A stretch of 64,000 nucleotides of DNA from Acidovorax sp. NCPPB 3576 (GTDB taxonomy: Bacteria > Pseudomonadota > Gammaproteobacteria > Burkholderiales > Burkholderiaceae_C), in the NCBI RefSeq assembly GCF_028473605.1, contig NZ_CP097267.1, positions 2,596,501 through 2,660,500 on the forward strand, in the 5' to 3' direction. The notes under the pieces are model-generated. The model saw only the letters and a list, made by a program, of their open reading frames with translations, made no database searches and was not told the DNA's origin. Position numbers and translations under genes: made by a program. Of this stretch, positions 1 to 64,000 are shown one piece after another; within the stretch, counting starts at the first letter, position 1; each line of letters starts with the position of its first letter.

Positions 1-96
1 TTGATCGTAGAAACCGCTTCCAAGCCGCTGGTGACGAGTGACCTGCGCTGGTTCTTCATCGGGTATTTACGGCGCCTGACGGACTTGGTTCACTGA
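1..96 (+). CDS. C-terminal fragment of an unidentified protein
   Basis: An open frame runs in from the left edge and ends at TGA 94-96, giving 31 residues that include LRWFFIGYLRRL. Most third codon positions are G or C, as in neighbouring genes, so it may be the real tail of a gene that starts outside the window. It runs convergent with waaA and overlaps that gene's 3' end by 30 bp. I do not recognise the family, and the fragment is too short to exclude a chance open frame. Confidence 0.35.
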   Translation: MIVETASKPLVTSDLRWFFIGYLRRLTDLVH

Positions 97-1482
97 AGTC
101 CCCAAGCCCTCCACCTGCGCGCGCAACATCTGCGCCACCGCCAGCGCCGTCGCCAACGCCGCCCCCCGGTGCGCCCCGGTAAACGCCACCGCCCTGCCCT
201 GCGCCTCCACGAGCCTCGGCCCATTCCCCACCAGCGCCTCGGCCGCCGCGACCCCCTCGGCCATGTCCGCCACCCGCAGCGCCGCCCCCGCTTCGCACGC
301 CAGCCGCGCCGCCTCGGCAAAGTTGAACGTGTGCGGCCCCGTCACCACCGGGCAGCCGCAGGCCGCCGCCTCGATCAGGTTTTGCCCGCCCAGCGGCGCG
401 TAGCTGCCGCCCAGCAGGGCCGCGTGCGAGAGGCCGTAGTACAGCGCCATCTCGCCCAGCGAGTCGCCCAGCCACACATCAGCGGCGCCGGGCGCCGCGC
501 CCCAGGTGCTGCGGGGCGAGACGGTCAGGCCGGCGGCTTCGATCAGTTCCCGCACCTGGGCGAAGCGCTGGGGGTGGCGTGGCACCACCAGCCATTGCAC
601 GGGCAGGCCGGCTGCCGATGCCGCTACCGCTGCGCCGGATACTCCTGAATTGATAGCAACATGCCCTAGTGGAATATGCGCTGGAGGCCGTTTTGACTGC
701 AAGGCCTCCAGCCACATCGCTTCTTCTCCTTCGCGGCTGCTGGCCAGCAGGACCACGCGGCGGCCGGCGGCGTCGCGCCATTCGCGGCCCTGCGCCAGTT
801 GGGCGGCATCAGGCACGACGTCGAACTTGAGATTGCCGAACACGCCCTGCACGCGGGCGCCAGCAGCGCGCAGGCGTTCGGCGTCGGCGTCGGTCTGGGC
901 CCAGGCGGCAGCCAGGCCTGCGTAGGCGGGGCGGGACAGCCACGACAGCCGGCGCGCCCCGGCAAGCGATTGGGCGTTCAGCCGGGCGTTGGCCAGCACC
1001 ACGGGAATGCCGCGCTGGCGGCAGCCGGCCAGCAGGTTGGGCCAGATCTCGGTTTCCATGAGGATGCCGATCTCGGGGCGGAACTGCTGCAGAAAGCGCC
1101 GCACCGCGCCGGGCGTGTCCCACGGCTGCCAGACCTGCACATCGCCGGGCTGAAGCAGTTTTTCGCCCTCGGCGCGGCCGGTGGCGGTGCCATGGGTGAG
1201 CAGCAGGCGCATGCCGGGCAGCAACTGGCGCAGCTCGGCCAGCAGGATGGCCGCGGCCCGGGTCTCGCCCAGCGAGACGGCATGCACCCAGACGAAGGGG
1301 TTGCCCAGGCCGGTGGTGCTGATGGGCCCCAGGCTGTCCATCGCCTGCGGGTAGTGGCCGAAGCGTTCTTCCACGGCCACGCCGTAGCCGGGCTCGGTGG
1401 CGGCGCGGCGGCGCAGCTTGGCGCGCAGCAGCGGCTGGGCCAGCCAGGTGATGGCCGAGTACAGGGCGCGGGCGGGGGTCAC
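67..1482 (-). CDS. waaA: 3-deoxy-D-manno-octulosonic acid (Kdo) transferase
   Basis: A 471-residue GT30 family enzyme that adds Kdo from CMP-Kdo to lipid A precursor at the inner membrane. An N-terminal hydrophobic stretch precedes the acceptor-side motif WVHAVSLGETRAA, whose Glu (about residue 73) is the expected catalytic base. Further family blocks are GILMETEIWPNL, VVPRHPQRF and the C-terminal GGSYAPLGGQNLIEAAACG. The GTG start was chosen because GTGA overlaps the stop of the upstream nitrilase-like gene by 4 bp, which suggests translational coupling; the frame stays open further upstream but that part looks non-coding. Oddity: residues about 260-278, between EGEEAMWLEAL and the VVPRHPQRF block, are encoded by a copy of a dispersed palindromic repeat; E. 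coli WaaA has no equivalent segment as far as I recall. Confidence 0.93.
   Translation of the reverse strand: MTPARALYSAITWLAQPLLRAKLRRRAATEPGYGVAVEERFGHYPQAMDSLGPISTTGLGNPFVWVHAVSLGETRAAAILLAELRQLLPGMRLLLTHGTATGRAEGEKLLQPGDVQVWQPWDTPGAVRRFLQQFRPEIGILMETEIWPNLLAGCRQRGIPVVLANARLNAQSLAGARRLSWLSRPAYAGLAAAWAQTDADAERLRAAGARVQGVFGNLKFDVVPDAAQLAQGREWRDAAGRRVVLLASSREGEEAMWLEALQSKRPPAHIPLGHVAINSGVSGAAVAASAAGLPVQWLVVPRHPQRFAQVRELIEAAGLTVSPRSTWGAAPGAADVWLGDSLGEMALYYGLSHAALLGGSYAPLGGQNLIEAAACGCPVVTGPHTFNFAEAARLACEAGAALRVADMAEGVAAAEALVGNGPRLVEAQGRAVAFTGAHRGAALATALAVAQMLRAQVEGLGTSVNQVRQAP
651..697 (+). repeat. Dispersed palindromic repeat, copy 1 (inside waaA)
   Basis: Contains the family core ATGCCCTAGT followed by ATGCGCTGGAGG and a T-run ending TTTTGAC, preceded by a half stem GATAGCAAC. 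It lies antisense to waaA but in frame, adding about 16 residues including LGHVAINS to the enzyme. Other copies are at 5521, 11288, 29708, 59752 and 61489, with a weak one at 50952. Confidence 0.8.
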
Positions 1483-2366
1483 TGCCCTGCCACGCCCGCG
1501 GTGCCGGGCCGGCCGGGTTGGGTGTGGAGCACGCGGCCCCGCCACCCGTCGTCGCCGTTGCGCTCCGCGATGACCAGGCAGGTGCCCGTGCCCGGGGCGG
1601 CCACCACGCACGCGCCGCCCGGCGCCCAGAAGGCGCTGCGGCCCGCGCAGGCGTAGCCGCCGGTGGGCGCGCCGTGGTTGGCCAGCAGCACGGCCATGCC
1701 CCACTCGGTGGCGTAGCCCTGCAGCTGCGCGGTCTCGCGCGCATGGGCGCCTTCGGAGATCACCGAGCCGCAGGCGTACAGGGCCGCACCGCCCCCGCGT
1801 GCGGCGCGGGCGTGTTTAGGGTGCGTGGTGTCGGCGCACACGGCCAGCGCGGTGGGTTGGCCGGCCAGGGGCCGCACATGGAAATCCTCGGTGCCCGGGC
1901 TGGCGAAGGTGTTTTCGCCGGGGTGCAGGTGGCGCTTGCGGTACAGGGCGGCGCGGCCATCGGGCTCGAACACCCAGGCGCCGATGGCCGGCAGGCCGCC
2001 CGGCACGGCGGGCGCCACGGGCGCGCCGACCACCACGGCCATGCCGTGGGCGCGGGCGGCCTCGCGCAGCGGCGCCAGCACGGCATCGTCCGCGCCGAGC
2101 ACATGGCGGGCCGCCAGCTCGAGCTCATAGCCCGTGAGCGACAGCTCGGGGAAGACGAGCAGTTGCACGCCTTCAAGGGCCGCGGCCTGCACCATGGCCA
2201 GGTGCGCCTGCACGTTGGCCGGTACATCGCCGGGGAGGGAGATCGACTGCGCCGCGGCCACGGTGTACAGCGGTGGGAACGCGCGGGGATTCAAGGGCGG
2301 GTGGTCCGTGAAGCGGGCGGTGGATGGCGGGCGGTTGCTGGCCAAGCGATCAGTGGGCCGCGGCAC
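1479..2366 (-). CDS. Carbon-nitrogen hydrolase (nitrilase superfamily)
   Basis: A 295-residue nitrilase-superfamily protein. All three catalytic residues are visible: Glu74 in FPELSLTGYE, Lys144 in YRKRHLHPGE and Cys177 in AVCADTTHPK. The family hydrolyses non-peptide C-N bonds in amides, nitriles or carbamoyl compounds; the substrate cannot be read from the sequence. The fold seems to begin near residue 33 (YTVAAAQS), so the first 30 residues, rich in Pro and Arg, may be a mis-assigned start; the ATG used overlaps the end of the phosphohexomutase gene by 17 bp. At its 3' end it overlaps waaA by 4 bp. Its place between two lipopolysaccharide-type genes is co-transcription evidence only, not proof of an envelope role. 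Confidence 0.85.
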   Translation of the reverse strand: MPRPTDRLASNRPPSTARFTDHPPLNPRAFPPLYTVAAAQSISLPGDVPANVQAHLAMVQAAALEGVQLLVFPELSLTGYELELAARHVLGADDAVLAPLREAARAHGMAVVVGAPVAPAVPGGLPAIGAWVFEPDGRAALYRKRHLHPGENTFASPGTEDFHVRPLAGQPTALAVCADTTHPKHARAARGGGAALYACGSVISEGAHARETAQLQGYATEWGMAVLLANHGAPTGGYACAGRSAFWAPGGACVVAAPGTGTCLVIAERNGDDGWRGRVLHTQPGRPGTAGVAGQ

Positions 2367-3738
2367 CCACGTGCGCGTCGGGCTTGACCCGGTGCAGCAG
2401 CGCGAGCATGGCCGCTTCGATGCGCGCCAGCGCCTCGGGCGTGTGGCCTTCGAAGCGCAGCACCAGCACGGGCGTGGTGTTGCTCGCGCGGATGAGGCCG
2501 AAGCCGTCCGGCCAGTCCACGCGCAGGCCGTCGATGGTGTTGATCTCGGCCGGGGCGGCGAAGGTTTCGGCGGCCAGGGCCTGCAGTTCGGCGGTCAGGC
2601 GGTGGGGTTCGCCCTCGGCGCACGACACGTTCAACTCGGGCGTGGAATGGCTGGTGGGCAGGCCGTTCAGCACGGCGCCGGGGTCGCTTTCGCGGCTCAG
2701 GATTTCGAGCAGGCGGCAGCCGGCATAGGTGCCGTCGTCGAAGCCGAACCAGCGCTCCTTGAAGAAGATGTGCCCGCTCATCTCGCCGCCCAGGGGCGAG
2801 TCGAGTTCCTTCATGCGCGCCTTGATGAGCGAGTGGCCGGTCTTGTACATGACGGGTTGGCCGCCCGCTTCGGCGATGGCGGGCGCCAGGCGCTGGGTGC
2901 ACTTCACGTCGAAGAGGATGTGGCCGCCGGGCACGCGCGAGAGCACGTCGCGGGCGAACAGCATCATCTGGCGGTCGGGGAAGATGTTCTGGCCGTCCTT
3001 GGTGACGATGCCCAGCCGGTCGCCGTCGCCGTCGAAGGCCAGGCCCAGTTCGGCGTCGCTCGACTGCAGCGTGGCGATCAGGTCGCGCAGGTTCTCGGGC
3101 TTGCTGGGGTCGGGATGGTGGTTGGGGAAGTTGCCGTCCACCTCGGAAAACAGCTCGATCACCTCGCAGCCCAGCGCGCGGAAGATGCCGGGGGCCGAGG
3201 CGCCGGCAATGCCGTTGCCGCTGTCCACCACGATCTTCATGGGGCGGGCGAGCTTGACGTCGGAGGTGATGCGCTCCACGTAGGCGGGCAGCACGTCGGC
3301 CTGGCGCACGCGGCCGCCTTCGGCCAGCTTCCAGCTTTCTTCTTCCATGGTGCGGCGCAGGGCCTGGATTTCTTCGCCGTAGATGGCGCGGCCGGCCAGC
3401 ACCATCTTGAAGCCGTTGTAGTCCTTGGGGTTGTGGCTGCCGGTGACCTGGATGCCGCTGTGGCACAGGGTGTGGGCGGCAAAGTAGAGCATGGGGGTGG
3501 TGGCGGGGCCGATGTCGATGACCTCGATGCCGGCGTCCACCAGCCCGGCGATCAGCGCGGCGGCCAGCGAGGGGCCGGACAGGCGGCCGTCGCGCCCCAC
3601 GGCCACCACCGTCTGCCCTTCGGCCCGCGCAGCGGTGCCGAAGGCGCGCCCCAGGCCCCGGGCCACTTCGTCGTTCAGGGTGCTCGGCACGATGCCGCGG
3701 ATGTCGTAGGCCTTGAAGATGGCGGGCGTGGGCTGCAC
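2350..3738 (-). CDS. Phosphomannomutase/phosphoglucomutase
   Basis: A 462-residue alpha-D-phosphohexomutase of the AlgC/ManB type, interconverting hexose 6-phosphate and 1-phosphate for nucleotide-sugar, lipopolysaccharide and exopolysaccharide synthesis in the cytoplasm. Visible motifs are the phosphoserine loop TGSHNP (Ser101), the Mg-binding loop DGDGDR (about 236-241), the sugar-specificity loop GEMSGH (about 318) and the C-terminal phosphate loop RASNTTPVL. Length is normal for the family. The GTG start was chosen because the protein then begins just before KAYDIRGIVP, where homologues begin, and AAGGAA lies 6 bases upstream; the longer open frame adds 80 Arg/Pro-rich residues that look non-coding. 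It is the first gene of the set reading into the nitrilase-like gene and waaA. Confidence 0.93.
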   Translation of the reverse strand: MQPTPAIFKAYDIRGIVPSTLNDEVARGLGRAFGTAARAEGQTVVAVGRDGRLSGPSLAAALIAGLVDAGIEVIDIGPATTPMLYFAAHTLCHSGIQVTGSHNPKDYNGFKMVLAGRAIYGEEIQALRRTMEEESWKLAEGGRVRQADVLPAYVERITSDVKLARPMKIVVDSGNGIAGASAPGIFRALGCEVIELFSEVDGNFPNHHPDPSKPENLRDLIATLQSSDAELGLAFDGDGDRLGIVTKDGQNIFPDRQMMLFARDVLSRVPGGHILFDVKCTQRLAPAIAEAGGQPVMYKTGHSLIKARMKELDSPLGGEMSGHIFFKERWFGFDDGTYAGCRLLEILSRESDPGAVLNGLPTSHSTPELNVSCAEGEPHRLTAELQALAAETFAAPAEINTIDGLRVDWPDGFGLIRASNTTPVLVLRFEGHTPEALARIEAAMLALLHRVKPDAHVGAAAH

Positions 3739-3977
3739 AGGGGGTTCCTTCGCGGTTCGGGAGAAATCGCGGGGCGCGGCGGGCGCATGGTGCGCTGCGG
3801 CGCCCCTTCTCGTTGGACGGGGTCGCGGCATTGTAGGCGCGGGGTCGGGCGCCGCCGGGGCCGCGGCGCGTAGGCCGGCGCCGCATCTTCGGCCGCGCCG
3901 GGCGCGTCGCCGGCGCGTCAGGCACATGTCCGGAAACGGCCAGCGCTGCCCTATCGCCGGCCTATGATGGCCCTCCA

Positions 3978-5522
3978 ATGACTACCCCCCGCCCTGCCCT
4001 GGCCACCGACGCCGACGATGCACGCTACCGGGCGATGGCGGCGCGGGATGCACGCTTCGACGGGCGGTTCTTCACCGGCGTGACCTCCACCGGCATCTAC
4101 TGCCGGCCGGTGTGCGCGGTGCGAACGCCGCGGCGCGAGAACTGCCGTTTCTTCGCGCTGGCCGCCCAGGCCGAGAGCGCGGGTTTTCGGCCCTGCCTGC
4201 GCTGCCGGCCCGAACTGGCGCCGCGCGCGCTGGCCTGGTCGGTGCAAGATGCGCCCGACATCCTGGTGCGCGAGGCGCTGCGCCTGCTGGAGGGCGAAGG
4301 CGCCTGGGAGGCCGCGGCCACCGGCCCGTCCCCCCTGCAGCGCCTGGCCGCCCGGCTGGGCGTGAGCGACCGGCACCTGCGCCGCATCTTCGAGACGGCC
4401 CTGGGCGTGTCGCCCCTGCAATACCTGCAGACGCGCCGCCTGCTGGCCGCCAAGCAGTTGCTGACCGACACCGACCTGCCCGTCACGCAGGTGGCGCTGG
4501 CCAGCGGCTTCGGCAGCGTGCGCCGCTTCAACGCGGCGTTTGCCGGGCACTACGGGCTCAATCCCACGCAGTTGCGCAAGACCGGCGCCGGCGCGGCGGC
4601 GGGTGGCGCCAGCAGCACGGTGCGCCTGGCCTACCGGCCGCCGCTGGACGTGCCGGCCCTGCTGGCGTTTTTCGCCAAGCGGCAGATCCATGCGGTGGAG
4701 TCGGTGTCCACCGAGGGCGAGCAGGCCCTGCGCCGCACGGTGCGGCTGGTGGTGGGCGGGCAGGTGCATGCCGGCTGGCTGAGCGCCCGGTTCGACCCCG
4801 ACCGCCCCCAGGTGCTGCTGCAGACCAGCGACAACCTGCACCCGGTGCTGCCGATGGTGATCGCGCGGGTGCGCGCCCTGCTCGACCTGGACGCCGACCC
4901 GCAGGCCATCAACGCCGTGCTGCACGGGGCCTTCCCCGAGGGCGACGGGCTGCGCGTGCCCGGCGCGTTCGACGGGTTCGAGCTGGCGGTGCGCGCCGTG
5001 CTGGGCCAGCAGATCACGGTGGCTGCCGCCCGCACGCTGGCGCAGCGGCTGATGGAGCGCTTCGGCGAGCCCATCGGCACGCCCTGGCCCGCGCTGACGC
5101 GGCTGTTCCCCTCGCCCGCGGTGCTGGCGGGCGCAGCGGGCGATGCGCTGGGCCAGCTGGGCATCGTGCGCCAGCGGCAGGCCGCCATCGTGGCGCTGGC
5201 GCAGGCGGTGGACAGCGGGCGCCTGGCGCTGCACGGCGCGGCCGATGTGACGGCCACCACGGCGGCGCTGTGCGAGCTGCCGGGCATCGGCGACTGGACG
5301 GCGCAGTACATCGCCATGCGCGCGCTGCGCTGGCCCGATGCGTTTCCGGCGGGCGACGTGGCGCTGCACAAGGCCCTCGGGGTGCAGGGCGAGCGGCGCG
5401 CGGCCCAGGCGGCCACGGTGGCGTCGCAGGCCTGGCGGCCGTGGCGCAGCTATGCGGTGATCCGCGCGTGGACGCTGGGCGGGGCCGTGGCACCCACGGC
5501 ACCCGAACCGCCCTCACTATAA
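3978..5522 (+). CDS. AdaA-AlkA fusion: DNA methylphosphotriester acceptor, regulator and 3-methyladenine glycosylase
   Basis: A 514-residue fusion. The Ada zinc domain has Cys42, Cys46, Cys73 and Cys76, with the spacing of E. coli Ada Cys38/42/69/72; Cys42 is the expected methyl acceptor. An AraC-type helix-turn-helix pair follows (about 100-190, with RLGVSDRHLRRIF and VALASGFGSVRRFN). The rest is AlkA-like: a TATA-box-like N domain, then HhH-GPD with LPGIGDWTAQYIAMRAL and the likely catalytic Asp460 in FPAGDVAL. By family knowledge it senses methylated phosphotriesters, activates the adaptive response and excises alkylated bases. The methyltransferase half of classical Ada is the separate next gene, 63 bp downstream. 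Divergent from the phosphohexomutase gene across about 240 bp that should hold the promoters. Confidence 0.92.
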   Translation: MTTPRPALATDADDARYRAMAARDARFDGRFFTGVTSTGIYCRPVCAVRTPRRENCRFFALAAQAESAGFRPCLRCRPELAPRALAWSVQDAPDILVREALRLLEGEGAWEAAATGPSPLQRLAARLGVSDRHLRRIFETALGVSPLQYLQTRRLLAAKQLLTDTDLPVTQVALASGFGSVRRFNAAFAGHYGLNPTQLRKTGAGAAAGGASSTVRLAYRPPLDVPALLAFFAKRQIHAVESVSTEGEQALRRTVRLVVGGQVHAGWLSARFDPDRPQVLLQTSDNLHPVLPMVIARVRALLDLDADPQAINAVLHGAFPEGDGLRVPGAFDGFELAVRAVLGQQITVAAARTLAQRLMERFGEPIGTPWPALTRLFPSPAVLAGAAGDALGQLGIVRQRQAAIVALAQAVDSGRLALHGAADVTATTAALCELPGIGDWTAQYIAMRALRWPDAFPAGDVALHKALGVQGERRAAQAATVASQAWRPWRSYAVIRAWTLGGAVAPTAPEPPSL

Positions 5523-5574
5523 AAACAATAGCAATGTGCCGGCGTTTCGATTGCGCTGGAGCCCTTTTTTATTG
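5521..5574 (+). repeat. Dispersed palindromic repeat, copy 2 (intergenic)
   Basis: Starts in the stop codon of the AdaA-AlkA gene and fills the gap before the methyltransferase gene. It has AATAGCAATGTGCC, then ATTGCGCTGGAG and a T-rich end, so it keeps the second half of the family core but has lost CCCTAGT. It lies between two genes that are probably co-transcribed. Confidence 0.65.
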
Positions 5575-5585
5575 GATACCCCATC

Positions 5586-6185
5586 ATGCAGTTCCATCCC
5601 CTCACCGTGCAAAGCCGCACGCCCACGCCGTTGGGCGATGTGCGCCTGTCCGCCTCCCCGCTGGGCCTGTCGGGCCTGTGGTTCGACGGCCAGCGCCACC
5701 AGCCCGAGGCGTTGCTCGGCGGCCCCGGTGCCTGGCCAGTGGACGACGCCCATCCGCTGCTGCTGCGCGCCGCAGCGCAGCTCCACGAGTACCTGGACGG
5801 CCGGCGCACCCGCTTCGACCTGCCGCTGGACCTGTCGGGCGGCACGCCGTTCCAGCAGGCCGTGTGGCAGGCGCTGCTGGGCATTCCCTGCGGCGCCACC
5901 ACCAGCTACGGCGCCCTGAGCCGCCTGCTGGAGCGCCCGCTGGCCGTGCGCGCCGTGGGCGCGGCGGTGGGCCGCAACCCGGTGAGCGTGATCGTGCCGT
6001 GCCACCGCGTGGTGGGCGCGGCGGGCAGCCTGACGGGCTATGCCGGCGGCCTGCCGCGCAAGGCGTGGCTGCTGCAGCGCGAGGGCGCCATGCCCTCTGC
6101 TGGTGGGTGGCACGACGGCGGCCCCGGCAAGCTGCCGCTGTTTGGCAGGGAGACGCACATGGCCGCCGCAGGGGCCGCGGCATGA
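5586..6185 (+). CDS. ogt: Methylated-DNA--[protein]-cysteine S-methyltransferase
   Basis: A 199-residue O6-methylguanine repair protein. The active-site motif is VPCHRVVG with acceptor Cys139, and the DNA-binding wing appears as FQQAVWQALLGIPCG followed by AVRAVGAAVGRNP. It is a suicide enzyme that moves the alkyl group from guanine to its own cysteine. Following the AdaA-AlkA fusion, it supplies the activity of the C-terminal half of E. coli Ada. The last 25 residues, Gly/Ala-rich after QREGAMP, extend past the usual family end. Its stop overlaps the next start in an ATGA, so the EamA transporter gene is probably translationally coupled. Confidence 0.93.
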   Translation: MQFHPLTVQSRTPTPLGDVRLSASPLGLSGLWFDGQRHQPEALLGGPGAWPVDDAHPLLLRAAAQLHEYLDGRRTRFDLPLDLSGGTPFQQAVWQALLGIPCGATTSYGALSRLLERPLAVRAVGAAVGRNPVSVIVPCHRVVGAAGSLTGYAGGLPRKAWLLQREGAMPSAGGWHDGGPGKLPLFGRETHMAAAGAAA

Positions 6186-7120
6186 GCGCGCGGGCATCCG
6201 CCGCGCCCGGGGCCGCGCCAGGCACCGCACCCAAGGCGTGGCTGGGCGAATTCATCTTGCTGTCGGCGCTGTGGGGCGCCTCGTTTCTGTTCATGCGGCT
6301 GGGTGCGGCGGAGTTCGGCGCATTGCCTGCCGCGGGCCTGCGCGTCGGGTTGGCCACGCTCTTTTTATGGCCGATCCTGCTGCGCCAGGGCCAGTGGCCG
6401 GCGCTGCGCCAGCACTGGCGGCCGATCATGCTGGCCGGGGTGGTCAACTCCGCCATTCCGTTCGCGCTGTTCGCCTGGGCGGTGATGCATCTGGCGACCG
6501 GGCTCACATCCATCCTGAACGCCACGGTGCCGCTCTTCGGTGCGCTGGTGGCCTGGGTGTGGCTGGGCGACCGCATCACGCGGCTGCGCTGGCTCGGGCT
6601 GGCGCTGGGGTTCATCGGCGTGGCGCTGCTGGCCTGGCGTGCGCCGGCAGGCATGGGTCTCAAGACCGGGCATGCCGGCTGGGCGCTGGCCGCCTGCCTG
6701 CTGGCTTCGTCGTGCTACGCGGTGGCGGCCAGCTTTGCGCGGCGCTATCTCACCGGCATTCCGCCGCTGGCCACCGCGACCGGCAGCCAGTTGGGCGCCA
6801 CTTTGGGCCTGGCGCTGCCGGCCCTGTGGTTCTGGCCCGCGCAGGCACCCGGCCTGCGCGCCTGGGCCGCAGTGGTGGCGCTGGCGGTGCTGTGCACCGG
6901 CATTGCGTACATCCTGTACTTCCGCCTGATCTCGCACGCCGGGCCCAGCCGGGCGCTGGCGGTGACCTTTCTGGCGCCGGTGTTCGCGGTCTTCTACGGC
7001 GCGGTCTTTCTGCACGAGGCCGTCACGCCGTGGATGGTGGGCTGCGGGATGGTGATCGTTTGCGGCACGATGCTGTCCACCGGGCTCATCGGGCCGCGGC
7101 GGCGCACGGGTGCGGGCTAG
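6182..7120 (+). CDS. EamA/DMT-family transporter
   Basis: A 312-residue inner-membrane protein with two EamA repeats and about ten hydrophobic segments, for example GEFILLSALWGASFLFMRLG at the start of repeat one and ALAACLLASSCYAVAASFA at the start of repeat two. ILNATVPLFGALVAWVWLGD and VTFLAPVFAVFYGAVFLHE are typical family signatures. DMT-family proteins export or exchange small metabolites; the substrate is not predictable here. The start overlaps the methyltransferase stop (ATGA), placing it in the alkylation-repair operon. A role in exporting an alkylating compound is possible but is inference from position only. Confidence 0.9.
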   Translation: MSARASAAPGAAPGTAPKAWLGEFILLSALWGASFLFMRLGAAEFGALPAAGLRVGLATLFLWPILLRQGQWPALRQHWRPIMLAGVVNSAIPFALFAWAVMHLATGLTSILNATVPLFGALVAWVWLGDRITRLRWLGLALGFIGVALLAWRAPAGMGLKTGHAGWALAACLLASSCYAVAASFARRYLTGIPPLATATGSQLGATLGLALPALWFWPAQAPGLRAWAAVVALAVLCTGIAYILYFRLISHAGPSRALAVTFLAPVFAVFYGAVFLHEAVTPWMVGCGMVIVCGTMLSTGLIGPRRRTGAG

Positions 7121-7351
7121 GCCAGGGTGAGGTAAGCCCGTGGATCGGGCGCGGCCCAGGCGCCCCTGCGCGTTCCGCTCCGCAGAAGCTTCCACTCGGC
7201 CCTCCGTGGCCCGAAAAGCCGCTCCGGCCTGGGCCGCGCAGGCCCTAAACTCCGTCCATGCCTGTCGCGCCCGCGTCCCACTTCCGCCCGGATTGCCCTC
7301 CATCGGCGCGCGCCATGGGCCGCAGCGATTCCCCTCTGCCGGCGCTGCACG

Positions 7352-10300
7352 ATGGGCTATGAAATCTTCTTTCTCGGCGGGCTGCATCTTCTGCTGATCG
7401 CCGTACTGGCGCTGCTGCCCGGCAGCGAGCTGCTGCAGCCGTCGCGGCGCACCCGGGTGCAGGCCGGCCTGGTGGCAGGGCTTGCCTCGGTGCTGATCAT
7501 GGTGTTCACCCGGGCATTCGATCCCCTGTATGCCGATCTGCCCCACCCCACCGTGACGGCCGTGTGTGCGCTCATGTTCGGCCCGCTGGCCGGTGCCCTT
7601 TGCGCGGCGGCCACCGCCGTCGGCTTTTGGGTGCTGTCCGCCGGCCCGCTTAACGCAGGGCTGGGCGTGATCGCCTCGGTGCTGGCCGTGAGCCTGCTGT
7701 GGCGTGCGGTGCGCCAGGGCACGGGGCTGAATCTTTGGGTGGCGATCGTTGCCCTGGCCGCCTGCCTGCCGCCACTCATGCTGTGGTGGCGCGAAGGGTC
7801 GGCGGGCTTCTTGCCGGACGGAGACCTGCTGCCCTGGCTGCAGCAGATGCCCTGGCGCTATGGCATGGGCTTTTTGATCCTGGGCGGGGGCACGCAACTG
7901 CTGTGCGGCCGGGCCCAGTCGCTGCAGACGCTGCTCCGGCAGGAGCAAGAGCTGCTCATGGCGCTCGATGCCACCGGCGGCGGCCGCTGGGAGTGGGACG
8001 TGCCCCAGCGCCGGTTCTCCTACCGCGGCAGCTTCTATCAGGCCTTCGGGCTGGAAGACCGCGACACCCGCCGTGGCGCCGGCTCGGCGGCTCGGGATGC
8101 GAGCGACTGGCAGCGCTGGAACGAGCGCCGCCACCCCGACGACGCCGCCCGCCTGGCCACCTACCTGCAGCGCGCGATGGAGGGGCAGGAAGACAGCTTC
8201 AACGCCGAGTTCCGCATGCAGGACATAGAGGGCCGCTGGCGCTGGGTGATCGCCCGGGGCCAGGTGGCCGAGCGCGACGCGCACGGACGGCCGGTGCGCC
8301 TGGTGGGCATGGACCTGGACGTCACCTCCCTGCACGAGATGCAGGAGGCGTTGCGGCTGTCGGAGATCAAATACACCACCATCTACCAGATGCTGCCCGA
8401 CCCCGCCGGGGTGACGCGGCTGGCCGACGGCTGCTACCTGGACGTGAACGAGGCCTTCACCGAACTGCTGGGCTACACCCGGGAAGAGACCTTGGGCCGC
8501 ACCTCGCTGGAGCTGAACATCTGGGTCTACCCCGAGCAGCGCGCGCAGATGGTGGCGATGCACCGGCGCGACGGCTACGTGGACCGCATGCCCATGGTGG
8601 CCCAGCGCGGCAACCGGCCCATTCCCGGCCTGATGTCGGCGCGGCCCGTGACGATGTCGGGCGAGGAGTGCATCGTCTTCGTGTTCCACGACATGACGGC
8701 CGAAGAGCGCAGCCGCGCCCAGCTCATGGACGCCAACCGCCTGCTGCAGCAGGCCGGACGCATGGCCCGCATGGGTGCGTGGGAGCACATCGTGGGCGAG
8801 GGACTGGTGTACTGGTCCGATGTGTCGTACAGCATTCACGGCCTGCCGCCCGACGCGCCGCTGCCGCGCAACGATTACCTGGAGCGGTTCGTGGCACCGC
8901 CATTCCGCGAGATGCTGCGCGAGCGGTTCCGCCAGTGCATCGTCGATCAGGCCGAGTGGAGCATGGAGGTGCAGATCGTGCGGGCCGACGACGGGCGGAG
9001 CGTCTGGGTCAGCGCCAGCGCCGAGCCCGTGCTGGAGAACGGCCACGTCACCCGCGTGCGCGGCGTGATCCAGGACATCGACGAATCCCGGCGCGCTACC
9101 GAACGGCTGAGCCAGTCCGAGGACCGCTTCGCCCGCGTGTTCCGACTCATGCCCTACCCCATGGGCCTGTCGCGCCGCGATGACGGCGCCTACATCGACG
9201 TCAACCCCGCCTGGGAGGCGATGCTGGGCATTCCCCGGGACGAGGCCATCGGCCGCACCTCCGTCGAGCTGGGCATCGTCACGCAAGAAGAGCGCGCGGC
9301 GCTCGTGAAGTCCGTGCAGGACCGCACCGCCATCAACGGCGTGGAAATCACGATGCACACGCGCCACGACGGTTCGCGCACGGTGCTGCAGTCCATGCAC
9401 TCCACCGAGATCGACGGCGTGCCGGCCTGGCTGTTCTCGGGGCATGACATCACCGAACGCAAGCGCATGGAAGACCAGGTGCGCGAGCGCGAGGCGCTGC
9501 TGTCGCTCACCATCTCGGCCGCCTCCATCGGCCTGTGGGACTGGAACCTGCAGACCGGCACGCTCACCGGCGACCGCCGCTGGCGCGACCTGCAGGGCCT
9601 GCCACCCGCCGGCGGCGACCCGTCGCCGGTGCACTGGACCGCCGGCATGGCGCCCGCCGACATCGAGGCGGTCACCACCGAACTGGCACGCCACACCGCC
9701 CACCCCGCCACGCCGTTCGACGCCACCTGGCAGATCGCGCTGCCCCAGGGGCCCGGCCGCTGGGTGCGCAACCTGGGCAAGATCGTGGACCACGACGAGG
9801 CCGGCCGGCCGCAGCGCATGCTGGGCGTGGGCATCGACGTGAGCAGCCAGCGCGTGCAGGAAGAGCTGCTGCAAAAGCTCGCCCATTTCGATGCGCTCAC
9901 CGGCCTGCCCAACCGGGTGCTGCTGGCCACGCGGCTGCAGCAGGTCATGGCGCGGGCGCGTGAGCGGGGCCAGTTGCTGGGCGTGGCCTACCTCGACCTG
10001 GACGACTTCAAGCCCGTGAACGACCGGCTCGGCCACGACGCGGGCGACCGCCTGCTGGTGATCGTGGCCGGCCGTCTCACGCGGGCATTGCGCCCCGTGG
10101 ACTGCGTGGCGCGGCTGGGCGGCGACGAATTCGTCATCCTGCTGCCCGACCTGGCGACCCGCGCCGACGGCGAGCGCCTGCTGCGCCGGGTGATGGAAAG
10201 CGTGGCCGCGCCCTACACCCTGGGCACTGAGCGCGTCGCCGTGACGGTGACGGCCAGCGTGGGCTACACCATCTACCCCGACGACGACGCGGACGCCGAT

Positions 10301-11203
10301 GCCCTGCTGCGCCATGCCGACCAGGCCATGTACGCGGCCAAGCAGTCCGGGCGCAACCGCTTCCACGCCTTCGACGCCGCGCAGGAGCGCGCGCTGCAAA
10401 GCCACCGCGAACAGGGCGAGAAGGTGCGCGATGCCATCGCGGCGGGCGAATTCGCCCTCTTCCTGCAGCCCAAGGTGGACATGCGCCTGGGCACGGTGGT
10501 AGGCGCCGAGGCGCTGGCACGCTGGCACCACCCGCAGCGCGGCACCCTGTCGCCCGGCGCCTTCCTGCACCTCATGGACGGCACCGACCTGGAGACCGTC
10601 TTCGGCGAGTGGGTGGTGGACACGGCGCTGGACTGCATCGCCGCCCTGCTGCGCGCCGGCCTGCGGCTACCGGTGAGCGTTAACATCTCGGCCCAGCACC
10701 TGCAGCGCGAAGGCTTTGCCGACTGGCTGGCCGGCCGCCTGGCGCAGCGGCCCGACGTGCCCGCAAACCTGCTGGACATGGAGATCACCGAAAGCGCGGC
10801 GCTCTACGACATCGGCCACGTCGCGCTGCAGCTGCAGCAGTTGCGCGACCTGGGCGTCACGGTGTCGCTGGACGATTTCGGCACGGGGTACTCGTCGCTC
10901 ACCTACCTGCGCCGCCTGCCCATGGACACGCTCAAGCTCGACCAGAGCTTCGTGCACGGGATGATGACCGACTCGGGCGACCTGGCCATCGTGCAGGGCG
11001 TGATCGGGCTGGCGCGCTCGTTCGGCTACTCCATCGTCGCCGAAGGCGTGGAAACCGTGGAGCAAGGGCAGATGTTGCAGCAGATGGGATGCGCGCTGGC
11101 GCAGGGCTACTGCATCGCCCGGCCCATGCCGGCGGATGAACTGCCGCAGTGGCTGGCGCAATGGCATGCGCCCGAAGGCTGGCAACCGCGGCGCGGGCTT
11201 TGA
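7352..11203 (+). CDS. Membrane multi-PAS diguanylate cyclase/phosphodiesterase (GGDEF-EAL)
   Basis: A 1283-residue cyclic-di-GMP signalling protein. Residues 1 to about 190 form a membrane sensor with several hydrophobic helices. Five PAS-like units follow (about 195-330, 335-455, 460-590, 590-715 and 715-845), two of them sharing the pattern DVNEAF/DVNPAW followed by GRTSLEL/GRTSVEL. The GGDEF domain starts at FDALTGLPNR and has an intact GGDEF at 923-927 plus an RPVD inhibitory-site motif five residues upstream. The EAL domain has EAL at 1053-1055, MEITES, LDDFGTGYSSL and AEGVET, so both activities could be functional. No neighbour suggests its input signal. The start is the first ATG of the frame, with weak ribosome-binding context. 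Confidence 0.94.
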   Translation: MGYEIFFLGGLHLLLIAVLALLPGSELLQPSRRTRVQAGLVAGLASVLIMVFTRAFDPLYADLPHPTVTAVCALMFGPLAGALCAAATAVGFWVLSAGPLNAGLGVIASVLAVSLLWRAVRQGTGLNLWVAIVALAACLPPLMLWWREGSAGFLPDGDLLPWLQQMPWRYGMGFLILGGGTQLLCGRAQSLQTLLRQEQELLMALDATGGGRWEWDVPQRRFSYRGSFYQAFGLEDRDTRRGAGSAARDASDWQRWNERRHPDDAARLATYLQRAMEGQEDSFNAEFRMQDIEGRWRWVIARGQVAERDAHGRPVRLVGMDLDVTSLHEMQEALRLSEIKYTTIYQMLPDPAGVTRLADGCYLDVNEAFTELLGYTREETLGRTSLELNIWVYPEQRAQMVAMHRRDGYVDRMPMVAQRGNRPIPGLMSARPVTMSGEECIVFVFHDMTAEERSRAQLMDANRLLQQAGRMARMGAWEHIVGEGLVYWSDVSYSIHGLPPDAPLPRNDYLERFVAPPFREMLRERFRQCIVDQAEWSMEVQIVRADDGRSVWVSASAEPVLENGHVTRVRGVIQDIDESRRATERLSQSEDRFARVFRLMPYPMGLSRRDDGAYIDVNPAWEAMLGIPRDEAIGRTSVELGIVTQEERAALVKSVQDRTAINGVEITMHTRHDGSRTVLQSMHSTEIDGVPAWLFSGHDITERKRMEDQVREREALLSLTISAASIGLWDWNLQTGTLTGDRRWRDLQGLPPAGGDPSPVHWTAGMAPADIEAVTTELARHTAHPATPFDATWQIALPQGPGRWVRNLGKIVDHDEAGRPQRMLGVGIDVSSQRVQEELLQKLAHFDALTGLPNRVLLATRLQQVMARARERGQLLGVAYLDLDDFKPVNDRLGHDAGDRLLVIVAGRLTRALRPVDCVARLGGDEFVILLPDLATRADGERLLRRVMESVAAPYTLGTERVAVTVTASVGYTIYPDDDADADALLRHADQAMYAAKQSGRNRFHAFDAAQERALQSHREQGEKVRDAIAAGEFALFLQPKVDMRLGTVVGAEALARWHHPQRGTLSPGAFLHLMDGTDLETVFGEWVVDTALDCIAALLRAGLRLPVSVNISAQHLQREGFADWLAGRLAQRPDVPANLLDMEITESAALYDIGHVALQLQQLRDLGVTVSLDDFGTGYSSLTYLRRLPMDTLKLDQSFVHGMMTDSGDLAIVQGVIGLARSFGYSIVAEGVETVEQGQMLQQMGCALAQGYCIARPMPADELPQWLAQWHAPEGWQPRRGL

Positions 11204-11208
11204 CGGCA

Positions 11209-11232
11209 GGCCGGTTCCGCCAGAAACCGGCC
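11209..11232 (+). terminator. Hairpin after the GGDEF-EAL gene
   Basis: GGCCGGTT pairs with AACCGGCC across an 8-base loop, six bases after the stop codon. No T-run follows, so it is a weak intrinsic terminator or an RNA-end stabilising hairpin. Confidence 0.35.
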
Positions 11233-11287
11233 ACCGTGGCACCGAACGGCGCCGCGTAGCGCACCGCTGCATGCCGCGTGAGGCTTG

Positions 11288-11349
11288 GTGTCAAAAAGGC
11301 CTCCATCGCAATATCCACTAGGGCATATTGCTATACAAATAATAGCAAA
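11288..11349 (-). repeat. Dispersed palindromic repeat, copy 3 (intergenic, most complete)
   Basis: Read on the minus strand it has a stem TTTGCTAT...ATAGCAATA, the core ATGCCCTAGT, then ATTGCGATGGAGG and a T-run ending TTTTTGAC. It is the best reference copy for the family because it is free of coding constraint. Confidence 0.8.
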
Positions 11350-11668
11350 TGGCTGCACCGCCTGGCGACGATTCCAGCCGAGTCACCGGCTCGGCCCACC
11401 GCGGGGGCCGACAAGGCGCCCCGTTCAACACCCCTTTCGCTCGCGCAGCACGGCAAGCGCAGGGCTGCGCCTCGCCGGCACCACCCCGCCCTTGCCATTT
11501 CATTCTGAAAAACAAGAATGATTTAAATACATATAAGGCAATATTGATTAATGCCATAAGAATATCGTTGATATTTAAAATACTCATTCTCTGAATAAAA
11601 TATTCTGGGCATCAACTGAGATAAAGTATTGCCGGACAGTTCATTTAAAGCAGGCTCGAATGCGATTG

Positions 11669-11698
11669 TTTTAAATGCCATTGATTTAAATGCCATTG
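11669..11698. repeat. 15-bp tandem repeat with nested palindrome
   Basis: Two adjacent copies of WTTTAAATGCCATTG differ at one base. The second copy runs into TGCCATTGGCA (11691-11701), an 11-bp palindrome. Lying about 180 bp before the zinc dehydrogenase start, this could be an operator; no factor is known. Confidence 0.55.
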
Positions 11699-11879
11699 GC
11701 ATGGGGGCGATTTTTGGCAGCGTACGAATGACATGGCTGCATCCCTGTCGATACAAAGGTTATCAATGGATCACTGACGCCGCAACTGGCGGTTTTCACC
11801 TATGTTCTGCGACGCAATGCCAATGCGGATTCCGCCCTGGCATTTCGCACCAAAAATAATTCGGAGGTATGAAGAAGGT

Positions 11880-12899
11880 ATGCACGCAATTGGTTTGATC
11901 GATAAGCAAAAACTGGGTTTGATCACCCACCACGACATCGATGCGTTTGCAGCCGATGGCGTGGAAATCGACATCGTCCTGTCAGGCATCTGCGGAACGG
12001 ACCTGGCGGTCCTGTCCGGCCGGGAGGAAGGGCAAATCGGCGTCGTTCGCGGCCACGAAGCGGTCGGCGTGATCACCCAGGTGGGCGCAGGCGTCAAATA
12101 CCTGCGCGCAGGAATGCGGGTGGTGGTGGACCCCAACGAATATTGCGGAACCTGCGAATTCTGCTCGTGCGGCCAAACCCACCTGTGCAATGGCGGCGCC
12201 AATGCGGCGCTGAATATCGCGGGGGTCAACAAGCATGGCACGTTTGCCGAACGCTTCGTCACCCGCGAGCGGTTCGTCTATCCCCTGCCGGACGACATGA
12301 GCTGGGAAACCGGCGTATTGATCGAACCCGTCGCCTGCATTTTGAACAACATCGACCAGGCAGCGATTCAGGCAGGCGAAAGGGTTTTGCTGCTCGGCTC
12401 GGGGCCCATGAGCCTGGTCGCGCAACTGCTTTTGCGCGCGATGGGGGTCAATACCCTCGCCACCGATCTGAACCCGCACCGGATCGAATTCGGCCGTTCG
12501 CTCGGACTGGAGGTCGTGCATCCCGACGACCTCGATGCCCGCATGCAGCAGGGCCACGTGGATGCCGCCATCGACACCGTTGGCAATCAGCTGGGAACGG
12601 CCGCTCGGTATATTCGCCGGGGCGGCAGAATCGTCCTTTTCGGATTCAACGGCAATTATCAATACCCGTTGCCCGTCAAGCATTTTCTTGTCAACGCCAT
12701 CAGCATTATTTCCGCCGGTGAATATAACCAGCATTTTCCCCGTGCACTGCGCATGGCAAAAATGTTGCCCGAACTGGGCCGCCTGGTAACGCACCGCTAC
12801 GGACTGGAGGCTTACGCCACGGCATTCGATGGGCTGCTGAACGACCCGTCCGTGCCCACGATCAAGGGTGTTTTCACGCCGAACCCGCAATACCTGTGA
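11880..12899 (+). CDS. Zinc-dependent medium-chain dehydrogenase (sorbitol/threonine dehydrogenase-like)
   Basis: A 339-residue zinc alcohol dehydrogenase of the MDR superfamily, expected to oxidise a polyol, sugar or secondary alcohol with NAD(P). Catalytic zinc ligands are Cys38 (GICGTD), His59-Glu60 (RGHEAVG) and probably Glu149 (IEPVACI). Structural zinc ligands are Cys89, Cys92, Cys95 and Cys103. The nucleotide loop is GSGPMS, with Ser where GxGxxG has its last Gly. The start is uncertain: ATG 11880 has GGAGG 12 bases upstream, and an out-of-frame ATG at 11869 opens a nine-codon frame. First gene of a five-gene run; AT-richer than its surroundings, which suggests acquisition. Confidence 0.88.
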   Translation: MHAIGLIDKQKLGLITHHDIDAFAADGVEIDIVLSGICGTDLAVLSGREEGQIGVVRGHEAVGVITQVGAGVKYLRAGMRVVVDPNEYCGTCEFCSCGQTHLCNGGANAALNIAGVNKHGTFAERFVTRERFVYPLPDDMSWETGVLIEPVACILNNIDQAAIQAGERVLLLGSGPMSLVAQLLLRAMGVNTLATDLNPHRIEFGRSLGLEVVHPDDLDARMQQGHVDAAIDTVGNQLGTAARYIRRGGRIVLFGFNGNYQYPLPVKHFLVNAISIISAGEYNQHFPRALRMAKMLPELGRLVTHRYGLEAYATAFDGLLNDPSVPTIKGVFTPNPQYL

Positions 12900-12936
12900 C
12901 CTCGGCCATCAATCAAAAAAACCAAAGGGAGTTACC

Positions 12937-13614
12937 GTGAAGGTCACTGTATTCAGCCAGATTTCCATCGACGGCAAATTGACATTGGGGGGCAATGGGG
13001 CATCGAGCAAGGCGCTGTTCCAGCGTTTCAACGATGACGACATGCGCTTCATCCATAAATTTCGCGGCGAGGTGGACGCCATCATGGTCGGCCGCAAAAC
13101 CATCGTCACTGACGACCCCCAGTTGACCAACCGTTATGAGGCCGGGCGCAACCCCATCCGCATCATTCCGACGGCATCGCTGGACTTCCCCGTGTCCGCC
13201 AAGGTCCTGAGTTCGCCCGAAGAAACCATCATCGCCACGACGGAGCAGGCGCGTGACCACGAGATGGTGGAGCAGATTCGCACCCAGGGAAAAGAAGTGA
13301 TTTTCGTCGGCGCATCGCAGGTGGATTTCAAGCTGCTTTTCCCCTTGCTCGAAGCGCGCGGAATCAAGCACATCATGGTCGAGGGCGGTGGCCAGTTGAA
13401 CTGGCAGATTTTCGATCTCGACCTGGTGGACGAAATCATCCTCATGCAATTGCCCATCATCATCGGCGGCTCGGAAACGACCACGCTGACCGACGGCGAA
13501 GGCTATCGAAACATCGAAATGACCAAGTCATTCAAGCTGCATGCCTTCGATGCGCGCTCCAACTACAACCTCATGCATTTCAAGCGCGAGCTGGCACCGC
13601 AAAGGACGCATTGA
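12937..13614 (+). CDS. RibD C-terminal-domain reductase family protein
   Basis: A 225-residue stand-alone RibD_C/dihydrofolate-reductase-fold protein. It opens with TVFSQISIDGKLTLGG and carries GEVDAIMVGRKTIVTDDPQL, IKHIMVEGGGQLNWQ and the late LPIIIGGSETTTL, all typical of the pyrimidine reductase branch. In riboflavin synthesis this fold reduces a ribosylamino-pyrimidine phosphate with NADPH. There is no RibD deaminase domain, so it is not a normal riboflavin gene. The GTG start has AGGGAG five bases upstream. It follows the dehydrogenase by 37 bp and shares one base with the next gene (TGATG), so the two are surely co-translated. The substrate is unknown. Confidence 0.85.
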   Translation: MKVTVFSQISIDGKLTLGGNGASSKALFQRFNDDDMRFIHKFRGEVDAIMVGRKTIVTDDPQLTNRYEAGRNPIRIIPTASLDFPVSAKVLSSPEETIIATTEQARDHEMVEQIRTQGKEVIFVGASQVDFKLLFPLLEARGIKHIMVEGGGQLNWQIFDLDLVDEIILMQLPIIIGGSETTTLTDGEGYRNIEMTKSFKLHAFDARSNYNLMHFKRELAPQRTH

Positions 13615-14267
13615 TGCCGGAAATCCGCGCTGTCATTTTCGATATGGACGGGGTACTGATCGACAGCGAACCCCTTTATATGGAGCAGGAAAGGCTTTCC
13701 TATGCCCGCTACGGCGTGACCCTCGACACGGCAGGGCTGTCGCGTTTCGTGGGAACCACTCAGCGGTACATGTGGAGCACCATCAAGGCGGAGCATGGCC
13801 TGGCCGAGCCGCTGGATTTCTTGATGGCACAACACCAAAAGCAGGTGGTTCAGGCCATGGGTAATGCCCCTCTTTCGGCCATGCCCGGGGTGCCGGATTT
13901 TCTCGGTACGTTGAAAGAAGCGGAAATACCTTGCGCCGTGGCCTCGTCTTCTCCCGCTGAACTGGTGGGGGTGATTTTGCAGAAAACCGAACTGCGGCCT
14001 TTTTTCGATCATGTGGTGTGTGGAACGGACGTCAAAAACAGCAAGCCCGACCCTGAAATCTTTCTTTTGGCAGCCGGCCGGCTGGGTGTCGCTCCCCATG
14101 AATGTGCGGTGATCGAAGATTCGAGCCACGGCGTGGCCGCTGCCAAAGCCGCAGGCATGTTTTGCATCGGATTCGTCAATCCCCATTCGGGACTGCAAGA
14201 CTTGAGCGCGGCGGATCGGTGCGTGCGCCACCATGACGAAATCGCGAAATGGTTTCTTGAGCAATGA
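13614..14267 (+). CDS. HAD-superfamily hydrolase (beta-phosphoglucomutase-like)
   Basis: A 217-residue HAD protein with a small helical cap. Motif I is FDMDGVLIDSE (nucleophile Asp10, acid/base Asp12), motif II is ASSSPAE, motif III Lys lies in SKPDPEIF and motif IV is EDSSHGV. These fit the beta-phosphoglucomutase/sugar-phosphatase subfamily, so it acts on a small phosphorylated metabolite, as phosphatase or mutase. It overlaps the RibD-like gene by one base and the DUF1349 gene by four. In riboflavin synthesis a HAD phosphatase follows the RibD reductase step, which makes the pairing notable, but that analogy is inference. Confidence 0.9.
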   Translation: MPEIRAVIFDMDGVLIDSEPLYMEQERLSYARYGVTLDTAGLSRFVGTTQRYMWSTIKAEHGLAEPLDFLMAQHQKQVVQAMGNAPLSAMPGVPDFLGTLKEAEIPCAVASSSPAELVGVILQKTELRPFFDHVVCGTDVKNSKPDPEIFLLAAGRLGVAPHECAVIEDSSHGVAAAKAAGMFCIGFVNPHSGLQDLSAADRCVRHHDEIAKWFLEQ

Positions 14268-14872
14268 CAATGAAAAAATTCAATATCGCGGATTTGAACT
14301 GGATCAATCAGCCGGCGTCATCTTCCATCACCGAACAGGAAATCGTCATTCGCACCGCCCCGGATACGGATTTTTGGCAGGGCACCTACTACGGGCTGGA
14401 ATATGACAACGCCCCTGCGCTCGTTCTTTCCAGCGAGGAAAAATTCTGGACCTTGAAAGCCAAGGTCGCCTTCGATTCCGCAGTGCACTTCGACCAATGC
14501 GGCCTGTTCATCTATCAGGACAGAAACCATTGGATGAAGAGCGGCATCGAATACCAGAGCAACGGCTATCAGCAATTGTTCGCCGTCGTGACGAATCATG
14601 GGTTTTCAGACTGGTCGATGGCCAATTTCGACCAAACCACGCAGACCATGCATTACCGGCTAAGCCGCCGGGGCAGCGATTTTCTGCTTGAAAACTCCCT
14701 CGATGGAATCCGCTTTAGCATGATGCGCATGTTCCATTTATTCGAAGCGCAAGGCGCGGTTCGATTCGGGTTCTTCGCCAGCAGCCCGGGCGACTCGTCA
14801 TTCGACGCGCATTTCTCGGACATCGAGTGGACGGAATGCCTTTGGAAAGAGCACGGCTCCAACCGCTTCTAA
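14264..14872 (+). CDS. DUF1349 (concanavalin-like) family protein
   Basis: A 202-residue protein resembling DUF1349. Visible features are the aromatic beta-rich segments TDFWQGTYYG, FWTLKAKVAFD, DQCGLFIYQDRNHWMKSGIEY and RFGFFASSP. The family has a beta-jelly-roll resembling ConA-like lectins and glycosidases, and no biochemical role is firmly known to me. No signal peptide is seen, so it is probably cytoplasmic. The ATG overlaps the HAD stop (ATGA); a second ATG two codons later (MKKFN) is an equally good start. The gene is followed after 31 bp by the transporter gene. Confidence 0.8.
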   Translation: MTMKKFNIADLNWINQPASSSITEQEIVIRTAPDTDFWQGTYYGLEYDNAPALVLSSEEKFWTLKAKVAFDSAVHFDQCGLFIYQDRNHWMKSGIEYQSNGYQQLFAVVTNHGFSDWSMANFDQTTQTMHYRLSRRGSDFLLENSLDGIRFSMMRMFHLFEAQGAVRFGFFASSPGDSSFDAHFSDIEWTECLWKEHGSNRF

Positions 14873-14903
14873 GACATAAGCCATACCCATATCCATATTC
14901 ACA

Positions 14904-16097
14904 ATGAAAACTTCCGTCGATCAGAACCGCCGCGCGCTCTACGCCTGCTACGCGGCCATGATGTGCTTGGCCATCGCCCTGAACTTTCTGCCGGTGTATC
15001 TGACCACGTTCAGCGACACCTTCGGAAACCAGGGCGGGCTGACTGCGGAGCAGCTGGGGCGAATCCCGGCCATCATGTTCCTCAGCTTCATCATTGCCAT
15101 CTTGGTGACCGGGCCTTTGGCGGACCGGGGCGATGCCAAGCGGATCATTCTTTTCGGGCTCGTCACCACCACTGCCGGCTTGGTGCTGGTCGGTTTTGCT
15201 CCGTCCTATGCCTTTTTGCTGTTTGCGGTCGCCGTGATGGGATTCGGCGCGGGCGTGCTGGACATGATCCTCAGTCCCATCGTGGTCGCACTCCAGCCCG
15301 ACCGGCGCAGCGCCGCCATGAATTGGCTGCATGCGTTTTTCTGCGTCGGAGCGGTGGGTGCCGTGCTGATCGCCAGCATCGGCCTGAAATGGGATGTGTC
15401 CTGGCGCATGGTTGCCCTGGGCATCACGATCGCGCCGGTCGTCACCTTTCTGCTGTTTCTCGGATTGAAGCTGCCGCCCCTGATCCAGGAAGACGCGCAA
15501 CGGGAATCGATGCCCCAACTGATCAAGCAGCCCTACTTCATCGCATGCCTGATCGCCATCTTTCTCGGGGGCGCCACGGAAACGGGGCTGTCGCAATGGC
15601 TGCCCACCTATGCGGAACAGGGCCTGGGGTATTCGAAGGAAGTGGGTGGCTTTGCCCTGGCCGGGTTTTCCGTCGGCATGGCGCTCGGCAGGATGGCCGC
15701 GGCCCTGCTGCATGAGCGCATCGCGCCGATTTCCCTGATGCTGGGCTGCTGCGCCGTGACCATCGGCCTTTTCTTCATCATCAGCTTTCCGCCAAGCCCG
15801 GCCGTGGCCATCGCCGCCAGCATCGCCGCCGGGTTTTCGGGCAGCTGCCTGTGGCCCACGATGCTGGCCATCACGGCGGACGCCTACCCTCGTGGTGGGG
15901 CAACCATGTTCGGCGTGCTGACCGCTTTCGGCAATGCCGGATGCAGCCTGATCCCCTGGCTGGTGGGGATCATCATCGAATACTCGGAAATCCACATCGG
16001 GCTGCTGGCCGTCGCCCTTTGCCCGGCGGGCATGATCGGCTTGCTCTTGTGGATGTCCCGACGGTCACGCAGGCAAGCACCGGCCCTGGCGCATTAG
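14904..16097 (+). CDS. MFS transporter (FucP-like)
   Basis: A 397-residue inner-membrane protein with about twelve hydrophobic helices. It has a loop GPLADRGDAKRI between helices 2 and 3, as in MFS proteins, and VLDMILSPIVVALQPDRRSAAMNWLHAFF, part of which resembles fucose-permease-type MFS members. It is the last gene of the operon and the only membrane protein in it, so it is the likely importer or exporter of the pathway's small molecule. Direction cannot be told. It is convergent with prpE, with 34 bp between the stops and no clear terminator there. Confidence 0.88.
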   Translation: MKTSVDQNRRALYACYAAMMCLAIALNFLPVYLTTFSDTFGNQGGLTAEQLGRIPAIMFLSFIIAILVTGPLADRGDAKRIILFGLVTTTAGLVLVGFAPSYAFLLFAVAVMGFGAGVLDMILSPIVVALQPDRRSAAMNWLHAFFCVGAVGAVLIASIGLKWDVSWRMVALGITIAPVVTFLLFLGLKLPPLIQEDAQRESMPQLIKQPYFIACLIAIFLGGATETGLSQWLPTYAEQGLGYSKEVGGFALAGFSVGMALGRMAAALLHERIAPISLMLGCCAVTIGLFFIISFPPSPAVAIAASIAAGFSGSCLWPTMLAITADAYPRGGATMFGVLTAFGNAGCSLIPWLVGIIIEYSEIHIGLLAVALCPAGMIGLLLWMSRRSRRQAPALAH

Positions 16098-16131
16098 CGC
16101 AAAAGCCGGTTTTCATTAGCGAATCGGTGCA

Positions 16132-18069
16132 TCAGCCCACCATTTCCTTCACCTGATGCAGTGCCGCCGGGTCTTCCATGGTGGTCAGGTCGCCGGGGTC
16201 GCGCCGCTCGGCCACGGCCTGCAGGGCGCGGCGCAGCAGCTTGCCGCTGCGCGTCTTGGGCAGTGCCGCCACGAAGTGCACGCGCGCCGGCCTCGCCACG
16301 GCGCCCAGGCGCTGGACCACCTGCTGCATCACCTCGCCCTCCAGCCGCAGGCGCGCCGCCTCGTCCGTGAGTACCGCCGCATCGCGCACCACGGCGAAGG
16401 CCATGGCCACCTGGCCTTTGAGCGCGTCGGCCACGCCCACCACCGCCACCTCGGCGATCTGCGGGTGGCCGGCGATGCTTTCCTCGATCTCGCGCGTGCC
16501 CAGGCGATGCCCGGCCACGTTGATCACGTCGTCGGTGCGCCCCAGGATGAAGTAATAGCCATCGGCATCGCGGATGCCCCAGTCGAAGGTGCTGTAGCGC
16601 ATGGGCCCGGGCAGGCTTTGCCAATAGGTCTGCACGAAGCGGTCGTCGTCGCGCCACACCGTCTGCAGGCAGCCGGGCGGCAGCGGCCCCTCGATGGCGA
16701 GCACGCCCTTCTGGTTGGGCTCGGTGAGTTCGTCGCCCGTGGCCTCGTCGATCAGCTTCACGTCGTAGCCGTACATCGCGCGGCCCGGGCTGCCCAGGCG
16801 CGCCGCCTGCGGCTCCACGCCGCGGGCCAGGGTGAGGATGGGCCAGCCGGTTTCGGTCTGCCAGTAGTTGTCGATCACGGGCACACCCAGCGCATCGGCG
16901 ATCCACTCTGCGGTCGGCGCGTCCAGCGGCTCGCCCGCCAGCCACAGGCCCTGCAGGCTGGACACGTCGTGTCTGCGCAAGAAGGCCGGGTCCTGCTTCT
17001 TGAGCACGCGCACGGCGGTGGGCGCCGAGAACATGTGCGTGACGCGGTACTTTTCCACCAGACCCCACCACACGCCCGCATCCGGCCGCGTGGGCAGGCC
17101 CTCGTACACCAGCGTGGCCATGCCGGCGATCAGCGGGCCATAGACGATGTAGCTGTGGCCTACCACCCAGCCGATGTCGCTGGTGGCGAAGAACACGCCC
17201 GGGCTCGGGCCGGCGCCTTCGGCCGCTGCAGCAGCCACGCCCACGCCCACGCCCACGCCGAAGATGTGCCGCATGCTGGCCGCCAGCGCCACCGCGTATC
17301 CGCCCGTGTCGCGCTGCACGCCTTTGGGTTTGCCGGTAGTGCCGCTGGTGTACAGCGTGTAGCTGGGGTGCGTGGCATCCACCCACTCGCAGGGCACGTC
17401 GGTGTGCAGGTGCTGCTCGCGCAGCGCCGCCCAGTCATGGTCTCGGCCGGCTTGCAGTGCCATGGGCGACAGGCCCCGGTCGATCAGCAGCACGGCGGCG
17501 GGCTGGTGGCGCGACTGGCCGATGGCCTCGTCCAGCAGTGGCTTGTAGGGCACCACTTTGCCGCCGCGCGAGCCGGCATCGGCGCTCACGATCGCCACGG
17601 GCTCGGCATCCTCGATGCGGGTGGCGAGCGACGCAGCCGCGAAACCGCCGAACACCACGGAGTGCAGCGCACCGATGCGCACGCAGGCCAGCATGGCGAA
17701 CACCGCCTCGGCCACCATCGGCATGTAGATCAGCACCCGGTCGCCCTGCCCTACGCCCAGCGACCGCAGCGCGGCGGCCATGCGCTGCACTTCGGCATGC
17801 AGTTCGGCGAAGGTATAGGTGCGCTCGGTGTTCGTTTCGGTGGAGATGGCGATCAGCGCCGGCTGGTCGGCCCGCTGTGCCAGGTGCCGGTCCACCGCGT
17901 TGTGGCATAGGTTGGTCGTGCCCCCCACGAACCAGCGGGCGAACGGCGGCCGGGTGTCATCGCAGATCTGCTGCGGCGGGGTGTGCCAGTCGATCAGTCG
18001 GGCCTGCTCGGCCCAGAAGGCGTCGCGGTCGTCGAGGGACCGGCGGTGAAAGTCGGCGTAACGGGGCAT
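16132..18069 (-). CDS. prpE: Propionyl-CoA synthetase
   Basis: A 645-residue adenylate-forming enzyme that converts propionate, ATP and CoA to propionyl-CoA, the entry to the 2-methylcitrate cycle encoded at 39.4-42.9 kb. It opens with [11 protein letters not shown] as PrpE proteins do. Motifs include the P-loop [41 protein letters not shown] and the C-terminal TRSGKLL with the acylatable Lys near 609. AAGGAG precedes the ATG. Oddity: the loop after MRHIFG holds a low-complexity run of Gly/Val then Ala encoded by a hexanucleotide repeat, longer than the same loop in PrpE proteins I recall. Acetyl-CoA synthetase is the alternative call, less likely given the N-terminus. Confidence 0.9.
17235..17258. 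repeat. Hexanucleotide repeat (CCACGC)4 inside prpE
   Basis: Four perfect CCACGC units encode the alternating Gly-Val run of PrpE. Being a multiple of three, gain or loss of a unit would keep the frame and change loop length by two residues. Confidence 0.85.
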
Positions 18070-18323
18070 GGCTTGTCTCCTTGGGATCGTTTTTTTGCCA
18101 GGACGAAGCCATTCTGCCCACCGATTCCGACGCCGCCCTGACGGCGGCAGGCCCGGCGCCACCTGTCTCAATGGGGCGAATTCCGCCACAGAGGCGCCAT
18201 GCTCTCGTTTGCCCTCCCCAATTTGGCGCATGGCACGCATACACTTTGAAACATCGGGGCAAGGCGCCAACCCAAGTCACCCGAAACCCCTCCCCCTTTG
18301 CTCAGCGTCTGGAAGGCCCCTTC

Positions 18324-19943
18324 ATGACCCCTACCCGTTTCACCATCGGACGCCGCCTGGCGCTGGTTCTTGGCACCATTTTGGTGCTGTTTTTGATCAG
18401 CTGCCTGTACGGAATCTTCCAACTGCGGGCTGTCACGCAGGAGATGAACGCCATGCTGACCACGTCGCTGGCGACGGAGCGGGCCGCCAGTGACTGGTAT
18501 CGCAACATCACCAACGGCGCGCAGCGCGTGGCCGCGATCGCCAAGAGCAGCGACCCGGTGCTGGCCGACTTCTTTGCCGCCACTGCGGCCGAGTCGAGCA
18601 AGCAGTCGTCCGCCCTGCAGCAGCAGATCGAAAAAATGCTGGACAGCGATGCCGACCGGGCGTTGTTCGCCCAGATCGGCGAGCACCGCAAGGCCTACCT
18701 CTCCACCCGCGACGAGGTCACGCGCCTCAAGAAAGAAGGCAATGCCGAGGCGACGGCCCGCGCGTTCGCCGAGCGGTACGAGCCAGCCTCGATCAACTTC
18801 CAGCAGACCATGGGCAAGATGGTGGAGCTGCAGCGCAGGGAACTGGACGCGGCGGGCCAGCGCATCCGCGACGCCAGCCAGGCCGCCACCGGATTGCTGA
18901 CGGCCCTGTGCGTGGGTTCGCTGCTGCTGGCGGCACTGCTGGCCTGGCGCCTCACGGTCAGCATCACGCGGCCGCTGGCCGAGGCGCGCCAGGTGGCCGA
19001 GCAGATCGCCGCCATGGACCTCACCGGCCAGGACCACGGCCGCCATGCCACCGACGAAACCGGCCTGCTGCTGCACGCCCTGGCCTCCATGCGCGGCGCG
19101 CTCGAAGGCTCGCTGATGGAAGTGCGCAACGTGGCCGACTCCATCTCCACGGCCACGCGCGAGATCGCCACCGGCAATGCCGACCTGAGCCAGCGAACCG
19201 AGCAGACCGCCAGCAACCTGCAGGAAACCGCCAGCTCCATGGAAGAGCTGACCGCCACCGTGCGCCAGTCGGCCGACTCCGCCGCCACCGCCAACAAGCT
19301 CGCCACCTCGGCCGCCGAAGTCGCCGCGCGCGGCGGGCAGGTGGTGACGCAGGTCGTCTCCACGATGGATGAGATCAACCAGAGCTCGCGCAAGATCAGC
19401 GACATCATCGGCGTGATCGACGGCATCGCCTTCCAGACCAACATCCTGGCCCTGAACGCGGCGGTCGAGGCCGCGCGCGCCGGTGAGCAGGGCCGCGGCT
19501 TTGCCGTGGTGGCCAGCGAGGTGCGCAGCCTGGCCGGCCGATCGGCCGACGCGGCCAAGGAGATCAAGGCCCTCATCGGCAACTCCGTCGAGAAGGTGGC
19601 GGCCGGATCGCGTCTGGTGCAGGACGCAGGCACGACCATGGAAGAGATCGTGAACAGCGTGCAGCGCGTGAGCGACATCATCGGAGAGATCACCGCCGCC
19701 ACCTCCGAGCAGTCGGACGGCATCCGCCAGGTGAACACCGCCGTCAATCAGCTCGACCAGATGACCCAGCAGAACGCGGCGCTGGTGGAGGAGTCCGCCG
19801 CTGCAGCGGAAAGCCTGAACGACCAGGCCAGCCGCCTGGCTGCGACCGTGGCGCGGTTTCGGCTCAATGCGATGGGGAGCGGGAGCCTGGCGCGATCATC
19901 CATTGCCCTTGCTGGCAGTAACGTGCCGCGCCAGCTTCAATAA
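18324..19943 (+). CDS. Methyl-accepting chemotaxis protein
   Basis: A 539-residue chemoreceptor. Transmembrane helix 1 lies near residues 8-32, followed by a helical periplasmic four-helix-bundle ligand domain (about 33-188), helix 2 near 190-210, HAMP ([20 protein letters not shown]) and a cytoplasmic signalling coil whose tip has [19 protein letters not shown] near 365-385. [17 protein letters not shown] is a typical methylation-helix segment. The C-terminus (VPRQLQ) has no NWETF-type pentapeptide for CheR binding. GGAAGG lies eight bases before the ATG. Divergent from prpE across 254 bp; a propionate or organic-acid ligand would be pure guesswork. Confidence 0.93.
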
Positions 19944-20028
19944 GAGCGAGAGGCGAGCCACAGAACTCCGCGTCCACAAGGCGAACGCATCAAGTCTCGG
20001 GCTTTCTCCATCACGCGCCCTGCGGACT

Positions 20029-20628
20029 TCACTGCGGCGGATCGCCTTCCGCCAGAGCCGGCCCAGTCGCTGCAGCCAGTCGATCCAGATACGCCCTCAT
20101 CCGGGTTTCAAGTTCTGCGGGATCGGACGGTACGCTGCGGCTGGCGCCTTCCTTATCGCTTCGCTCATGGCTGCGCGGATATGAAATTGCGGGAACCGGC
20201 ACGTCCAAAAAGGCACACAGCGCCTCCCAGCCATCATGGGCGGAAAACACCAGCAGGCGTTCGGCAGGCACTTCGTCGATGACTTGCTGGTTCCATCGAT
20301 TGAAATAGTCGGTCATGAATGCTCGGTTGCCGATCTGCGGCCCGAAATCGCGCCTCATGAATTGGCTCAGGGCTTCCCCGGCAGTACCCAAAAGCGGTTT
20401 TCGTCCCTCAGGAGCAAAAATCGTCGCATCACCGATTCAAACCATCCCTCCGCATCTCGAACCGTCAAAATCACCTTGGCCTGCGGATAGTGGCCAAGCA
20501 GCTCGCGCCAGAAACAGCATCCCGGATAGTCGGTAGTGGCGGCATAGCCATCGAAGATCGCATCCCAGTCGGGACGCCCCTGGATGGCCTCGTTCCACAG
20601 GGGAAGGGATCTGCGCACAGTCGCGGCA
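20029..20628 (-). pseudogene. Sulfotransferase remnant, 5'-truncated and frameshifted
   Basis: Two minus-strand frames together give the C-terminal two thirds of a P-loop sulfotransferase of the Sulfotransfer_4 type. The first has GRPDWDAIFDGYAATTDYP and AKVILTVRDAEGWFES; the second has VPAERLLVFSAHDGWEALC. They join if one base is restored in the A-run at 20390-20393. The N-terminal part with the PAPS-binding P-loop would lie beyond 20628, exactly where the IS element begins, and is absent. The gene is therefore dead by deletion and frameshift. Confidence 0.82.
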
Positions 20629-21677
20629 GGCTTTGTTGCACAAACAGGCTCCATGACGCTGGTAGCGTTGGGGCATGAATGAAAGCCAAGGGCCAAAGAC
20701 GCGCTACAAGACCACCAACTGGGCTACGTACAACGCGGCGCTCAAGGCCCGAGGGACGCTGACGATCTGGCTGGACAAAGACATGCAGTGGTACGCCTGC
20801 GGCAGTGGCAAGCGGGGTCGCCAGCAGACGTTCACGGATGCGGCGATAGAGTTTTGCCTGAGCATCAAATGCTTGTTCGGTCTGGCACTGCGCCAGGGTC
20901 TGGGATTGGTGCAAAGCTTGCTGCAACTGGCCGAACTCGATTGGCGGGTTCCCGACTTGCGGCACCATCAGCCGTCGCCAAAAGACGCTGCAGGTGCGGC
21001 TGCCTTATCGGCGCAGCAGCACAGCGCTGGATTTGCTGGTGGATAGCACGGGCATAAAGTTTCTGGGGGAAGGGGAATGGAAAAGAAAGAAGCATGGGGC
21101 TGAATACCGCAGGCAGTGGCGCAAGGTGCACTTGGGTATCGATGCCCACACGCTGGAGATTCGGGCCATAGAGGTGACGGACAACAGCGTGGGCGACGCA
21201 CCCATGCTGCCTGAATTGTTGGCCCAGATACCGCCCGATGAGGCGGTCGCCAGCGTTGGAGGGGATGGCGCGTACGACACCAGGGGGTGCCATGCGGCAA
21301 TAGCCCAAAGGGGGGCGCAGGCGGTGATTCCCCCGCGCAAGAACGCAAAGCCATGGAAAGAGACTTGGGAGGGAGCGTCTGTGCGCAATGAAGCGCTGCG
21401 GGCCTGCCAAAAGCTGGGGCGCGGTATCTGGAAGAAATGGAGCGGCTACCACCGAAGAAGCCTGGCGGAGACCAAGATGCACTGCTTCAAACGCCTGGGC
21501 GAACGGGTGATGGCACGCACGTTCGAGCGCCAGGTGACTGAATTGCATGTGCGTGTGGCACTGCTCAATCGCTTCACGCAGTTGGGACGCCCGACAACGG
21601 TACCTGCGGCTGCTGTGGCGTAGCTGCGTCTGGGGTAGGGGTTATCTCGGCCTGTTTCTGGTTTATGCAACAAAGCC
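20629..21677 (+). mobile_element. IS5-family insertion sequence, IS903-like
   Basis: 1049 bp bounded by inverted repeats: GGCTTTGTTGCACAAA at 20629-20644 and its complement ending at 21677, with one mismatch (cAAA versus tAAA). The ends resemble those of IS903 (GGCTTTGTTGAATAAA) and the length is close to that element. The flanking 9-mers, GTCGCGGCA on the left and ATACCGGGA on the right, do not match, so there is no target duplication. It carries one frameshifted transposase gene. Absence of a duplication, plus two truncated genes at its edges, points to an IS-mediated deletion. Confidence 0.9.
20675..21623 (+). pseudogene. IS5-family DDE transposase, frameshifted
   Basis: Two overlapping frames give one IS903-type transposase. 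The first (20675 to about 20960) starts MNESQGPKTRYKTTNW and carries the N-terminal part up to LDWRVPD; the second (about 20960-21623) continues TISRRQKTLQVRLPYRR. The join needs removal of about one base near 20955-20965. The DDE residues are intact in the second part: Asp in LVDSTGIK, Asp in GGDGAYD and Glu in SLAETKM. IS903-like elements do not normally use programmed frameshifting, so I read this as a decayed copy unable to move by itself. Confidence 0.85.
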
Positions 21678-22521
21678 ATACCGGGACGGAGATATCGTTA
21701 TTGCGAGCTACGCCAAGGCAGGCACGACATTTCTACAGCAAGTCGTGGCCCAGTTGCTATTCGCCGGGGATGAAGCTGTAGAAATATCAAAAATATCGCC
21801 TTGGCTGGACTCCGTATATCCCGATAAGGCCACGAAAATCAAGCTCGTGGAAGCGCAGAGCCATCGCCGCTTCCTTAAAACACACCTGCCTGCAGATGCT
21901 CTCGTCTTTTCCGAAACGGCAAAATACATCTACATAGGCCGCGACGGGCGCGACATTGCATGGAGCCTCCACGCCCATCAGGCTGCAGTCAGCCAGAACG
22001 CACAGGCATTGCTCGATCCAGGGGCCAACCCTTCGGGCCGCCTGCGGGTTGTTCCGCCGCCGCCGGCTTCTGTCATCGAGTACTTCAACGATTGGCTCGA
22101 GAAGAACGGCCATCCCTTCTGGCCGTTTTGGGAAGGGGTTCGTTCATGGTGGGCCATACGGAACGCACCAAACGTCCTGCTGGTCCATTTTTCCGATCTT
22201 CTCGAAAACCTGCCTGGCGAAGCGCAACGCATTGCTGACTTCATCGGCACGCCGATCGAAGAATCCCAATGGGACCGCATCTTGTCCCATTGTGCGTTCG
22301 ACTATATGAAGGAAAACGCAGCCCGGTATGTTCCACAGGGCACCGGCCTGTGGAAGGACGGCGGCAAAGCATTCTTCCACCAAGGACGCAACGGTCGATG
22401 GCAAGGCCTGCTGCCAGCAGAAACCAACCAAAAATACCAGCAGCTCGCCATCGATGAACTGGGCAGTGAATGCGCCCGGTGGTTGGCTAGCGGCGAATGC
22501 CACCCGTCCCGCCAGCGCTGA
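21678..22521 (+). pseudogene. Sulfotransferase (Sulfotransfer_1-like) lacking its native 5' end
   Basis: From the right IS end a frame encodes about 280 residues of a PAPS-dependent sulfotransferase: the P-loop region DIVIASYAKAGTTFLQQVV, then KTHLPADAL, IYIGRDGRDIAWSLHAHQ (3'-phosphate site) and FWEGVRSWW. The C-terminal FHQGRNGRWQGLL matches the family end block RKGxxGDW. The native start is missing; the frame is open back into the IS to an ATG at 21547, so a fusion product led by IS-encoded residues is conceivable. The enzyme core looks intact, so residual function cannot be excluded. It is a different subfamily from the minus-strand remnant across the IS. Confidence 0.75.
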
Positions 22522-22593
22522 GAGAGGGGCCTGCTGACCACCTCGCTCCTCTGCCTGGGGTCATGAAAGGCGTGCATCGCAGCAGCGCGAGGC

Positions 22594-23196
22594 TTATCGC
22601 ACCAGCGCCAGCAAATCCTTGAAAGCCGGGTGTTCCGCCGTGCGGGCCCATTCGAAGATCACCATCTCGGTCGTCACCAGTTCGGCACCCGCGCCAGCAA
22701 GGCGGTCGAAAGCAGCGTCGCGGTTGCGCTCGGTGCGGGAGCCACAGGCATCGGTCACCACGCACACGTCGAATTCGTCTTCCAACAGGTCCAGCGCGGT
22801 CTGCAGCAGGCAGATATGGGCCTCGCAGCCAGCGATGACGATGGCGCCGGGCTCTTGCGCCGTGGGCTGGGGTTTCTGCAGGTGCTTGGGCAGGCTTCGC
22901 GCGTTGCCGGCGGGTGGCTTGGGCTCGGGGCGCAGCCATTCGCCCAGGCCTTCCTCGGCAGCGCTGAAATGCATCTTGGCCAGTGTCTTGCGGCACAGCG
23001 CGCGCAGCGCCGGGTCGTTGGGCCCCAGGCGCGAGGGGTTTTGCTCGGTGCCCCACACTGGCACCTCCAGCAGTTGGGCTGCCCGCGCCAGGCGCAGCGC
23101 ATTGGCCAGCACAGCCGGGCCTTCGTAGATGACCGGCATCAGGCGTTCCTGGTAGTCGATCAAGACGAGTTGGGATTCGGAGGCATCGAGCAGCAT
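22594..23196 (-). CDS. Cysteine hydrolase, isochorismatase-like family
   Basis: A 200-residue isochorismatase-fold hydrolase. The catalytic triad is visible as Asp in VLIDYQERL, Lys in TLAKMHFSA and Cys in IAGCEAHICLLQTALDLL. The GCEAHICL form is typical of the YcaC-like branch, whose natural substrates are mostly unknown. The start MLLDASES was chosen because the fold begins directly after it; the open frame upstream adds 18 unlikely residues. It has an insertion around PKPPAGNARSLPKHLQKP between the Lys and Cys motifs, longer than usual for the family. No operon partner is evident; the next minus-strand gene ends 104 bp upstream. Confidence 0.88.
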   Translation of the reverse strand: MLLDASESQLVLIDYQERLMPVIYEGPAVLANALRLARAAQLLEVPVWGTEQNPSRLGPNDPALRALCRKTLAKMHFSAAEEGLGEWLRPEPKPPAGNARSLPKHLQKPQPTAQEPGAIVIAGCEAHICLLQTALDLLEDEFDVCVVTDACGSRTERNRDAAFDRLAGAGAELVTTEMVIFEWARTAEHPAFKDLLALVR

Positions 23197-23300
23197 GGGC
23201 GGGGTGCACAAGGCAAAAGGTGAAAGATGCGGGGATTGTCGCAGCCGCACCTGGCGGCGCGGGTTCCTTGGGGCAGCGCGCGCGCCCCTTCGCCGAGCGT

Positions 23301-24479
23301 TCAGCGCGTCAGGCGCAGCAGCCGGCCTTGGGGGCCATCGGTCAGCAGGTAGATCCAGCCGTCAGGGCCCTGGCGCACGTCGCGAATGCGCTCGCCCACG
23401 CTGCCGAGCAAATATTCGTCGCGAACCACTTTGCCATCCGCGACTTCCAGCCGGTGCAGACGGCTGAACTTGAGCGAGCCGATGAACAGGCTTCCCCGCC
23501 AGTCGGCGCCGTAGCGGTCGCTGGTCAAAAACGCCATGCCCGAAGGGGCAATGGATGGCACCCAGTAGTGCAGCGGCGGTTCCATGCCTTCTTTTTGCGT
23601 CAGGCCTTCGCCGATCTTGCCGCCGCCGTAGTTCTCACCATGGGTGACGACGGGCCAGCCATAGTTGCGGCCGGCCTGCGGCACATTGATCTCGTCGCCT
23701 CCCTGCGGGCCATGCTCGTGGACCCACAGGCGGCCGTCCGGGGCGATCGTCGCGCCCTGCGGATTGCGATGGCCCCAACTCCAGATTTCGGGCAGCGCGC
23801 CGGCCACGGACGGGTTGCCCGGGCCCGGCGAGCCGTCCGGTTGCACGTGGATGACCTTGCCCAGGTGGCCGTCGAGCTTTTGCGCGTCTTCCTTGCGGGA
23901 GGAGCGCTCGCCGACCGCCATAAAGATCGATCCGTCACGCGCCTGTGCGATGCGGCAACCGAAGTGCAGCGAACTCTGCACTTTGGGCCGCTGGCTGAAG
24001 ATCACCCGCACATCGCTCAAAGCGGTTTCGCCGGGGGGCAGTATCGCGCTCGCCAGGGCGGTGCTGTTGCCGGAGTCTCCCTTGGCCGCGGGCTCGGAAT
24101 AGCAAAAGAAAATGCGCCGGTTGCGCTCGAAATCGGTGTCGGTCACCACATCCAGCAGCCCGCCCTGCCCGCCGAACACGACCGGCGGCACGCCGGCAAT
24201 GGGCGGGTTGAGCCGGCCATTGGCATCGACCACGCGCAGGCGCCCGGACCGCTCCGTCACCAAAAATCGCCCGCCGGGTAAGAACGCCAAACCCCATGGG
24301 TTGGCCAGATCCTGCGCGACGGTGATCGTGTTCGCCTGCGTCTTGGCAGCCTGGGGAATGACGGGGGGCGCAGGCTGGGCACCTGCCGATCTCCATCCCG
24401 CAGCCATGGCGACGGCAGCGCCCGATGTCAGCGCAATTCGCAAAAAACGGCCCAAACGTGCAGATTTATCAAATTTCAT
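23301..24479 (-). CDS. PQQ-dependent sugar dehydrogenase (soluble aldose dehydrogenase type)
   Basis: A 392-residue six-bladed beta-propeller of the GDH-B/YliI family that oxidises aldoses in the periplasm using PQQ. A Sec-type signal peptide lies at about 1-37 (RIALTSGAAVAMAAGWRSAGAQ); no twin-arginine motif is seen. Propeller markers include ANPWGLAFLPGGRFLVTERSG, GGQGGLLDVV, SSLHFGCRIA, WSWGHRNPQGAT, HEHGPQGGDEIN and NYGWPVVTHGENY, of which the HEHGPQGGDE block contributes PQQ or calcium ligands in the family. The start was set at MKFDKSARLG so that the signal peptide leads. No PQQ biosynthesis gene lies nearby. True sugar specificity is unknown. Confidence 0.9.
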   Translation of the reverse strand: MKFDKSARLGRFLRIALTSGAAVAMAAGWRSAGAQPAPPVIPQAAKTQANTITVAQDLANPWGLAFLPGGRFLVTERSGRLRVVDANGRLNPPIAGVPPVVFGGQGGLLDVVTDTDFERNRRIFFCYSEPAAKGDSGNSTALASAILPPGETALSDVRVIFSQRPKVQSSLHFGCRIAQARDGSIFMAVGERSSRKEDAQKLDGHLGKVIHVQPDGSPGPGNPSVAGALPEIWSWGHRNPQGATIAPDGRLWVHEHGPQGGDEINVPQAGRNYGWPVVTHGENYGGGKIGEGLTQKEGMEPPLHYWVPSIAPSGMAFLTSDRYGADWRGSLFIGSLKFSRLHRLEVADGKVVRDEYLLGSVGERIRDVRQGPDGWIYLLTDGPQGRLLRLTR

Positions 24480-24667
24480 GGGGCGGAAATTTTGTAACGA
24501 TGGTAGCCGCTGACGCAGCGTAGCTATGAAAGGGACGTGAAAAGGCTTCGAGTGCCCCGTGCAGAAGATCGTACGCGAGCTGATCCATAGCCAAAAGCCA
24601 TGGGGCATGCCATTTGCGACATTTCTTGCTAATGGACGCGCAAAGACGCGTGTTACCCTCGCGCCCC

Positions 24668-25219
24668 ATGTCTAGATGGATTTGCCTATTGTTGCTGGCT
24701 TGCGCCAGCGCCCACGCCGCCCCCAACAATGCGCCCTCTGATGATTTGGACCGACTCGTTCGCGAGAAGACCATGCTTTCGCAGTTGCAGGAAGCCCGGC
24801 ACAACGTGCAGGACAAGGCCGGTGAACTCGTCGCGACCGCGATGGGATTTCTCGGCGTGCCCTACCGCCGGGGTGGCAACAACGTGGAAACGGGATTCGA
24901 TTGCAGCGGATTCATCCGCACGATCTACGGGCAGGCCGCAGGTCTGATACTGCCCCGCCGGGCCGACCAGCAGGCGGCGGCCACCGAGACGATCGAGAAA
25001 AAAGACCTTCAGCCCGGCGATCTCGTCTTCTTCAACACCATGCGCCGCGCCTTCAGCCACGTGGGCATGTATGTCGGTGACGGCAAGTTCATTCATTCGC
25101 CCCGCAGTGGCGCCGAAGTCCGGGTGGAGGACATGCAAGCGTCGTACTGGCAGCGCCGTTTCAATGGTGCACGCCGCGTGAGCATCGAAGAAACCGACGC
25201 GAAAACGTCCACCAACTGA
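24668..25219 (+). CDS. NlpC/P60 cell-wall peptidase, secreted
   Basis: A 183-residue exported endopeptidase. The signal peptide is about 1-18 (SRWICLLLLACASAHA). The NlpC/P60 domain begins at ATAMGFLGVPYRRGG and has catalytic Cys in GFDCSGFI, His in FSHVGMYVG and a third polar residue in KFIHSPRSG. By family it cleaves the D-Glu to diaminopimelate bond of peptidoglycan stem peptides in the periplasm. The ATG was chosen because it begins the signal peptide; 18 codons of open frame upstream are not signal-like. Divergent from the sugar dehydrogenase gene across 188 bp. Confidence 0.91.
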   Translation: MSRWICLLLLACASAHAAPNNAPSDDLDRLVREKTMLSQLQEARHNVQDKAGELVATAMGFLGVPYRRGGNNVETGFDCSGFIRTIYGQAAGLILPRRADQQAAATETIEKKDLQPGDLVFFNTMRRAFSHVGMYVGDGKFIHSPRSGAEVRVEDMQASYWQRRFNGARRVSIEETDAKTSTN

Positions 25220-25267
25220 CCTTTTTTGCGCCGGGCGCCATGCGCGCATGTTGCTGTTCAAAGCCGC

Positions 25268-25654
25268 TCAGGGCTTGATGACGGTGGTGGTTTCAGTGCT
25301 GCGGATGGGCTCGCCCACCACGTTCACCGGCTTGGCATCGGGGTTGCGGAGCATTTCGCGTGCGGCGGCCATATCGGCCTGATAGCGTGCGCGTGCCTGG
25401 GATTCGCACGACTTGCGCGCCGCAGTCGTCTCTGCGCTGCGGCACTCTTCCATAGCCACCTTCAAACCACCGCCCGCTTCGCGTATCGCTGTCTGGTAGC
25501 GCTGCGCGGGCGTGGTGTCGGGCCGTGCGCCACGGTCCAGCGATGCCTGGTCGCTTTGCGCCAGAGCCGTGGCAGGCAGCAGGCCTCCCCCGGTAACGGC
25601 AGCCAGCGCCAAGACGGTGACGGACAAGAAGGTGCGGGTGGAACGGATGGGCAT
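25268..25654 (-). CDS. Hypothetical exported protein
   Basis: A 128-residue protein with a clear signal peptide (FLSVTVLALAAVTGGGLLPATALA, cleavage near 33) and a small, charged, mostly helical mature part containing two cysteines (MEECRSAET and ARKSCESQARARY) that could form a disulfide. The C-terminus is Thr-rich (STETTTVIKP). I do not recognise a family. It is convergent with the NlpC/P60 gene, 48 bp away. Confidence 0.72.
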   Translation of the reverse strand: MPIRSTRTFLSVTVLALAAVTGGGLLPATALAQSDQASLDRGARPDTTPAQRYQTAIREAGGGLKVAMEECRSAETTAARKSCESQARARYQADMAAAREMLRNPDAKPVNVVGEPIRSTETTTVIKP

Positions 25655-25936
25655 GAGCTGTCCTTTCTTTTCTTATGGAAGAACCCTGACCTTATCCAGC
25701 CGGGAATCGGCCTGCCGCGGGATTCGCGCGCGTCGGTCTGTCGGCGCGCTCCCACATCGGTCGCCTCGGGTTGGGCCATTTGATGACCAGCCGTCTTGCA
25801 CCCCGGGTCGCTGGGCCGTTTCTCCTAAAAAAACCTTATTTTTTGTCAAAGCCACAGTGCGTTTCGTCCGACATGAAGCCTTGTGACCGGCCGGGTAGAT
25901 TCGCCCTATCTCAACCTTTACAGAAAGTGCCTGCCC

Positions 25937-26188
25937 ATGTTCTCCGTCCTCGGTGTTCTTCTCGTCGGTCTCGTGGTGGGTTTTCTCGCCCGCGCTCTCA
26001 AACCAGGGGATGACAAGCTCGGCTGGATCATGACGGCATTGCTCGGCGTGGCCGGCTCGTTTCTTGCCACCTACATCGGGTTGGCGATGGGTTGGTATCA
26101 GGAGGGCGAACCGGCCGGCTGGATCGCCTCCATCCTGGGCGCTATCTTGCTGCTGGTGATCTACGGCTTCATCAGAAGCAAGAAATAA
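25937..26188 (+). CDS. GlsB/YeaQ/YmgE family small membrane protein
   Basis: An 83-residue inner-membrane protein with three hydrophobic helices and the family signature LVGLVVGFLARALKPG followed by GVAGSFLATYIG and GWIASILGAILLLVIYGF. These proteins are often called transglycosylase-associated, but a role is not established; they are commonly stress-induced. The start MFSVLGVL was selected as the point where homologues begin. The next gene starts 14 bp downstream and is probably co-transcribed. Confidence 0.88.
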   Translation: MFSVLGVLLVGLVVGFLARALKPGDDKLGWIMTALLGVAGSFLATYIGLAMGWYQEGEPAGWIASILGAILLLVIYGFIRSKK

Positions 26189-26202
26189 CAGGCGGCAGCT
26201 CT

Positions 26203-26724
26203 GTGGCGAAACGTGTACCCAGCGCCTCGGCACTGGCCGGCAATGATCCGGATCTGCTGGCCGCCGTGCAGCGCAGCCGGCGCATCCTGCACCGTCGCGC
26301 GCTGATGGCCGCTGCCGCGGGCACCGTGCCCATTCCCGGCCTCGACTGGGCGGTGGATGCGGCGCTGCTGTCGCGCCTGGTGCCGCAGATCAACGCCGAG
26401 TTCGGCCTGACGCCCGAGCAGATCGACCGACTCACGCCGCACAAGCGCGAACAGGTGCAAAAGGCGGTCGCGCTGGTCGGGTCGGCCCTGATCGGAAAGT
26501 TCGTCACACGCGAACTGGTCATCCGCGCCACCCGGGCCGTGGGCATGCGCCTCACGGCCAAACAGGCCGCCAAGTACGTGCCGCTGGCAGGCCAAGCCGT
26601 GGCGGCCGTGCTGGGCTACACGACGCTTCGCCTGCTGGGCGAGCAGCACCTTCGCGATTGCGTGGAGGTTGCCAAGGCGGCGCAGTTGACATTGCCTGGG
26701 CCAACAGACCCGTCCAAACGCTGA
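26203..26724 (+). CDS. Hypothetical protein with amphipathic/hydrophobic helices (DUF697-like)
   Basis: A 173-residue protein with a basic N-terminus, a segment AAAAGTVPIPGLDWAVDAALLSRLV and a second hydrophobic segment AAKYVPLAGQAVAAVLGYTTLRLLG. The pattern of a PIPGLD-type turn followed by membrane-leaning helices recalls the DUF697/YcjF-type family, usually linked to GTPases or membrane stress, but the match is only by eye. Start is GTG 26203, 14 bp after the YeaQ-like gene, so they probably form a two-gene unit. Function unknown. Confidence 0.7.
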   Translation: MAKRVPSASALAGNDPDLLAAVQRSRRILHRRALMAAAAGTVPIPGLDWAVDAALLSRLVPQINAEFGLTPEQIDRLTPHKREQVQKAVALVGSALIGKFVTRELVIRATRAVGMRLTAKQAAKYVPLAGQAVAAVLGYTTLRLLGEQHLRDCVEVAKAAQLTLPGPTDPSKR

Positions 26725-26790
26725 CTGGCCGTATTCGATCAGTCGGCGCGGAGCCGGACGGCAGCCGCCAGCCCGGCAAAATGGTCGGCC

Positions 26791-29670
26791 ATGCCCCAGA
26801 GCCCACCGCCGTTCAGTTCGTCTCCTTCTCCGCGCCCCGCCATGGCGGCCAAAGCGCGTGAGTACGCCATCGGCGCCTGGGTGGCCGCGCTGCAGCGCCA
26901 GGCCGATGCGGCCGCACTGGCCCGGTTGCCCGCCCTGTCCGATGCCGATGCCGCCCAGGTGATGGCGCAGCTGCGTGGCGAATCCGTTCTTGAACCGTCC
27001 ACGCAGCACTCCCCGGCATCTTCGCCACCGAAAAGGCGTGAGAGCGCCGCAACGGCACGTCAAACCCTTCAGGACGACCCACCGGCCACCCTCGGCCAAC
27101 TCCAACCCCGCCTCACGCTACAAACACTGAGCCGTGGAGATGGCCTGCTGGGCTTGCGCCCGCACGGGCCGATCGGTCCGCGCGGCGATCAGGTGACGCT
27201 GGCGCGCATCGACTGGACCTACCGAACCCCTGCTGGTGCCATCTGGGATACGCCTGCCCCCACCTCCGTGCTCAACAGCCGCCCGCCGTCCGTGCAGGAG
27301 TTGTACGACACCGGAGGCCCCGTGGTGCGGCTGCAGCGCGACGTGGGCGCAGAGGCCGACGCCATCGACCTGGTACGCGATATGGGCCTGCTGCCCGTGC
27401 CCGATGCCAGCCTGCAGTGGCGCGACCGCGCACGCGCCCCGGTGCTGGGCCCCGTCTGGACGCTGCCGCAGGAGGCCGCCTTCGGCGACTTCTGGGCGGA
27501 GCAGGTGCCCCGCCTGCAGGCCCACGGCTGGGCGGTGGCGGTGCTGCCCGGCTTCGCGCATGAGAGCGTTCCCGTGCAGCGCTGGACGCTGCGCATCGAC
27601 CCCGACACCGGCGAACTGCTGGGAAAGGAACTGGCCGGCCCGCTGGGCGAGCGCCAACGCCCGGTGCAAAAGCTCCACTTGCCCGAACGCGAAGGCGCTT
27701 GGCTGCTCAGCCTGGGGATCGAGGTGGACGGCGAGACGCTGGACCTCGCCCCCTTGCTGGCCGATCTGCTCAAGCGCGAGCCGCGATGGCTGAATGCCGC
27801 GCAGATGGCCGCCATCGACGACCACGCCAGCATTTCGCTGCGCGCCCCTGGCGGGCGCCGCATCGATGCGCCCGCTGCGCCGCTCAAGGCCATCATCGGC
27901 GCGATGGTGGATCTGCTGACCGATCCACTGCGCAATCACCCAGGCCGGCAGCGCCAGGATGGCGATCCGCTGCGCCTGGGCCCCTGGGAGATCCGCCGCA
28001 TCGAAGCCTTGCGCGCAGGGCTGGTGCAGGCGCACCGCGTGGGCACCGTCAGCGGGTGGAACAACGCCTGGCAACTGCAGGGCGATGCCGGCCTGGCCCA
28101 ATTGGCGCAACGGCTGAAGGCCACCGGCACGCCGCCCCCCGTGGCAGCGCCCGCCGGGCTGCAGGTGCTACTGCGGCCGTATCAGCTGGACGGCCTGGCC
28201 TGGCTGCAATACCTGCGCGCCCAGGGCCTGGGCGGCATCCTGGCCGACGACATGGGGCTGGGCAAAACGGCGCAGGCGCTCGCCCATGTGCTGACCGAGA
28301 AAGAGGCCGGCCGCCTTGCGCACCCCGCGCTGGTCGTGCTGCCCACCTCGCTGCTCTTCAACTGGCAGGCCGAGGCGCAGCGCATGGCGCCTGGATTGCG
28401 CGTGCTCAGCCTGCACGGCACCGGCCGGCGAGAGCGCTTCGCCCGGATCGCCCAATACGACCTGGTGCTGACGACCTACCCGCTGGTGTGGCGAGACATC
28501 GACGCACTGGCGGCGCAGCCGTTTCACCTGCTGATCCTGGACGAGGCGCAGATCGCCAAGAACGCCGGCAGCCGCAGCGCCCGCGCCCTGCGACGGTTGA
28601 AAGCGCCGCACCTTCTGTGCCTGACCGGCACGCCGCTGGAAAACCACCTGGGCGAGCTGTGGGCGCAGTTCGACTTCCTCATGCCCGGCTTTCTGGGCGA
28701 CGCGCGCAGTTTTTCCCAGCGCTGGCGCAAGCCCATCGAAGACAACGGCGAAACCGTGCGCGCGCAGGTGCTGGCCCGGCGCGTGCGCCCTTTCATCCTG
28801 CGCCGCCGCAAGCAGGACGTGGCCACCGAGCTGCCGCCGCGCACCGATGTCGTGCTGCGCGTGCCGCTGCAGGGACGCCAGCGCGAGCTGTACGAAGCCG
28901 TGCGCGCTGCCGCCGACAAGCAGGTGCGCCGCGTGCTGCAGCGCCAGAGCTTCGACGGCGCGCAGATCACCCTGCTCGACGCCCTTCTGAAGCTGCGGCA
29001 GGTGTGCTGCGACCCTCGCCTGGTCAAAGGCAGCGAGGCCGCCCGGGCGCATCCCGCCACCATGGAGCGCGCCAAGCTCGAGTGGCTGGCCGACACCCTG
29101 CCCGCCCTGGTGGCGCAAGGCCGCCGCGTGCTGGTGTTTTCGCAGTTCACCGAGATGCTCACCCTGGTGGCCCAGGCGCTGGATGCGCTCGCCCTGCCCT
29201 GCCTCGCGCTCACTGGCGAGACCCCGCCCCGCGCGCGCGGGGCCGTGGTGCGGCGTTTTCAGGCCAGTGACGACCCCGACACGCCACCCATCCTGCTGGT
29301 CAGCCTGAAGGCTGGCGGAGTGGGCCTGAACCTGACCGCCGCCGATACCGTGATCCACCTCGATCCCTGGTGGAACCCTGCCGTGGAAGAACAAGCCACC
29401 GCCCGTGCCCACCGCATCGGCCAGGACCAGCCGGTGTTCGTCTACAAAATCGTGGTGGAGGGCAGCATCGAAGAACGCATGCTGGAGTTGCAGGCGCGCA
29501 AGCAGGCACTCGCGCAGGGTGTGCTGGGGCACGACGCGGCAGGCGCCGCCAAGTTCAGCGAGGCGGACCTGAACGCCCTGCTCGCACCCTTGGCTGAGCC
29601 GCAAGACAACCCGCTGGCGATTCCCGCGCATGACGCGGTCCGATGGGGTGGCACGGGTGTGCGGCGCTGA
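26791..29670 (+). CDS. SNF2-family DEAD/DEAH helicase
   Basis: A 959-residue Swi2/Snf2 ATPase. Walker A is DDMGLGKTAQA, motif II reads LDEAQIAKN, motif III is LCLTGTPLENHL, and the C-terminal helicase half has KAGGVGLNLTAADTVIHLDPWWNP with QATARAHRIGQ, all typical of bacterial SNF2 proteins that move on double-stranded DNA. The first 450 residues are a bacterial SNF2-associated region. A SWIM zinc finger often found at the front of related proteins is not visible: no CxC...CxH pattern is present. That may be a subfamily feature or a lost domain. The start chosen is the first ATG; a second ATG 17 codons later (MAAKAREYAIG) is also plausible. Confidence 0.93.
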   Translation: MPQSPPPFSSSPSPRPAMAAKAREYAIGAWVAALQRQADAAALARLPALSDADAAQVMAQLRGESVLEPSTQHSPASSPPKRRESAATARQTLQDDPPATLGQLQPRLTLQTLSRGDGLLGLRPHGPIGPRGDQVTLARIDWTYRTPAGAIWDTPAPTSVLNSRPPSVQELYDTGGPVVRLQRDVGAEADAIDLVRDMGLLPVPDASLQWRDRARAPVLGPVWTLPQEAAFGDFWAEQVPRLQAHGWAVAVLPGFAHESVPVQRWTLRIDPDTGELLGKELAGPLGERQRPVQKLHLPEREGAWLLSLGIEVDGETLDLAPLLADLLKREPRWLNAAQMAAIDDHASISLRAPGGRRIDAPAAPLKAIIGAMVDLLTDPLRNHPGRQRQDGDPLRLGPWEIRRIEALRAGLVQAHRVGTVSGWNNAWQLQGDAGLAQLAQRLKATGTPPPVAAPAGLQVLLRPYQLDGLAWLQYLRAQGLGGILADDMGLGKTAQALAHVLTEKEAGRLAHPALVVLPTSLLFNWQAEAQRMAPGLRVLSLHGTGRRERFARIAQYDLVLTTYPLVWRDIDALAAQPFHLLILDEAQIAKNAGSRSARALRRLKAPHLLCLTGTPLENHLGELWAQFDFLMPGFLGDARSFSQRWRKPIEDNGETVRAQVLARRVRPFILRRRKQDVATELPPRTDVVLRVPLQGRQRELYEAVRAAADKQVRRVLQRQSFDGAQITLLDALLKLRQVCCDPRLVKGSEAARAHPATMERAKLEWLADTLPALVAQGRRVLVFSQFTEMLTLVAQALDALALPCLALTGETPPRARGAVVRRFQASDDPDTPPILLVSLKAGGVGLNLTAADTVIHLDPWWNPAVEEQATARAHRIGQDQPVFVYKIVVEGSIEERMLELQARKQALAQGVLGHDAAGAAKFSEADLNALLAPLAEPQDNPLAIPAHDAVRWGGTGVRR

Positions 29671-29707
29671 AGGCACTGTCCAATCCTTTTAATTCATGGA
29701 ATCAGAG

Positions 29708-29770
29708 TGTTTTAGCCTTCACGCCCTAGATAATCATGCGGTGGCAGCTATTAAATTAATAGCAAAACAC
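29708..29770 (-). repeat. Dispersed palindromic repeat, copy 4 (intergenic, diverged)
   Basis: Read on the minus strand: GTGTTTTGCTATTAATTTAA then TAGCTGCC, and later TCTAGGGCGTGAAGGCTAAAAC. The GCTATTAATTTAATAGC part forms a strong hairpin. It sits between the SNF2 gene and the EVE gene and shares stem and tail with the other copies, but its middle differs. Confidence 0.5.
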
Positions 29771-29825
29771 CGTCTGGACGCGCGGGCGACCCCATCCATG
29801 TGCGGCACCCGGCCAAAATGGCGCC

Positions 29826-30305
29826 ATGACGACGACCCCGCCCCGCGAACCCCGGTACTGGCTCATGAAGTCCGAGCCACAGGAATGCTCCATCGACGAC
29901 GCCCTGGCCGCCCCGGGCGCCACCGTGCCCTGGACCGGCGTGCGCAACTACCAGGCGCGCAATTTCATGCGCGACGGCATGCAGGTGGGCGACGGCGTGC
30001 TTTTCTACCATTCCAGTTGCCCCGCGCCAGGCGTCGCCGGGCTGGCGCGCGTGGCCTCCGCCACCCGGCCGGACCCGACGCAGTTCGATCCCGAATCGCC
30101 GTACCACGACCCCAAATCCAGCCCGGACCAACCGCGATGGCTGCTGCTGGATGTGCAGGCGCTGCGCAAGACCCGGCTGCTGTCCCTGGCCGAGCTGCGC
30201 GCCCGCCCCGAGTTGGCCGGCCTGCAGGTGCTGCAAAAAGGCAGCCGCCTGTCCATCACGCCCGTGGAGGCCGCAGATTGGGAGCGGGTGGTGGGCTTGC
30301 TTTAG
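29826..30305 (+). CDS. EVE domain protein
   Basis: A 159-residue single-domain protein of the EVE (PUA-like) family. It opens with RYWLMKSEPQECSIDD and has WTGVRNYQARNFMRDGMQVGD, VLFYHSSCPAPGVAGLARV and PRWLLLDVQAL, which line the pocket that in related proteins recognises modified bases in DNA or RNA. Length is standard for the bacterial THYN1-like branch. In other bacteria EVE proteins occur with restriction and modified-base systems; here the neighbours are a SNF2 gene and a lipase-like gene, and the type I restriction operon lies 21 kb away. Confidence 0.92.
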   Translation: MTTTPPREPRYWLMKSEPQECSIDDALAAPGATVPWTGVRNYQARNFMRDGMQVGDGVLFYHSSCPAPGVAGLARVASATRPDPTQFDPESPYHDPKSSPDQPRWLLLDVQALRKTRLLSLAELRARPELAGLQVLQKGSRLSITPVEAADWERVVGLL

Positions 30306-30325
30306 GCCGCCTCCTGCCGGTGGCC

Positions 30326-31189
30326 TCAATCGTCGTCGCGCAGGTGCCTGGCCAAAAAAGCCGCAATGCGCGTTTCATAGGCGGCTGAATCGAACGCGTG
30401 CAGATCGACATGCGCCGCGCCGTCCACCACCCACAACTCTTTCGGGTCGTCTGCCGCCGCGTAGATGCGCCGGGTTTCCGCCAACGGCGTGTGGCGGTCT
30501 TCCGATCCCGCGGCGATCAGCAGCGGCGTGTTCAGCGAGGGCATTTCGGCGATGGGCCGCAGTTGGTCCGCGGAAATGTCCAGCCACACCGGAAGCTGCC
30601 ACAGCAGCAGCGGCGTGAACCACCGGCCGACCGGCCCCAGATGAAGGGCCAGGCGGTCGGACACAGCGTCTTCGAGCGTTGGAAACATCGACTCCAGCAC
30701 CACGGCGCTCAAGGAGACATCGGCCCGCGAAAGCACCAGCGAGGCGGCTCCCAGCGAGACGCCGATCACGCCGATCTTTTCGTCGGGCAGCGCATCGGAC
30801 AGGTAGTCCAGCGCCGCTGCAACGCCCTGCGCTTCGTTCCAGCCGAAGGTCACGCGGTCCCCGGCGCTCTCGCCATGGGCGGGCAGATCGATCAGCAGCA
30901 CGGAATAGCCCAGGCGATGCAGGAACCGGGCCCGGCCCAGCATCTGCCGGCGGTCCGCGCTGATGCCATGCAGCAGCAGGACGGCCCCGGCGCCGGCATC
31001 GCCACGCACCATCCAGCCCGAGATCGACTGGCCCATGAGGGTGTCGAACTGGACGCGGCTGGCTGGCAGATCCACGGGAGCCGGGCCGATCGATCGATGG
31101 TGGGGGCGGCTCAGCATTTCACCTGCACCGTACAAGACAGCCAGGCATGCAAAGGCAGCAGCCAATGCCGCAAGGATTCGACGTTTCAT
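30326..31189 (-). CDS. Alpha/beta hydrolase, membrane-anchored or exported
   Basis: A 287-residue alpha/beta hydrolase. An N-terminal hydrophobic helix (AALAAAFACLAVLYGAG) acts as anchor or signal. The oxyanion segment is LLLHGISADRR, the nucleophile elbow is GVSLGA, the acid is probably Asp in AGSEDRHTP and the His is in DGAAHVDLHAF. The set resembles BAAT/FrsA-like serine hydrolases that act outside the cytoplasm on unknown esters. The ATG was placed before KRRILAAL, directly ahead of the helix. It is convergent with the EVE gene, 20 bp away. Confidence 0.88.
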   Translation of the reverse strand: MKRRILAALAAAFACLAVLYGAGEMLSRPHHRSIGPAPVDLPASRVQFDTLMGQSISGWMVRGDAGAGAVLLLHGISADRRQMLGRARFLHRLGYSVLLIDLPAHGESAGDRVTFGWNEAQGVAAALDYLSDALPDEKIGVIGVSLGAASLVLSRADVSLSAVVLESMFPTLEDAVSDRLALHLGPVGRWFTPLLLWQLPVWLDISADQLRPIAEMPSLNTPLLIAAGSEDRHTPLAETRRIYAAADDPKELWVVDGAAHVDLHAFDSAAYETRIAAFLARHLRDDD

Positions 31190-31258
31190 GGCAGGGATGC
31201 TATCGAATCGGAGGCACGCGATCGCGCAAAGCACGCCTGCCACCGAGGCGACCCATGG

Positions 31259-31564
31259 TCAGCGCCACCACCCCAGCAGCGCCAGGCAAGGCACGGCCAC
31301 CGCGCCCAACCCCAGCCAGGCCCGCAAGGCACTCCGCGCACAGAACACCCACAGCGCGATGACCGCATACACCGCAAAGCTGAGCAATGTCGCCAGCAAC
31401 ACGCCATCGGCGCGGCTCCATCCCCACAGGCGCGGCGCAGCCAGCGCGAGGACGGCGGCGAGCAAAGAGGCCAGCACGTAGCCGCCCGCGCAGGCTGCCA
31501 ACACCCTGCTGGCGACGCCCAGCCGGGCGGGCCAACGCATCGATGGGTGCGGTTGCCGGCTCAT
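31259..31564 (-). CDS. DUF3649 family membrane protein of iron-uptake operon
   Basis: A 101-residue protein with three hydrophobic segments (VLAACAGGYVLASLLAAVLAL, LLATLLSFAVYAVIALWVF and LGLGAVAVPCLALLGWW). The pattern and the place after a PepSY gene fit DUF3649, often annotated as iron-transport related. Its ATG overlaps the PepSY stop (ATGA), so translation is coupled. In many relatives a DUF3325 protein is also present; I find none here. Confidence 0.8.
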   Translation of the reverse strand: MSRQPHPSMRWPARLGVASRVLAACAGGYVLASLLAAVLALAAPRLWGWSRADGVLLATLLSFAVYAVIALWVFCARSALRAWLGLGAVAVPCLALLGWWR

Positions 31565-33201
31565 CCCTGCACTCCATTGCCCGGCACCTGGCGCTTCGCG
31601 GCGCCAGGCCGTGCTTTGTGCCAGCCGCGCCCCGTGCGGTAGGCCGCCCAGGCCAGGGCCGCGCCGAAAGCGAGCGCGGTGAATTCCACCCCAGCGCGCT
31701 GCCAGTCCGCCGCCATGGCATAGCGGCCCAGGTGCTGGCCCGTGGTCCAGGCATTCAGTGCGGGGAGTGCCACGCACAGCAATGCAGCCACGCTCAGCTG
31801 TTCCACCCACGCCCGCCGCGGCGGGCGCAGCGCGGCGTGCAGCAGCGTGGCCAGCCAGATCCACAGGAAGGCCCGGATCTCCCACAGCGCGCGGCCAGGC
31901 AGGTCCGTGGGCAAAAGGCGGTTGGCATAAAGGTAGCCGATGCAGGCGATGCCGATGCCTGCCACGGCCGCGACGTTCAGTGCCTCGATGGCGCGGTAGA
32001 TGCCGGCCGTGGCACGGCCGAATTCGTTGCCGGACGCGCGGCGGCGCTTCACGCTGAACAGCACGGTGCCGGTGGCCACCATCACGGTGCCGAGCAACCC
32101 GCTGGCGAAGTACAGCCATTTCATCGGCCAGCCGCCGAAGCGGGCGAAGTGCAGCGATTCCATCACCGCGTGCACCTGCTCGGAGGCGAAGGCGGCATCG
32201 GCCCCGTGGCGGCGCACCTGCAGCACGGTGCCGGTCACGCCGTCGAACGCCACGCTGGCCACGGGATTCAGCAAGGCGCGGCGCTGGCCTTCGCCGGGCT
32301 CGCCTTCGCGCGGGCCGAGCACGCGCACCGTGGCATTCGCATCGCCCGGGGCCTCGACCACCACCATGCGCGGCGGTTGGCCGATCAGTGTGCGGGCCTG
32401 CAGCAGCAGCGGGGCCAGGTCGTGCAATTCAGCGGGCCGGCCGGTGCGGGGGCGGCGCAGTTCTTCGCCACCGCCCGCATGCAATTCGGCCTGGAACCGG
32501 GCATAGGCTTGGTCGCCGAAGCCGTAGGCCGCTTGCAGGGGCCATGGCATGTACGAGGTGTAGAAGATCGCCAGCCCGGTATAGACGATCATGAATAGAA
32601 AGGGCAGCGTCAGCACGCCCGTGGCGTTGTGCGCGTCCATCCACGACCGCTGGCCCTTGCCGGTTCGGAAGGTGAAGAAGTCCTGAAAGATGCGCCGGTG
32701 CACGACCACGCCGGACACCAGCGCCACCAGCATGCACATCGACACCCAGCCGACCACCCAGAACCCGAGCGCGTTCCACTGCAGCATGTAGTGGAACGAC
32801 ATGAAGTGCCGCCCACCCTCTGTCGCGCGGCCCCAGGGCGCGGGCAGCACGGCACCGGTCACCGGATGCAGCGCGGCCATCTGGTTGGTGCGGCCGTTTC
32901 GCCATGCCAGCAGCAGGGCATCGCCCGGGCGCTGGGGCAGCTCGATGCGCCAAAAGCGCGCATCGCCCGCCTGCGCCGCCAGATGGCGCACGGCTTGCGC
33001 CATGGCCGGCGCACCGACACCTTCCGTGCCGGCATCGGCGCCGGCAAGCACGGGCCGGGCCTCCATCCAGCGGGTGATGGGCTCGCGGAACACACTCAGC
33101 GTGCCCGTGAGAAAGATGGCGCAAAGCAACCAGCCGCACACCAGGCCGCACCAGGTGTGCAGCCAGGACATGGACTGGCGGAAGTTGCCGTTGCCCTTCA
33201 T
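31561..33201 (-). CDS. PepSY-associated TM-helix protein (siderophore/ferric reductase type)
   Basis: A 546-residue inner-membrane protein of the PepSY_TM family. It opens with MSWLHTWCGLVCGWLLCAIFLTGTLSVF, typical of the family's first helix. Further membrane helices carry GFWVVGWVSMCMLVALVSGVVV, then HRRIFQDFFTFR and WMDAHNATGVLTLPFLFMIVYTG. The conserved His residues of these helices suggest haem or metal handling, and family members next to TonB receptors are thought to reduce or release iron from siderophores. The start MKGNGNFRQ was preferred to an ATG seven codons earlier. The gene lies 46 bp after the TonB-receptor stop, as expected for one transcript. Confidence 0.88.
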   Translation of the reverse strand: MKGNGNFRQSMSWLHTWCGLVCGWLLCAIFLTGTLSVFREPITRWMEARPVLAGADAGTEGVGAPAMAQAVRHLAAQAGDARFWRIELPQRPGDALLLAWRNGRTNQMAALHPVTGAVLPAPWGRATEGGRHFMSFHYMLQWNALGFWVVGWVSMCMLVALVSGVVVHRRIFQDFFTFRTGKGQRSWMDAHNATGVLTLPFLFMIVYTGLAIFYTSYMPWPLQAAYGFGDQAYARFQAELHAGGGEELRRPRTGRPAELHDLAPLLLQARTLIGQPPRMVVVEAPGDANATVRVLGPREGEPGEGQRRALLNPVASVAFDGVTGTVLQVRRHGADAAFASEQVHAVMESLHFARFGGWPMKWLYFASGLLGTVMVATGTVLFSVKRRRASGNEFGRATAGIYRAIEALNVAAVAGIGIACIGYLYANRLLPTDLPGRALWEIRAFLWIWLATLLHAALRPPRRAWVEQLSVAALLCVALPALNAWTTGQHLGRYAMAADWQRAGVEFTALAFGAALAWAAYRTGRGWHKARPGAAKRQVPGNGVQG

Positions 33202-33247
33202 GCGGCCCCCATCACGGGCCATTCGCTGTGCAATCGACTGCGCACGT

Positions 33248-35692
33248 TCAGAAGGCGCCCCGCAGAGTCAGCATCACGTTGCGCGGGTCGCCGTAGTAGC
33301 TGCCGTTGACCAGCGCGGTGACCGAGCTGTAGTAGCGCTTGTCGAACACGTTGTTCACGTTCAGCGCCGCGGTCCAGTGGCGGTTGATCTGGTATTTGAC
33401 CAGCGCATTCCACACCGCCCGCCCGCCGTTAGTGGCGCGCACGGCGCCGATCTGGCGATAGCTGCCGCTTTGCGCGTTGACGCCGCCCCCGAGGGTGATG
33501 GCGTTCAGCTCGCCCGGCAACTGGTAGGTGCTCCAAACGCGGAACAGGTGCTTGGGCGTGTAGCTGTTGAAGGACAGGCCCTGGCTGCTCACGTACTTGA
33601 GGTACTTGGTCTGGTTGAAGGTATAGCCGGCAAACAGGTTCCAGTGGCGCGCCACTTCGCCGCTCACCTCCGCATCCAGGCCCTGGCTGCGCACCTCGCC
33701 CGTGTCGGTGTAGCAGTAGTAGTCGCTGCGGCAGGTGGGGCTGGTGCTGAAGTCTTCCTGCGCGCGGTTCTTCTGGTCCACGCGGAACAGGGCGAACGAG
33801 GCATTCACCTTGCCGTCCATCAGCTCGCCTTTGAGGCCCGCTTCGTAATTGGCGCCCACCATGGGCTTGAGCAGTTGGCCCGCCTCGTTCAGTTCGGACT
33901 GCGGCTTGAAGATGTCGGCATAGCTCACGTAGGCTGACCATTGCGGGTTGAGCGCGTAGATCAGCCCGGCATAGGGGTTGACCTTGGCGTTCTCGCGGCT
34001 GTGGGTGGCCGATGTGGACGGCGTGGCGCCGGTGGTGACGGTGTCCCAGTCGGTGCGGAACCAGCTGACGCGCGCACCGACCACCAGCTTGAGCGGGTCG
34101 GTCAGCTGCAGGCGCGCCGCGTTGTAGAAGCCCAGTTGCCGGGCCTTGCCCTGCCGCGCCTCGCGGGTGCCGGTGTAGATCTCGGCGTCCGTGGGCTCGC
34201 GAAAATCCGGGTTGTAGCGGTTCAGGCCGAAGATGTTGTAGTTGGTCCGAAAGCCGTAGATGGTGTCGTTCGTGGTGTGCGTGTAGTTCACGCCGCTCAC
34301 CAGTTCGTGCCGCCGGCCGAAGGCATCGAATTTTCCGGTCAGGTTCGCGTCGATGCCCGAGGTCTCGATGTCTGCGATGGACCGGGCCACGATGTTGGCG
34401 CTCTGCATCAGCGCCGGGTTGACCGCCCGGTTGACGCCGGCGTATTTCAGGTCGTGCTCTTCCTTGAGGTGCATCGCCGTGAGCTGGAGCTTCCAGTCGT
34501 CGTTGAACTGGTGCGCCGCATCGAAATACAGCCCGCGGTTGGACGACTCCTGCCGATTCCAGGTGGCGCCCAGGTAGGTCGAGCGGGGCAGGTTCAGGTC
34601 GCCGCCGGTGGCGTAGCGCGGCAGGCCGTTCATCGAGGGGCGGCCCCGCGTCTCTTCGGAACTGGCCCCGAAGTTGATGCGTGTGGCGGCCGAGACGTCG
34701 TATTCCAGCGTGCCGTACACGGTCGGGCTGCGGCGGTTCACGTAGTCCATGAACGAGTGGTGGTCTTCGTAGTCGATCAGCGCGCGGCCGCGCAGCGTGC
34801 CCTCTTCATTCAAGACGCGGCTGGCATCGAGCTGCGCGCCGTAGCGGTCCCACGAGCCCGCGCGGGCCTCCACCGTGGTGGCGTTGGTGTTGAGAGGACG
34901 CTTGCGCACCAGGTTGACCGCCCCGCCGGGGCTGCCTTCGCCCTGAAGCAGGCCGGCGGCGCCGCGCAGGACCTCGGCCCGGTCGATGATCGCCATGCCG
35001 GACGCATAGTTGCTCGCCCGCCCGTACATGCCGCGGTTGAGCGGAACCCCGTCGTACTGCACCGTGGTCAGGTCGTAGCCGCGCGAGTAGATGTATTTGC
35101 CGCCCTGCGGGCTTTGGGCCAGCGTGATGCCCGTGGTGCTGGCGAGCGCGTCATAGACCGAGGTGATGTTCTGCTCGTCCATCAGCTGGCGCGTGACGAC
35201 GCTGATCGACTGGGGAATGTCCTTGAGCGCCTGGGCGCCCTTGCCCACCGTGACCGCACGCGTGGTGTAGGAGCCCGTGTGCTCGGTCGCCACCGGCCGT
35301 TCGGCCTGTGCCGATACCGTCACGGGCGCAAGCGTCGCCGTGCCTGCGCCTTGCGGCACCCGGCGCACGACCACCGACGTGCCTTCGATTTCCGCGAACA
35401 GCCCGCTGCCCGCCAGCAGGCGGTTGAGCGCCTCGCGGGCGGTCAGCCGCCCTTGCACAGCCGGTGCGACCTTCCCCTCCACCAGCGCAGGCTGCACCAT
35501 CAGCTCCAGGCGCGCCTGCCGCGCCAGCGCATCCAGGGCCTGGGCCAGGGGCTGGGCGGCAATGCGGATGTCCACCGGCACGGATGCCGCAGCCTGTGCG
35601 CCGGCCCCCGACTGGGCATGGGCGGACAAGGCGCCCAAAGCCAGGGCGGCGGCCACGGCCAGCGGGGCGGGATGGAAGCGAAAACGGGACAT
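33248..35692 (-). CDS. TonB-dependent siderophore receptor with STN signalling domain
   Basis: An 814-residue outer-membrane receptor of the FecA/FpvA class. The signal peptide ends near ALSAHA (about 26). The STN domain spans about 34-105 (VDIRIAAQPLAQALDALARQA), the plug begins near KDIPQSISVVTRQLMDEQ and includes YSRGYDLTTVQYDGVPL and GEGSPGGAVNLVRKRP, and the barrel runs to the C-terminal Phe of RNVMLTLRGAF. The STN domain talks to the FecR-like protein encoded upstream. A 30-bp promoter-like block shared with fecR lies 43 bp before the start, next to a palindrome that may bind Fur. The cognate siderophore is unknown. Confidence 0.95.
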   Translation of the reverse strand: MSRFRFHPAPLAVAAALALGALSAHAQSGAGAQAAASVPVDIRIAAQPLAQALDALARQARLELMVQPALVEGKVAPAVQGRLTAREALNRLLAGSGLFAEIEGTSVVVRRVPQGAGTATLAPVTVSAQAERPVATEHTGSYTTRAVTVGKGAQALKDIPQSISVVTRQLMDEQNITSVYDALASTTGITLAQSPQGGKYIYSRGYDLTTVQYDGVPLNRGMYGRASNYASGMAIIDRAEVLRGAAGLLQGEGSPGGAVNLVRKRPLNTNATTVEARAGSWDRYGAQLDASRVLNEEGTLRGRALIDYEDHHSFMDYVNRRSPTVYGTLEYDVSAATRINFGASSEETRGRPSMNGLPRYATGGDLNLPRSTYLGATWNRQESSNRGLYFDAAHQFNDDWKLQLTAMHLKEEHDLKYAGVNRAVNPALMQSANIVARSIADIETSGIDANLTGKFDAFGRRHELVSGVNYTHTTNDTIYGFRTNYNIFGLNRYNPDFREPTDAEIYTGTREARQGKARQLGFYNAARLQLTDPLKLVVGARVSWFRTDWDTVTTGATPSTSATHSRENAKVNPYAGLIYALNPQWSAYVSYADIFKPQSELNEAGQLLKPMVGANYEAGLKGELMDGKVNASFALFRVDQKNRAQEDFSTSPTCRSDYYCYTDTGEVRSQGLDAEVSGEVARHWNLFAGYTFNQTKYLKYVSSQGLSFNSYTPKHLFRVWSTYQLPGELNAITLGGGVNAQSGSYRQIGAVRATNGGRAVWNALVKYQINRHWTAALNVNNVFDKRYYSSVTALVNGSYYGDPRNVMLTLRGAF

Positions 35693-35712
35693 GCGAGCGA
35701 TCTCCGGAAGGT

Positions 35713-35733
35713 TGAGAATAAGAAGCCTTCTCA
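35713..35733. promoter_or_regulatory. Palindrome upstream of the TonB receptor, possible Fur site
   Basis: TGAGAA and TTCTCA face each other over a 21-bp span, with an inner palindrome AGAAG-C-CTTCT. The TGAGAA/TTCTCA arms resemble Fur-box half sites. It lies just downstream of the predicted -10 element, where a repressor would block transcription under iron-rich conditions. Confidence 0.5.
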
Positions 35734-35734
35734 G

Positions 35735-35764
35735 GTAGACGCATGGCTTGGCAAAACCCCAACC
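35735..35764 (-). promoter_or_regulatory. Predicted ECF promoter of the TonB receptor gene
   Basis: Read on the minus strand: GGTTGGG, 14 bases, then TGCGTCTAC. The same two elements with the same spacing precede fecR at 36949-36978. The pair looks like a -35/-10 set (GGTT and CGTC type) for an extracytoplasmic-function sigma factor. Confidence 0.6.
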
Positions 35765-35840
35765 TGGGCTTTGCGCTTTTTTTGAAGAAGTGAAACGACC
35801 CGTGCCATCGACCCCGCGTGAGGCCTGAAAGATCACGGAC

Positions 35841-36923
35841 TCAGTGGGCCGCCAGGATTTCGGTGTGCGGCGCCTCGCCCTGCAGCCGCACCGGCAGCAC
35901 CTTGGGAAGCGCCTGCCGGAAGTTGTCCAGGCGGCGCGGGTCGAAGGTGCCGGTCATGCGCAGTGCGCCCACGGCCGCATCGCGCACCACCAGGCCGGTC
36001 GGCCCGTAGCGCTCGAACTCCGCCAAGGCCTGCGCCAGCGGCACATCGTCCAAGGTGATTCGCCCATCGCGCCAAGGGGCCGCCCCTGCGGCTGCCACCG
36101 GGCCGACAGGCGCCATGTGGCCCGCCGCATCGGCGGCGACCTGCTGCCCCGCAGCCAGCGTCACCACCGCCGCTCCGGGGTGGGCACACTGCCCTGCAGC
36201 GGGGACCGTCGCCACGCGCACACGGCCTTCTTCCACGGCCACCCGCACGCCGTCGTCGCCGGGCACGTTGGCGGTATGGCGCACCGAAAAGCGCGTGCCC
36301 ACCACGGTCACTTTCACGGCGCCGGCCAGCACATCGAACGGCCGGGTGGCATCGCCCTGCACCTGGAACAGGGCTTGCCCCTCCGGCAGGCGCACTTCGC
36401 GCCGCTGGCGGTACAGCGCCACCTCGACCCGCGTGGCCGTATCGAGCCGCAAGCGGCTGCCGTCGGGCAGCTGCACGTCCAGCTGCTGGCCCCGTTCCGT
36501 CGAAAAGTTCTGCACGAAAACCGGCTGCTGCTGCCAGTGGTCCCAGGCCAGATAGCTGCCGCCGCCAGCGGTCAACAGCACCGCGGCCGCCACAGCGGCC
36601 TGCGGCACCAGGGCAGACCACCCTTGCAGCCAGGCCCTGCGCGTGGCGGAGGCCGGTGCGGCCCGCGTGCGATCCGCCTTGGCCTGGTCGGCGGCCAACT
36701 GTCGGCGCAACTGCTGCACGCCAGCCGCCGGCAAGCCGTCCAGCCGCTGCCAGTCGGCCTGCCAGCGGGCAAACGCCGCCTGCCGGCCCGCATGCCCTGC
36801 CAGCCAGGCCTGGAACTCGGCGTTCTGCTCGGCGCCGCGCCCGCGATTTAGGCGCACGAACCACTCCAGCGCCTCAGCATCGAGGTCGCTGGGCGAGGGG
36901 GCAGCGCGGTGGAGGTCGGTCAT
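35841..36923 (-). CDS. FecR-family anti-sigma/sigma regulator
   Basis: A 360-residue single-pass inner-membrane protein. An N-terminal cytoplasmic segment (EALEWFVRLNRG and FQAWLAGHAGRQAAFARWQADW, the DUF4880-type part) is followed by a helix near 115-135 (LVPQAAVAAAVLLTAGGGSYLAW) and a periplasmic FecR domain with TERGQQLDVQLPDGSRLRLDTAT and VVGTRFSVRH. It relays the receptor-bound state to the ECF sigma factor. GTG/ATG choice: ATG 36923, after a longer open stretch that looks non-coding. It lies between sigma and receptor genes in the usual order, with its own ECF-type promoter block upstream. Confidence 0.92.
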   Translation of the reverse strand: MTDLHRAAPSPSDLDAEALEWFVRLNRGRGAEQNAEFQAWLAGHAGRQAAFARWQADWQRLDGLPAAGVQQLRRQLAADQAKADRTRAAPASATRRAWLQGWSALVPQAAVAAAVLLTAGGGSYLAWDHWQQQPVFVQNFSTERGQQLDVQLPDGSRLRLDTATRVEVALYRQRREVRLPEGQALFQVQGDATRPFDVLAGAVKVTVVGTRFSVRHTANVPGDDGVRVAVEEGRVRVATVPAAGQCAHPGAAVVTLAAGQQVAADAAGHMAPVGPVAAAGAAPWRDGRITLDDVPLAQALAEFERYGPTGLVVRDAAVGALRMTGTFDPRRLDNFRQALPKVLPVRLQGEAPHTEILAAH

Positions 36924-36948
36924 GCGGGTTTGAGGGGTTTGCCTTGCA

Positions 36949-36978
36949 GTAGACGCACGGCGCGGCGCCATCCCAACC
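36949..36978 (-). promoter_or_regulatory. Predicted ECF promoter of fecR
   Basis: Minus strand GGTTGGG, 14 bases, TGCGTCTAC, ending 26 bp before the fecR start. Twenty-plus of the 30 positions match the block before the receptor gene, whereas the surrounding DNA does not, which argues for selection on a shared promoter. Confidence 0.55.
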
Positions 36979-37005
36979 CGCGCCGGCCAGAAAATGCGTG
37001 GTGCA

Positions 37006-37578
37006 TCACCACGGGCCTTCTTTCGGATCGGTGCATTCGATGGAATCGGCAGGTTGGCGCAATGGCCGCGGCACGCCCTCCAGACGGTCGTGGCAGTCGC
37101 GGCAAGCCTGCATGCCCCGCTGGATGTGGCGCTCCACCATCGTCACGGAGATACCCATGCGGCGCGCAATGTCGGCCTGCGGCAGGCCATCGAATTTGTA
37201 CAGGATGAACGCCTCGCGGCAACGCAGTGGCAATTCGCCGATGGCGGCCAGCAGCGCATCCACCGTCTGGGACGACATGGCGGCCACCTCGGGCTCGCAG
37301 GCGGCCGGAGCGGCCAAGGTCTGCGCGGCCTGCTCGAAGGCACTGTCATCGTCCAGCGGGGCATGCTGGCCGCGCACCGCGTCGCGGCGATGCTGGTCGA
37401 TGACCAGGTTGCGTGCCGTGCGGTACAGCAGTGCACGCGGTTCCGCGATGGCCTCGCCCGATCGCTGCACGGCCAGCACCCGTGCATAGCTTTCCTGCGC
37501 CAGATCGGCCGCCATCTCGCGATCCTTGACGGACCCTTGAAGGAACCTCAGCAACTCTCGGTAATAGCGCACGAACAC
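37006..37578 (-). CDS. ECF sigma factor, FecI-like
   Basis: A sigma-70 family factor of about 190 residues. Region 2 starts at YYRELLRFLQGSVKDREMAADLAQESYARVL (the DLAQESYARV part is typical), with RTARNLVIDQHRR; region 4 is ALLAAIGELPLRCREAFILYKFDGLPQADIARRMGISVTMVERHI. It should direct transcription of fecR and the receptor gene. The start is uncertain: the GTG used places region 2 at the right distance from the N-terminus, while an in-frame ATG at 37713 would add 45 residues from AT-richer DNA. The gene is followed after 82 bp by fecR. Confidence 0.87.
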   Translation of the reverse strand: MFVRYYRELLRFLQGSVKDREMAADLAQESYARVLAVQRSGEAIAEPRALLYRTARNLVIDQHRRDAVRGQHAPLDDDSAFEQAAQTLAAPAACEPEVAAMSSQTVDALLAAIGELPLRCREAFILYKFDGLPQADIARRMGISVTMVERHIQRGMQACRDCHDRLEGVPRPLRQPADSIECTDPKEGPW

Positions 37579-37763
37579 GGAAATCTGAACCAGGGAATAA
37601 GGCCATGCCCATCGACAGGGCCAGACCCGGCGAAAGCGGAGCCGGTGGCGCCAAAGGCAAGTGAAGGCGCGAGTATAGAAGATGCGGTAAATGAGATTCA
37701 CTTCGAACTGCATGCGCCCGATCCTGAAAAAGCGATCCGATGCCACGGCCACGGCGCCCCCGG

Positions 37764-39236
37764 TCAACGCCGATCCGCCCCTTCTCCTGCCGGATAGGGC
37801 GTGAACCGGCTTTCGTTCTCGCTCACATCCAGCGGCCGGCCCAGGAATGGAAACGCCCGCTGCGGGCAGCCCGTGCGCTCGCACACCTTGCATCCCATGC
37901 CGATGGGCGTGGCGATCTCGGGATCGTCCAGATCCATGCCCCGCGAATAGACCAGCCGGGGCGCATGGCGGATGTCGCAGCCCAGGGCCACGGCAAACGT
38001 CTTGCTTGGCGCGCCGAAGCCGCCCTGTCCGGCCGAAACCGTGCGCGCGATCCAGAGGTAGCTGCGCCCATCCGGCATGCGGGCCAGTTGCGGCAGGATC
38101 TTGCCGGGCTGCGAAAACGCTTCGTACACGTTCCACAGTGGGCAGGTGCCACCCGTCTTCGAGAAATGGAAATGGGTGGCGGACTGGCGCTTGGAGATGT
38201 TGCCTGCCCGGTCCACGCGGATGAAGAAGAACGGCACCCCGGGCGCGCCTGGCCGCTGCAGTGTGCTCAGCCGGTGGCAGATGGTCTCGAAGCCCACGCC
38301 GAAACGACGCGCCAGCCGGTCGATGTCGTAGCGCGTGGCCTCGGCCGCCTGCAAAAACACCGCGTAGGGCAACAGCAAGGCGCCGGCGAAGTAGTTCGCC
38401 AAGCCCATGCGGGCCAGGGTGCGGGCCTGCGGGTCTTGCCCGAATTCCGGCAGGTCCACCAATGCATCAAGCAGCGGTGAATGCTCCAGCAACGCCAGTT
38501 GGGTACCCAGCTGGAACGCGAGCTGGCCAGGGTCCAAAGACGGGGACAGCCGCAGCACCTTGCTGCCCGGGTCATAGCTGCGCAGGTAGGTGCCCCTGTC
38601 GTCCTGCGAGGGCACTGCGCGCACGCCATGGCGATGTTGCAGACGCTGGACGAGCCAGTCGGACAGCAGGCCGCCCTGGGCGCGCGCCTGGGTGGCGAGC
38701 TGTTCGGCGGCACGGTCGATGGAGTCCAGGTAGTTCTGGTGCGACAGGAAAAAGTCGCGCACCCGCTCGAAGGCCAGGGGTTGCAAGGGGACAAGGTGCG
38801 AATCGCCGGTGTCCGAACCCTCCACATGCCCATCTCCCCGGCCGTCGCCCAGGCGAATCGCGAGGGCTTCCAGCCGCTGCGTGGCCTCTAGATGGCGGTG
38901 GTGGAGCGCCAGCAACGCGCGGCCCACAGCCGGCATCTGCGAGGCGATCTCCCGCAGCTCCGGCAGCGCGACCGGCTCGCCGCCCGGGTTGTCGGCCAGC
39001 GCCTCCTGCAGTCCCGCGACCATCCGCGCCTCTTCGTCCTCGGAGAACTGCTGCACGTCCACCCCGAGCGTGCGGCTGACCTTGAGCAGCACGGCCACGG
39101 TGAGCGGCCGCTGGTTCTGCTCCAGCTGGTTCAAGTAGCTGGGCGACAAGCCCAGCGTTTGTGCCATGGCGATCTGCGACAGGCCGCGCTCGGCGCGCAG
39201 CTTGCGCAGGCGCACGCCCATGAAGGTCTTCTTCAT
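37764..39236 (-). CDS. ScfR/RamB/PrpR-type regulator of propionate catabolism
   Basis: A 490-residue XRE-type regulator. The helix-turn-helix is at about 8-63 (LRAERGLSQIAMAQTLGLSPSYLNQLEQ). An ImmA/IrrE-like middle part follows (YFAGALLLPYAVFLQAAE, IDRLARRFGVGFETICHRL), then a C-terminal DUF2083-type domain (FHFSKTGGTCPLWN, SYLWIARTV, GMGCKVCERTGCPQRAFPF). Homologues such as mycobacterial PrpR bind short-chain acyl-CoA; that protein has been reported to carry an Fe-S cluster, and the cysteines in GTCPLW, GCDI and GCKVCERTGC could bind one here. It is divergent from prpC, and four TTYGCARA motifs lie in the 161-bp gap. Confidence 0.9.
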   Translation of the reverse strand: MKKTFMGVRLRKLRAERGLSQIAMAQTLGLSPSYLNQLEQNQRPLTVAVLLKVSRTLGVDVQQFSEDEEARMVAGLQEALADNPGGEPVALPELREIASQMPAVGRALLALHHRHLEATQRLEALAIRLGDGRGDGHVEGSDTGDSHLVPLQPLAFERVRDFFLSHQNYLDSIDRAAEQLATQARAQGGLLSDWLVQRLQHRHGVRAVPSQDDRGTYLRSYDPGSKVLRLSPSLDPGQLAFQLGTQLALLEHSPLLDALVDLPEFGQDPQARTLARMGLANYFAGALLLPYAVFLQAAEATRYDIDRLARRFGVGFETICHRLSTLQRPGAPGVPFFFIRVDRAGNISKRQSATHFHFSKTGGTCPLWNVYEAFSQPGKILPQLARMPDGRSYLWIARTVSAGQGGFGAPSKTFAVALGCDIRHAPRLVYSRGMDLDDPEIATPIGMGCKVCERTGCPQRAFPFLGRPLDVSENESRFTPYPAGEGADRR

Positions 39237-39257
39237 GGAAGCGTTCCCATCATTGCA

Positions 39258-39348
39258 TTCGCAGAATTTGCAAACTGGCGATTGGTCATTCGCAAAGATT
39301 CGCCTTTTCAGTGCTTTATCAAAGCATCCATTGTGCGTAGATTGCGAA
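39258..39348. promoter_or_regulatory. Four TTYGCARA motifs between the regulator and prpC
   Basis: TTCGCAGA at 39258-39265, the perfect palindrome TTTGCAAA at 39267-39274, TTCGCAAA at 39289-39296 and the inverted TTGCGAA at 39342-39348. RamB-type regulators in actinobacteria recognise an AAAGTTTGCAAA-like sequence, so these are strong candidates for binding by the adjacent regulator. The last copy overlaps the region expected for the prpC promoter or leader. Confidence 0.65.
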
Positions 39349-39397
39349 GCATGACAACCCCGAGCCGCCCCCTCTTCCGCTTTTCAAAGGACCTCGC

Positions 39398-40561
39398 ATG
39401 ACTCTCGCGAACGCAACCGCGCCCACGGGCGCCCGAGCCAAGAAATCCGTGGCCCTGTCCGGCGTCACGGCGGGCAATACGGCGCTGTGTTCCGTGGGAC
39501 GCACCGGCAACGACTTGCACTACCGCGGCTACGACATCCTCGATATCGCCGAAGTCTGCGAGTTCGAAGAGATTGCCCACCTGCTGGTGCATGGCAAGCT
39601 GCCCACTGCCGCCGAGTTGCGCGCCTACAAGGCCAGGCTGCGGGCGATGCGCGGGGTGCCGGCCAGCGTCAAGTCGGCGCTGGAGCAGATTCCGGCGCAT
39701 GCCCACCCCATGGACGTGATGCGTACCGGCGTGTCGGCGCTCGGCTGCACCCTGCCCGAGAAGGACGAACACCCCGCGCCCGGCGCACGCGACATTGCCG
39801 ACCGGCTGATGGCATCGCTCGGATCGATGCTGCTGTACTGGTATCACTGGTCCACGCAGGGTCGGCGCATCGATGTGGAAACCGATGACGACTCCATCGG
39901 CGCGCACTTTTTGCACCTGCTGCATGGCCGCAAGCCGCCAGCGAGCTGGGAGCGCGCCATGCACACCTCGCTCAACCTGTATGCCGAGCACGAGTTCAAT
40001 GCCTCCACCTTCACCGCGCGCGTTATCGCCGGCACGGGCAGCGACCTGTATTCGTCGATCTCGGGCGCCATCGGCGCGCTGCGCGGCCCCAAGCACGGCG
40101 GCGCCAACGAGGTCGCGTTCGAAATCCAGAAGCGCTACGACAACCCGGACGAAGCCGAGGCCGACATCCGCCGCCGCGTCGAGGCCAAGGAGGTGGTGAT
40201 CGGCTTCGGCCACCCGGTCTATACCGTGAGCGATCCACGCAACGCGGTCATCAAGGGCGTCGCGAAAACGCTGTCGCAGGAGGCGGGATCGACCCGCATG
40301 TTCGATATCGCAGACCGGCTGGAGGCCGTGATGCGCGAGGTCAAGAACATGTTCCCCAACCTGGACTGGTTCAGCGCCGTGAGCTACCACATGATGGGCG
40401 TGCCCACGGCCATGTTCACGCCCCTGTTCGTCATCGCCCGCACCAGCGGCTGGGCCGCGCATGTGATCGAGCAGCGCATCGACAACAAGATCATCCGGCC
40501 CAGCGCGAACTACACCGGCCCCGAAGACCAGGCCTTCGTCGCCCTGGCGGACCGCACCTGA
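39398..40561 (+). CDS. prpC: 2-methylcitrate synthase
   Basis: A 387-residue citrate-synthase family enzyme that condenses propionyl-CoA with oxaloacetate. Signature blocks are [16 protein letters not shown], the [14 protein letters not shown] segment, [13 protein letters not shown] and the active-site [14 protein letters not shown] near residue 270. The [11 protein letters not shown] form and length under 400 distinguish it from the housekeeping citrate synthase. It is the first gene of prpCDB, 161 bp from the divergent regulator. Confidence 0.95.
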
Positions 40562-40620
40562 AGCCGCATCGGTGCATTCCGCCCTTCCTTTTTCACCACT
40601 ACTCGATACCCCAGCCTCCA

Positions 40621-42072
40621 ATGTCCGCGCCCATCAGCAACATCCGCCCCGAATACGACCAGGCCATCGCCGATATCGTCGATTACGCGCTCACCTACGA
40701 GGTGACCTCCGAACAGGCGCTCAGCACCGCCCGCCACATCCTCATCGACACCCTGGGCTGCGGGCTCGAAGCGCTGGAATACCCCGCCGCTCGCAAGCTC
40801 ATCGGCCCCATCGTCAAGGGTACGGTGGTGCCCCATGGCGCGAAAGTGCCCGGCACCCAGTTCCAGCTCGACCCGGTACAGGCCGCGTTCAACATCGGTG
40901 CGCTGATCCGCTGGCTCGACTTCAACGACACCTGGCTGGCCGCCGAATGGGGCCACCCATCGGACAACCTGGGCGGCATCCTGGCCGTGGCCGACTGGCT
41001 CAGCCGCAACGCCGTGGCGGCGGGCAAGAAACCCTTGATGGTGCGCGACGTGCTCGTCGCCATCGTCAAGGCGCACGAGATCCAGGGCGTGATCGCGCTG
41101 GAGAACTCCTTCAACCAGGTCGGGCTCGACCATGTGGTGCTGGTCAAGGTGGCATCGACCGCCGTGGTGTCGCAACTGCTGGGCCTGTCGCGCGACGAAA
41201 CGCTGGCCGCCGTGTCGCTGGCCTGGGTCGATGGACAAGCCCTGCGCACCTACCGCCACGCGCCCAACGCCGGCAGCCGCAAAAGCTGGGCTGCGGGCGA
41301 CGCCACCAGCCGCGCCGTGCGCCTGGCGCTGATCGCGCAGACCGGGGAAATGGGCTATCCCTCGGCGTTGACGGCCAAAACCTGGGGCTTCTACGACGTG
41401 TCGTTCAAGGGGCAGCCGTTCCGCTTCCAGCGCCCCTACGGCAGCTACGTGGCGGAGAACGTGCTGTTCAAAATCAGCTTCCCGGCCGAGTTCCACAGCC
41501 AGACCGCGGTCGAGGCCGCCATGGCTTTGCACCAGCAACTGCAGGACGCGGGCAAGACCGTGGATGACGTGCAGCGCATCACCATCCGCACGCACGCGGC
41601 CTGCATCCGCATCATCGACAAACAGGGCCCGCTGAACAACGAGGCGGACCGCGACCACTGCATTCAGTACATGGTGGCGGTGCCGCTGATTTTCGGCCGG
41701 CTCACCGCGGCCGACTACGAAGCTGGCGTGGCCGCCGATCCGCGCATTGACGCGCTGCGAGCGAAGATCCATTGCGTGGAAGACCCTGGATACACCGCCG
41801 ACTACCACGACCCCGAAAAGCGCAGCATCGCCAACGCCCTGACCGTGGTGTTCAACGACGGCAGCGCCCTGTCCGAGGTGGCGGTCGAATACCCCATCGG
41901 CCACCAGCGCCGCCGTGCCGAAGGCATTCCGCTGCTGGAGGCCAAGTTCCGCCACAACCTCGCGCGCAGCTTTCCGCGCAAGCAGCAGGACGCGATCCTC
42001 GCGGCCTCGCTCGACCCGCAAGGGCTCCAGGCGATGCCGGTGCACGAATACATCGACCTCTACGTGATCTGA
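40621..42072 (+). CDS. prpD: 2-methylcitrate dehydratase
   Basis: A 483-residue MmgE/PrpD family enzyme converting 2-methylcitrate to 2-methylaconitate or directly to 2-methylisocitrate. It opens with RPEYDQAIADIVDYAL and has LIDTLGCGLEAL, WLDFNDTWLAAEWGHPSDNLGG and MGYPSALTAKTWGFYDV, which are characteristic of PrpD. It is 59 bp after prpC and 4 bp before prpB. No AcnD/PrpF pair is present, so this is the PrpD-dependent version of the cycle. Confidence 0.95.
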   Translation: MSAPISNIRPEYDQAIADIVDYALTYEVTSEQALSTARHILIDTLGCGLEALEYPAARKLIGPIVKGTVVPHGAKVPGTQFQLDPVQAAFNIGALIRWLDFNDTWLAAEWGHPSDNLGGILAVADWLSRNAVAAGKKPLMVRDVLVAIVKAHEIQGVIALENSFNQVGLDHVVLVKVASTAVVSQLLGLSRDETLAAVSLAWVDGQALRTYRHAPNAGSRKSWAAGDATSRAVRLALIAQTGEMGYPSALTAKTWGFYDVSFKGQPFRFQRPYGSYVAENVLFKISFPAEFHSQTAVEAAMALHQQLQDAGKTVDDVQRITIRTHAACIRIIDKQGPLNNEADRDHCIQYMVAVPLIFGRLTAADYEAGVAADPRIDALRAKIHCVEDPGYTADYHDPEKRSIANALTVVFNDGSALSEVAVEYPIGHQRRRAEGIPLLEAKFRHNLARSFPRKQQDAILAASLDPQGLQAMPVHEYIDLYVI

Positions 42073-42076
42073 CGCC

Positions 42077-42943
42077 ATGGCCCGCAACCCACGCAAACAT
42101 CTGCGCGCACTGGTGGAGGCCCGCCGCGGCGTGCTGGTGCCGGGGGCGTTCAACGCGCTGTCGGCCCGGGTCGTCGAAGACCTGGGTTTCGAAGCGCTCT
42201 ACGTCACGGGAGCCGGTGTGACCAACATGTGGTTCGGCCTGCCAGACCAGGGCTTCATGGGCCTTCACGAGATCGCCGACCACACGGCACGCATCCGCGA
42301 CGCGGTCGCCCTGCCCCTGATCGTCGATGCCGACACGGGCTTCGGCAACGCACTCAACGTGCGGCACACCGTGCGCGTGCTGGAACGTGCCGGCGCCGAT
42401 TGCATCCAGCTCGAAGACCAGGTCGCGCCCAAGCGTTGCGGGCACTTTGCGGGAAAGGAGGTGATTGCCTGCGAGGAGGCGGTCGGCAAGATCAAGGCAG
42501 CGGTGGATGCGCGCAATGACCCCGACCTGCTGATCATGGCGCGCACCGATGCGGCCGCCACCCTGGGCCTGGAGGCCGCCATCGAGCGCGCCCAACGGTT
42601 CGCAGACGCCGGGGCGGACGTTTTGTTCATCGAGGCCGTCACGACCGCCGAGGGCATTCGTGCACTGCCCGCGCGCCTGGCCAAACCGCAGTTGATGAAC
42701 ATGGTGATCGGCGGGCACACGCCCATCGTCGGGGCCGAAGAACTCGGCCAGTTGGGCTACGGCATCGTGCTGTACGCCAACGCAGCGCTGCAGGGCGCGG
42801 TGGCCGGCATGCAGAAGGCGCTCACCGTGTTGCGCGAGACCAAGCGCCTTGCCGAAGACCAGGCTCTGGTGACCCCCTTTGCGGAGCGCCAACGCCTGGT
42901 GGGCAAGCCCGCATGGGACGCGCTGGAGCAGCGCTATGTCTGA
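42077..42943 (+). CDS. prpB: 2-methylisocitrate lyase
   Basis: A 288-residue isocitrate-lyase superfamily enzyme that splits 2-methylisocitrate to pyruvate and succinate. The active-site signature KRCGH is at 119-123 with catalytic Cys121, and metal and substrate segments appear as LIVDADTGFG and IQLEDQVAPK. The opening RKHLRALVEARRGVLVPGAF and length fit PrpB rather than isocitrate lyase. It closes the prpCDB run, 4 bp after prpD. Confidence 0.95.
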   Translation: MARNPRKHLRALVEARRGVLVPGAFNALSARVVEDLGFEALYVTGAGVTNMWFGLPDQGFMGLHEIADHTARIRDAVALPLIVDADTGFGNALNVRHTVRVLERAGADCIQLEDQVAPKRCGHFAGKEVIACEEAVGKIKAAVDARNDPDLLIMARTDAAATLGLEAAIERAQRFADAGADVLFIEAVTTAEGIRALPARLAKPQLMNMVIGGHTPIVGAEELGQLGYGIVLYANAALQGAVAGMQKALTVLRETKRLAEDQALVTPFAERQRLVGKPAWDALEQRYV

Positions 42944-43152
42944 TGCAGGCGGCTCGCCCGTGGCATCCACCTGACCGAATTGCCCGGCCTGCGCCCCATC
43001 AACACACGGCACTTCGAATCCGGTCGGACGCTGCAGGCGTCCTGCAGGCCTTTGCCGAGGAGGAAAAGCAGACGATCATCGACCGCGCCATCGACCCGTT
43101 GGCGTCTGCCATTTCCCCGATCGGATGAAAACGAGAAGCGCGCGCAGGCCGC
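42944..43152 (+). other. Spacer after prpB with possible gene remnant
   Basis: Two plus-strand frames hold protein-like pieces, HLTELPGLRPINTRHFESG in one and LQAFAEEEKQTIIDRAIDPL in another, ending at TGA 43126-43128. They could be one small gene broken by a frameshift, or chance. I do not recognise the product, and there is no clear terminator for prpCDB. Confidence 0.25.
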
Positions 43153-44274
43153 TCAAGCCGTCTTCGGCGCTCTGGGAAGCACCATCTTGAAGCGAATGAG
43201 GCCATCCGCCGTCGAAGCAGTCACCTCGCCCTGGTGCGCCTTGGCGATCTCCCGCACGATGAACAGGCCCAGGCCCAGATGCCCGGACGAGGCGCCGAGT
43301 TCGCTGGAGTTGCGTCGCAAAGGATCGAACAGAGTATCGAGGACCTCTTGCTCAATCGGATCGGCCACGTTTTCGGTGATGATCTCCACGGCCTTCTCGT
43401 GACCGGCGACGATCACCGTGACCGGGCTGCCTTCCGGGCTGTGCTGCACTGCATTCGACACCAGGTTGGAGACCGCCTGCCGCACCCGCGATTTGTCGAA
43501 TGCGTCGCGGGTATCGCCCGTGATCTGCAGGTGGATCTGCCGTTTCGGGAATGCCCGCTGCAGCATCTCGAACTCTTCCCGGCATTCCACACCCAGATCG
43601 ACCGTCTCGCGATGCAATTGCATGCCAACGCCCAGGGTCGCCTTGTTGTATTCGAGCAGTGAATCGAGCAGCGAATTCAGGCGGCGGCCATTGCGCAGCA
43701 GTGCACCGATCAGATACATCGCCTGCCCGTTGCCTTGGCTCTCGACCCGCTCCAGCAATTCTGCGGTCAGCAGCATCGCGTTCAAGGGGCCGCGCAAATC
43801 GTGGCCCAGCACGCCCAGAAAAATGTGCCGCCACTTACCGATTTCTGCGGCATGGTATGCCACCGACTCGGCCACCGCCTGGTCGATGGCCTCGTTGAAA
43901 CGCAGCGTGTCCTGCATGGCGAACCTGTCCGGATCGCCATGATCGGCCCATAACCGAAGCACGCAGGAACGGATCACACGGTATTCCGCCACCAGTTGTT
44001 CGATGTCGAGCCCGACGCGGGCACGCAGCGTGCCATGGGATTGCGCAGGCGTCTCCTCGGCAGGGGGCGCCGCATGACCCAATGATTTTTCGATCGACTG
44101 CGTGCGGCTTTGAGGCTGCTCCAGATCCAGTGCTATGGTGTTCAATACCAGCGGAAGATGATTACGCAGCACGCTCGCGGCCAGGCCCTGCAGTGCGGGA
44201 ATCTGGGCCGCGTAGGCGAACGACTCGGCAAGAATCTGTTCCCGGGCGTGGCGAATGAACTGCGCAAGGCGCAT
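43153..44274 (-). CDS. Cytoplasmic sensor histidine kinase
   Basis: A 373-residue kinase without membrane helices. The N-terminal part (about 1-150) resembles the RsbR-type non-haem globin sensor (RsbRD) found before such kinases, with VGLDIEQLVAEYRVIRSCVLRLW. The HisKA box is LGVLGHDLRGPLNAML with the phospho-acceptor His; the ATPase has the N box AVSNLVSNAVQHSPEG and G box GHLGLGLFIVREI. The G1 box is degenerate: NVADPIEQEVLDTLFDP stands where a DNGxGI-type motif would be, so ATP binding may be altered. It is divergent from a lone receiver-domain gene across 55 bp; the two are likely partners. Confidence 0.9.
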   Translation of the reverse strand: MRLAQFIRHAREQILAESFAYAAQIPALQGLAASVLRNHLPLVLNTIALDLEQPQSRTQSIEKSLGHAAPPAEETPAQSHGTLRARVGLDIEQLVAEYRVIRSCVLRLWADHGDPDRFAMQDTLRFNEAIDQAVAESVAYHAAEIGKWRHIFLGVLGHDLRGPLNAMLLTAELLERVESQGNGQAMYLIGALLRNGRRLNSLLDSLLEYNKATLGVGMQLHRETVDLGVECREEFEMLQRAFPKRQIHLQITGDTRDAFDKSRVRQAVSNLVSNAVQHSPEGSPVTVIVAGHEKAVEIITENVADPIEQEVLDTLFDPLRRNSSELGASSGHLGLGLFIVREIAKAHQGEVTASTADGLIRFKMVLPRAPKTA

Positions 44275-44302
44275 GGCAATACTCCGATCGGCCTTAAAAA
44301 TA

Positions 44303-44321
44303 AGTAACGTGTGCAGTTACT
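44303..44321. promoter_or_regulatory. Inverted repeat between kinase and receiver genes
   Basis: AGTAAC and GTTACT are separated by seven bases, eight bases before the receiver start. It could be an operator for a regulator of the divergent pair, or a small hairpin that covers the receiver gene's ribosome-binding site; the sequence does not decide. Confidence 0.45.
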
Positions 44322-44329
44322 AGGAAAAT

Positions 44330-44692
44330 ATGAAGTCCAAACGCGTCCTGGTTGTCGACGATCATCGCGACTCTGCAGACATGCTTTGCGAACTGCTGAT
44401 GATCCGAGACCCCGATCTGTCTGTTCAGGCAGCTTACGATGGCTTGTCAGGCCTGGAGCAGGCGCTCAACGGCCATTTCGATGTAGTCATTCTTGACCTC
44501 ATGCTTCCCCGCATGAACGGCGCCCAGGTGGCGCGTGAAATCCGCTCCAGGCTCACCACCGAAGCACCCATTCTGGTCGCCCTGTCGGGCAGCGTCGCCG
44601 AAGTGGCGCAGCATCAGGACGGGCTGGTTTTCAATCATGCATTGACCAAGCCCCTGAATGTCGAGCGGCTCATGGGCATATTTCTTTCTTGA
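44330..44692 (+). CDS. Single-domain response regulator
   Basis: A 120-residue CheY-like receiver with no output domain. The acidic pair is VVDDHRDSAD, the phospho-acceptor Asp lies in VVILDLMLPRMNG, the switch Ser in VALSGSVAE and the Lys in HALTKPLN. It should accept phosphate from the divergent kinase and act through protein contacts. Confidence 0.92.
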   Translation: MKSKRVLVVDDHRDSADMLCELLMIRDPDLSVQAAYDGLSGLEQALNGHFDVVILDLMLPRMNGAQVAREIRSRLTTEAPILVALSGSVAEVAQHQDGLVFNHALTKPLNVERLMGIFLS

Positions 44693-44757
44693 GACCTTGA
44701 AAACACGGTGGGTGGCGGCGCGATCCCAGGCGAGTGCGGCGCTGCCGCCGCCCGCCA

Positions 44758-45708
44758 TCAATCAGGCGCTTTGTAGGCCAGCACCTTCAGCGCCCGCTCC
44801 GGCTGCACGTCGGCAAACACGGCGGGGTTTGCTACCCCCTCAACGAACGTCAGTTCGGGTGCCAGCTCCTGCATCTGCCCCTGCAGAAAATCCACACCCA
44901 GCTCCGGTGCGTTCAGGCACAGCAACGCGTGGCCGCCGGGTGCCAGCAAATCCGTCAGCCTCCGCATCAGGCGCGCGTAATCCTTGGTGGCGACGAAGCT
45001 GCCCTTTTGGTAGCTGGGCGGGTCCACGATCACGAGGCCGTAGGGGCCGCCGCGCGTGATCTTGCCCCACGTGCTGAAGATGTCGTGCGCAAGAAAGCTC
45101 GCGCCCGTGGTCAATCCATTGAGCTGGTGGTTCTGCTGGCCGATGGCGATGGCGCCATGGCTCATGTCCACGTTCACCACCTGCCGGGCCCCAGCCTGCA
45201 GCGCCACCACCGAAAACGCGCACGTGTAGGCGAACAGGTTCAGCACCTTGGCGCCGCGCGGCTCGCGGGCCTTCTGCGCCGTGATGTACTCGTGCACCCA
45301 GCGCCGGCCTTGCGCCATGTCCAGAAACAGGCCATGGTTCTGCCCTTTGAGCACATGCACGCGAAAGCGCGCGCCCTGCTCGGTGACCTCATGCGGGTCC
45401 GGCACGGTGCCGGCCATCAGGCGTGTCTCCGCGCGGCCCTGCACGCGCAGTTGCTCGTGCCGGCACTGGAATACCCAGTTCAATGGCTCGCCCGGTGCGA
45501 CCTGCGCCCAGCGGGCCTCCAGCGCGGCCCCGATCGTGGCGAGGTCTTCCTCCTCCACGGGCTGGAAGCTGGTGAGTACGAAGACCGGCGGATAGGCGTC
45601 CAGCGACCAATGCTCGCATCCCGCAAACAGTCCGCCACGGCCATGGAAAATGCGTTGGGCATCGGTGGGGCGAGCCATGGCGGCAATGGCATCGAGCAGG
45701 GGTTGCAT
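44758..45708 (-). CDS. Class I SAM-dependent methyltransferase (RlmI/RlmK-like)
   Basis: A 316-residue methyltransferase. SAM motif I is VLNLFAYTCAFSVVALQAG, the acidic loop VVNVDMSH and motif IV VIVDPPSYQKG, as in RNA cytosine-5 or guanine-N2 methyltransferases related to RlmI. The preceding GQNHGLFLDMAQGRRWV fits the same group, and no PUA domain is visible, so an rRNA target is likely but unproven. Two starts are possible: ATG 45708 (used) and ATG 45780; neither has a good ribosome-binding site. The gene is convergent with the receiver gene. Confidence 0.85.
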   Translation of the reverse strand: MQPLLDAIAAMARPTDAQRIFHGRGGLFAGCEHWSLDAYPPVFVLTSFQPVEEEDLATIGAALEARWAQVAPGEPLNWVFQCRHEQLRVQGRAETRLMAGTVPDPHEVTEQGARFRVHVLKGQNHGLFLDMAQGRRWVHEYITAQKAREPRGAKVLNLFAYTCAFSVVALQAGARQVVNVDMSHGAIAIGQQNHQLNGLTTGASFLAHDIFSTWGKITRGGPYGLVIVDPPSYQKGSFVATKDYARLMRRLTDLLAPGGHALLCLNAPELGVDFLQGQMQELAPELTFVEGVANPAVFADVQPERALKVLAYKAPD

Positions 45709-45998
45709 GGAAGGAGTGTCGGTTGGCACACGGGGCAAGGCAGCGCCGCGCAGGGGAGAGAAGGTGGTTTCAGCGCGCATTCTGCCTGCGCAAACCGCCA
45801 GGGAATCGATATCGCAGGCGCACGGCGCACCTTCTCGAAGAAAGGCACGGACACCTGCCGAGGTGCAGCCGAAGCGGCCTTCCCATGCAAAGCACCGGGT
45901 ACATTTGCGCTGCGCCGGGCAGGAGAGGTCTTTGCTGCAGCCCCAGGTTGGCAGAAGGCTTGGCGCAACCTCAAAACCAATTCATAACAGGGTTCGAA
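45709..45998. other. 290-bp gap before the DUF2167 gene
   Basis: The methyltransferase frame stays open up to 45780, and some of the rest should carry the divergent promoters. I see no small gene, hairpin or repeat of note. Confidence 0.4.
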
Positions 45999-46859
45999 AT
46001 GATCAAGTCGTTGGCTACGGCCATTATTGGCATCAGCATGTCCATGAGCCTTTGGGCACAGGCACCGGAATCGCAGCGCCAGGAAAAATTGGCGGAGCAA
46101 GTGAAGGCACTGCACTGGATCGACCAGGGCCAGGGCGAGATCGGCAGCAATGCCACCGTCAAGATTCCGAAGGGTTATGCCTTCCTGGGCGACAAGGACA
46201 CCGCCAAGCTGCTGGAGCTGTACGGCAACCCGCCCACGCCCAACCACTACCTGATCGCCCCGCGGTCGCTGGACTGGTTCGCGGTGTTCTCGTTCGACGA
46301 CACGGGCTACATCAAGGACGACGAGAAGATCAACGCACCCGAGTTGCTGTCGTCCATCAAGGCGGCGGATGAAGAAGGCAACAAGCAGCGCAAGAAGCTG
46401 GGCATGGAGGCCCTGTACACCGAGGGCTGGCAGGTCGAGCCGCATTACGACGCGCAAAGCAAGCGCCTGGAATGGGGCCTGCGCCTGCGGGACGAAAGCG
46501 GCCACCAGGCCATCAACTACACCTCGCGCATCCTGGGCCGCACGGGCGTGATGAGCGCCATCCTGGTGTCCGATCCAGAAAGCCTCGCAAAAGACACCGA
46601 GCAGTTCAAGCAGGTGCTGACCGGCTTCAACTACAACAGCGGCCAAACCTACGCCGAGTTCAAAAATGGTGACAAGCTTGCCAAGATCGGCTTGGCCGCA
46701 CTCGTGCTGGGTGGAGCGGCAGCCGTGGCTTCTAAAAAGGGCCTGTGGACGGTCATCGGAGGTTTCATCGCCGCGTTCTGGAAATTTCTGCTCGTCGGCG
46801 CGGCCGCCTTTTTCGGCGCCATCGGCAAGCTGTTCGGCCGCGGCAAGAAAGAAGCCTGA
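45999..46859 (+). CDS. DUF2167 family membrane protein
   Basis: A 286-residue protein with a signal peptide (ATAIIGISMSMSLWAQA), a periplasmic domain with family blocks ATVKIPKGYAFLG, TPNHYLIAPRSLDWFAVFSF and GYIKDDEKI, and INYTSRILGRTGVMSAILVS, and two C-terminal hydrophobic helices (LAALVLGGAAAVA and TVIGGFIAAFWKFLLVGAAAFFGAIG) with a basic tail. DUF2167 proteins occur in many Gram-negatives without known function. The start is the ATG before IKSLATAI, ahead of the signal peptide. The following small membrane-protein gene starts 43 bp downstream. Confidence 0.88.
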   Translation: MIKSLATAIIGISMSMSLWAQAPESQRQEKLAEQVKALHWIDQGQGEIGSNATVKIPKGYAFLGDKDTAKLLELYGNPPTPNHYLIAPRSLDWFAVFSFDDTGYIKDDEKINAPELLSSIKAADEEGNKQRKKLGMEALYTEGWQVEPHYDAQSKRLEWGLRLRDESGHQAINYTSRILGRTGVMSAILVSDPESLAKDTEQFKQVLTGFNYNSGQTYAEFKNGDKLAKIGLAALVLGGAAAVASKKGLWTVIGGFIAAFWKFLLVGAAAFFGAIGKLFGRGKKEA

Positions 46860-46902
46860 GTACCGCGGCCCGGCACCCCGCCTGCCTGACTGCTGACACT
46901 CC

Positions 46903-47670
46903 GTGCTCACTTGGATCGGCCCTGAAGCGCAGGTGATGCTCGCCATCTGCGCCTTCTATGTGTACGACGCCTGCGTGCCGCTGGCCGCGGATGCGGGCCA
47001 ATTGCGCCGTGGCCGGTCGGGCTGGCGGGGGCTGCTGGCAATGCAGGGGTTCGAGGTGCGTTGGGCTTACCTGGCGTGGCCTGCGCTGCTGTTGCCGCAC
47101 CAGCCTGTCTACACGCTGCGCTGGGACCCGGCACATGTCCATCTGTCCGGCAATGCGCAGGCGGTCCGGCACCTGCAGGCACATGCCGCCAGCTTTACCG
47201 GCTTCGCGCTGCCGCTGTACGGGCTTGGCGCCGCTTTGTTCGCGCTGCTGCCTACCGTGTTGTTCATCCGGCCCAGCGAAACCGCGCAACTGGGCGCCCT
47301 GGCGTTGATCTATGGGTTCGCCCTCTGGATCGCACTGCTGGCGCGGCGGCACGGACAGCGCGGCCACACACCCCGGCGCACGGCCCGTTCGGTGGCAGTG
47401 CAAGCCATTCTGTGTCCGCCGTTTGCGCTCAATGCCGTGCGCAAGCTGTCGGCGGCCCATTCGCCCCCTTGCGACTGGCTGCAGGCGGCCCATACCCTGC
47501 TGGAGCCGGGTGAATGGCGCGACCTCGCACAGCGCGCCCAATCCGTCATCGAGGCGGGCATGGACGAAGCGCAGGCGGAAGGCCGAGTCGAAATGCTGCA
47601 GCGGCTCGGCGCAGCCCATGGACGGCTGCAAGCCAGCACCGAGACTGGCACGCAGGGCCAAACACCGTAA
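46903..47670 (+). CDS. Hypothetical integral membrane protein
   Basis: A 255-residue protein starting at GTG 46903. It has a first hydrophobic segment (AQVMLAICAFYVYDACVPLAA), two central helices (FALPLYGLGAALFALLPTVLFI and LGALALIYGFALWIALLA) and a soluble C-terminal part ending near the tandem duplication at 47652. The N-terminal FYVYDACVPLAADAGQLRRG could point to a cytoplasmic loop. I do not recognise a family. Its proximity to DUF2167 suggests co-transcription. Confidence 0.7.
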   Translation: MLTWIGPEAQVMLAICAFYVYDACVPLAADAGQLRRGRSGWRGLLAMQGFEVRWAYLAWPALLLPHQPVYTLRWDPAHVHLSGNAQAVRHLQAHAASFTGFALPLYGLGAALFALLPTVLFIRPSETAQLGALALIYGFALWIALLARRHGQRGHTPRRTARSVAVQAILCPPFALNAVRKLSAAHSPPCDWLQAAHTLLEPGEWRDLAQRAQSVIEAGMDEAQAEGRVEMLQRLGAAHGRLQASTETGTQGQTP

Positions 47671-47688
47671 GCAGGCCAAACACCGTAA
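47652..47688. repeat. 18-19 bp tandem duplication across the stop codon
   Basis: GCAGGGCCAAACACCGTAA is followed at once by GCAGGCCAAACACCGTAA. The first copy contains the stop of the 255-residue membrane protein. The one-base difference puts the second copy's TAA in another phase. Confidence 0.75.
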
Positions 47689-47828
47689 CTGCGCTGCAGG
47701 CTCGAAGGCGCGAGGTATGCGTTGCTTTCGAGTGCTTCGTACCCCAGGCAATGAGCGGTGAAATGGCGGTGCAGCGCAAGCCTTCCGATTCGACTCAGCG
47801 GGTCTATCCCGCATCAGAACGCCATTGG

Positions 47829-48782
47829 CTACCGCAGGCTCGCCGCGGCGGCCAGTGTTTGGCGGATTCCTTCCGCATACGGTGTCTTGTGGATGGGGCC
47901 CATCAGTTGCCGCAGGGCCGAGTCGTCCATGATCAGTGGGTCGGTCATCAGGTAATTCATCTCCACCAACTCGCGCATGAACGGATTGAACAGGCCGAGC
48001 AGCCGCAGCATCGTCTTGCCAGCCACCCGAAGTTGTATCTTGCTGCCGGTCTGGCGCTCCATTTCAGCCACCATGTGGCGCTGCGTGGTCACGCCTGCAC
48101 CAGCCAGGTTCCATATCTTGCCGAACGCAGCGGGGGTATCGGCCAACTGCGCGACCACCGGGCCCACGTCCGGTACGTAAACGAATTCATGCGGAGAATC
48201 GATGGGGCCCACCAGGTTGGCGGTGCCGCCACGCACGGCAGCCTGCGCGGCGCCGTCGAGCAGGCTGGCCTGCACGCCAGGGCCATAGAAATCCGGCAGG
48301 CGCAACACCGTCGCGTGGATGCGGCCATCGGCATGGGCCTGCATCACCAAATCTTCCTGCTCCTTGCGCATGCGCCCCTTGAAGGTGTGCGGTGCGCGCG
48401 GATGGTCTTCGCGCACCGGGCGGGCCTGGGGGCGGCCATAGGGATACACCGTGCCGATGAGCACGATGTTCTTGACCCCCGCCGCAATGGCCCCTGCCAG
48501 CGTCTTGCGCATCAGATCGGGGTGCAGTTCGAACTGCCAGTAGTTCACGCCCACCATGTAGATCAGCGTTTCCACGCCGTTGGCTGCGGCCTGCACCGAA
48601 TCCGGGGAGTCAGGGTTCCAGGTCACGATGTCCGCCAGCGAATCGGCACCGAAGGCCTTGTCCAGGCTGGACCGGGTCCGGCCGACCACGCGGTAATGCT
48701 GGCCCTTGGCCCGCAGTGCGGCGGCGATGCTCTGGCCTATGGCGCCTGCTGAGCCGAAGAGTGCGAATTTGACTGGGGACAT
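47829..48782 (-). CDS. NAD(P)-binding epimerase/reductase, extended SDR type
   Basis: A 317-residue Rossmann protein. It opens with KFALFGSAGAIGQSIAAAL (GxxGxxG) and has VETLIYMVGV, KNIVLIGTVYPYG and a Tyr-x-x-x-like element in YPYGRPQARP; the C-terminal part has MERQTGSKIQLRVAG. It is of the NAD-dependent epimerase/dehydratase class, with an unknown substrate. The start MSPVKFALF directly precedes the Rossmann fold. Divergent from a LysR gene across 160 bp, which is the usual arrangement for a target gene and its regulator. Confidence 0.86.
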   Translation of the reverse strand: MSPVKFALFGSAGAIGQSIAAALRAKGQHYRVVGRTRSSLDKAFGADSLADIVTWNPDSPDSVQAAANGVETLIYMVGVNYWQFELHPDLMRKTLAGAIAAGVKNIVLIGTVYPYGRPQARPVREDHPRAPHTFKGRMRKEQEDLVMQAHADGRIHATVLRLPDFYGPGVQASLLDGAAQAAVRGGTANLVGPIDSPHEFVYVPDVGPVVAQLADTPAAFGKIWNLAGAGVTTQRHMVAEMERQTGSKIQLRVAGKTMLRLLGLFNPFMRELVEMNYLMTDPLIMDDSALRQLMGPIHKTPYAEGIRQTLAAAASLR

Positions 48783-48883
48783 GGTGATTTTCCTGAGGCG
48801 GGGCGTGAAGCGAAAGGGCTGAGAAGGAGCCCTGCATTGATTCGACGGCATTGTTTTTGCGGTGCGAGACAGCAGTTTGCGAT

Positions 48884-48920
48884 GAATGCACTCAAAAGAA
48901 AATTGCCTAAAATTGCATTC
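48884..48920. promoter_or_regulatory. Inverted repeat upstream of the LysR gene
   Basis: GAATGCA at 48884-48890 and TGCATTC at 48914-48920 face each other across 23 bp, in the gap between the epimerase-like gene and the LysR gene. This is a reasonable LysR-type recognition site; the AT-rich stretch between them fits a promoter. Confidence 0.45.
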
Positions 48921-48942
48921 CACCTATAAACAAATGCATACC

Positions 48943-49842
48943 ATGACCGACGCCGAGCCCAACTGGGAGTGGTATCGCACCTTCCTTCAGGTTCTGGAAA
49001 CAGGCTCGCTCTCAGCCGCTGCGCGCGCCATGGGCCTGACGCAGCCCACCGTGGGCCGCCACATCGACAGCCTGGAAACCGCACTGGCACTGAAGCTCTT
49101 CACGCGATCGTTCGACGGCTTCACGCCCACCGACGCAGCGTGGGAGCTGAAGCCTTATGCCGCCGGCCTGGCGGACACTGCGGCGGCGCTGCGCCGCGTT
49201 GCCAGCAGCCACGGGGCAGGCGTTCGCGGCACCGTGCGCATCACGGCCAGCGAGATCATCGGGGTCGAGGTGCTGCCTCCGATCCTGTCAGCACTGCGCG
49301 GCAAGCATCCGCAACTGACCATCGAGCTGGTGCTATCGAATGCAGCGGACGATCTGCTGCACCGCGAGGCCGATATTGCAGTGCGCATGTTCAAGCCCAC
49401 GCAAGATGCCTTGGTCGCCAAGCGTGTGGGCGCTATCGAATTGGGCCTCCATGCGCACAAGGACTACCTGGCGACCCATGGCGTGCCCAAGTCGATGAAG
49501 GGACTGGCCAACCATTCGATGATCGGCTTCGACCACGGGACCGCGTTCATCCGCAAGATGCAGATCCAGTTCCCGGTGTTTTCGCGTCCGGGCCTGGCGT
49601 TTCGTGCGGACAGCGATTTGGCGCAACTGGCCGCCATCCGGGCAGGCTTTGGCATCGGCGCTTGCCAGGTCGCGCTGGCGGCCCGGGACCCATCGTTGGT
49701 TCGCGTGCTGACATCCCGGTTTTCGCCCGCATTGGACACCTGGATCGTCATGCACGAAGACCTGCGCGAGAGCCCGCGTTGCGCCGTGACCTTCACGGCA
49801 CTCGCCACAGGCTTGGGCCGCTACATCCTCCAAGGCGCTTAA
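48943..49842 (+). CDS. LysR-family transcriptional regulator
   Basis: A 299-residue LysR regulator. The winged helix-turn-helix is at about 5-65 (YRTFLQVLETGSLSAAARAMGLTQPTVGRHI), and the substrate-binding fold begins near VRGTVRITASEIIGVEVLPPIL. ATG 48943 was used; an ATG three codons earlier is also possible. It is divergent from the epimerase-like gene, which is its most probable target. Effector unknown. Confidence 0.93.
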   Translation: MTDAEPNWEWYRTFLQVLETGSLSAAARAMGLTQPTVGRHIDSLETALALKLFTRSFDGFTPTDAAWELKPYAAGLADTAAALRRVASSHGAGVRGTVRITASEIIGVEVLPPILSALRGKHPQLTIELVLSNAADDLLHREADIAVRMFKPTQDALVAKRVGAIELGLHAHKDYLATHGVPKSMKGLANHSMIGFDHGTAFIRKMQIQFPVFSRPGLAFRADSDLAQLAAIRAGFGIGACQVALAARDPSLVRVLTSRFSPALDTWIVMHEDLRESPRCAVTFTALATGLGRYILQGA

Positions 49843-49850
49843 GGCATCGA

Positions 49851-50816
49851 TCAGTCCACCGACGCGCCGGACTGCTTCACGGCCTTGCCCCATTCCACGA
49901 TCTCGCTGGCGACGAACTGGTCCATCGCCTCGGGCGTGCTGGGCGATGGCTCGGAGCCGCGGTCGCGCATGAACTTCTGCATCTCGGCGCTGGAGAGAAT
50001 GTCCACCACCTCGTGGTTCAGCCGGTCCACGATGGCACGCGGCGTGCCCTTGGGCGCCATCAGGCCCAGCCAGCCCACGGCCTCGAAACCCTTGAATTCC
50101 GGCAGGCCGGTTTCGGCAATCGCCGGCACGTTCGGCAACTGGCTGGAGCGCGTGGCAGACGTGACGCCCAGCGCAACGGCCTTGCCCGCCTGGATGTTCG
50201 TCAGGCCCGCCGTCACCGAATCCACCATCAAGGGCACCTGCCCGCCGATGAAGTCGGCCTGCGCTGGCCCGCTGCCCTTGTAGGGAATGTGTTCGATCTC
50301 GATCCTGGCACGCGCCTTGACCATCTCCCCGCTCAGGTGCTGCGTGCCGCCGATGCCCGCGCTGGCATAGCTCAGCTTGCCCGGCTCGGCCCGGGCTTTG
50401 ACCACCAGGTCTTTCATGGTCTTGATGCCGGACTGGGGGTGCGCCAGGAACACCAGCGGCACCTTGGCGACGAGGCTGATGCCCTGCAGGTCCTTGCGCG
50501 GATCGAAGTTGACCTTGCGGTACAGCGTCTGGTTCACCGCCATCGCGCTGCCGGCCATCACCAGCGTGTAGCCGTCCGCTTTGGCGCGCACCACCTGCTC
50601 TGTGCCGATGTTGCTGCCCGCGCCGGCCTTGTTGTCCACCACCAGCGGCTGGCCCAGGCGCGGCCCAAGCTTTTCCGCCAGGGCGCGGGCGAAGATGTCG
50701 GTGGCCTGGCCGGGCGGGAACGGCACGACCAGGGTGATGGGCTTTTCGGGCCAGGCGGCCAGGGCAGCGCCGGACAGGACTAGCATCGCAGCCGGCACGC
50801 AGAACTTCAATCGCAT
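49851..50816 (-). CDS. Tripartite tricarboxylate transporter-type (Bug) solute receptor
   Basis: A 321-residue periplasmic binding protein. The signal peptide ends near SGAALA, followed by [51 protein letters not shown] and [22 protein letters not shown], which are Bug-family hallmarks. These receptors bind carboxylates or amides. No TctA/TctB membrane genes are adjacent, as is common for Bug genes in Comamonadaceae. Convergent with the LysR gene, 8 bp away. Confidence 0.93.
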
Positions 50817-50914
50817 GGGAAATGTCTCCGTTGTGGTGGTCTTGCACGTCCGCGCGCGCAGCTCACAGGCGCAGATGGATGGGTGATCATAGGGGGCCAG
50901 CGCATCCCAAAAGT

Positions 50915-50950
50915 AAAAAAGCCGCGCAGCCCTTACGGTATCTGCGCGGC
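50915..50950 (-). terminator. Intrinsic terminator, minus strand
   Basis: GCCGCGCAG (50921-50929) pairs with CTGCGCGGC (50942-50950) over a 12-base loop, and on the minus strand a T6 run follows (50915-50920). It terminates transcripts coming from hsdR. Because the DNA between it and hsdR contains an lpdA 3'-end copy, it may be the original lpdA terminator. Confidence 0.85.
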
Positions 50951-50951
50951 C

Positions 50952-50986
50952 AGCTACTGATTCGGTAGCAACCTAGATAGAGGGTT
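50952..50986 (+). repeat. Possible diverged copy of the dispersed repeat
   Basis: AGCTACTGATTCGGTAGCAA matches the stem of the aceF copy (GCTACTGATTTAGTAGC), and CCTAG follows, but the rest of the core is lost. Confidence 0.4.
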
Positions 50987-50992
50987 TGCTCG

Positions 50993-51053
50993 CTTCTTCA
51001 GCGGCGGCCCGGCCGTGAAGCTGCCATGCGCCATCTCCACCGCCATGCCGATG
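50993..51053 (-). pseudogene. Remnant of an lpdA 3' end
   Basis: 51 of 61 positions match the 3' end of intact lpdA (58245-58305) without a gap. Read on the minus strand it gives IGMAVEMAHGSFTAGPPLKK against IGMAAEIAHGSCTDVPPQKK in LpdA. Several differences are synonymous, so it derives from a coding copy that diverged. A small open frame (50954-51073, 39 residues) includes it, starting 12 bp after the hsdR stop. It lies on the far side of the hsd operon from intact lpdA and in the same orientation, as expected for a displaced gene end. Confidence 0.8.
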
Positions 51054-51085
51054 AGCCGCACCGCCTCTGACATCAATCTCTAACA

Positions 51086-54000
51086 TCAATAGTTTTTGGC
51101 CTGCCCCTGCACCAGCAGATCAAACACAATCCGCGCAAAGTTTGCCGCTTTGCCTGGGTCGGCCAGCAACTGCATCATCTGGTTCTGGTGGGCTTCGCTG
51201 CTGTCCATGATGGCGTCGTCTATCGCCTTGGAGAAGTCGCCCAGCAGGGCCTGTTCGGGCGAGTTGTTCTCGATCTGCTTCATCACCTTGGCGTTCTCGC
51301 CCACCTTGTCGCGGATGGTGTAGGCGTAGTTCACCATGTCTTTGTCGGTGAGCTGGTCGGTCACAAACACATCGTTCAGGCGGTGGATGATCTGCGACAG
51401 AAACTCTTCCTTCTGCTCCTGCGGCTTGGCCGTGCCCAGGCCTTCGCCGGGCTCCAGCTTGTACTCCGCGCTGTTTTCTTTCAGCACCAGATCCTGCTGG
51501 CGTATCTTGGCCACGCGGTAGTGGCTCAGCACCACGTTGCCCAGGTCAATGTCGTCTTCGTCCAGCAAAGTTTCGCGCAGCATGGGCCGCAGGTTGCGGG
51601 CGTACAGGCTCAGCTTTTCCAGGTCGGTGTCGTCGTAATCCACGATCTGCGACATGAACTCGTAAAACCGTACAAAGGTGCCCAGGTCTTTCTTGAAGAT
51701 TTCCAGCGCGTCCTTTGCCTTCTGGCATTCCTTCAGGCTTTTCTCGGCGTTCGCAATCAGCACGGCATCGCCCGTCTTCTGGGTGCGCTCAAACATCTCC
51801 TTGGCGATCTTGAAGGCCTCTACCGCCGACTTGTAGCGCAGCTGCCAGCGCTGCACCGCAGGCTTGCAGATATTCGCAATCGCCGCGTTACTCTTGTTCT
51901 TCACATAAAACGCCGCGCAGAACTGCTCCACCTCCTGCCAGGTAAAAATGCCCCCTGCCCGCAGCTTGTCCTGCAGCACAAAAATCAGGTTCGGGTCTGA
52001 CACATCCAGCAGCTCCGCCGTCTGGTAGTAGGGCTGAAACGCCGCCAAAATCTCGTCCGGCTCGTTGAAGAAGTCCAGCACAAAGGTGCCCGTCTCGGCC
52101 TTGTTCGGGTAGGTGCGGTTCAGGCGCGACAGGGTTTGCACGCACTCCACCCCGGCCAGTTTCTTGTCCACATACATGGCGCACAGCTTGGGCTGGTCAA
52201 ACCCGGTCTGGAATTTGTTGGCAACGATCATCACCTGGTAGTCGTCCGAATCAAAAGCCTTGCGCATGTCGCGGCCCTTGAGGTTCGGGTTCATGTTCGT
52301 CTCGGTGAATTTATCGCCCGCCGTGGTCTGGCCCGCCGCAGCCGGGTCTTTGTCGGTGAACTCCACCTCGCCCGAAAACGCCACCATGGCGTGAATCTTC
52401 TGGTAGCCAGGTTTTTCGCCTTGGTCCGCGATGTACTTGTCAAAGCACTGCTTGTAGCGCACCGCCTCCTTGCGCGAGCTGGTCACCACCATGGCCTTGG
52501 CCTGCCCGCCCAGCAAGCCCATCACGTTGCTTTTGAAGTGCTCCACAATCACCATCACCTTCTGGGCAATGTTGTGGTCGTGCAGGCGCACCCATTGGTT
52601 CAGCTTCACCTTGGCGCGCTTGCTTTCCACCTCTGCGTCAGCGTCCTGCACCTTCAGGGCCAGCTTGTAGGCCACTTTGTAGTTGGTGTAGTTCTTCAGC
52701 ACGTCGAGGATGAAGCCCTCCTCAATCGCCTGGCGCATGCTGTACACGTGGAAGGCCGCTGGCTTGTTGGTGCTTGACGCTACCTCGTCCGGGCGCGGCA
52801 CGCGGCCAAACAGCTCCAGCGTCTTGGCCTTGGGCGTGGCGGTAAAGGCAAAGTAGCTCAGGTTGCCCGATGCGCGCCGCGCCGCCACCGTGGCGGCAAT
52901 GATGTCGTCGCCATCGAGTTCTTCACCCTCCTCCCCGGCCTCCTTCATCAGCACCTCTTTGAGCTGCCGCGCCGTCGAGCCGCTTTGCGACGAGTGCGCC
53001 TCATCGGCAATGATGGCGTAACAGCGGTCTTTCAGACTCACGCTGTTTTCAATCGCCTTCAGCACAAACGGAAAGGTCTGGATGGTGACGATGATGATGG
53101 GCTGGGCAGCCTCCAGGGCGGCGGCCAGCTTTTCAGACTTGGAGCCATCGCCCTCTTTGTTGTTGATGCGCCCCACCACGCCATCGGTGTGCTCAAACTG
53201 GTAGATCGTGTCTTGCAACTGCGCGTCCAGCACCGTGCGGTCGGTCACCACAATCACCGAGTCAAACTGCTTTTTGCCATCGGCCTTGTACAGCGACGAG
53301 AGCTGGTGCGCCACCCAGGCAATCGAGTTCGACTTGCCAGACCCCGCGCTGTGCTGAACCAGGTACTTCTGCCCCGGCCCCTCGCTGCGCGCCGCCGCCA
53401 GCAGCTTGCCCACCACGTCCCACTGGTGGTAGCGCGGGAAGATCAGGCTTTCCTTCTTGTACTTGCGGCCTTCCCAGTCTTCTTTGTCCTCAATCTGCAG
53501 GTGCACAAAGCGGGCCAGGATGTTGAGCAGATTGTCCGGCAGCAGCACCTCGTTCCACAGGTAATCGGTGGCGTAGCGGTTCATGTCCTGCGGCACATCG
53601 TTGCCCGCGCCGCCGTCTGCCGTGCCTTTGTTAAAGGGCAAGAAGTACGTGCCCTCCCCCTCCAGCTTGGTTGCCATGTGCACCTCGTACTGGCTCACCG
53701 CAAAGTGCACCAGCGCACCGCGCTTGAAGGTCAGCAGCGGCTCCGGTTTTTTGGCCACCGGGTCCACGGGCAGGCGCGTGGTTTTGTACTGCCGAACAGC
53801 GCGGTCCACGGCTTGCTTGAACTCACTCTTCAGCTCCAGCGTGGCCACCGGCAGCCCATTGAAGAACAGCACCAGGTCAATGCGCCACGCCTTGGCCTTG
53901 GCACCTGTCTCCGCAAAGCAGGCATCGGTACACCACGGGCTGTACACCAGCTCCGGCACCACGCGCAGTCGGTTTTTGGCATAGCGGGCCAGCGTGTTCG

Positions 54001-54364
54001 GGTTCAGGTCGTGCTCGGGCTTGAACTGGCACAGCGACAAGCGCGCATTGCGGTCGCGCAACTCGTGGCGCAACACGCCCAGCGTGCCAAAGGTGCGGCT
54101 GTCTTTGTGCGTGGCATTCGGGTCGGCCTTGCCTAGTTGCGCGGCAATCAGTTGCAAAAACTTCTGCTCCGCATCCTTGGGGTGGTTGGCGCAAAACTTT
54201 TGCCACTGCGCGTCTTGCGTCTCTTGCACAAAGCCCAGCGCATCCTCGGGGTAAAGGGCCAGCTCACGGTTGTACTTGTCCGGCGAGCCAAGCAACCAGC
54301 CATTTGCCAGCAACTGGCGAATGATGTCGTCTTGAAAGATGCGTTCGGTGGCTGCGTCGCTCAT
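51086..54364 (-). CDS. hsdR: Type I restriction enzyme, R subunit
   Basis: A 1092-residue motor and nuclease. The PD-(D/E)xK nuclease is visible near 161-180 (RIDLVLFFNGLPVATLELKS; Asp163, Glu177, Lys179). Walker A is SAGSGKS (about 339-345) and the DEAH box is ADEAHSS (454-457); the second RecA half contains NKFQTGFDQPKLCAMYVDKKL and LSRLNRTYP. It cleaves DNA at a distance from an unmethylated site in complex with HsdM and HsdS. All motifs look intact. It is 34 bp after hsdS. Base composition is lower in GC than the flanking core genes. Confidence 0.95.
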   Translation of the reverse strand: MSDAATERIFQDDIIRQLLANGWLLGSPDKYNRELALYPEDALGFVQETQDAQWQKFCANHPKDAEQKFLQLIAAQLGKADPNATHKDSRTFGTLGVLRHELRDRNARLSLCQFKPEHDLNPNTLARYAKNRLRVVPELVYSPWCTDACFAETGAKAKAWRIDLVLFFNGLPVATLELKSEFKQAVDRAVRQYKTTRLPVDPVAKKPEPLLTFKRGALVHFAVSQYEVHMATKLEGEGTYFLPFNKGTADGGAGNDVPQDMNRYATDYLWNEVLLPDNLLNILARFVHLQIEDKEDWEGRKYKKESLIFPRYHQWDVVGKLLAAARSEGPGQKYLVQHSAGSGKSNSIAWVAHQLSSLYKADGKKQFDSVIVVTDRTVLDAQLQDTIYQFEHTDGVVGRINNKEGDGSKSEKLAAALEAAQPIIIVTIQTFPFVLKAIENSVSLKDRCYAIIADEAHSSQSGSTARQLKEVLMKEAGEEGEELDGDDIIAATVAARRASGNLSYFAFTATPKAKTLELFGRVPRPDEVASSTNKPAAFHVYSMRQAIEEGFILDVLKNYTNYKVAYKLALKVQDADAEVESKRAKVKLNQWVRLHDHNIAQKVMVIVEHFKSNVMGLLGGQAKAMVVTSSRKEAVRYKQCFDKYIADQGEKPGYQKIHAMVAFSGEVEFTDKDPAAAGQTTAGDKFTETNMNPNLKGRDMRKAFDSDDYQVMIVANKFQTGFDQPKLCAMYVDKKLAGVECVQTLSRLNRTYPNKAETGTFVLDFFNEPDEILAAFQPYYQTAELLDVSDPNLIFVLQDKLRAGGIFTWQEVEQFCAAFYVKNKSNAAIANICKPAVQRWQLRYKSAVEAFKIAKEMFERTQKTGDAVLIANAEKSLKECQKAKDALEIFKKDLGTFVRFYEFMSQIVDYDDTDLEKLSLYARNLRPMLRETLLDEDDIDLGNVVLSHYRVAKIRQQDLVLKENSAEYKLEPGEGLGTAKPQEQKEEFLSQIIHRLNDVFVTDQLTDKDMVNYAYTIRDKVGENAKVMKQIENNSPEQALLGDFSKAIDDAIMDSSEAHQNQMMQLLADPGKAANFARIVFDLLVQGQAKNY

Positions 54365-54398
54365 GGTCGGAGAGGTGGGGCTGTGTGGGTGAAGGCAG

Positions 54399-55760
54399 TC
54401 AGGCAGCGGCTTGCCAGTCGCGCACGTCGATCTTGCCGGTGACGGCGGCGGAGATCAGGGCAGTGCGGCGTTCTTGCATCAATGCAATCGCCTCTTCTGC
54501 TTTTGAAATCAACTCAAGTAACTTGCGTGACTCGCTGCTCACAAAGAAAACTATTTGCTTTTGCTCGTCAACTTTAGGAATTGGAATGACAAAATTCCCA
54601 ATTTGGCTCGGACTTATGTGTGGAACGCTGACACCGGTGGTATCTGGCGTGAAATGGGCGGGGAACATGTTTGAGGACAAAAGCATCAATAGATAGTCCG
54701 CATCCAAATGCTCGCTTGTCTTTATTAATGCAACCCGCTGTAGCAATAGACATGGAAGATCAGACTCCTTAACTTTGGCAACTCGAATTCCTTCGCTAAT
54801 CAAAGGTCTATCCATACCAATGACAATATCGCCTTTCCGCACCACATAAGCATCGAGACCGTCCGATGGCTTACGTTTCCAATACACCACTTCATCCCAT
54901 TTCAGACTGTTTACGCTGACGTTTATTCCGCGAAGAAGTTTTGTATCTTCATCGTTGACTGAAAACCCGGACGACTGAAAAGCGTATCCAGGAAGAATTG
55001 ATATGTGGAACCCGCACTTGCCCACCACCCAATGCGCAGGTACGTCGCCTAGCCGCTCCACGCCGGAGTCTTTCAACGGGGCGTTGGGATTGAGGCCTTT
55101 GGTGACTGCGTGGCTGATGACGGCTTGGCGCTTTTCCTTGAGCAACTCGATCAGCCGCTGCTGCTTCTCGATCAAGGCATCAATCTTCGCCGTTTCGTGG
55201 TCGAGGAAGGCCGCAATGCCCAATTGCTCGCCGAAAGTTGGCATCGCATATTTGAAGTTAACAAAAGTGTCCTGATACAAATGGACAATCGTGCTGCCGG
55301 TCTTGCTGAATTGAACAAAACCATCGAACACATTGGATTGCAGGAGCCAGAAGTAGTACTTTGTCGTGTATTTATTTTCTAACGGCCGTACAACGAACAC
55401 GCCACTATTCAGCGTTGCTTTGCCATTCAAACCACGCACTAAGGCAACTTTGCCAATGGTTCCATCTTTGGTAATCAACAAATCTTCTTCGTTGAGCTGA
55501 ATGTATGGATCTTGCTCATACCGTGCCAGATCGCAGTGGTAACAGTTTTCCCAACGAATTTCCGGGCCACTGAAGTCGGAGCCGGTCACCAAATATGGTC
55601 CTTCATCAGTGAAGTCATCTGATTTGAGTCCGTGCCAACCAACCCGCGCTTTAACATATGACTCGAACTTAACGCGAGTGAGAGCCCAGCCGCCGGGGTA
55701 ACTACCAACCCATTCCACCCCCGACTCTTTGTACTGGGGATAAGGTTTATAGCGGCTCAC
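54399..55760 (-). CDS. hsdS: Type I restriction enzyme, specificity subunit
   Basis: A 453-residue protein with two target-recognition domains (about 1-170 and 225-400) separated by the conserved helical spacer [22 protein letters not shown], and a matching C-terminal helix ([19 protein letters not shown] followed by [13 protein letters not shown]). The GTG start shares GTGA with the hsdM stop. The recognition domains are markedly AT-rich against the rest of the operon, as expected for exchangeable cassettes. The target sequence cannot be predicted. Confidence 0.94.
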
Positions 55761-58081
55761 GAATGCACCTCACGCAGCAGCGCCATGATCTCGGCGCTCA
55801 CGGCGTCCAAATCGGCATCTATCTCTTCCAGTGGCCGTGGCGGCTGGTACTGGTAGAAGTGGCGGTTGAAGGGAATTTCGTAGCCGACAATGCCAATCTC
55901 GCCATCTTTGGCGTCGCGCTTGCTGGCGTCTATCCACGCATCGGGCACATGGGGCTGCACTTCGGCAACGAAGTAGGCTTCGTTGACTTCATTCACGGTG
56001 CGGCTGGGGTCCAGGGCCACGTTTTCAAAATCGCGCAGCTCGCCATCGGCTTGGTATTCGATGACTTCTTTCTTCACCTCGAACAAACCGTAGAGGGGAT
56101 TGGCTTTGCCTTTGTGAACCTTTTTGACCACTTTTTCGGCGGCGGGGTTCTTCCAGCTCACGGCATCGGCGATCTGCTTTTTCTCTTTCGCGTCCAGCGT
56201 AATGCCTGCCTTTTTGCTGGCGGCCTTGATGGCTTCGTCATAGGCATTGAAGTCGTCGTGCTGGGCGCTGCCGATTGCGCTTTGCAGGGCGCGGGCCTTG
56301 AGCAACACGGCCTTTTGTGCCAGCCAGGTGCGGGCGTCGAGCAGGTCTTTGATCTGCTTTTCCTTGAGGCTGGCAAAGTCGTGCTTGAGGTGGGCGCGTA
56401 TTTCTTCGGCGTAGTCGTCAAGCTGGCCGTAGAGGTCACAGTCGGCAGCGTCTTGCCAGTAGGGCTGGCCGTACTCGGCGTAGGCCCACTGCATGGCTGC
56501 ATTCAGCGCGCCAAACTCAAAGCGCAGGCTGGCAATGCGTTCATCGCTGAACTGCCACGACAAGCGCAGTGCCCGCTCAATGGTGATGCGGCGGTAGCCA
56601 AACTCGTGCGTGGCAAAAATTTTGCTGGCAAAGGTTTTGGCGGTTTCGGGCTTGGGGTTAGCGGCTGGGCGACCCCGGTTGCTTTTCGCTTCCGCCTGTT
56701 TGTTGAGCGCCTGCGCTTCGACCACCTCAAATTGGCCAAAGCAACGGGTGATGGTGGCAATGTCGGCCTCATCCATCACATTGCGCTTGCTGCCCAGCGA
56801 TTTGCGCATCTTGCCGCAGAGGTTGGCGCCGTTGATGAGCTGCACCTTGCCTTTGCGCTCGGCTGGCTTTTTGTTCGACAGCACCCACACATAGGTGGCA
56901 ATGCCGGTGTTGTAGAACATGTCGGTGGGCAGCGCGACGATGGCTTCAAGCAGGTCGCTTTCCAAAATATGGCGCCGGATTTCCGATTCCCCCGAGCCTG
57001 CGCCGCCAGTGAACAGCGGCGAGCCGTTGAGGATGATGCCGATGCGCGAGCCACCATTCTTCACATCGCGCAGCTTGCTGATGAGATGCAGCAAAAATAG
57101 CAGCGACCCATCGGACACCCGCGGCAGGCCGGCGCCAAAGCGGCCATCGAAGCCTTTGAGGGTGTGTTCGTTGGTAATGTCGCCCTCGATCTTTTTCCAG
57201 TCCACGCCAAATGGCGGGTTGGAGAGCATGTAGTCGAACTTGCTGGCGTAGAGGTGGTCGTTGGAAAGGGTGTTACCGAGCTTGATGTTGCCGACCTCTT
57301 GCCCCTTGATGAGCATGTCGGCCTTGCAGATGGCGTAGCTCTCTGGGTTGAGCTCCTGGCCAAAGGCGCGCATCACGGCCTGGGGGTTCTGCTCGTGCAC
57401 GTATTCCATGCCCGCCGAGAGAAAACCGCCCGTGCCCGCTGTGGGGTCGTAAATGGTGCGGATGATGCCGGGCTTGGTGAGGGCTTCGTCGTCTTCCATA
57501 AACACCAGCGAGGTGGTGAGGTGAACGATGTCGCGGGGGGTGAAGTGCTCGCCCGCCGTCTCGTTGGAGCTTTCGGCAAATTTGCGGATCAGCTCTTCAA
57601 ACACCAGGCCCATTTCGTAGTTGGACACGGCGTTGGGGTGCAGGTCCATGGTGCGGACCTTTTGCACCACCTTGTAGAGCAGGTTGGCGTCGTTCAGCAG
57701 GCCAATGAATTCAGAAAACTTGAAGTGGTCAAAAATCTCGCGGGCGTCTTTGGAAAAGCACTGGATGTAGCGCTCCAGATTGGCCTTGATGCCCGACTCG
57801 CCCAGGGTACCGAGGTCCATGGGTGAGGTGTTGAAGAAAGCCAGCCCGCCGGAGGCACGCAGGATCAGTTTCTCCTTGGCCTCTTCCGCAATGGCCATCT
57901 TCTCGACCTTGGCTGCTGCGGCCAACACGGCGCGCTTGCTGCCCTCCAGCACACATTCCAAACGGCGCAGCAGCGCAAAGGGCAGGATGACGCGGCCATA
58001 TTGGCTCTGCTTGAAATCGCCGCGCAGTAAATCAGCCAGCGCCCACAGGTCGGCGGCGAGGTTATTGGTTTCTTGGGTCAT
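55757..58081 (-). CDS. hsdM: Type I restriction enzyme, M subunit (N6-adenine methyltransferase)
   Basis: A 774-residue methyltransferase. An N-terminal HsdM domain ([16 protein letters not shown]) precedes SAM motif [12 protein letters not shown] (about 212-222) and motif [11 protein letters not shown] (288-292). At 774 residues it is about 250 longer than E. coli HsdM; the extra part after residue 480 is hydrophilic and ends with [24 protein letters not shown], which occurs in the larger HsdM class. First gene of hsdMSR; about 160 bp downstream of lpdA on the same strand. Confidence 0.94.
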
Positions 58082-58188
58082 TGATTACGAACGAGGCGAA
58101 CGGGGCATTAGGGTTTCAACCAAATGTGAAAAAGTATTGCGCGGGGTTGGGGCGCAATGGGCCAACCCAGGCGCAGGCCTCAAACCAC

Positions 58189-58219
58189 AAAGCCCGAACC
58201 GTTGCCAGTTCGGGCTTTT
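58189..58219. terminator. Intrinsic terminator after lpdA
   Basis: AAAGCCCGAAC pairs with GTTCGGGCTTT over eight bases, with T and A runs on both sides, so it can work in both directions. It ends the aceE-aceF-lpdA transcript 24 bp past the lpdA stop and separates it from hsdM. Confidence 0.88.
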
Positions 58220-58241
58220 ATCTTTCAGCAGTGAGCCTGGC

Positions 58242-60110
58242 TTACTTCTTCTGCGGCGGCACATCCGTGCAGGAGCCGTGCGCGATCTCCGCCGCCATGC
58301 CGATGCTTTCGCCCAGCGTGGGGTGCGGGTGGATCGTCTTGCCGATGTCCACCGCGTCGGCGCCCATCTCGATGGCCAGGGCGATCTCGCCGATCATGTC
58401 GCCCGCATGCGTGCCGACCATGCCGCCGCCCAGGATGCGGCCATGGCCATGGGCCTCGGGCGAATCGTCGAACAGCAGCTTGGTCACGCCTTCGTCGCGG
58501 CCGTTGGCGATGGCGCGGCCGGAGGCGTTCCAGGGGAACAGGCCCTTCTTGACCTTGATGCCTTGCGCCTTGGCCTGGTCTTCCGTGAGGCCCACCCAGG
58601 CCACTTCGGGGTCGGTGTAGGCCACGCTCGGGATCACGCGGGCGTTGAAGGCGGCGGCGGCCAGCTCCTTGTTGCCCTGCAGTTCGCCGGCGATGACTTC
58701 CGCCGCCACATGCGCCTCATGCACCGCCTTGTGCGCCAGCATGGGCTGGCCCACGATGTCGCCGATGGCGAAGATGTGCGGCACGTTGGTGCGCATCTGG
58801 ATGTCCACGTCGATGAAGCCGCGGTCGGTGACGGCCACGCCGGCCTTGTCGGCACCGATCTTCTTGCCGTTGGGCGTGCGGCCCACGGCCTGCAGCACCA
58901 GGTCGTACACCTGGGGTTCGGGGGCCGTGCCGCCCTCTTCCGCTGCGGCGAACGTGACCTTGATGCCTTCGGACGTGGCTTCGGCGCCCACCGTCTTGGT
59001 CTTGAGCATGATGTTGTCGAAGCGCTTGGCGTTCATCTTCTGCCAGATCTTGACGAGGTCGCGGTCGGCGCCCTGCATCAGTCCGTCCATCATCTCGACC
59101 ACATCCAGGCGCGCGCCGAGCGTGCTGTACACGGTGCCCATTTCCAGGCCGATGATGCCGCCGCCCAGGATGAGCATGCGCTTCGGAACCGCCTTGAGTT
59201 CCAGCGCGCCGGTGGAGTCCACCACGCGCGGGTCCTTGGGCATGAACGGCAGGTGCACGGCCTGCGAGCCGGCGGCGATGACGGCGTTCTTGAAGGCGAT
59301 GACCTTCTTGGTGCCCGTCTTCTCCTGGCCCGTGCCGCTGGTCTCCTCGACTTCGAGGTGGTGGGCGCCGACGAACTGGCCCAGGCCACGCACGGTGGTC
59401 ACCTTGCGCATCTTGGCCATGGCGGCCAGGCCGCCGGTCAGCTTGCCGATGACCTTTTCCTTGTGGACGCGCAGCTTGTCGATGTCCAGGCTGGGGTCGC
59501 CATAGCTCACGCCCAGGTCGGCCATGTGGCTGACTTCGTCCATGACGGCGGCCACGTGCAGCAGTGCCTTCGACGGGATGCAGCCCACGTTCAGGCACAC
59601 GCCGCCCAGGGTGGCGTAGCGCTCGACGACGATCACCTTGAGGCCCAGGTCGGCCGCACGGAACGCGGCGCTGTAGCCGCCAGGGCCACCGCCCAGCACG
59701 AGCACATCGCAATCCAGGTCGACCGTGCCGCTGTAGCTGGCCGCTGGAGTGTTTGCTACGCTTTTTGTAGCATCATGCCCTAGTACTGATTGCGCTGGAG
59801 CCTGTTTTGTGTCGGAGGCTGCCGCAGGCGCGGCAGCGGGTGCGGGCGCCGGGGCCGGCGCGCTGGCGGCGTCGGACGCCTCCAGCGTGAGCAGCACGGA
59901 GCCTTCCGCGACCTTGTCGCCGATCTGGACCTTGAGTTCCTTCACCACGCCGGCATGGCTCGACGGGATTTCCATCGAGGCCTTGTCGGATTCCACGGTG
60001 ATGAGGCTCTGCTCGGCCTTGATGGTGTCGCCGGGCTTCACCAGCAACTCGATCACGCCGACTTCGGCGAAGTCGCCGATGTCGGGTACCTTGATGTCGA
60101 TCACTGCCAT
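58242..60110 (-). CDS. lpdA: Dihydrolipoyl dehydrogenase (E3) with N-terminal lipoyl domain
   Basis: A 622-residue E3 component of pyruvate dehydrogenase that reoxidises the lipoyl arm and reduces NAD. Residues 1-78 form a lipoyl domain ([10 protein letters not shown], Lys43), an Ala/Pro linker follows and then the flavoprotein: FAD motif LGGGPGGYSAAF, redox cysteines Cys172 and Cys177 in GVCLNVGCIPSK, NAD motif LGGGIIGLEMG, and the C-terminal base HPHPTLGES. Such lipoyl-E3 fusions occur in betaproteobacteria. The linker carries an in-frame dispersed repeat (residues 100-119). It is 13 bp after aceF. Confidence 0.95.
   Translation of the reverse strand: MAVIDIKVPDIGDFAEVGVIELLVKPGDTIKAEQSLITVESDKASMEIPSSHAGVVKELKVQIGDKVAEGSVLLTLEASDAASAPAPAPAPAAAPAAASDTKQAPAQSVLGHDATKSVANTPAASYSGTVDLDCDVLVLGGGPGGYSAAFRAADLGLKVIVVERYATLGGVCLNVGCIPSKALLHVAAVMDEVSHMADLGVSYGDPSLDIDKLRVHKEKVIGKLTGGLAAMAKMRKVTTVRGLGQFVGAHHLEVEETSGTGQEKTGTKKVIAFKNAVIAAGSQAVHLPFMPKDPRVVDSTGALELKAVPKRMLILGGGIIGLEMGTVYSTLGARLDVVEMMDGLMQGADRDLVKIWQKMNAKRFDNIMLKTKTVGAEATSEGIKVTFAAAEEGGTAPEPQVYDLVLQAVGRTPNGKKIGADKAGVAVTDRGFIDVDIQMRTNVPHIFAIGDIVGQPMLAHKAVHEAHVAAEVIAGELQGNKELAAAAFNARVIPSVAYTDPEVAWVGLTEDQAKAQGIKVKKGLFPWNASGRAIANGRDEGVTKLLFDDSPEAHGHGRILGGGMVGTHAGDMIGEIALAIEMGADAVDIGKTIHPHPTLGESIGMAAEIAHGSCTDVPPQKK
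59752..59813 (+). repeat. Dispersed palindromic repeat, copy 5 (inside lpdA)
   Basis: Stem TGCTACGCTTTTTGTAGCA, core ATGCCCTAGT, ATTGCGCTGGAG and a TTTTG tail, antisense to lpdA but in frame. It encodes TKQAPAQSVLGHDATKSVA in the flexible linker. Confidence 0.88.
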
Positions 60111-60123
60111 AGGGGATGCTCCT

Positions 60124-61800
60124 TTACAGCAGGATGCGGCGGTAGTCCGCCAGCACTTGGCCGAGGTAGGCGTTGAAGCGCGCGGCGCTGGCGCCGTCGA
60201 TCACGCGGTGGTCGTACGACAGCGACAGCGGCAGCACCAGGCGCGGCACGAAGGCCTTGCCGTCCCACACCGGCTTCATCTGGCCCTTGGAGAGGCCGAG
60301 GATGGCCACTTCGGGCGCGTTGATGATGGGCGTGAAGTGCGTGCCGCCGATGCCGCCGAGCGAGCTGATCGACATGCAGCCGCCCTGCATGTCGGCGCTG
60401 CCCAGCTTGCCGTCGCGGGCCTTCTTGGCCAGTTCGCCCATTTCCTGGCTGATCTGGATGATGCCCTTCTTGTCGGCATCTTTCAGCACCGGCACCACGA
60501 GGCCGTTGGGCGTGTCCGCCGCGAAGCCGACGTTGTAGTACTGCTTGTAGACAAGGGTGTCGCCGTCCAGGCTGGTGTTGAACTCAGGGAATTTCTTGAG
60601 CGCGGCCACCACGGCCTTGATGACGAAGGCGAGCATGGTCACCTTGACGCCGGACTTTTCGTTCTCCTTGTTGGTGGAGACGCGGAAGGCTTCCAGTTCG
60701 GTGATGTCGGCCTCGTCGTTGTTGGTGACGTGGGGAATCATCACCCAGTTGCGGTGCAGGTTGGCGCCGCTGATCTTCTTGATGCGCGAGAGGTCCTTGC
60801 GCTCCACGGCGCCGAACTTGGCGAAGTCCACCTTCGGCCACGGCAGCAGATCCAGCCCGGCACTCGAGCCGCCGCCGGCCGAGGGCTTGGCCGCCTGCGC
60901 CTTGGTCTGGGCCGCGCCGCTCATCACCTGCTTGGTGAAGGCCTGCACGTCGTCCTGCGTGATGCGGCCCTTGGGGCCGGAGCCCTTGACCTCGTCCAGC
61001 GGCACGCCGAGTTCGCGGGCGAACTTGCGCACCGAAGGGCTGGCGTGCGGCAGGCCGACGGGCGCAGCGCCCGGGGCATGCGGCGCGGGGGCAGCGGCGG
61101 GCTTGGCACCGGCCTGGGGCGCGGCTTCTTCAGCCGGCACTGGCTTGGCCTCGGCCGGGGCAGGCGCAGCAGCCGCCGCCGGGGCGGCGCCCGCGGCGCC
61201 TTCCATGATCGCCACGAGATCGCCCACGTTGAGCTTGTCGCCGATCTTGACCTTCAGTTCCTTGATCACGCCCGCCGCAGGCGACGGGATTTCCATCGAG
61301 GCCTTGTCGGACTCGACGGTGAACAGCGACTGCTCGGCCTTGACCGTGTCGCCCACCTTGACCAGCAGTTCGATGACCGCCACGTCCTTGAAGTCGCCGA
61401 TGTCGGGCACGTGCACTTCCACGGGGCCCGACGCAGCGGGCGCCGCTGCCGGTGCGGCGGCGGGCGCCTCGGCAGGCGCGGGCGCGGATGCTACTGATTT
61501 AGTAGCGCCATGCCCTAGTGCTGATTGCGCCGGAGCCGGTTTTGACTCAGAGGCTGCCTCGCCAGCGGCCTCGACCACCACGATGACCGAGCCCTGCTTG
61601 ACCTTGTCGCCCACGGCGACCTTCAGTTCTTTCACCACGCCGGCGTGGCTCGACGGGATTTCCATCGAGGCCTTGTCCGATTCCACGGTGATGAGCGATT
61701 GCTCGGCCTTGACCGTGTCGCCGGGCTTGACCAGCAACTCGATCACGCCCACTTCGTCGAAATCCCCGATGTCCGGGACCTGGATATCTACCAATGCCAT
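60124..61800 (-). CDS. aceF: Pyruvate dehydrogenase E2, dihydrolipoyllysine acetyltransferase
   Basis: A 558-residue E2 core subunit. Two lipoyl domains have Lys43 and Lys166 in [10 protein letters not shown] contexts; the peripheral-subunit-binding domain has [20 protein letters not shown], and the catalytic domain ends with [15 protein letters not shown], the HxxxD active site. It passes acetyl groups from E1 to CoA. The first lipoyl domain is almost identical to the one in LpdA, also at DNA level. Residues 86-104 of the first linker come from a dispersed repeat. It lies 19 bp after aceE. Confidence 0.96.
61489..61549 (+). repeat. Dispersed palindromic repeat, copy 6 (inside aceF)
   Basis: Stem TGCTACTGATTTAGTAGC, core ATGCCCTAGT, ATTGCGCCGGAG and tail TTTTGAC, antisense to aceF and in frame. 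It encodes [19 protein letters not shown] between the two lipoyl domains. Confidence 0.88.
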
Positions 61801-61819
61801 GTGCGTCTCCGGTCGGTGT

Positions 61820-64000
61820 TTAAGCGTAGAGCGGGTTGATCTTGTCGGTGTTGATGCCGTACTTCTGGATCGCCTCGGCCACCTTGGCCAACGGCAGCAC
61901 GCCGTCGTCCGCCAGGCCCTTGAGCGCCGCCACGACGATGTAGTGGCGGTTGATCTCGAAGTGCTCGCGCAGCTTGCGGCGGAAATCGCTGCGCCCGAAC
62001 CCGTCGGTGCCCAGCACCTTGTAGGCGCGGCCCTTGGGGATGAAGGGGCGGATCTGCTCGGCGTAGGCCTTCATGTAGTCGGTGGAGGCAATGACCGGGC
62101 CGGTCGTCTTGGACAGCTGCTGCTCCACGAACGACACGCGCGGCGTGTCGGTGGGGTGCAGCAGGTTCCAGCGGTCGGCGTCCTGGCCGTCGCGGGTCAA
62201 CTCGTTGAAGCTCGGGCAGCTCCACACGGAAGCGGCCACGCCCCAGTCCTTTTCCAGCAGTTCCTGCGCGAAGAACGATTCCCGCAGGATGGTGCCGCTG
62301 CCCAGCAGTTGCACGGTGGGGGCGTCCTTCTTGAGGGCCGGCGCCTGCTTGCACAGGTACATGCCCTTGATGATCTGCTCTTCGGTGCCGGGCTGCAGGC
62401 CGGGCATCGAGTAGTTTTCGTTCAGCAGCGTGAGGTAGTAGAAGACGTTTTCCTGGCGCTCGACCATGCGCTTCATGCCGTCGTGCATGATCACCCCGAC
62501 TTCGTGGGCGAACGTCGGGTCGTAGCTCACGCAGTTGGGAATGGTGCCGGCCAGGATGTGGCTGTGGCCGTCTTCATGCTGCAGGCCTTCGCCGTTCAGC
62601 GTGGTGCGGCCCGAGGTGCCGCCCAGCAGGAAACCGCGCGCCTGCATGTCGCCCGCCGCCCAGGCGAGGTCGCCGATGCGCTGGAAGCCGAACATCGAGT
62701 AGTACACGTAGAACGGCACCATGATGCGGTTGTTCGTGCTGTACGAGGTGGCGGCCGCGATCCAGCTGCTCATGCCGCCGGCTTCGTTGATGCCTTCCTG
62801 CAGGATCTGGCCGGCCTTGTCTTCCTTGTAGTACATGACCTGGTCCTTGTCGACCGGGGTGTACTGCTGACCGTGCGGGTTGTAGATGCCGATCTGGCGG
62901 AACAGGCCTTCCATGCCGAACGTGCGGGCCTCGTCCACCAGGATGGGCACCACGCGCGGGCCCAGCGCCTGGTCACGCAGCAGTTGCGTGAGAAAGCGCA
63001 CGTAGGCCTGGGTGGTGGAGATTTCGCGGCCTTCGGGCGTGGGCTCGAGGATGGCCTTGAACGTGTCCAGCGACGGCACCGTGAAGCTCTCGTCGGCCTT
63101 CACGCGGCGCTTGGGCAAGTAGCCGCCGAGGGCCTTGCGGCGCTCGTGCAGGTACTTCATTTCGGGGGTGTCGTCGGCCGGCTTGTAAAACGGCAGGTCG
63201 GCGATCTGGCTGTCCGGGATCGGGATGTTGAAGCGGTCGCGGAAGGCCTTGATGTCTTCGTCACCGAGCTTCTTGGTCTGGTGGACGGTGTTCTTGCCCT
63301 CGCCGATCTTGCCCATGCCGAAGCCCTTGACGGTCTTGACCAGCAGCACGGTGGGCTGGCCCTTGTGCTCGTTGGCGGCGTGGAAGGCGGCATAGACCTT
63401 CTGCGAATCATGGCCGCCGCGGCGCAGGTTCCAGATCTCGTCGTCGCTCATGTGCTCGACCATCTTGAGCGTGCGCGGATCGCGGCCGAAGAAGTGCTTG
63501 CGCACGTAGGCGCCGTCGTTGGCCTTGAACGACTGGTAGTCCCCGTCGTTGCACTCCATCATGATCTTGCGCAGCGCGCCGTCCTTGTCACGCGCCAGCA
63601 GGTCGTCCCAGCCCTTGCCCCACAGCAGCTTGATGACGTTCCAGCCGGAGCCGCGGAATTCGCTCTCCAGCTCCTGGATGATCTTGCCGTTGCCGCGCAC
63701 CGGACCGTCCAGGCGCTGCAGGTTGCAGTTGATGACGAAGATCAGGTTGTCCAGGTTCTCGCGCGCCGCCAGGCCGATGGCGCCCAGAGATTCGACTTCA
63801 TCCATCTCGCCGTCGCCGCAGAACACCCAGACCTTGCGGTTTTCGGTATTGGCGATGCCGCGGGCGTGCAGGTATTTCAGAAAGCGCGCCTGGTAGATCG
63901 CCATCAGCGGGCCCAGGCCCATCGACACCGTGGGGAACTGCCAGAACTCGGGCATCAGCTTGGGGTGCGGGTAGCTGGAGAGGCCCTTGCCATCCACTTC
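61820..64000 (-). CDS. aceE: Pyruvate dehydrogenase E1 (partial, 5' end outside window)
   Basis: About 727 C-terminal residues of the homodimeric thiamine-diphosphate-dependent E1; the N-terminus lies beyond the right edge. Visible blocks are the ThDP motif [10 protein letters not shown] with [16 protein letters not shown], the loop [27 protein letters not shown], the transketolase-like middle [22 protein letters not shown] and the C-terminal [14 protein letters not shown]. It decarboxylates pyruvate and acetylates the E2 lipoyl arm. First gene of aceE-aceF-lpdA. Confidence 0.96.

Follow-up and report, generated by a model that had tools for sequence, protein, structure and literature searches.

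How palindromic DNA repeats come to lie in frame inside the genes of core enzymes, and what keeps them there, is the question raised by the locus studied here. The window (the whole stretch of DNA analysed, 64,000 nucleotides of Acidovorax sp. NCPPB 3576, 65.5% GC) contains dispersed palindromic repeats, partly in frame inside genes, and our analysis confirmed that this observation is real. The initial annotation had counted six copies and a weak seventh. Four of them are members of a family termed class A here: those at 638-698 (+ strand; 50.7 bits, with the scoring matrix described below also assigning it to class A), 11289-11349 (- strand; 70.1 bits, in a noncoding gap), 59752-59812 (+ strand; 69.0 bits) and 61487-61547 (+ strand; 68.9 bits). 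The copy at 5513-5573 (+ strand; 30.9 bits), at the 3' end of the open reading frame 3978-5522, is a decayed class A repeat. That at 29708-29768 (- strand; the class A model scores 29728-29766 at 21.1 bits), at or just upstream of the start of the open reading frame 29696-30388, represents a sister subfamily of TAGCTGCCACCGC type; following the stem, TAGCTGCCACCGC has four exact matches in 2.43 Mb against none once the sequence is reversed, and allowing one free base already yields two matches in the reversed control. The weak copy, noted at 50952, was rejected as a member of class A: it is a GCTAC..GTAGC palindrome joined to a terminator (50912-50972, - strand; 19.2 bits), the identical sequence lies directly 3' of lpdA in five relatives, and by this sequence comparison it probably represents the 3' end that lpdA originally had.

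Class A is a repeat of about 61 bp, with a GC content of 0.33 to 0.57 across copies, for which a covariance model derived from 28 copies found at least 185 matches in the 5.4-Mb host genome (G000), a count made up of the best 150 matches genome-wide and 35 weaker ones (E up to 0.047) from 2.43 Mb only. A separate scoring matrix detected 182-185 class A-like sites in 2.43 Mb of G000 and none in reversed sequence, and exact matches to the core, ATGCCCTAGT-N2..6-ATTGCGCTGGAG, number 27 in the host genome, with none to the reversed pattern. The repeat combines a palindrome, GCTAY-N7-RTAGC, with a second hairpin that is weak (GCCCTAGT..GCGCTGG(A)GGC) and, most often, a T-run (at least three consecutive T at positions 52-59 in 115 of 150 copies). 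Copy orientation showed no clear trend relative to the leading strand (47 + and 31 - in the first half of the genome, 35 + and 37 - in the second). Rfam gave no match at gathering score within the 64-kb window, and the family is absent from the titles and abstract openings of the open-licence literature searched. Peptides translated from the element in three frames gave 597, 1208 and 1268 candidates in a protein database, none at E<=10, in a search for which a 20-residue match is probably too short.

The initial annotation had placed three copies within waaA, aceF and lpdA, antisense, in the same phase and coding for related peptides, and all three are indeed read in frame, each through an open frame in antisense phase 1. 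In waaA (Kdo transferase; 70-1482, - strand; Pfam PF04413 at 37-222 and an orthologue alignment, with the start codon assigned here) the 638-698 copy encodes SKRPPAHIPLGHVAINS in the stretch that separates the N domain from the PRHPQRF motif, and the C-terminal part of WaaA aligns with PDB 4bfc from residue 297. The other two host genes, both with orthologues bearing on the call, are lpdA (E3 with an N-terminal lipoyl domain; 58242-60110, - strand; Pfam PF07992, PF02852 and PF00364), where the peptide TKQAPAQSVLGHDATKS from the 59752-59812 copy lies in the linker following the lipoyl domain, and aceF (E2 with two lipoyl domains; 60124-61800, - strand; Pfam PF00198, PF00364 twice and PF02817), where the 61487-61547 copy adds 17 residues to the linker separating the lipoyl domains.

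Of the 183 copies placed genome-wide, 17 lie within genes, open and in frame; their hosts fall into 15 families of mutually unrelated proteins, including waaA, lpdA, aceF, dapE, purL and moeA. The inserts fall in linkers, or in gaps when aligned to solved relatives; the copy in RsmB is not a plain insertion, since the length of RsmB is unchanged compared with E. coli. Twelve copies (10 families) are in antisense phase 1, two in antisense phase 2 (MoeA and PurL), one in sense phase 0 (a patatin-like protein) and two in sense phase 1 (TrmJ and AroE). Against about 4 families expected from frame openness, a null taken from the 139 copies left after setting aside the first 11 found in genes, 10 of 15 in antisense phase 1 is a significant excess (P=0.0016), as is antisense orientation overall (P=0.041). 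Antisense phase 1 is a strong bias among in-gene copies and not a law: the single retained phase proposed from the window survives as a preference, but five families use other frames. Coding calls were made with a model trained on three seed genes of the window; of 481 noncoding windows used as a test, it identified only 338. Two copies that are in phase but contain stops (at 132500 and 585551) were considered as broken genes and rejected, as both read as gene junctions.

A comparison with orthologues lacking the insert, suggested in the initial annotation for waaA, aceF and lpdA, was made at waaA, dapE and lpdA. At the insert codon of waaA, 17 sites comprise 4 with class A, 5 with a second repeat type, class B (one weak), 2 degenerate and 6 empty or eroded; the 5 dapE sites carry class A in G000, class B in two cases and nothing in two; and among 19 lpdA sites there are 3 with class A, 14 with class B (one weak) and 2 empty. 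The same codon of each gene holds class A in the class A lineage and class B or nothing in others. Peptides like those of the window in orthologues outside the repeat-bearing lineage, which had been named as evidence against mobile insertion, are found to the extent that related peptides occur at the same codon, yet these match class B of those or related genomes. The CTAGGGCAT core in lpdA has been altered to GTAGGGGGT in P. valerianellae and SUPP3334. The differing versions at spots shared with some related species suggest that rewriting of the repeats goes on even within proteins.

Of the 17 genomes of the genus, only 4 have class A in abundance. The scoring matrix that counts 182-185 class A sites in 2.43 Mb of G000 counts 18-43 of class B. 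The exact class B pattern occurs 26, 19, 11 and 9 times in the class A genomes G003, G006, G000 and G016, and 20 and 14 times in the class B genomes G014 and G020, its frequency being about equal in two class A and two class B genomes. When 10 class B sites were placed in the DNA of G000, one had switched to class A, two kept class B, three held another palindrome, three had no element and one was unclear; the intergenic support for a class switch, one placed site in ten, is thin.

Class A copies look old and fixed. All 47 comparable sites in the sister species G016 have the element in G000 as well, in a sample that favours shared, conserved pairs and under-counts absences, as stretches of G000 were picked round its own copies and G016 loci by good matches. 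The likeness to the Rickettsia palindromic elements (RPE) drawn in the initial annotation holds for in-frame palindromes in 15 gene families with empty or eroded sites in relatives, but there is no look of recent spread in these 47 shared sites, with absences under-counted. Between the two species, class A core bases differ at 49 of 1081 positions (4.5%), free bases at 189 of 611 (31%) and fourfold sites at 126 of 1146 (11%). The bases conserved in in-gene copies are likewise conserved in intergenic ones. Noncoding flanks that align without gaps differ at 63 of 879 positions (7.2%), and the core value is not far under this.

Between genes, class A copies have a marked placement: 19 lie between convergent and none between divergent genes, where the neighbouring gene pairs stand at 144:99 (P=6e-5). 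Folding z-scores ranged from -0.02 to -4.38 across 8 class A copies. No covariation was found at variable stem pairs in 150 copies (stem pair 8-16, for example, is T-A in 97, C-A in 33, T-G in 12, C-G in 5 and otherwise in 3), and selection on RNA structure was rejected for class A, as compensatory stem changes were not found in these copies. G000 has one Y1_Tnp gene (39 bits), whose flanks, read by eye, contain a GCTA..TAGC palindrome and a degenerate class B-like stretch, and no class A core.

Our best reading, to which we give an even chance, is that class A is an ancient REP/RPE-like family, kept at the nucleic-acid level, which has lineage dialects and is tolerated in frame where it falls in loops and linkers. 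Under this reading the repeats would have been scattered long ago, perhaps through a Y1 (RAYT-like) transposase. Insertions inside genes would have survived only with an open frame (three of the six usually are open), with the T-run hairpin not facing the transcript of the gene itself, and with the peptide, rich in Lys/Pro/Ala/Gln, falling in a loop or linker. Copies would hardly move today, and may be kept because their nucleic-acid sequence is read, either by a putative DNA-binding factor or as a 3'-end or terminator signal; protein inserts would then change with the lineage dialect because in-gene copies are dragged along. A more specific proposal, possible at best, is a dialect system in which a putative trans-acting factor reads the 61-bp element and a shift in its preference rewrites sites genome-wide in step, those in WaaA, DapE and LpdA included. 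Were this true, essential enzymes would carry inserts with a sequence dictated by a DNA-level code, not by the protein.

The change of repeat class at one codon of waaA, dapE and lpdA among lineages would also follow from concerted evolution by gene conversion, in which short-patch exchange drives all sites, genes too, to the current type of the genome, and no function is needed. In each position class, the difference between orthologous copies is about half that between random ones (0.045 against 0.079 in the core, 0.143 against 0.349 at mid positions, 0.309 against 0.619 at free ones), as such exchange would produce, and it would explain free positions diverging faster than fourfold sites. 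Converted patches should nevertheless differ in an all-or-none manner, and the differences among the 47 orthologous pairs are distributed nearly binomially within patches (HP2 loop variance 1.27, 1.12 expected); we regard conversion as a doubtful explanation.

We think it unlikely that classes A and B each entered the same favoured targets independently in different lineages. Some sites are filled in one genome and empty in another (L263, L280 and L281 are without any element in G000), and class B is present in class A genomes too, both as independent entry would have it. Codon and phase are, however, identical in three genes, and the otherwise empty waaA site of G013 retains CCTGAAAGCATGGCGA, which is identical at 15 of 16 positions to the repeat end in G004 (CCTGAAAGCATAGCGA) and points, as one clear case, to an old insertion worn away. 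Among the other empty or eroded waaA sites, G012 has a less similar stretch, G007 and G015 show a faint likeness at most, and G002 and G008 none.

Selection of the peptide itself, for instance as a flexible linker module, would fit the dominance of a single phase and the position of inserts in linkers or gaps relative to solved relatives, but it is very improbable given that identical bases are conserved in intergenic copies, that hosts are unrelated and that rare codons are still present in the window copies (CTA makes up 1.15% of codons for leucine, yet CTAGGG is present in the copies of waaA, lpdA and aceF). Just as improbable is that these are plain selfish repeats decaying neutrally, their conservation a detection artefact: although both sides of the ortholog comparison were chosen by similarity to the consensus and noncoding flanks diverge by only 7.2%, none of the 47 flank-matched sites has a decayed or empty partner, and core and free bases diverge by 4.5% and 31% within the same copies.

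Several known systems resemble class A in part. RPE hosts are obligate intracellular bacteria with small, AT-rich genomes. The elements, about 150 bp long, are described as palindromes in frame inside unrelated, likely functional genes, encoding a related peptide (PMC10969869, PMC3733652). By this description class A is alike in lying in frame in unrelated genes with a related peptide; it differs in its 61-bp length, its 5.4-Mb genome, the majority of copies that are not in frame inside genes, and the different class found at shared in-gene sites of its sister lineages. GTAG/CGTC REPs of Opitutus terrae, Rickettsia and Thauera are described as lying mostly downstream of genes and sometimes within known genes, GTAG-type REPs as linked to RAYTs, and the text on intragenic copies there does not name Acidovorax, Delftia, Polaromonas or Comamonadaceae (PMC3733652). 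Class A shares with them, as so described, palindromes found mostly downstream of genes, with some copies inside known genes, but base counts in 150 copies give no terminal GTAG or CGTC beside a single hairpin, RTAGC being part of the palindrome. The Betaproteobacterial repeat element (BRE) is reported from Bordetella and Comamonadaceae, with some copies within coding sequences, a length of 75-91 bp, a mean GC of 69% in Bordetella and frequent tandem arrangement (PMC3110155). Copies inside coding sequences and a Comamonadaceae host are common to both, and by that description class A is set apart by its 61 bp and 33-57% GC. DNA uptake sequence (DUS) dialects of Neisseriaceae are a dispersed motif of 10-12 bp with lineage-specific versions, inside genes too, in far more copies than class A. 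Compared by description, class A is likewise dispersed with lineage-specific versions, unlike them in being 61 bp long with about 200 copies. In-frame palindromic repeats are thus already known from Rickettsia RPE and intragenic REPs, whereas the class A family, its host genes and the class switch appear to be new.

These bacteria are free-living, and the palindromic insertions in frame in their core enzymes lend themselves to dating, comparison and testing, a question that has stood since the work on Rickettsia RPE. The family also calls for caution, as variable linkers and loops of Comamonadaceae proteins can derive from repeats. If the repeats inside enzymes do track the repeat type of the genome, the force driving protein sequence would be selection or conversion at the DNA level, a clear and testable example of protein change that is non-adaptive.

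The repeats belong to a family (class A) of palindromic elements of about 61 bp, each with a GCTAY-N7-RTAGC palindrome, a second weak hairpin and usually a T-run; aligned copies give the consensus TTTGCTATTAAATTAATAGCnnTATGCCCTAGTGnTGATTGCGCTGGAGGCCnTTTTGACT. In the single-contig genome containing the window (G000; 5,414,205 bp), a covariance model has at least 150 matches, and 35 weaker ones beyond the best 150, from the examined stretches of that genome, bring the total to 185; the exact core ATGCCCTAGT-N2..6-ATTGCGCTGGAG occurs 27 times and the reversed pattern never. Good copies lie at window positions 638, 11289, 59752 and 61487, a decayed copy at 5513 and a sister-subfamily repeat at 29708. 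Two copies 2.8 kb apart (G000:C1:683723 and 686527) share identical near flanks, which points to local duplication as their likely origin. In-frame palindromic repeats are already known from Rickettsia and as intragenic REPs (PMC10969869, PMC3733652; the comparison literature on repeats also includes PMC3110155); literature searches found no published description of class A.

Copies were placed with a simple frame model trained on the examined G000 DNA, which assigned the frame correctly for 374 of 400 180-nt windows from its own training ORFs and recognized noncoding DNA in just 338 of 481 windows; two matches at stretch ends were left out. By this model, 29 of the 183 placed copies have noncoding calls on both sides and 72 on one side, 46 lie between same-strand coding calls without one joint open frame, and 17 lie inside a gene with an open frame through the repeat (stop-free across the repeat, with open stretches of at least 90 nt ahead of it and at least 60 nt behind). 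Gaps between convergent genes hold 19 copies and those between divergent genes none, against a baseline of 144 convergent to 99 divergent neighbouring pairs (P=6e-5). One copy (G000:C1:132500; L061:3309-3369) lies upstream of an RND-type pump gene, at the end of a gene for a membrane-fusion-type protein (both named by eye), whose stop codon it seems to supply.

The 17 open in-gene copies represent 15 gene families. Antisense phase 1 copies are found in WaaA, LpdA, AceF, DapE, RsmB, an ABC transporter ATPase, a sensor kinase, an Lhr-type helicase, an FAD-type oxidoreductase (NCBIfam matches below cut-off) and three RHS-type paralogues (G000:C1:1147569, 1151164 and 3458806), where the repeat was probably copied by gene duplication, since it occupies the same place in all three. 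MoeA and PurL host antisense phase 2 copies, a patatin-like protein a sense phase 0 copy, and TrmJ and AroE weak sense phase 1 copies (30.7-31 bits). Alignment to relatives of known structure leaves the insert as a gap for DapE (4ppz; 8 residues at the site itself and 12 across the stretch) and PurL (1t3t; 7 residues), and MoeA has 36 unaligned residues against 2 in 1fc5; AroE is 5 residues longer than 3o8q at the site, and the TrmJ site falls in an unaligned gap. RsmB has no insertion relative to 1sqf, so its repeat does not look like a simple insertion.

Usually three of the six frames are open within the repeat: among the best 150 copies, sense 0 is open in 124, antisense 1 in 81, antisense 2 in 75, and the others in 2-3. 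The initial annotation held that copies were inserted in waaA, aceF and lpdA in a single phase; all three are indeed among the open antisense phase 1 hosts by frame model and gene-family matches, and that phase is favoured (10/15 families, P=0.0016, against a null of frame openness in the 139 copies that remain once the first 11 in-gene copies are set aside), but 5/15 families use other frames. Under the same null, antisense orientation is found in 12/15 families (P=0.041), with antisense phase 1 in 10 of those 12 (P=0.02); the stronger 150 copies alone give 9/11 (P=0.0003), and omitting RsmB and the FAD protein leaves 8/13 (P=0.0098). There is thus a bias for orientation and phase, and no strict rule. 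A run of 4 T is missing from all three sense in-gene copies, which fits avoidance of termination weakly, since T-runs of 3 or fewer occur in 59/150 copies anyway.

From the sister species G016, 82 loci (56 distinct) were sampled, of which 47 have both flanks in the examined G000 stretches; the repeat is present in G000 at all 47, although these stretches were picked around G000 copies, so that absences are under-sampled, and 9 G016 loci could not be placed. Open in-gene copies number 4/56 in G016 (ABC ATPase, LpdA, MoeA and patatin), all at G000 positions, and the WaaA copy is also common to both. Across the 47 pairs, 49/1081 core, 168/1175 intermediate and 189/611 free cells differ, compared with 126/1146 fourfold sites near repeats and 63/879 positions of noncoding flanks aligned without gaps (core versus fourfold, P=1e-8; core versus free, P=2e-49; these contrasts are exaggerated by the choice of both genomes' copies by similarity). 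Counter to core conservation, the CTAGGGCAT core has become GTAGGGGGT in lpdA of Paracidovorax valerianellae and Acidovorax sp. SUPP3334. Free positions diverge at about three times the rate of fourfold sites in these orthologues.

Among 17 genomes of the genus, four have 134 to at least 150 matches to the class A model and 13 have 0-5. A second repeat class (class B), with TAGCTGCnnGCGC..AGCGCT in its middle, was searched by exact pattern in 40 genomes: 17 match, six of them with 1-2 occurrences, close to the control (0-1), and the pattern is absent from all 16 genomes representing other families within the order. Counts reach 83 in G005, 38 in G004, 32 in G001, 20 in G014 and 14 in G020, and class A genomes also carry it (G003 26, G006 19, G000 11, G016 9); depending on threshold, the examined G000 DNA holds 182-185 class A-like and 18-43 class B-like sites (reversed control 0). 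By eye, a degenerate class B-like repeat contains the stop codon of the sole Y1 transposase match in G000 (L028; G000:C1:1025971-1026264), and this gene is preceded by a GCTA..TAGC palindrome.

In waaA, dapE and lpdA, both classes occur at the same site in different genomes. At one waaA codon, class A is found in G000, G016, G003 and G006, class B in G001 (weak), G004, G005, G014 and G020, and degenerate copies in G009 and G011; the site is empty or eroded in G002, G007, G008, G012, G013 and G015, with a clear remnant of the repeat end in G013 (15/16 bases) and a weaker one in G012. In dapE, G000 has class A, G001 and G005 class B, and G007 and G019 are empty. In lpdA, where the class at this site was scored for 18 of 80 sampled loci plus the window, class A is present in G000, P. 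valerianellae and SUPP3334. Class B is seen at 13 Acidovorax/Simplicispira loci and, as a weak match, in Variovorax, and no repeat in P. anthurii or P. cattleyae. The closest lpdA loci among named genomes are those of P. valerianellae (94%) and SUPP3334 (93%), a set from which records near-identical to the window's may be missing. Class B loci from genomes other than G000 numbered 28, and 10 of them could be placed in the examined G000 DNA: there, one has class A (L288), class B is retained at two (L284, L285), three correspond to a different palindrome (L264 and L269, which share one G000 site, and L275), three to no element (L263, L280, L281), and one is ambiguous (L262).

The lpdA 3' end also adjoins a type I restriction set (50988-58305), with HsdR-like (51086-54364), HsdS-like (54399-55760) and HsdM-like (55757-58081) genes, all on the minus strand and below NCBIfam cut-offs. 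A 66-nt direct repeat of the lpdA end (82%) flanks the set, which suggests that insertion of an island at this point moved lpdA's old terminator, probably the palindrome at 50912, 7 kb away.

An RNA stem as such was set aside: the variable base pair in the first palindrome shows no covariation (T-A 97, C-A 33, T-G 12, C-G 5), and C to G at position 44 disrupts a pair of the second hairpin in 27 copies; folding z-scores of eight copies were -0.51, -1.10, -1.42, -0.02, -3.47, -1.84, -2.02 and -4.38. GCTAY and RTAGC, the two half-sites, change independently of each other, a pattern that would be consistent with recognition by a dimeric protein.

Most simply, these data would be explained by a single old family whose ancestral insertions in waaA, dapE and lpdA persisted in certain lineages and eroded in the rest, and whose sequence shifted together within the class A lineage. 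Such a shift would mean either that copies convert each other or that some factor reads the element. Changes between the 47 orthologous pairs do not clump in patches, and since they spread binomially, we lean weakly towards a factor that may read the element.
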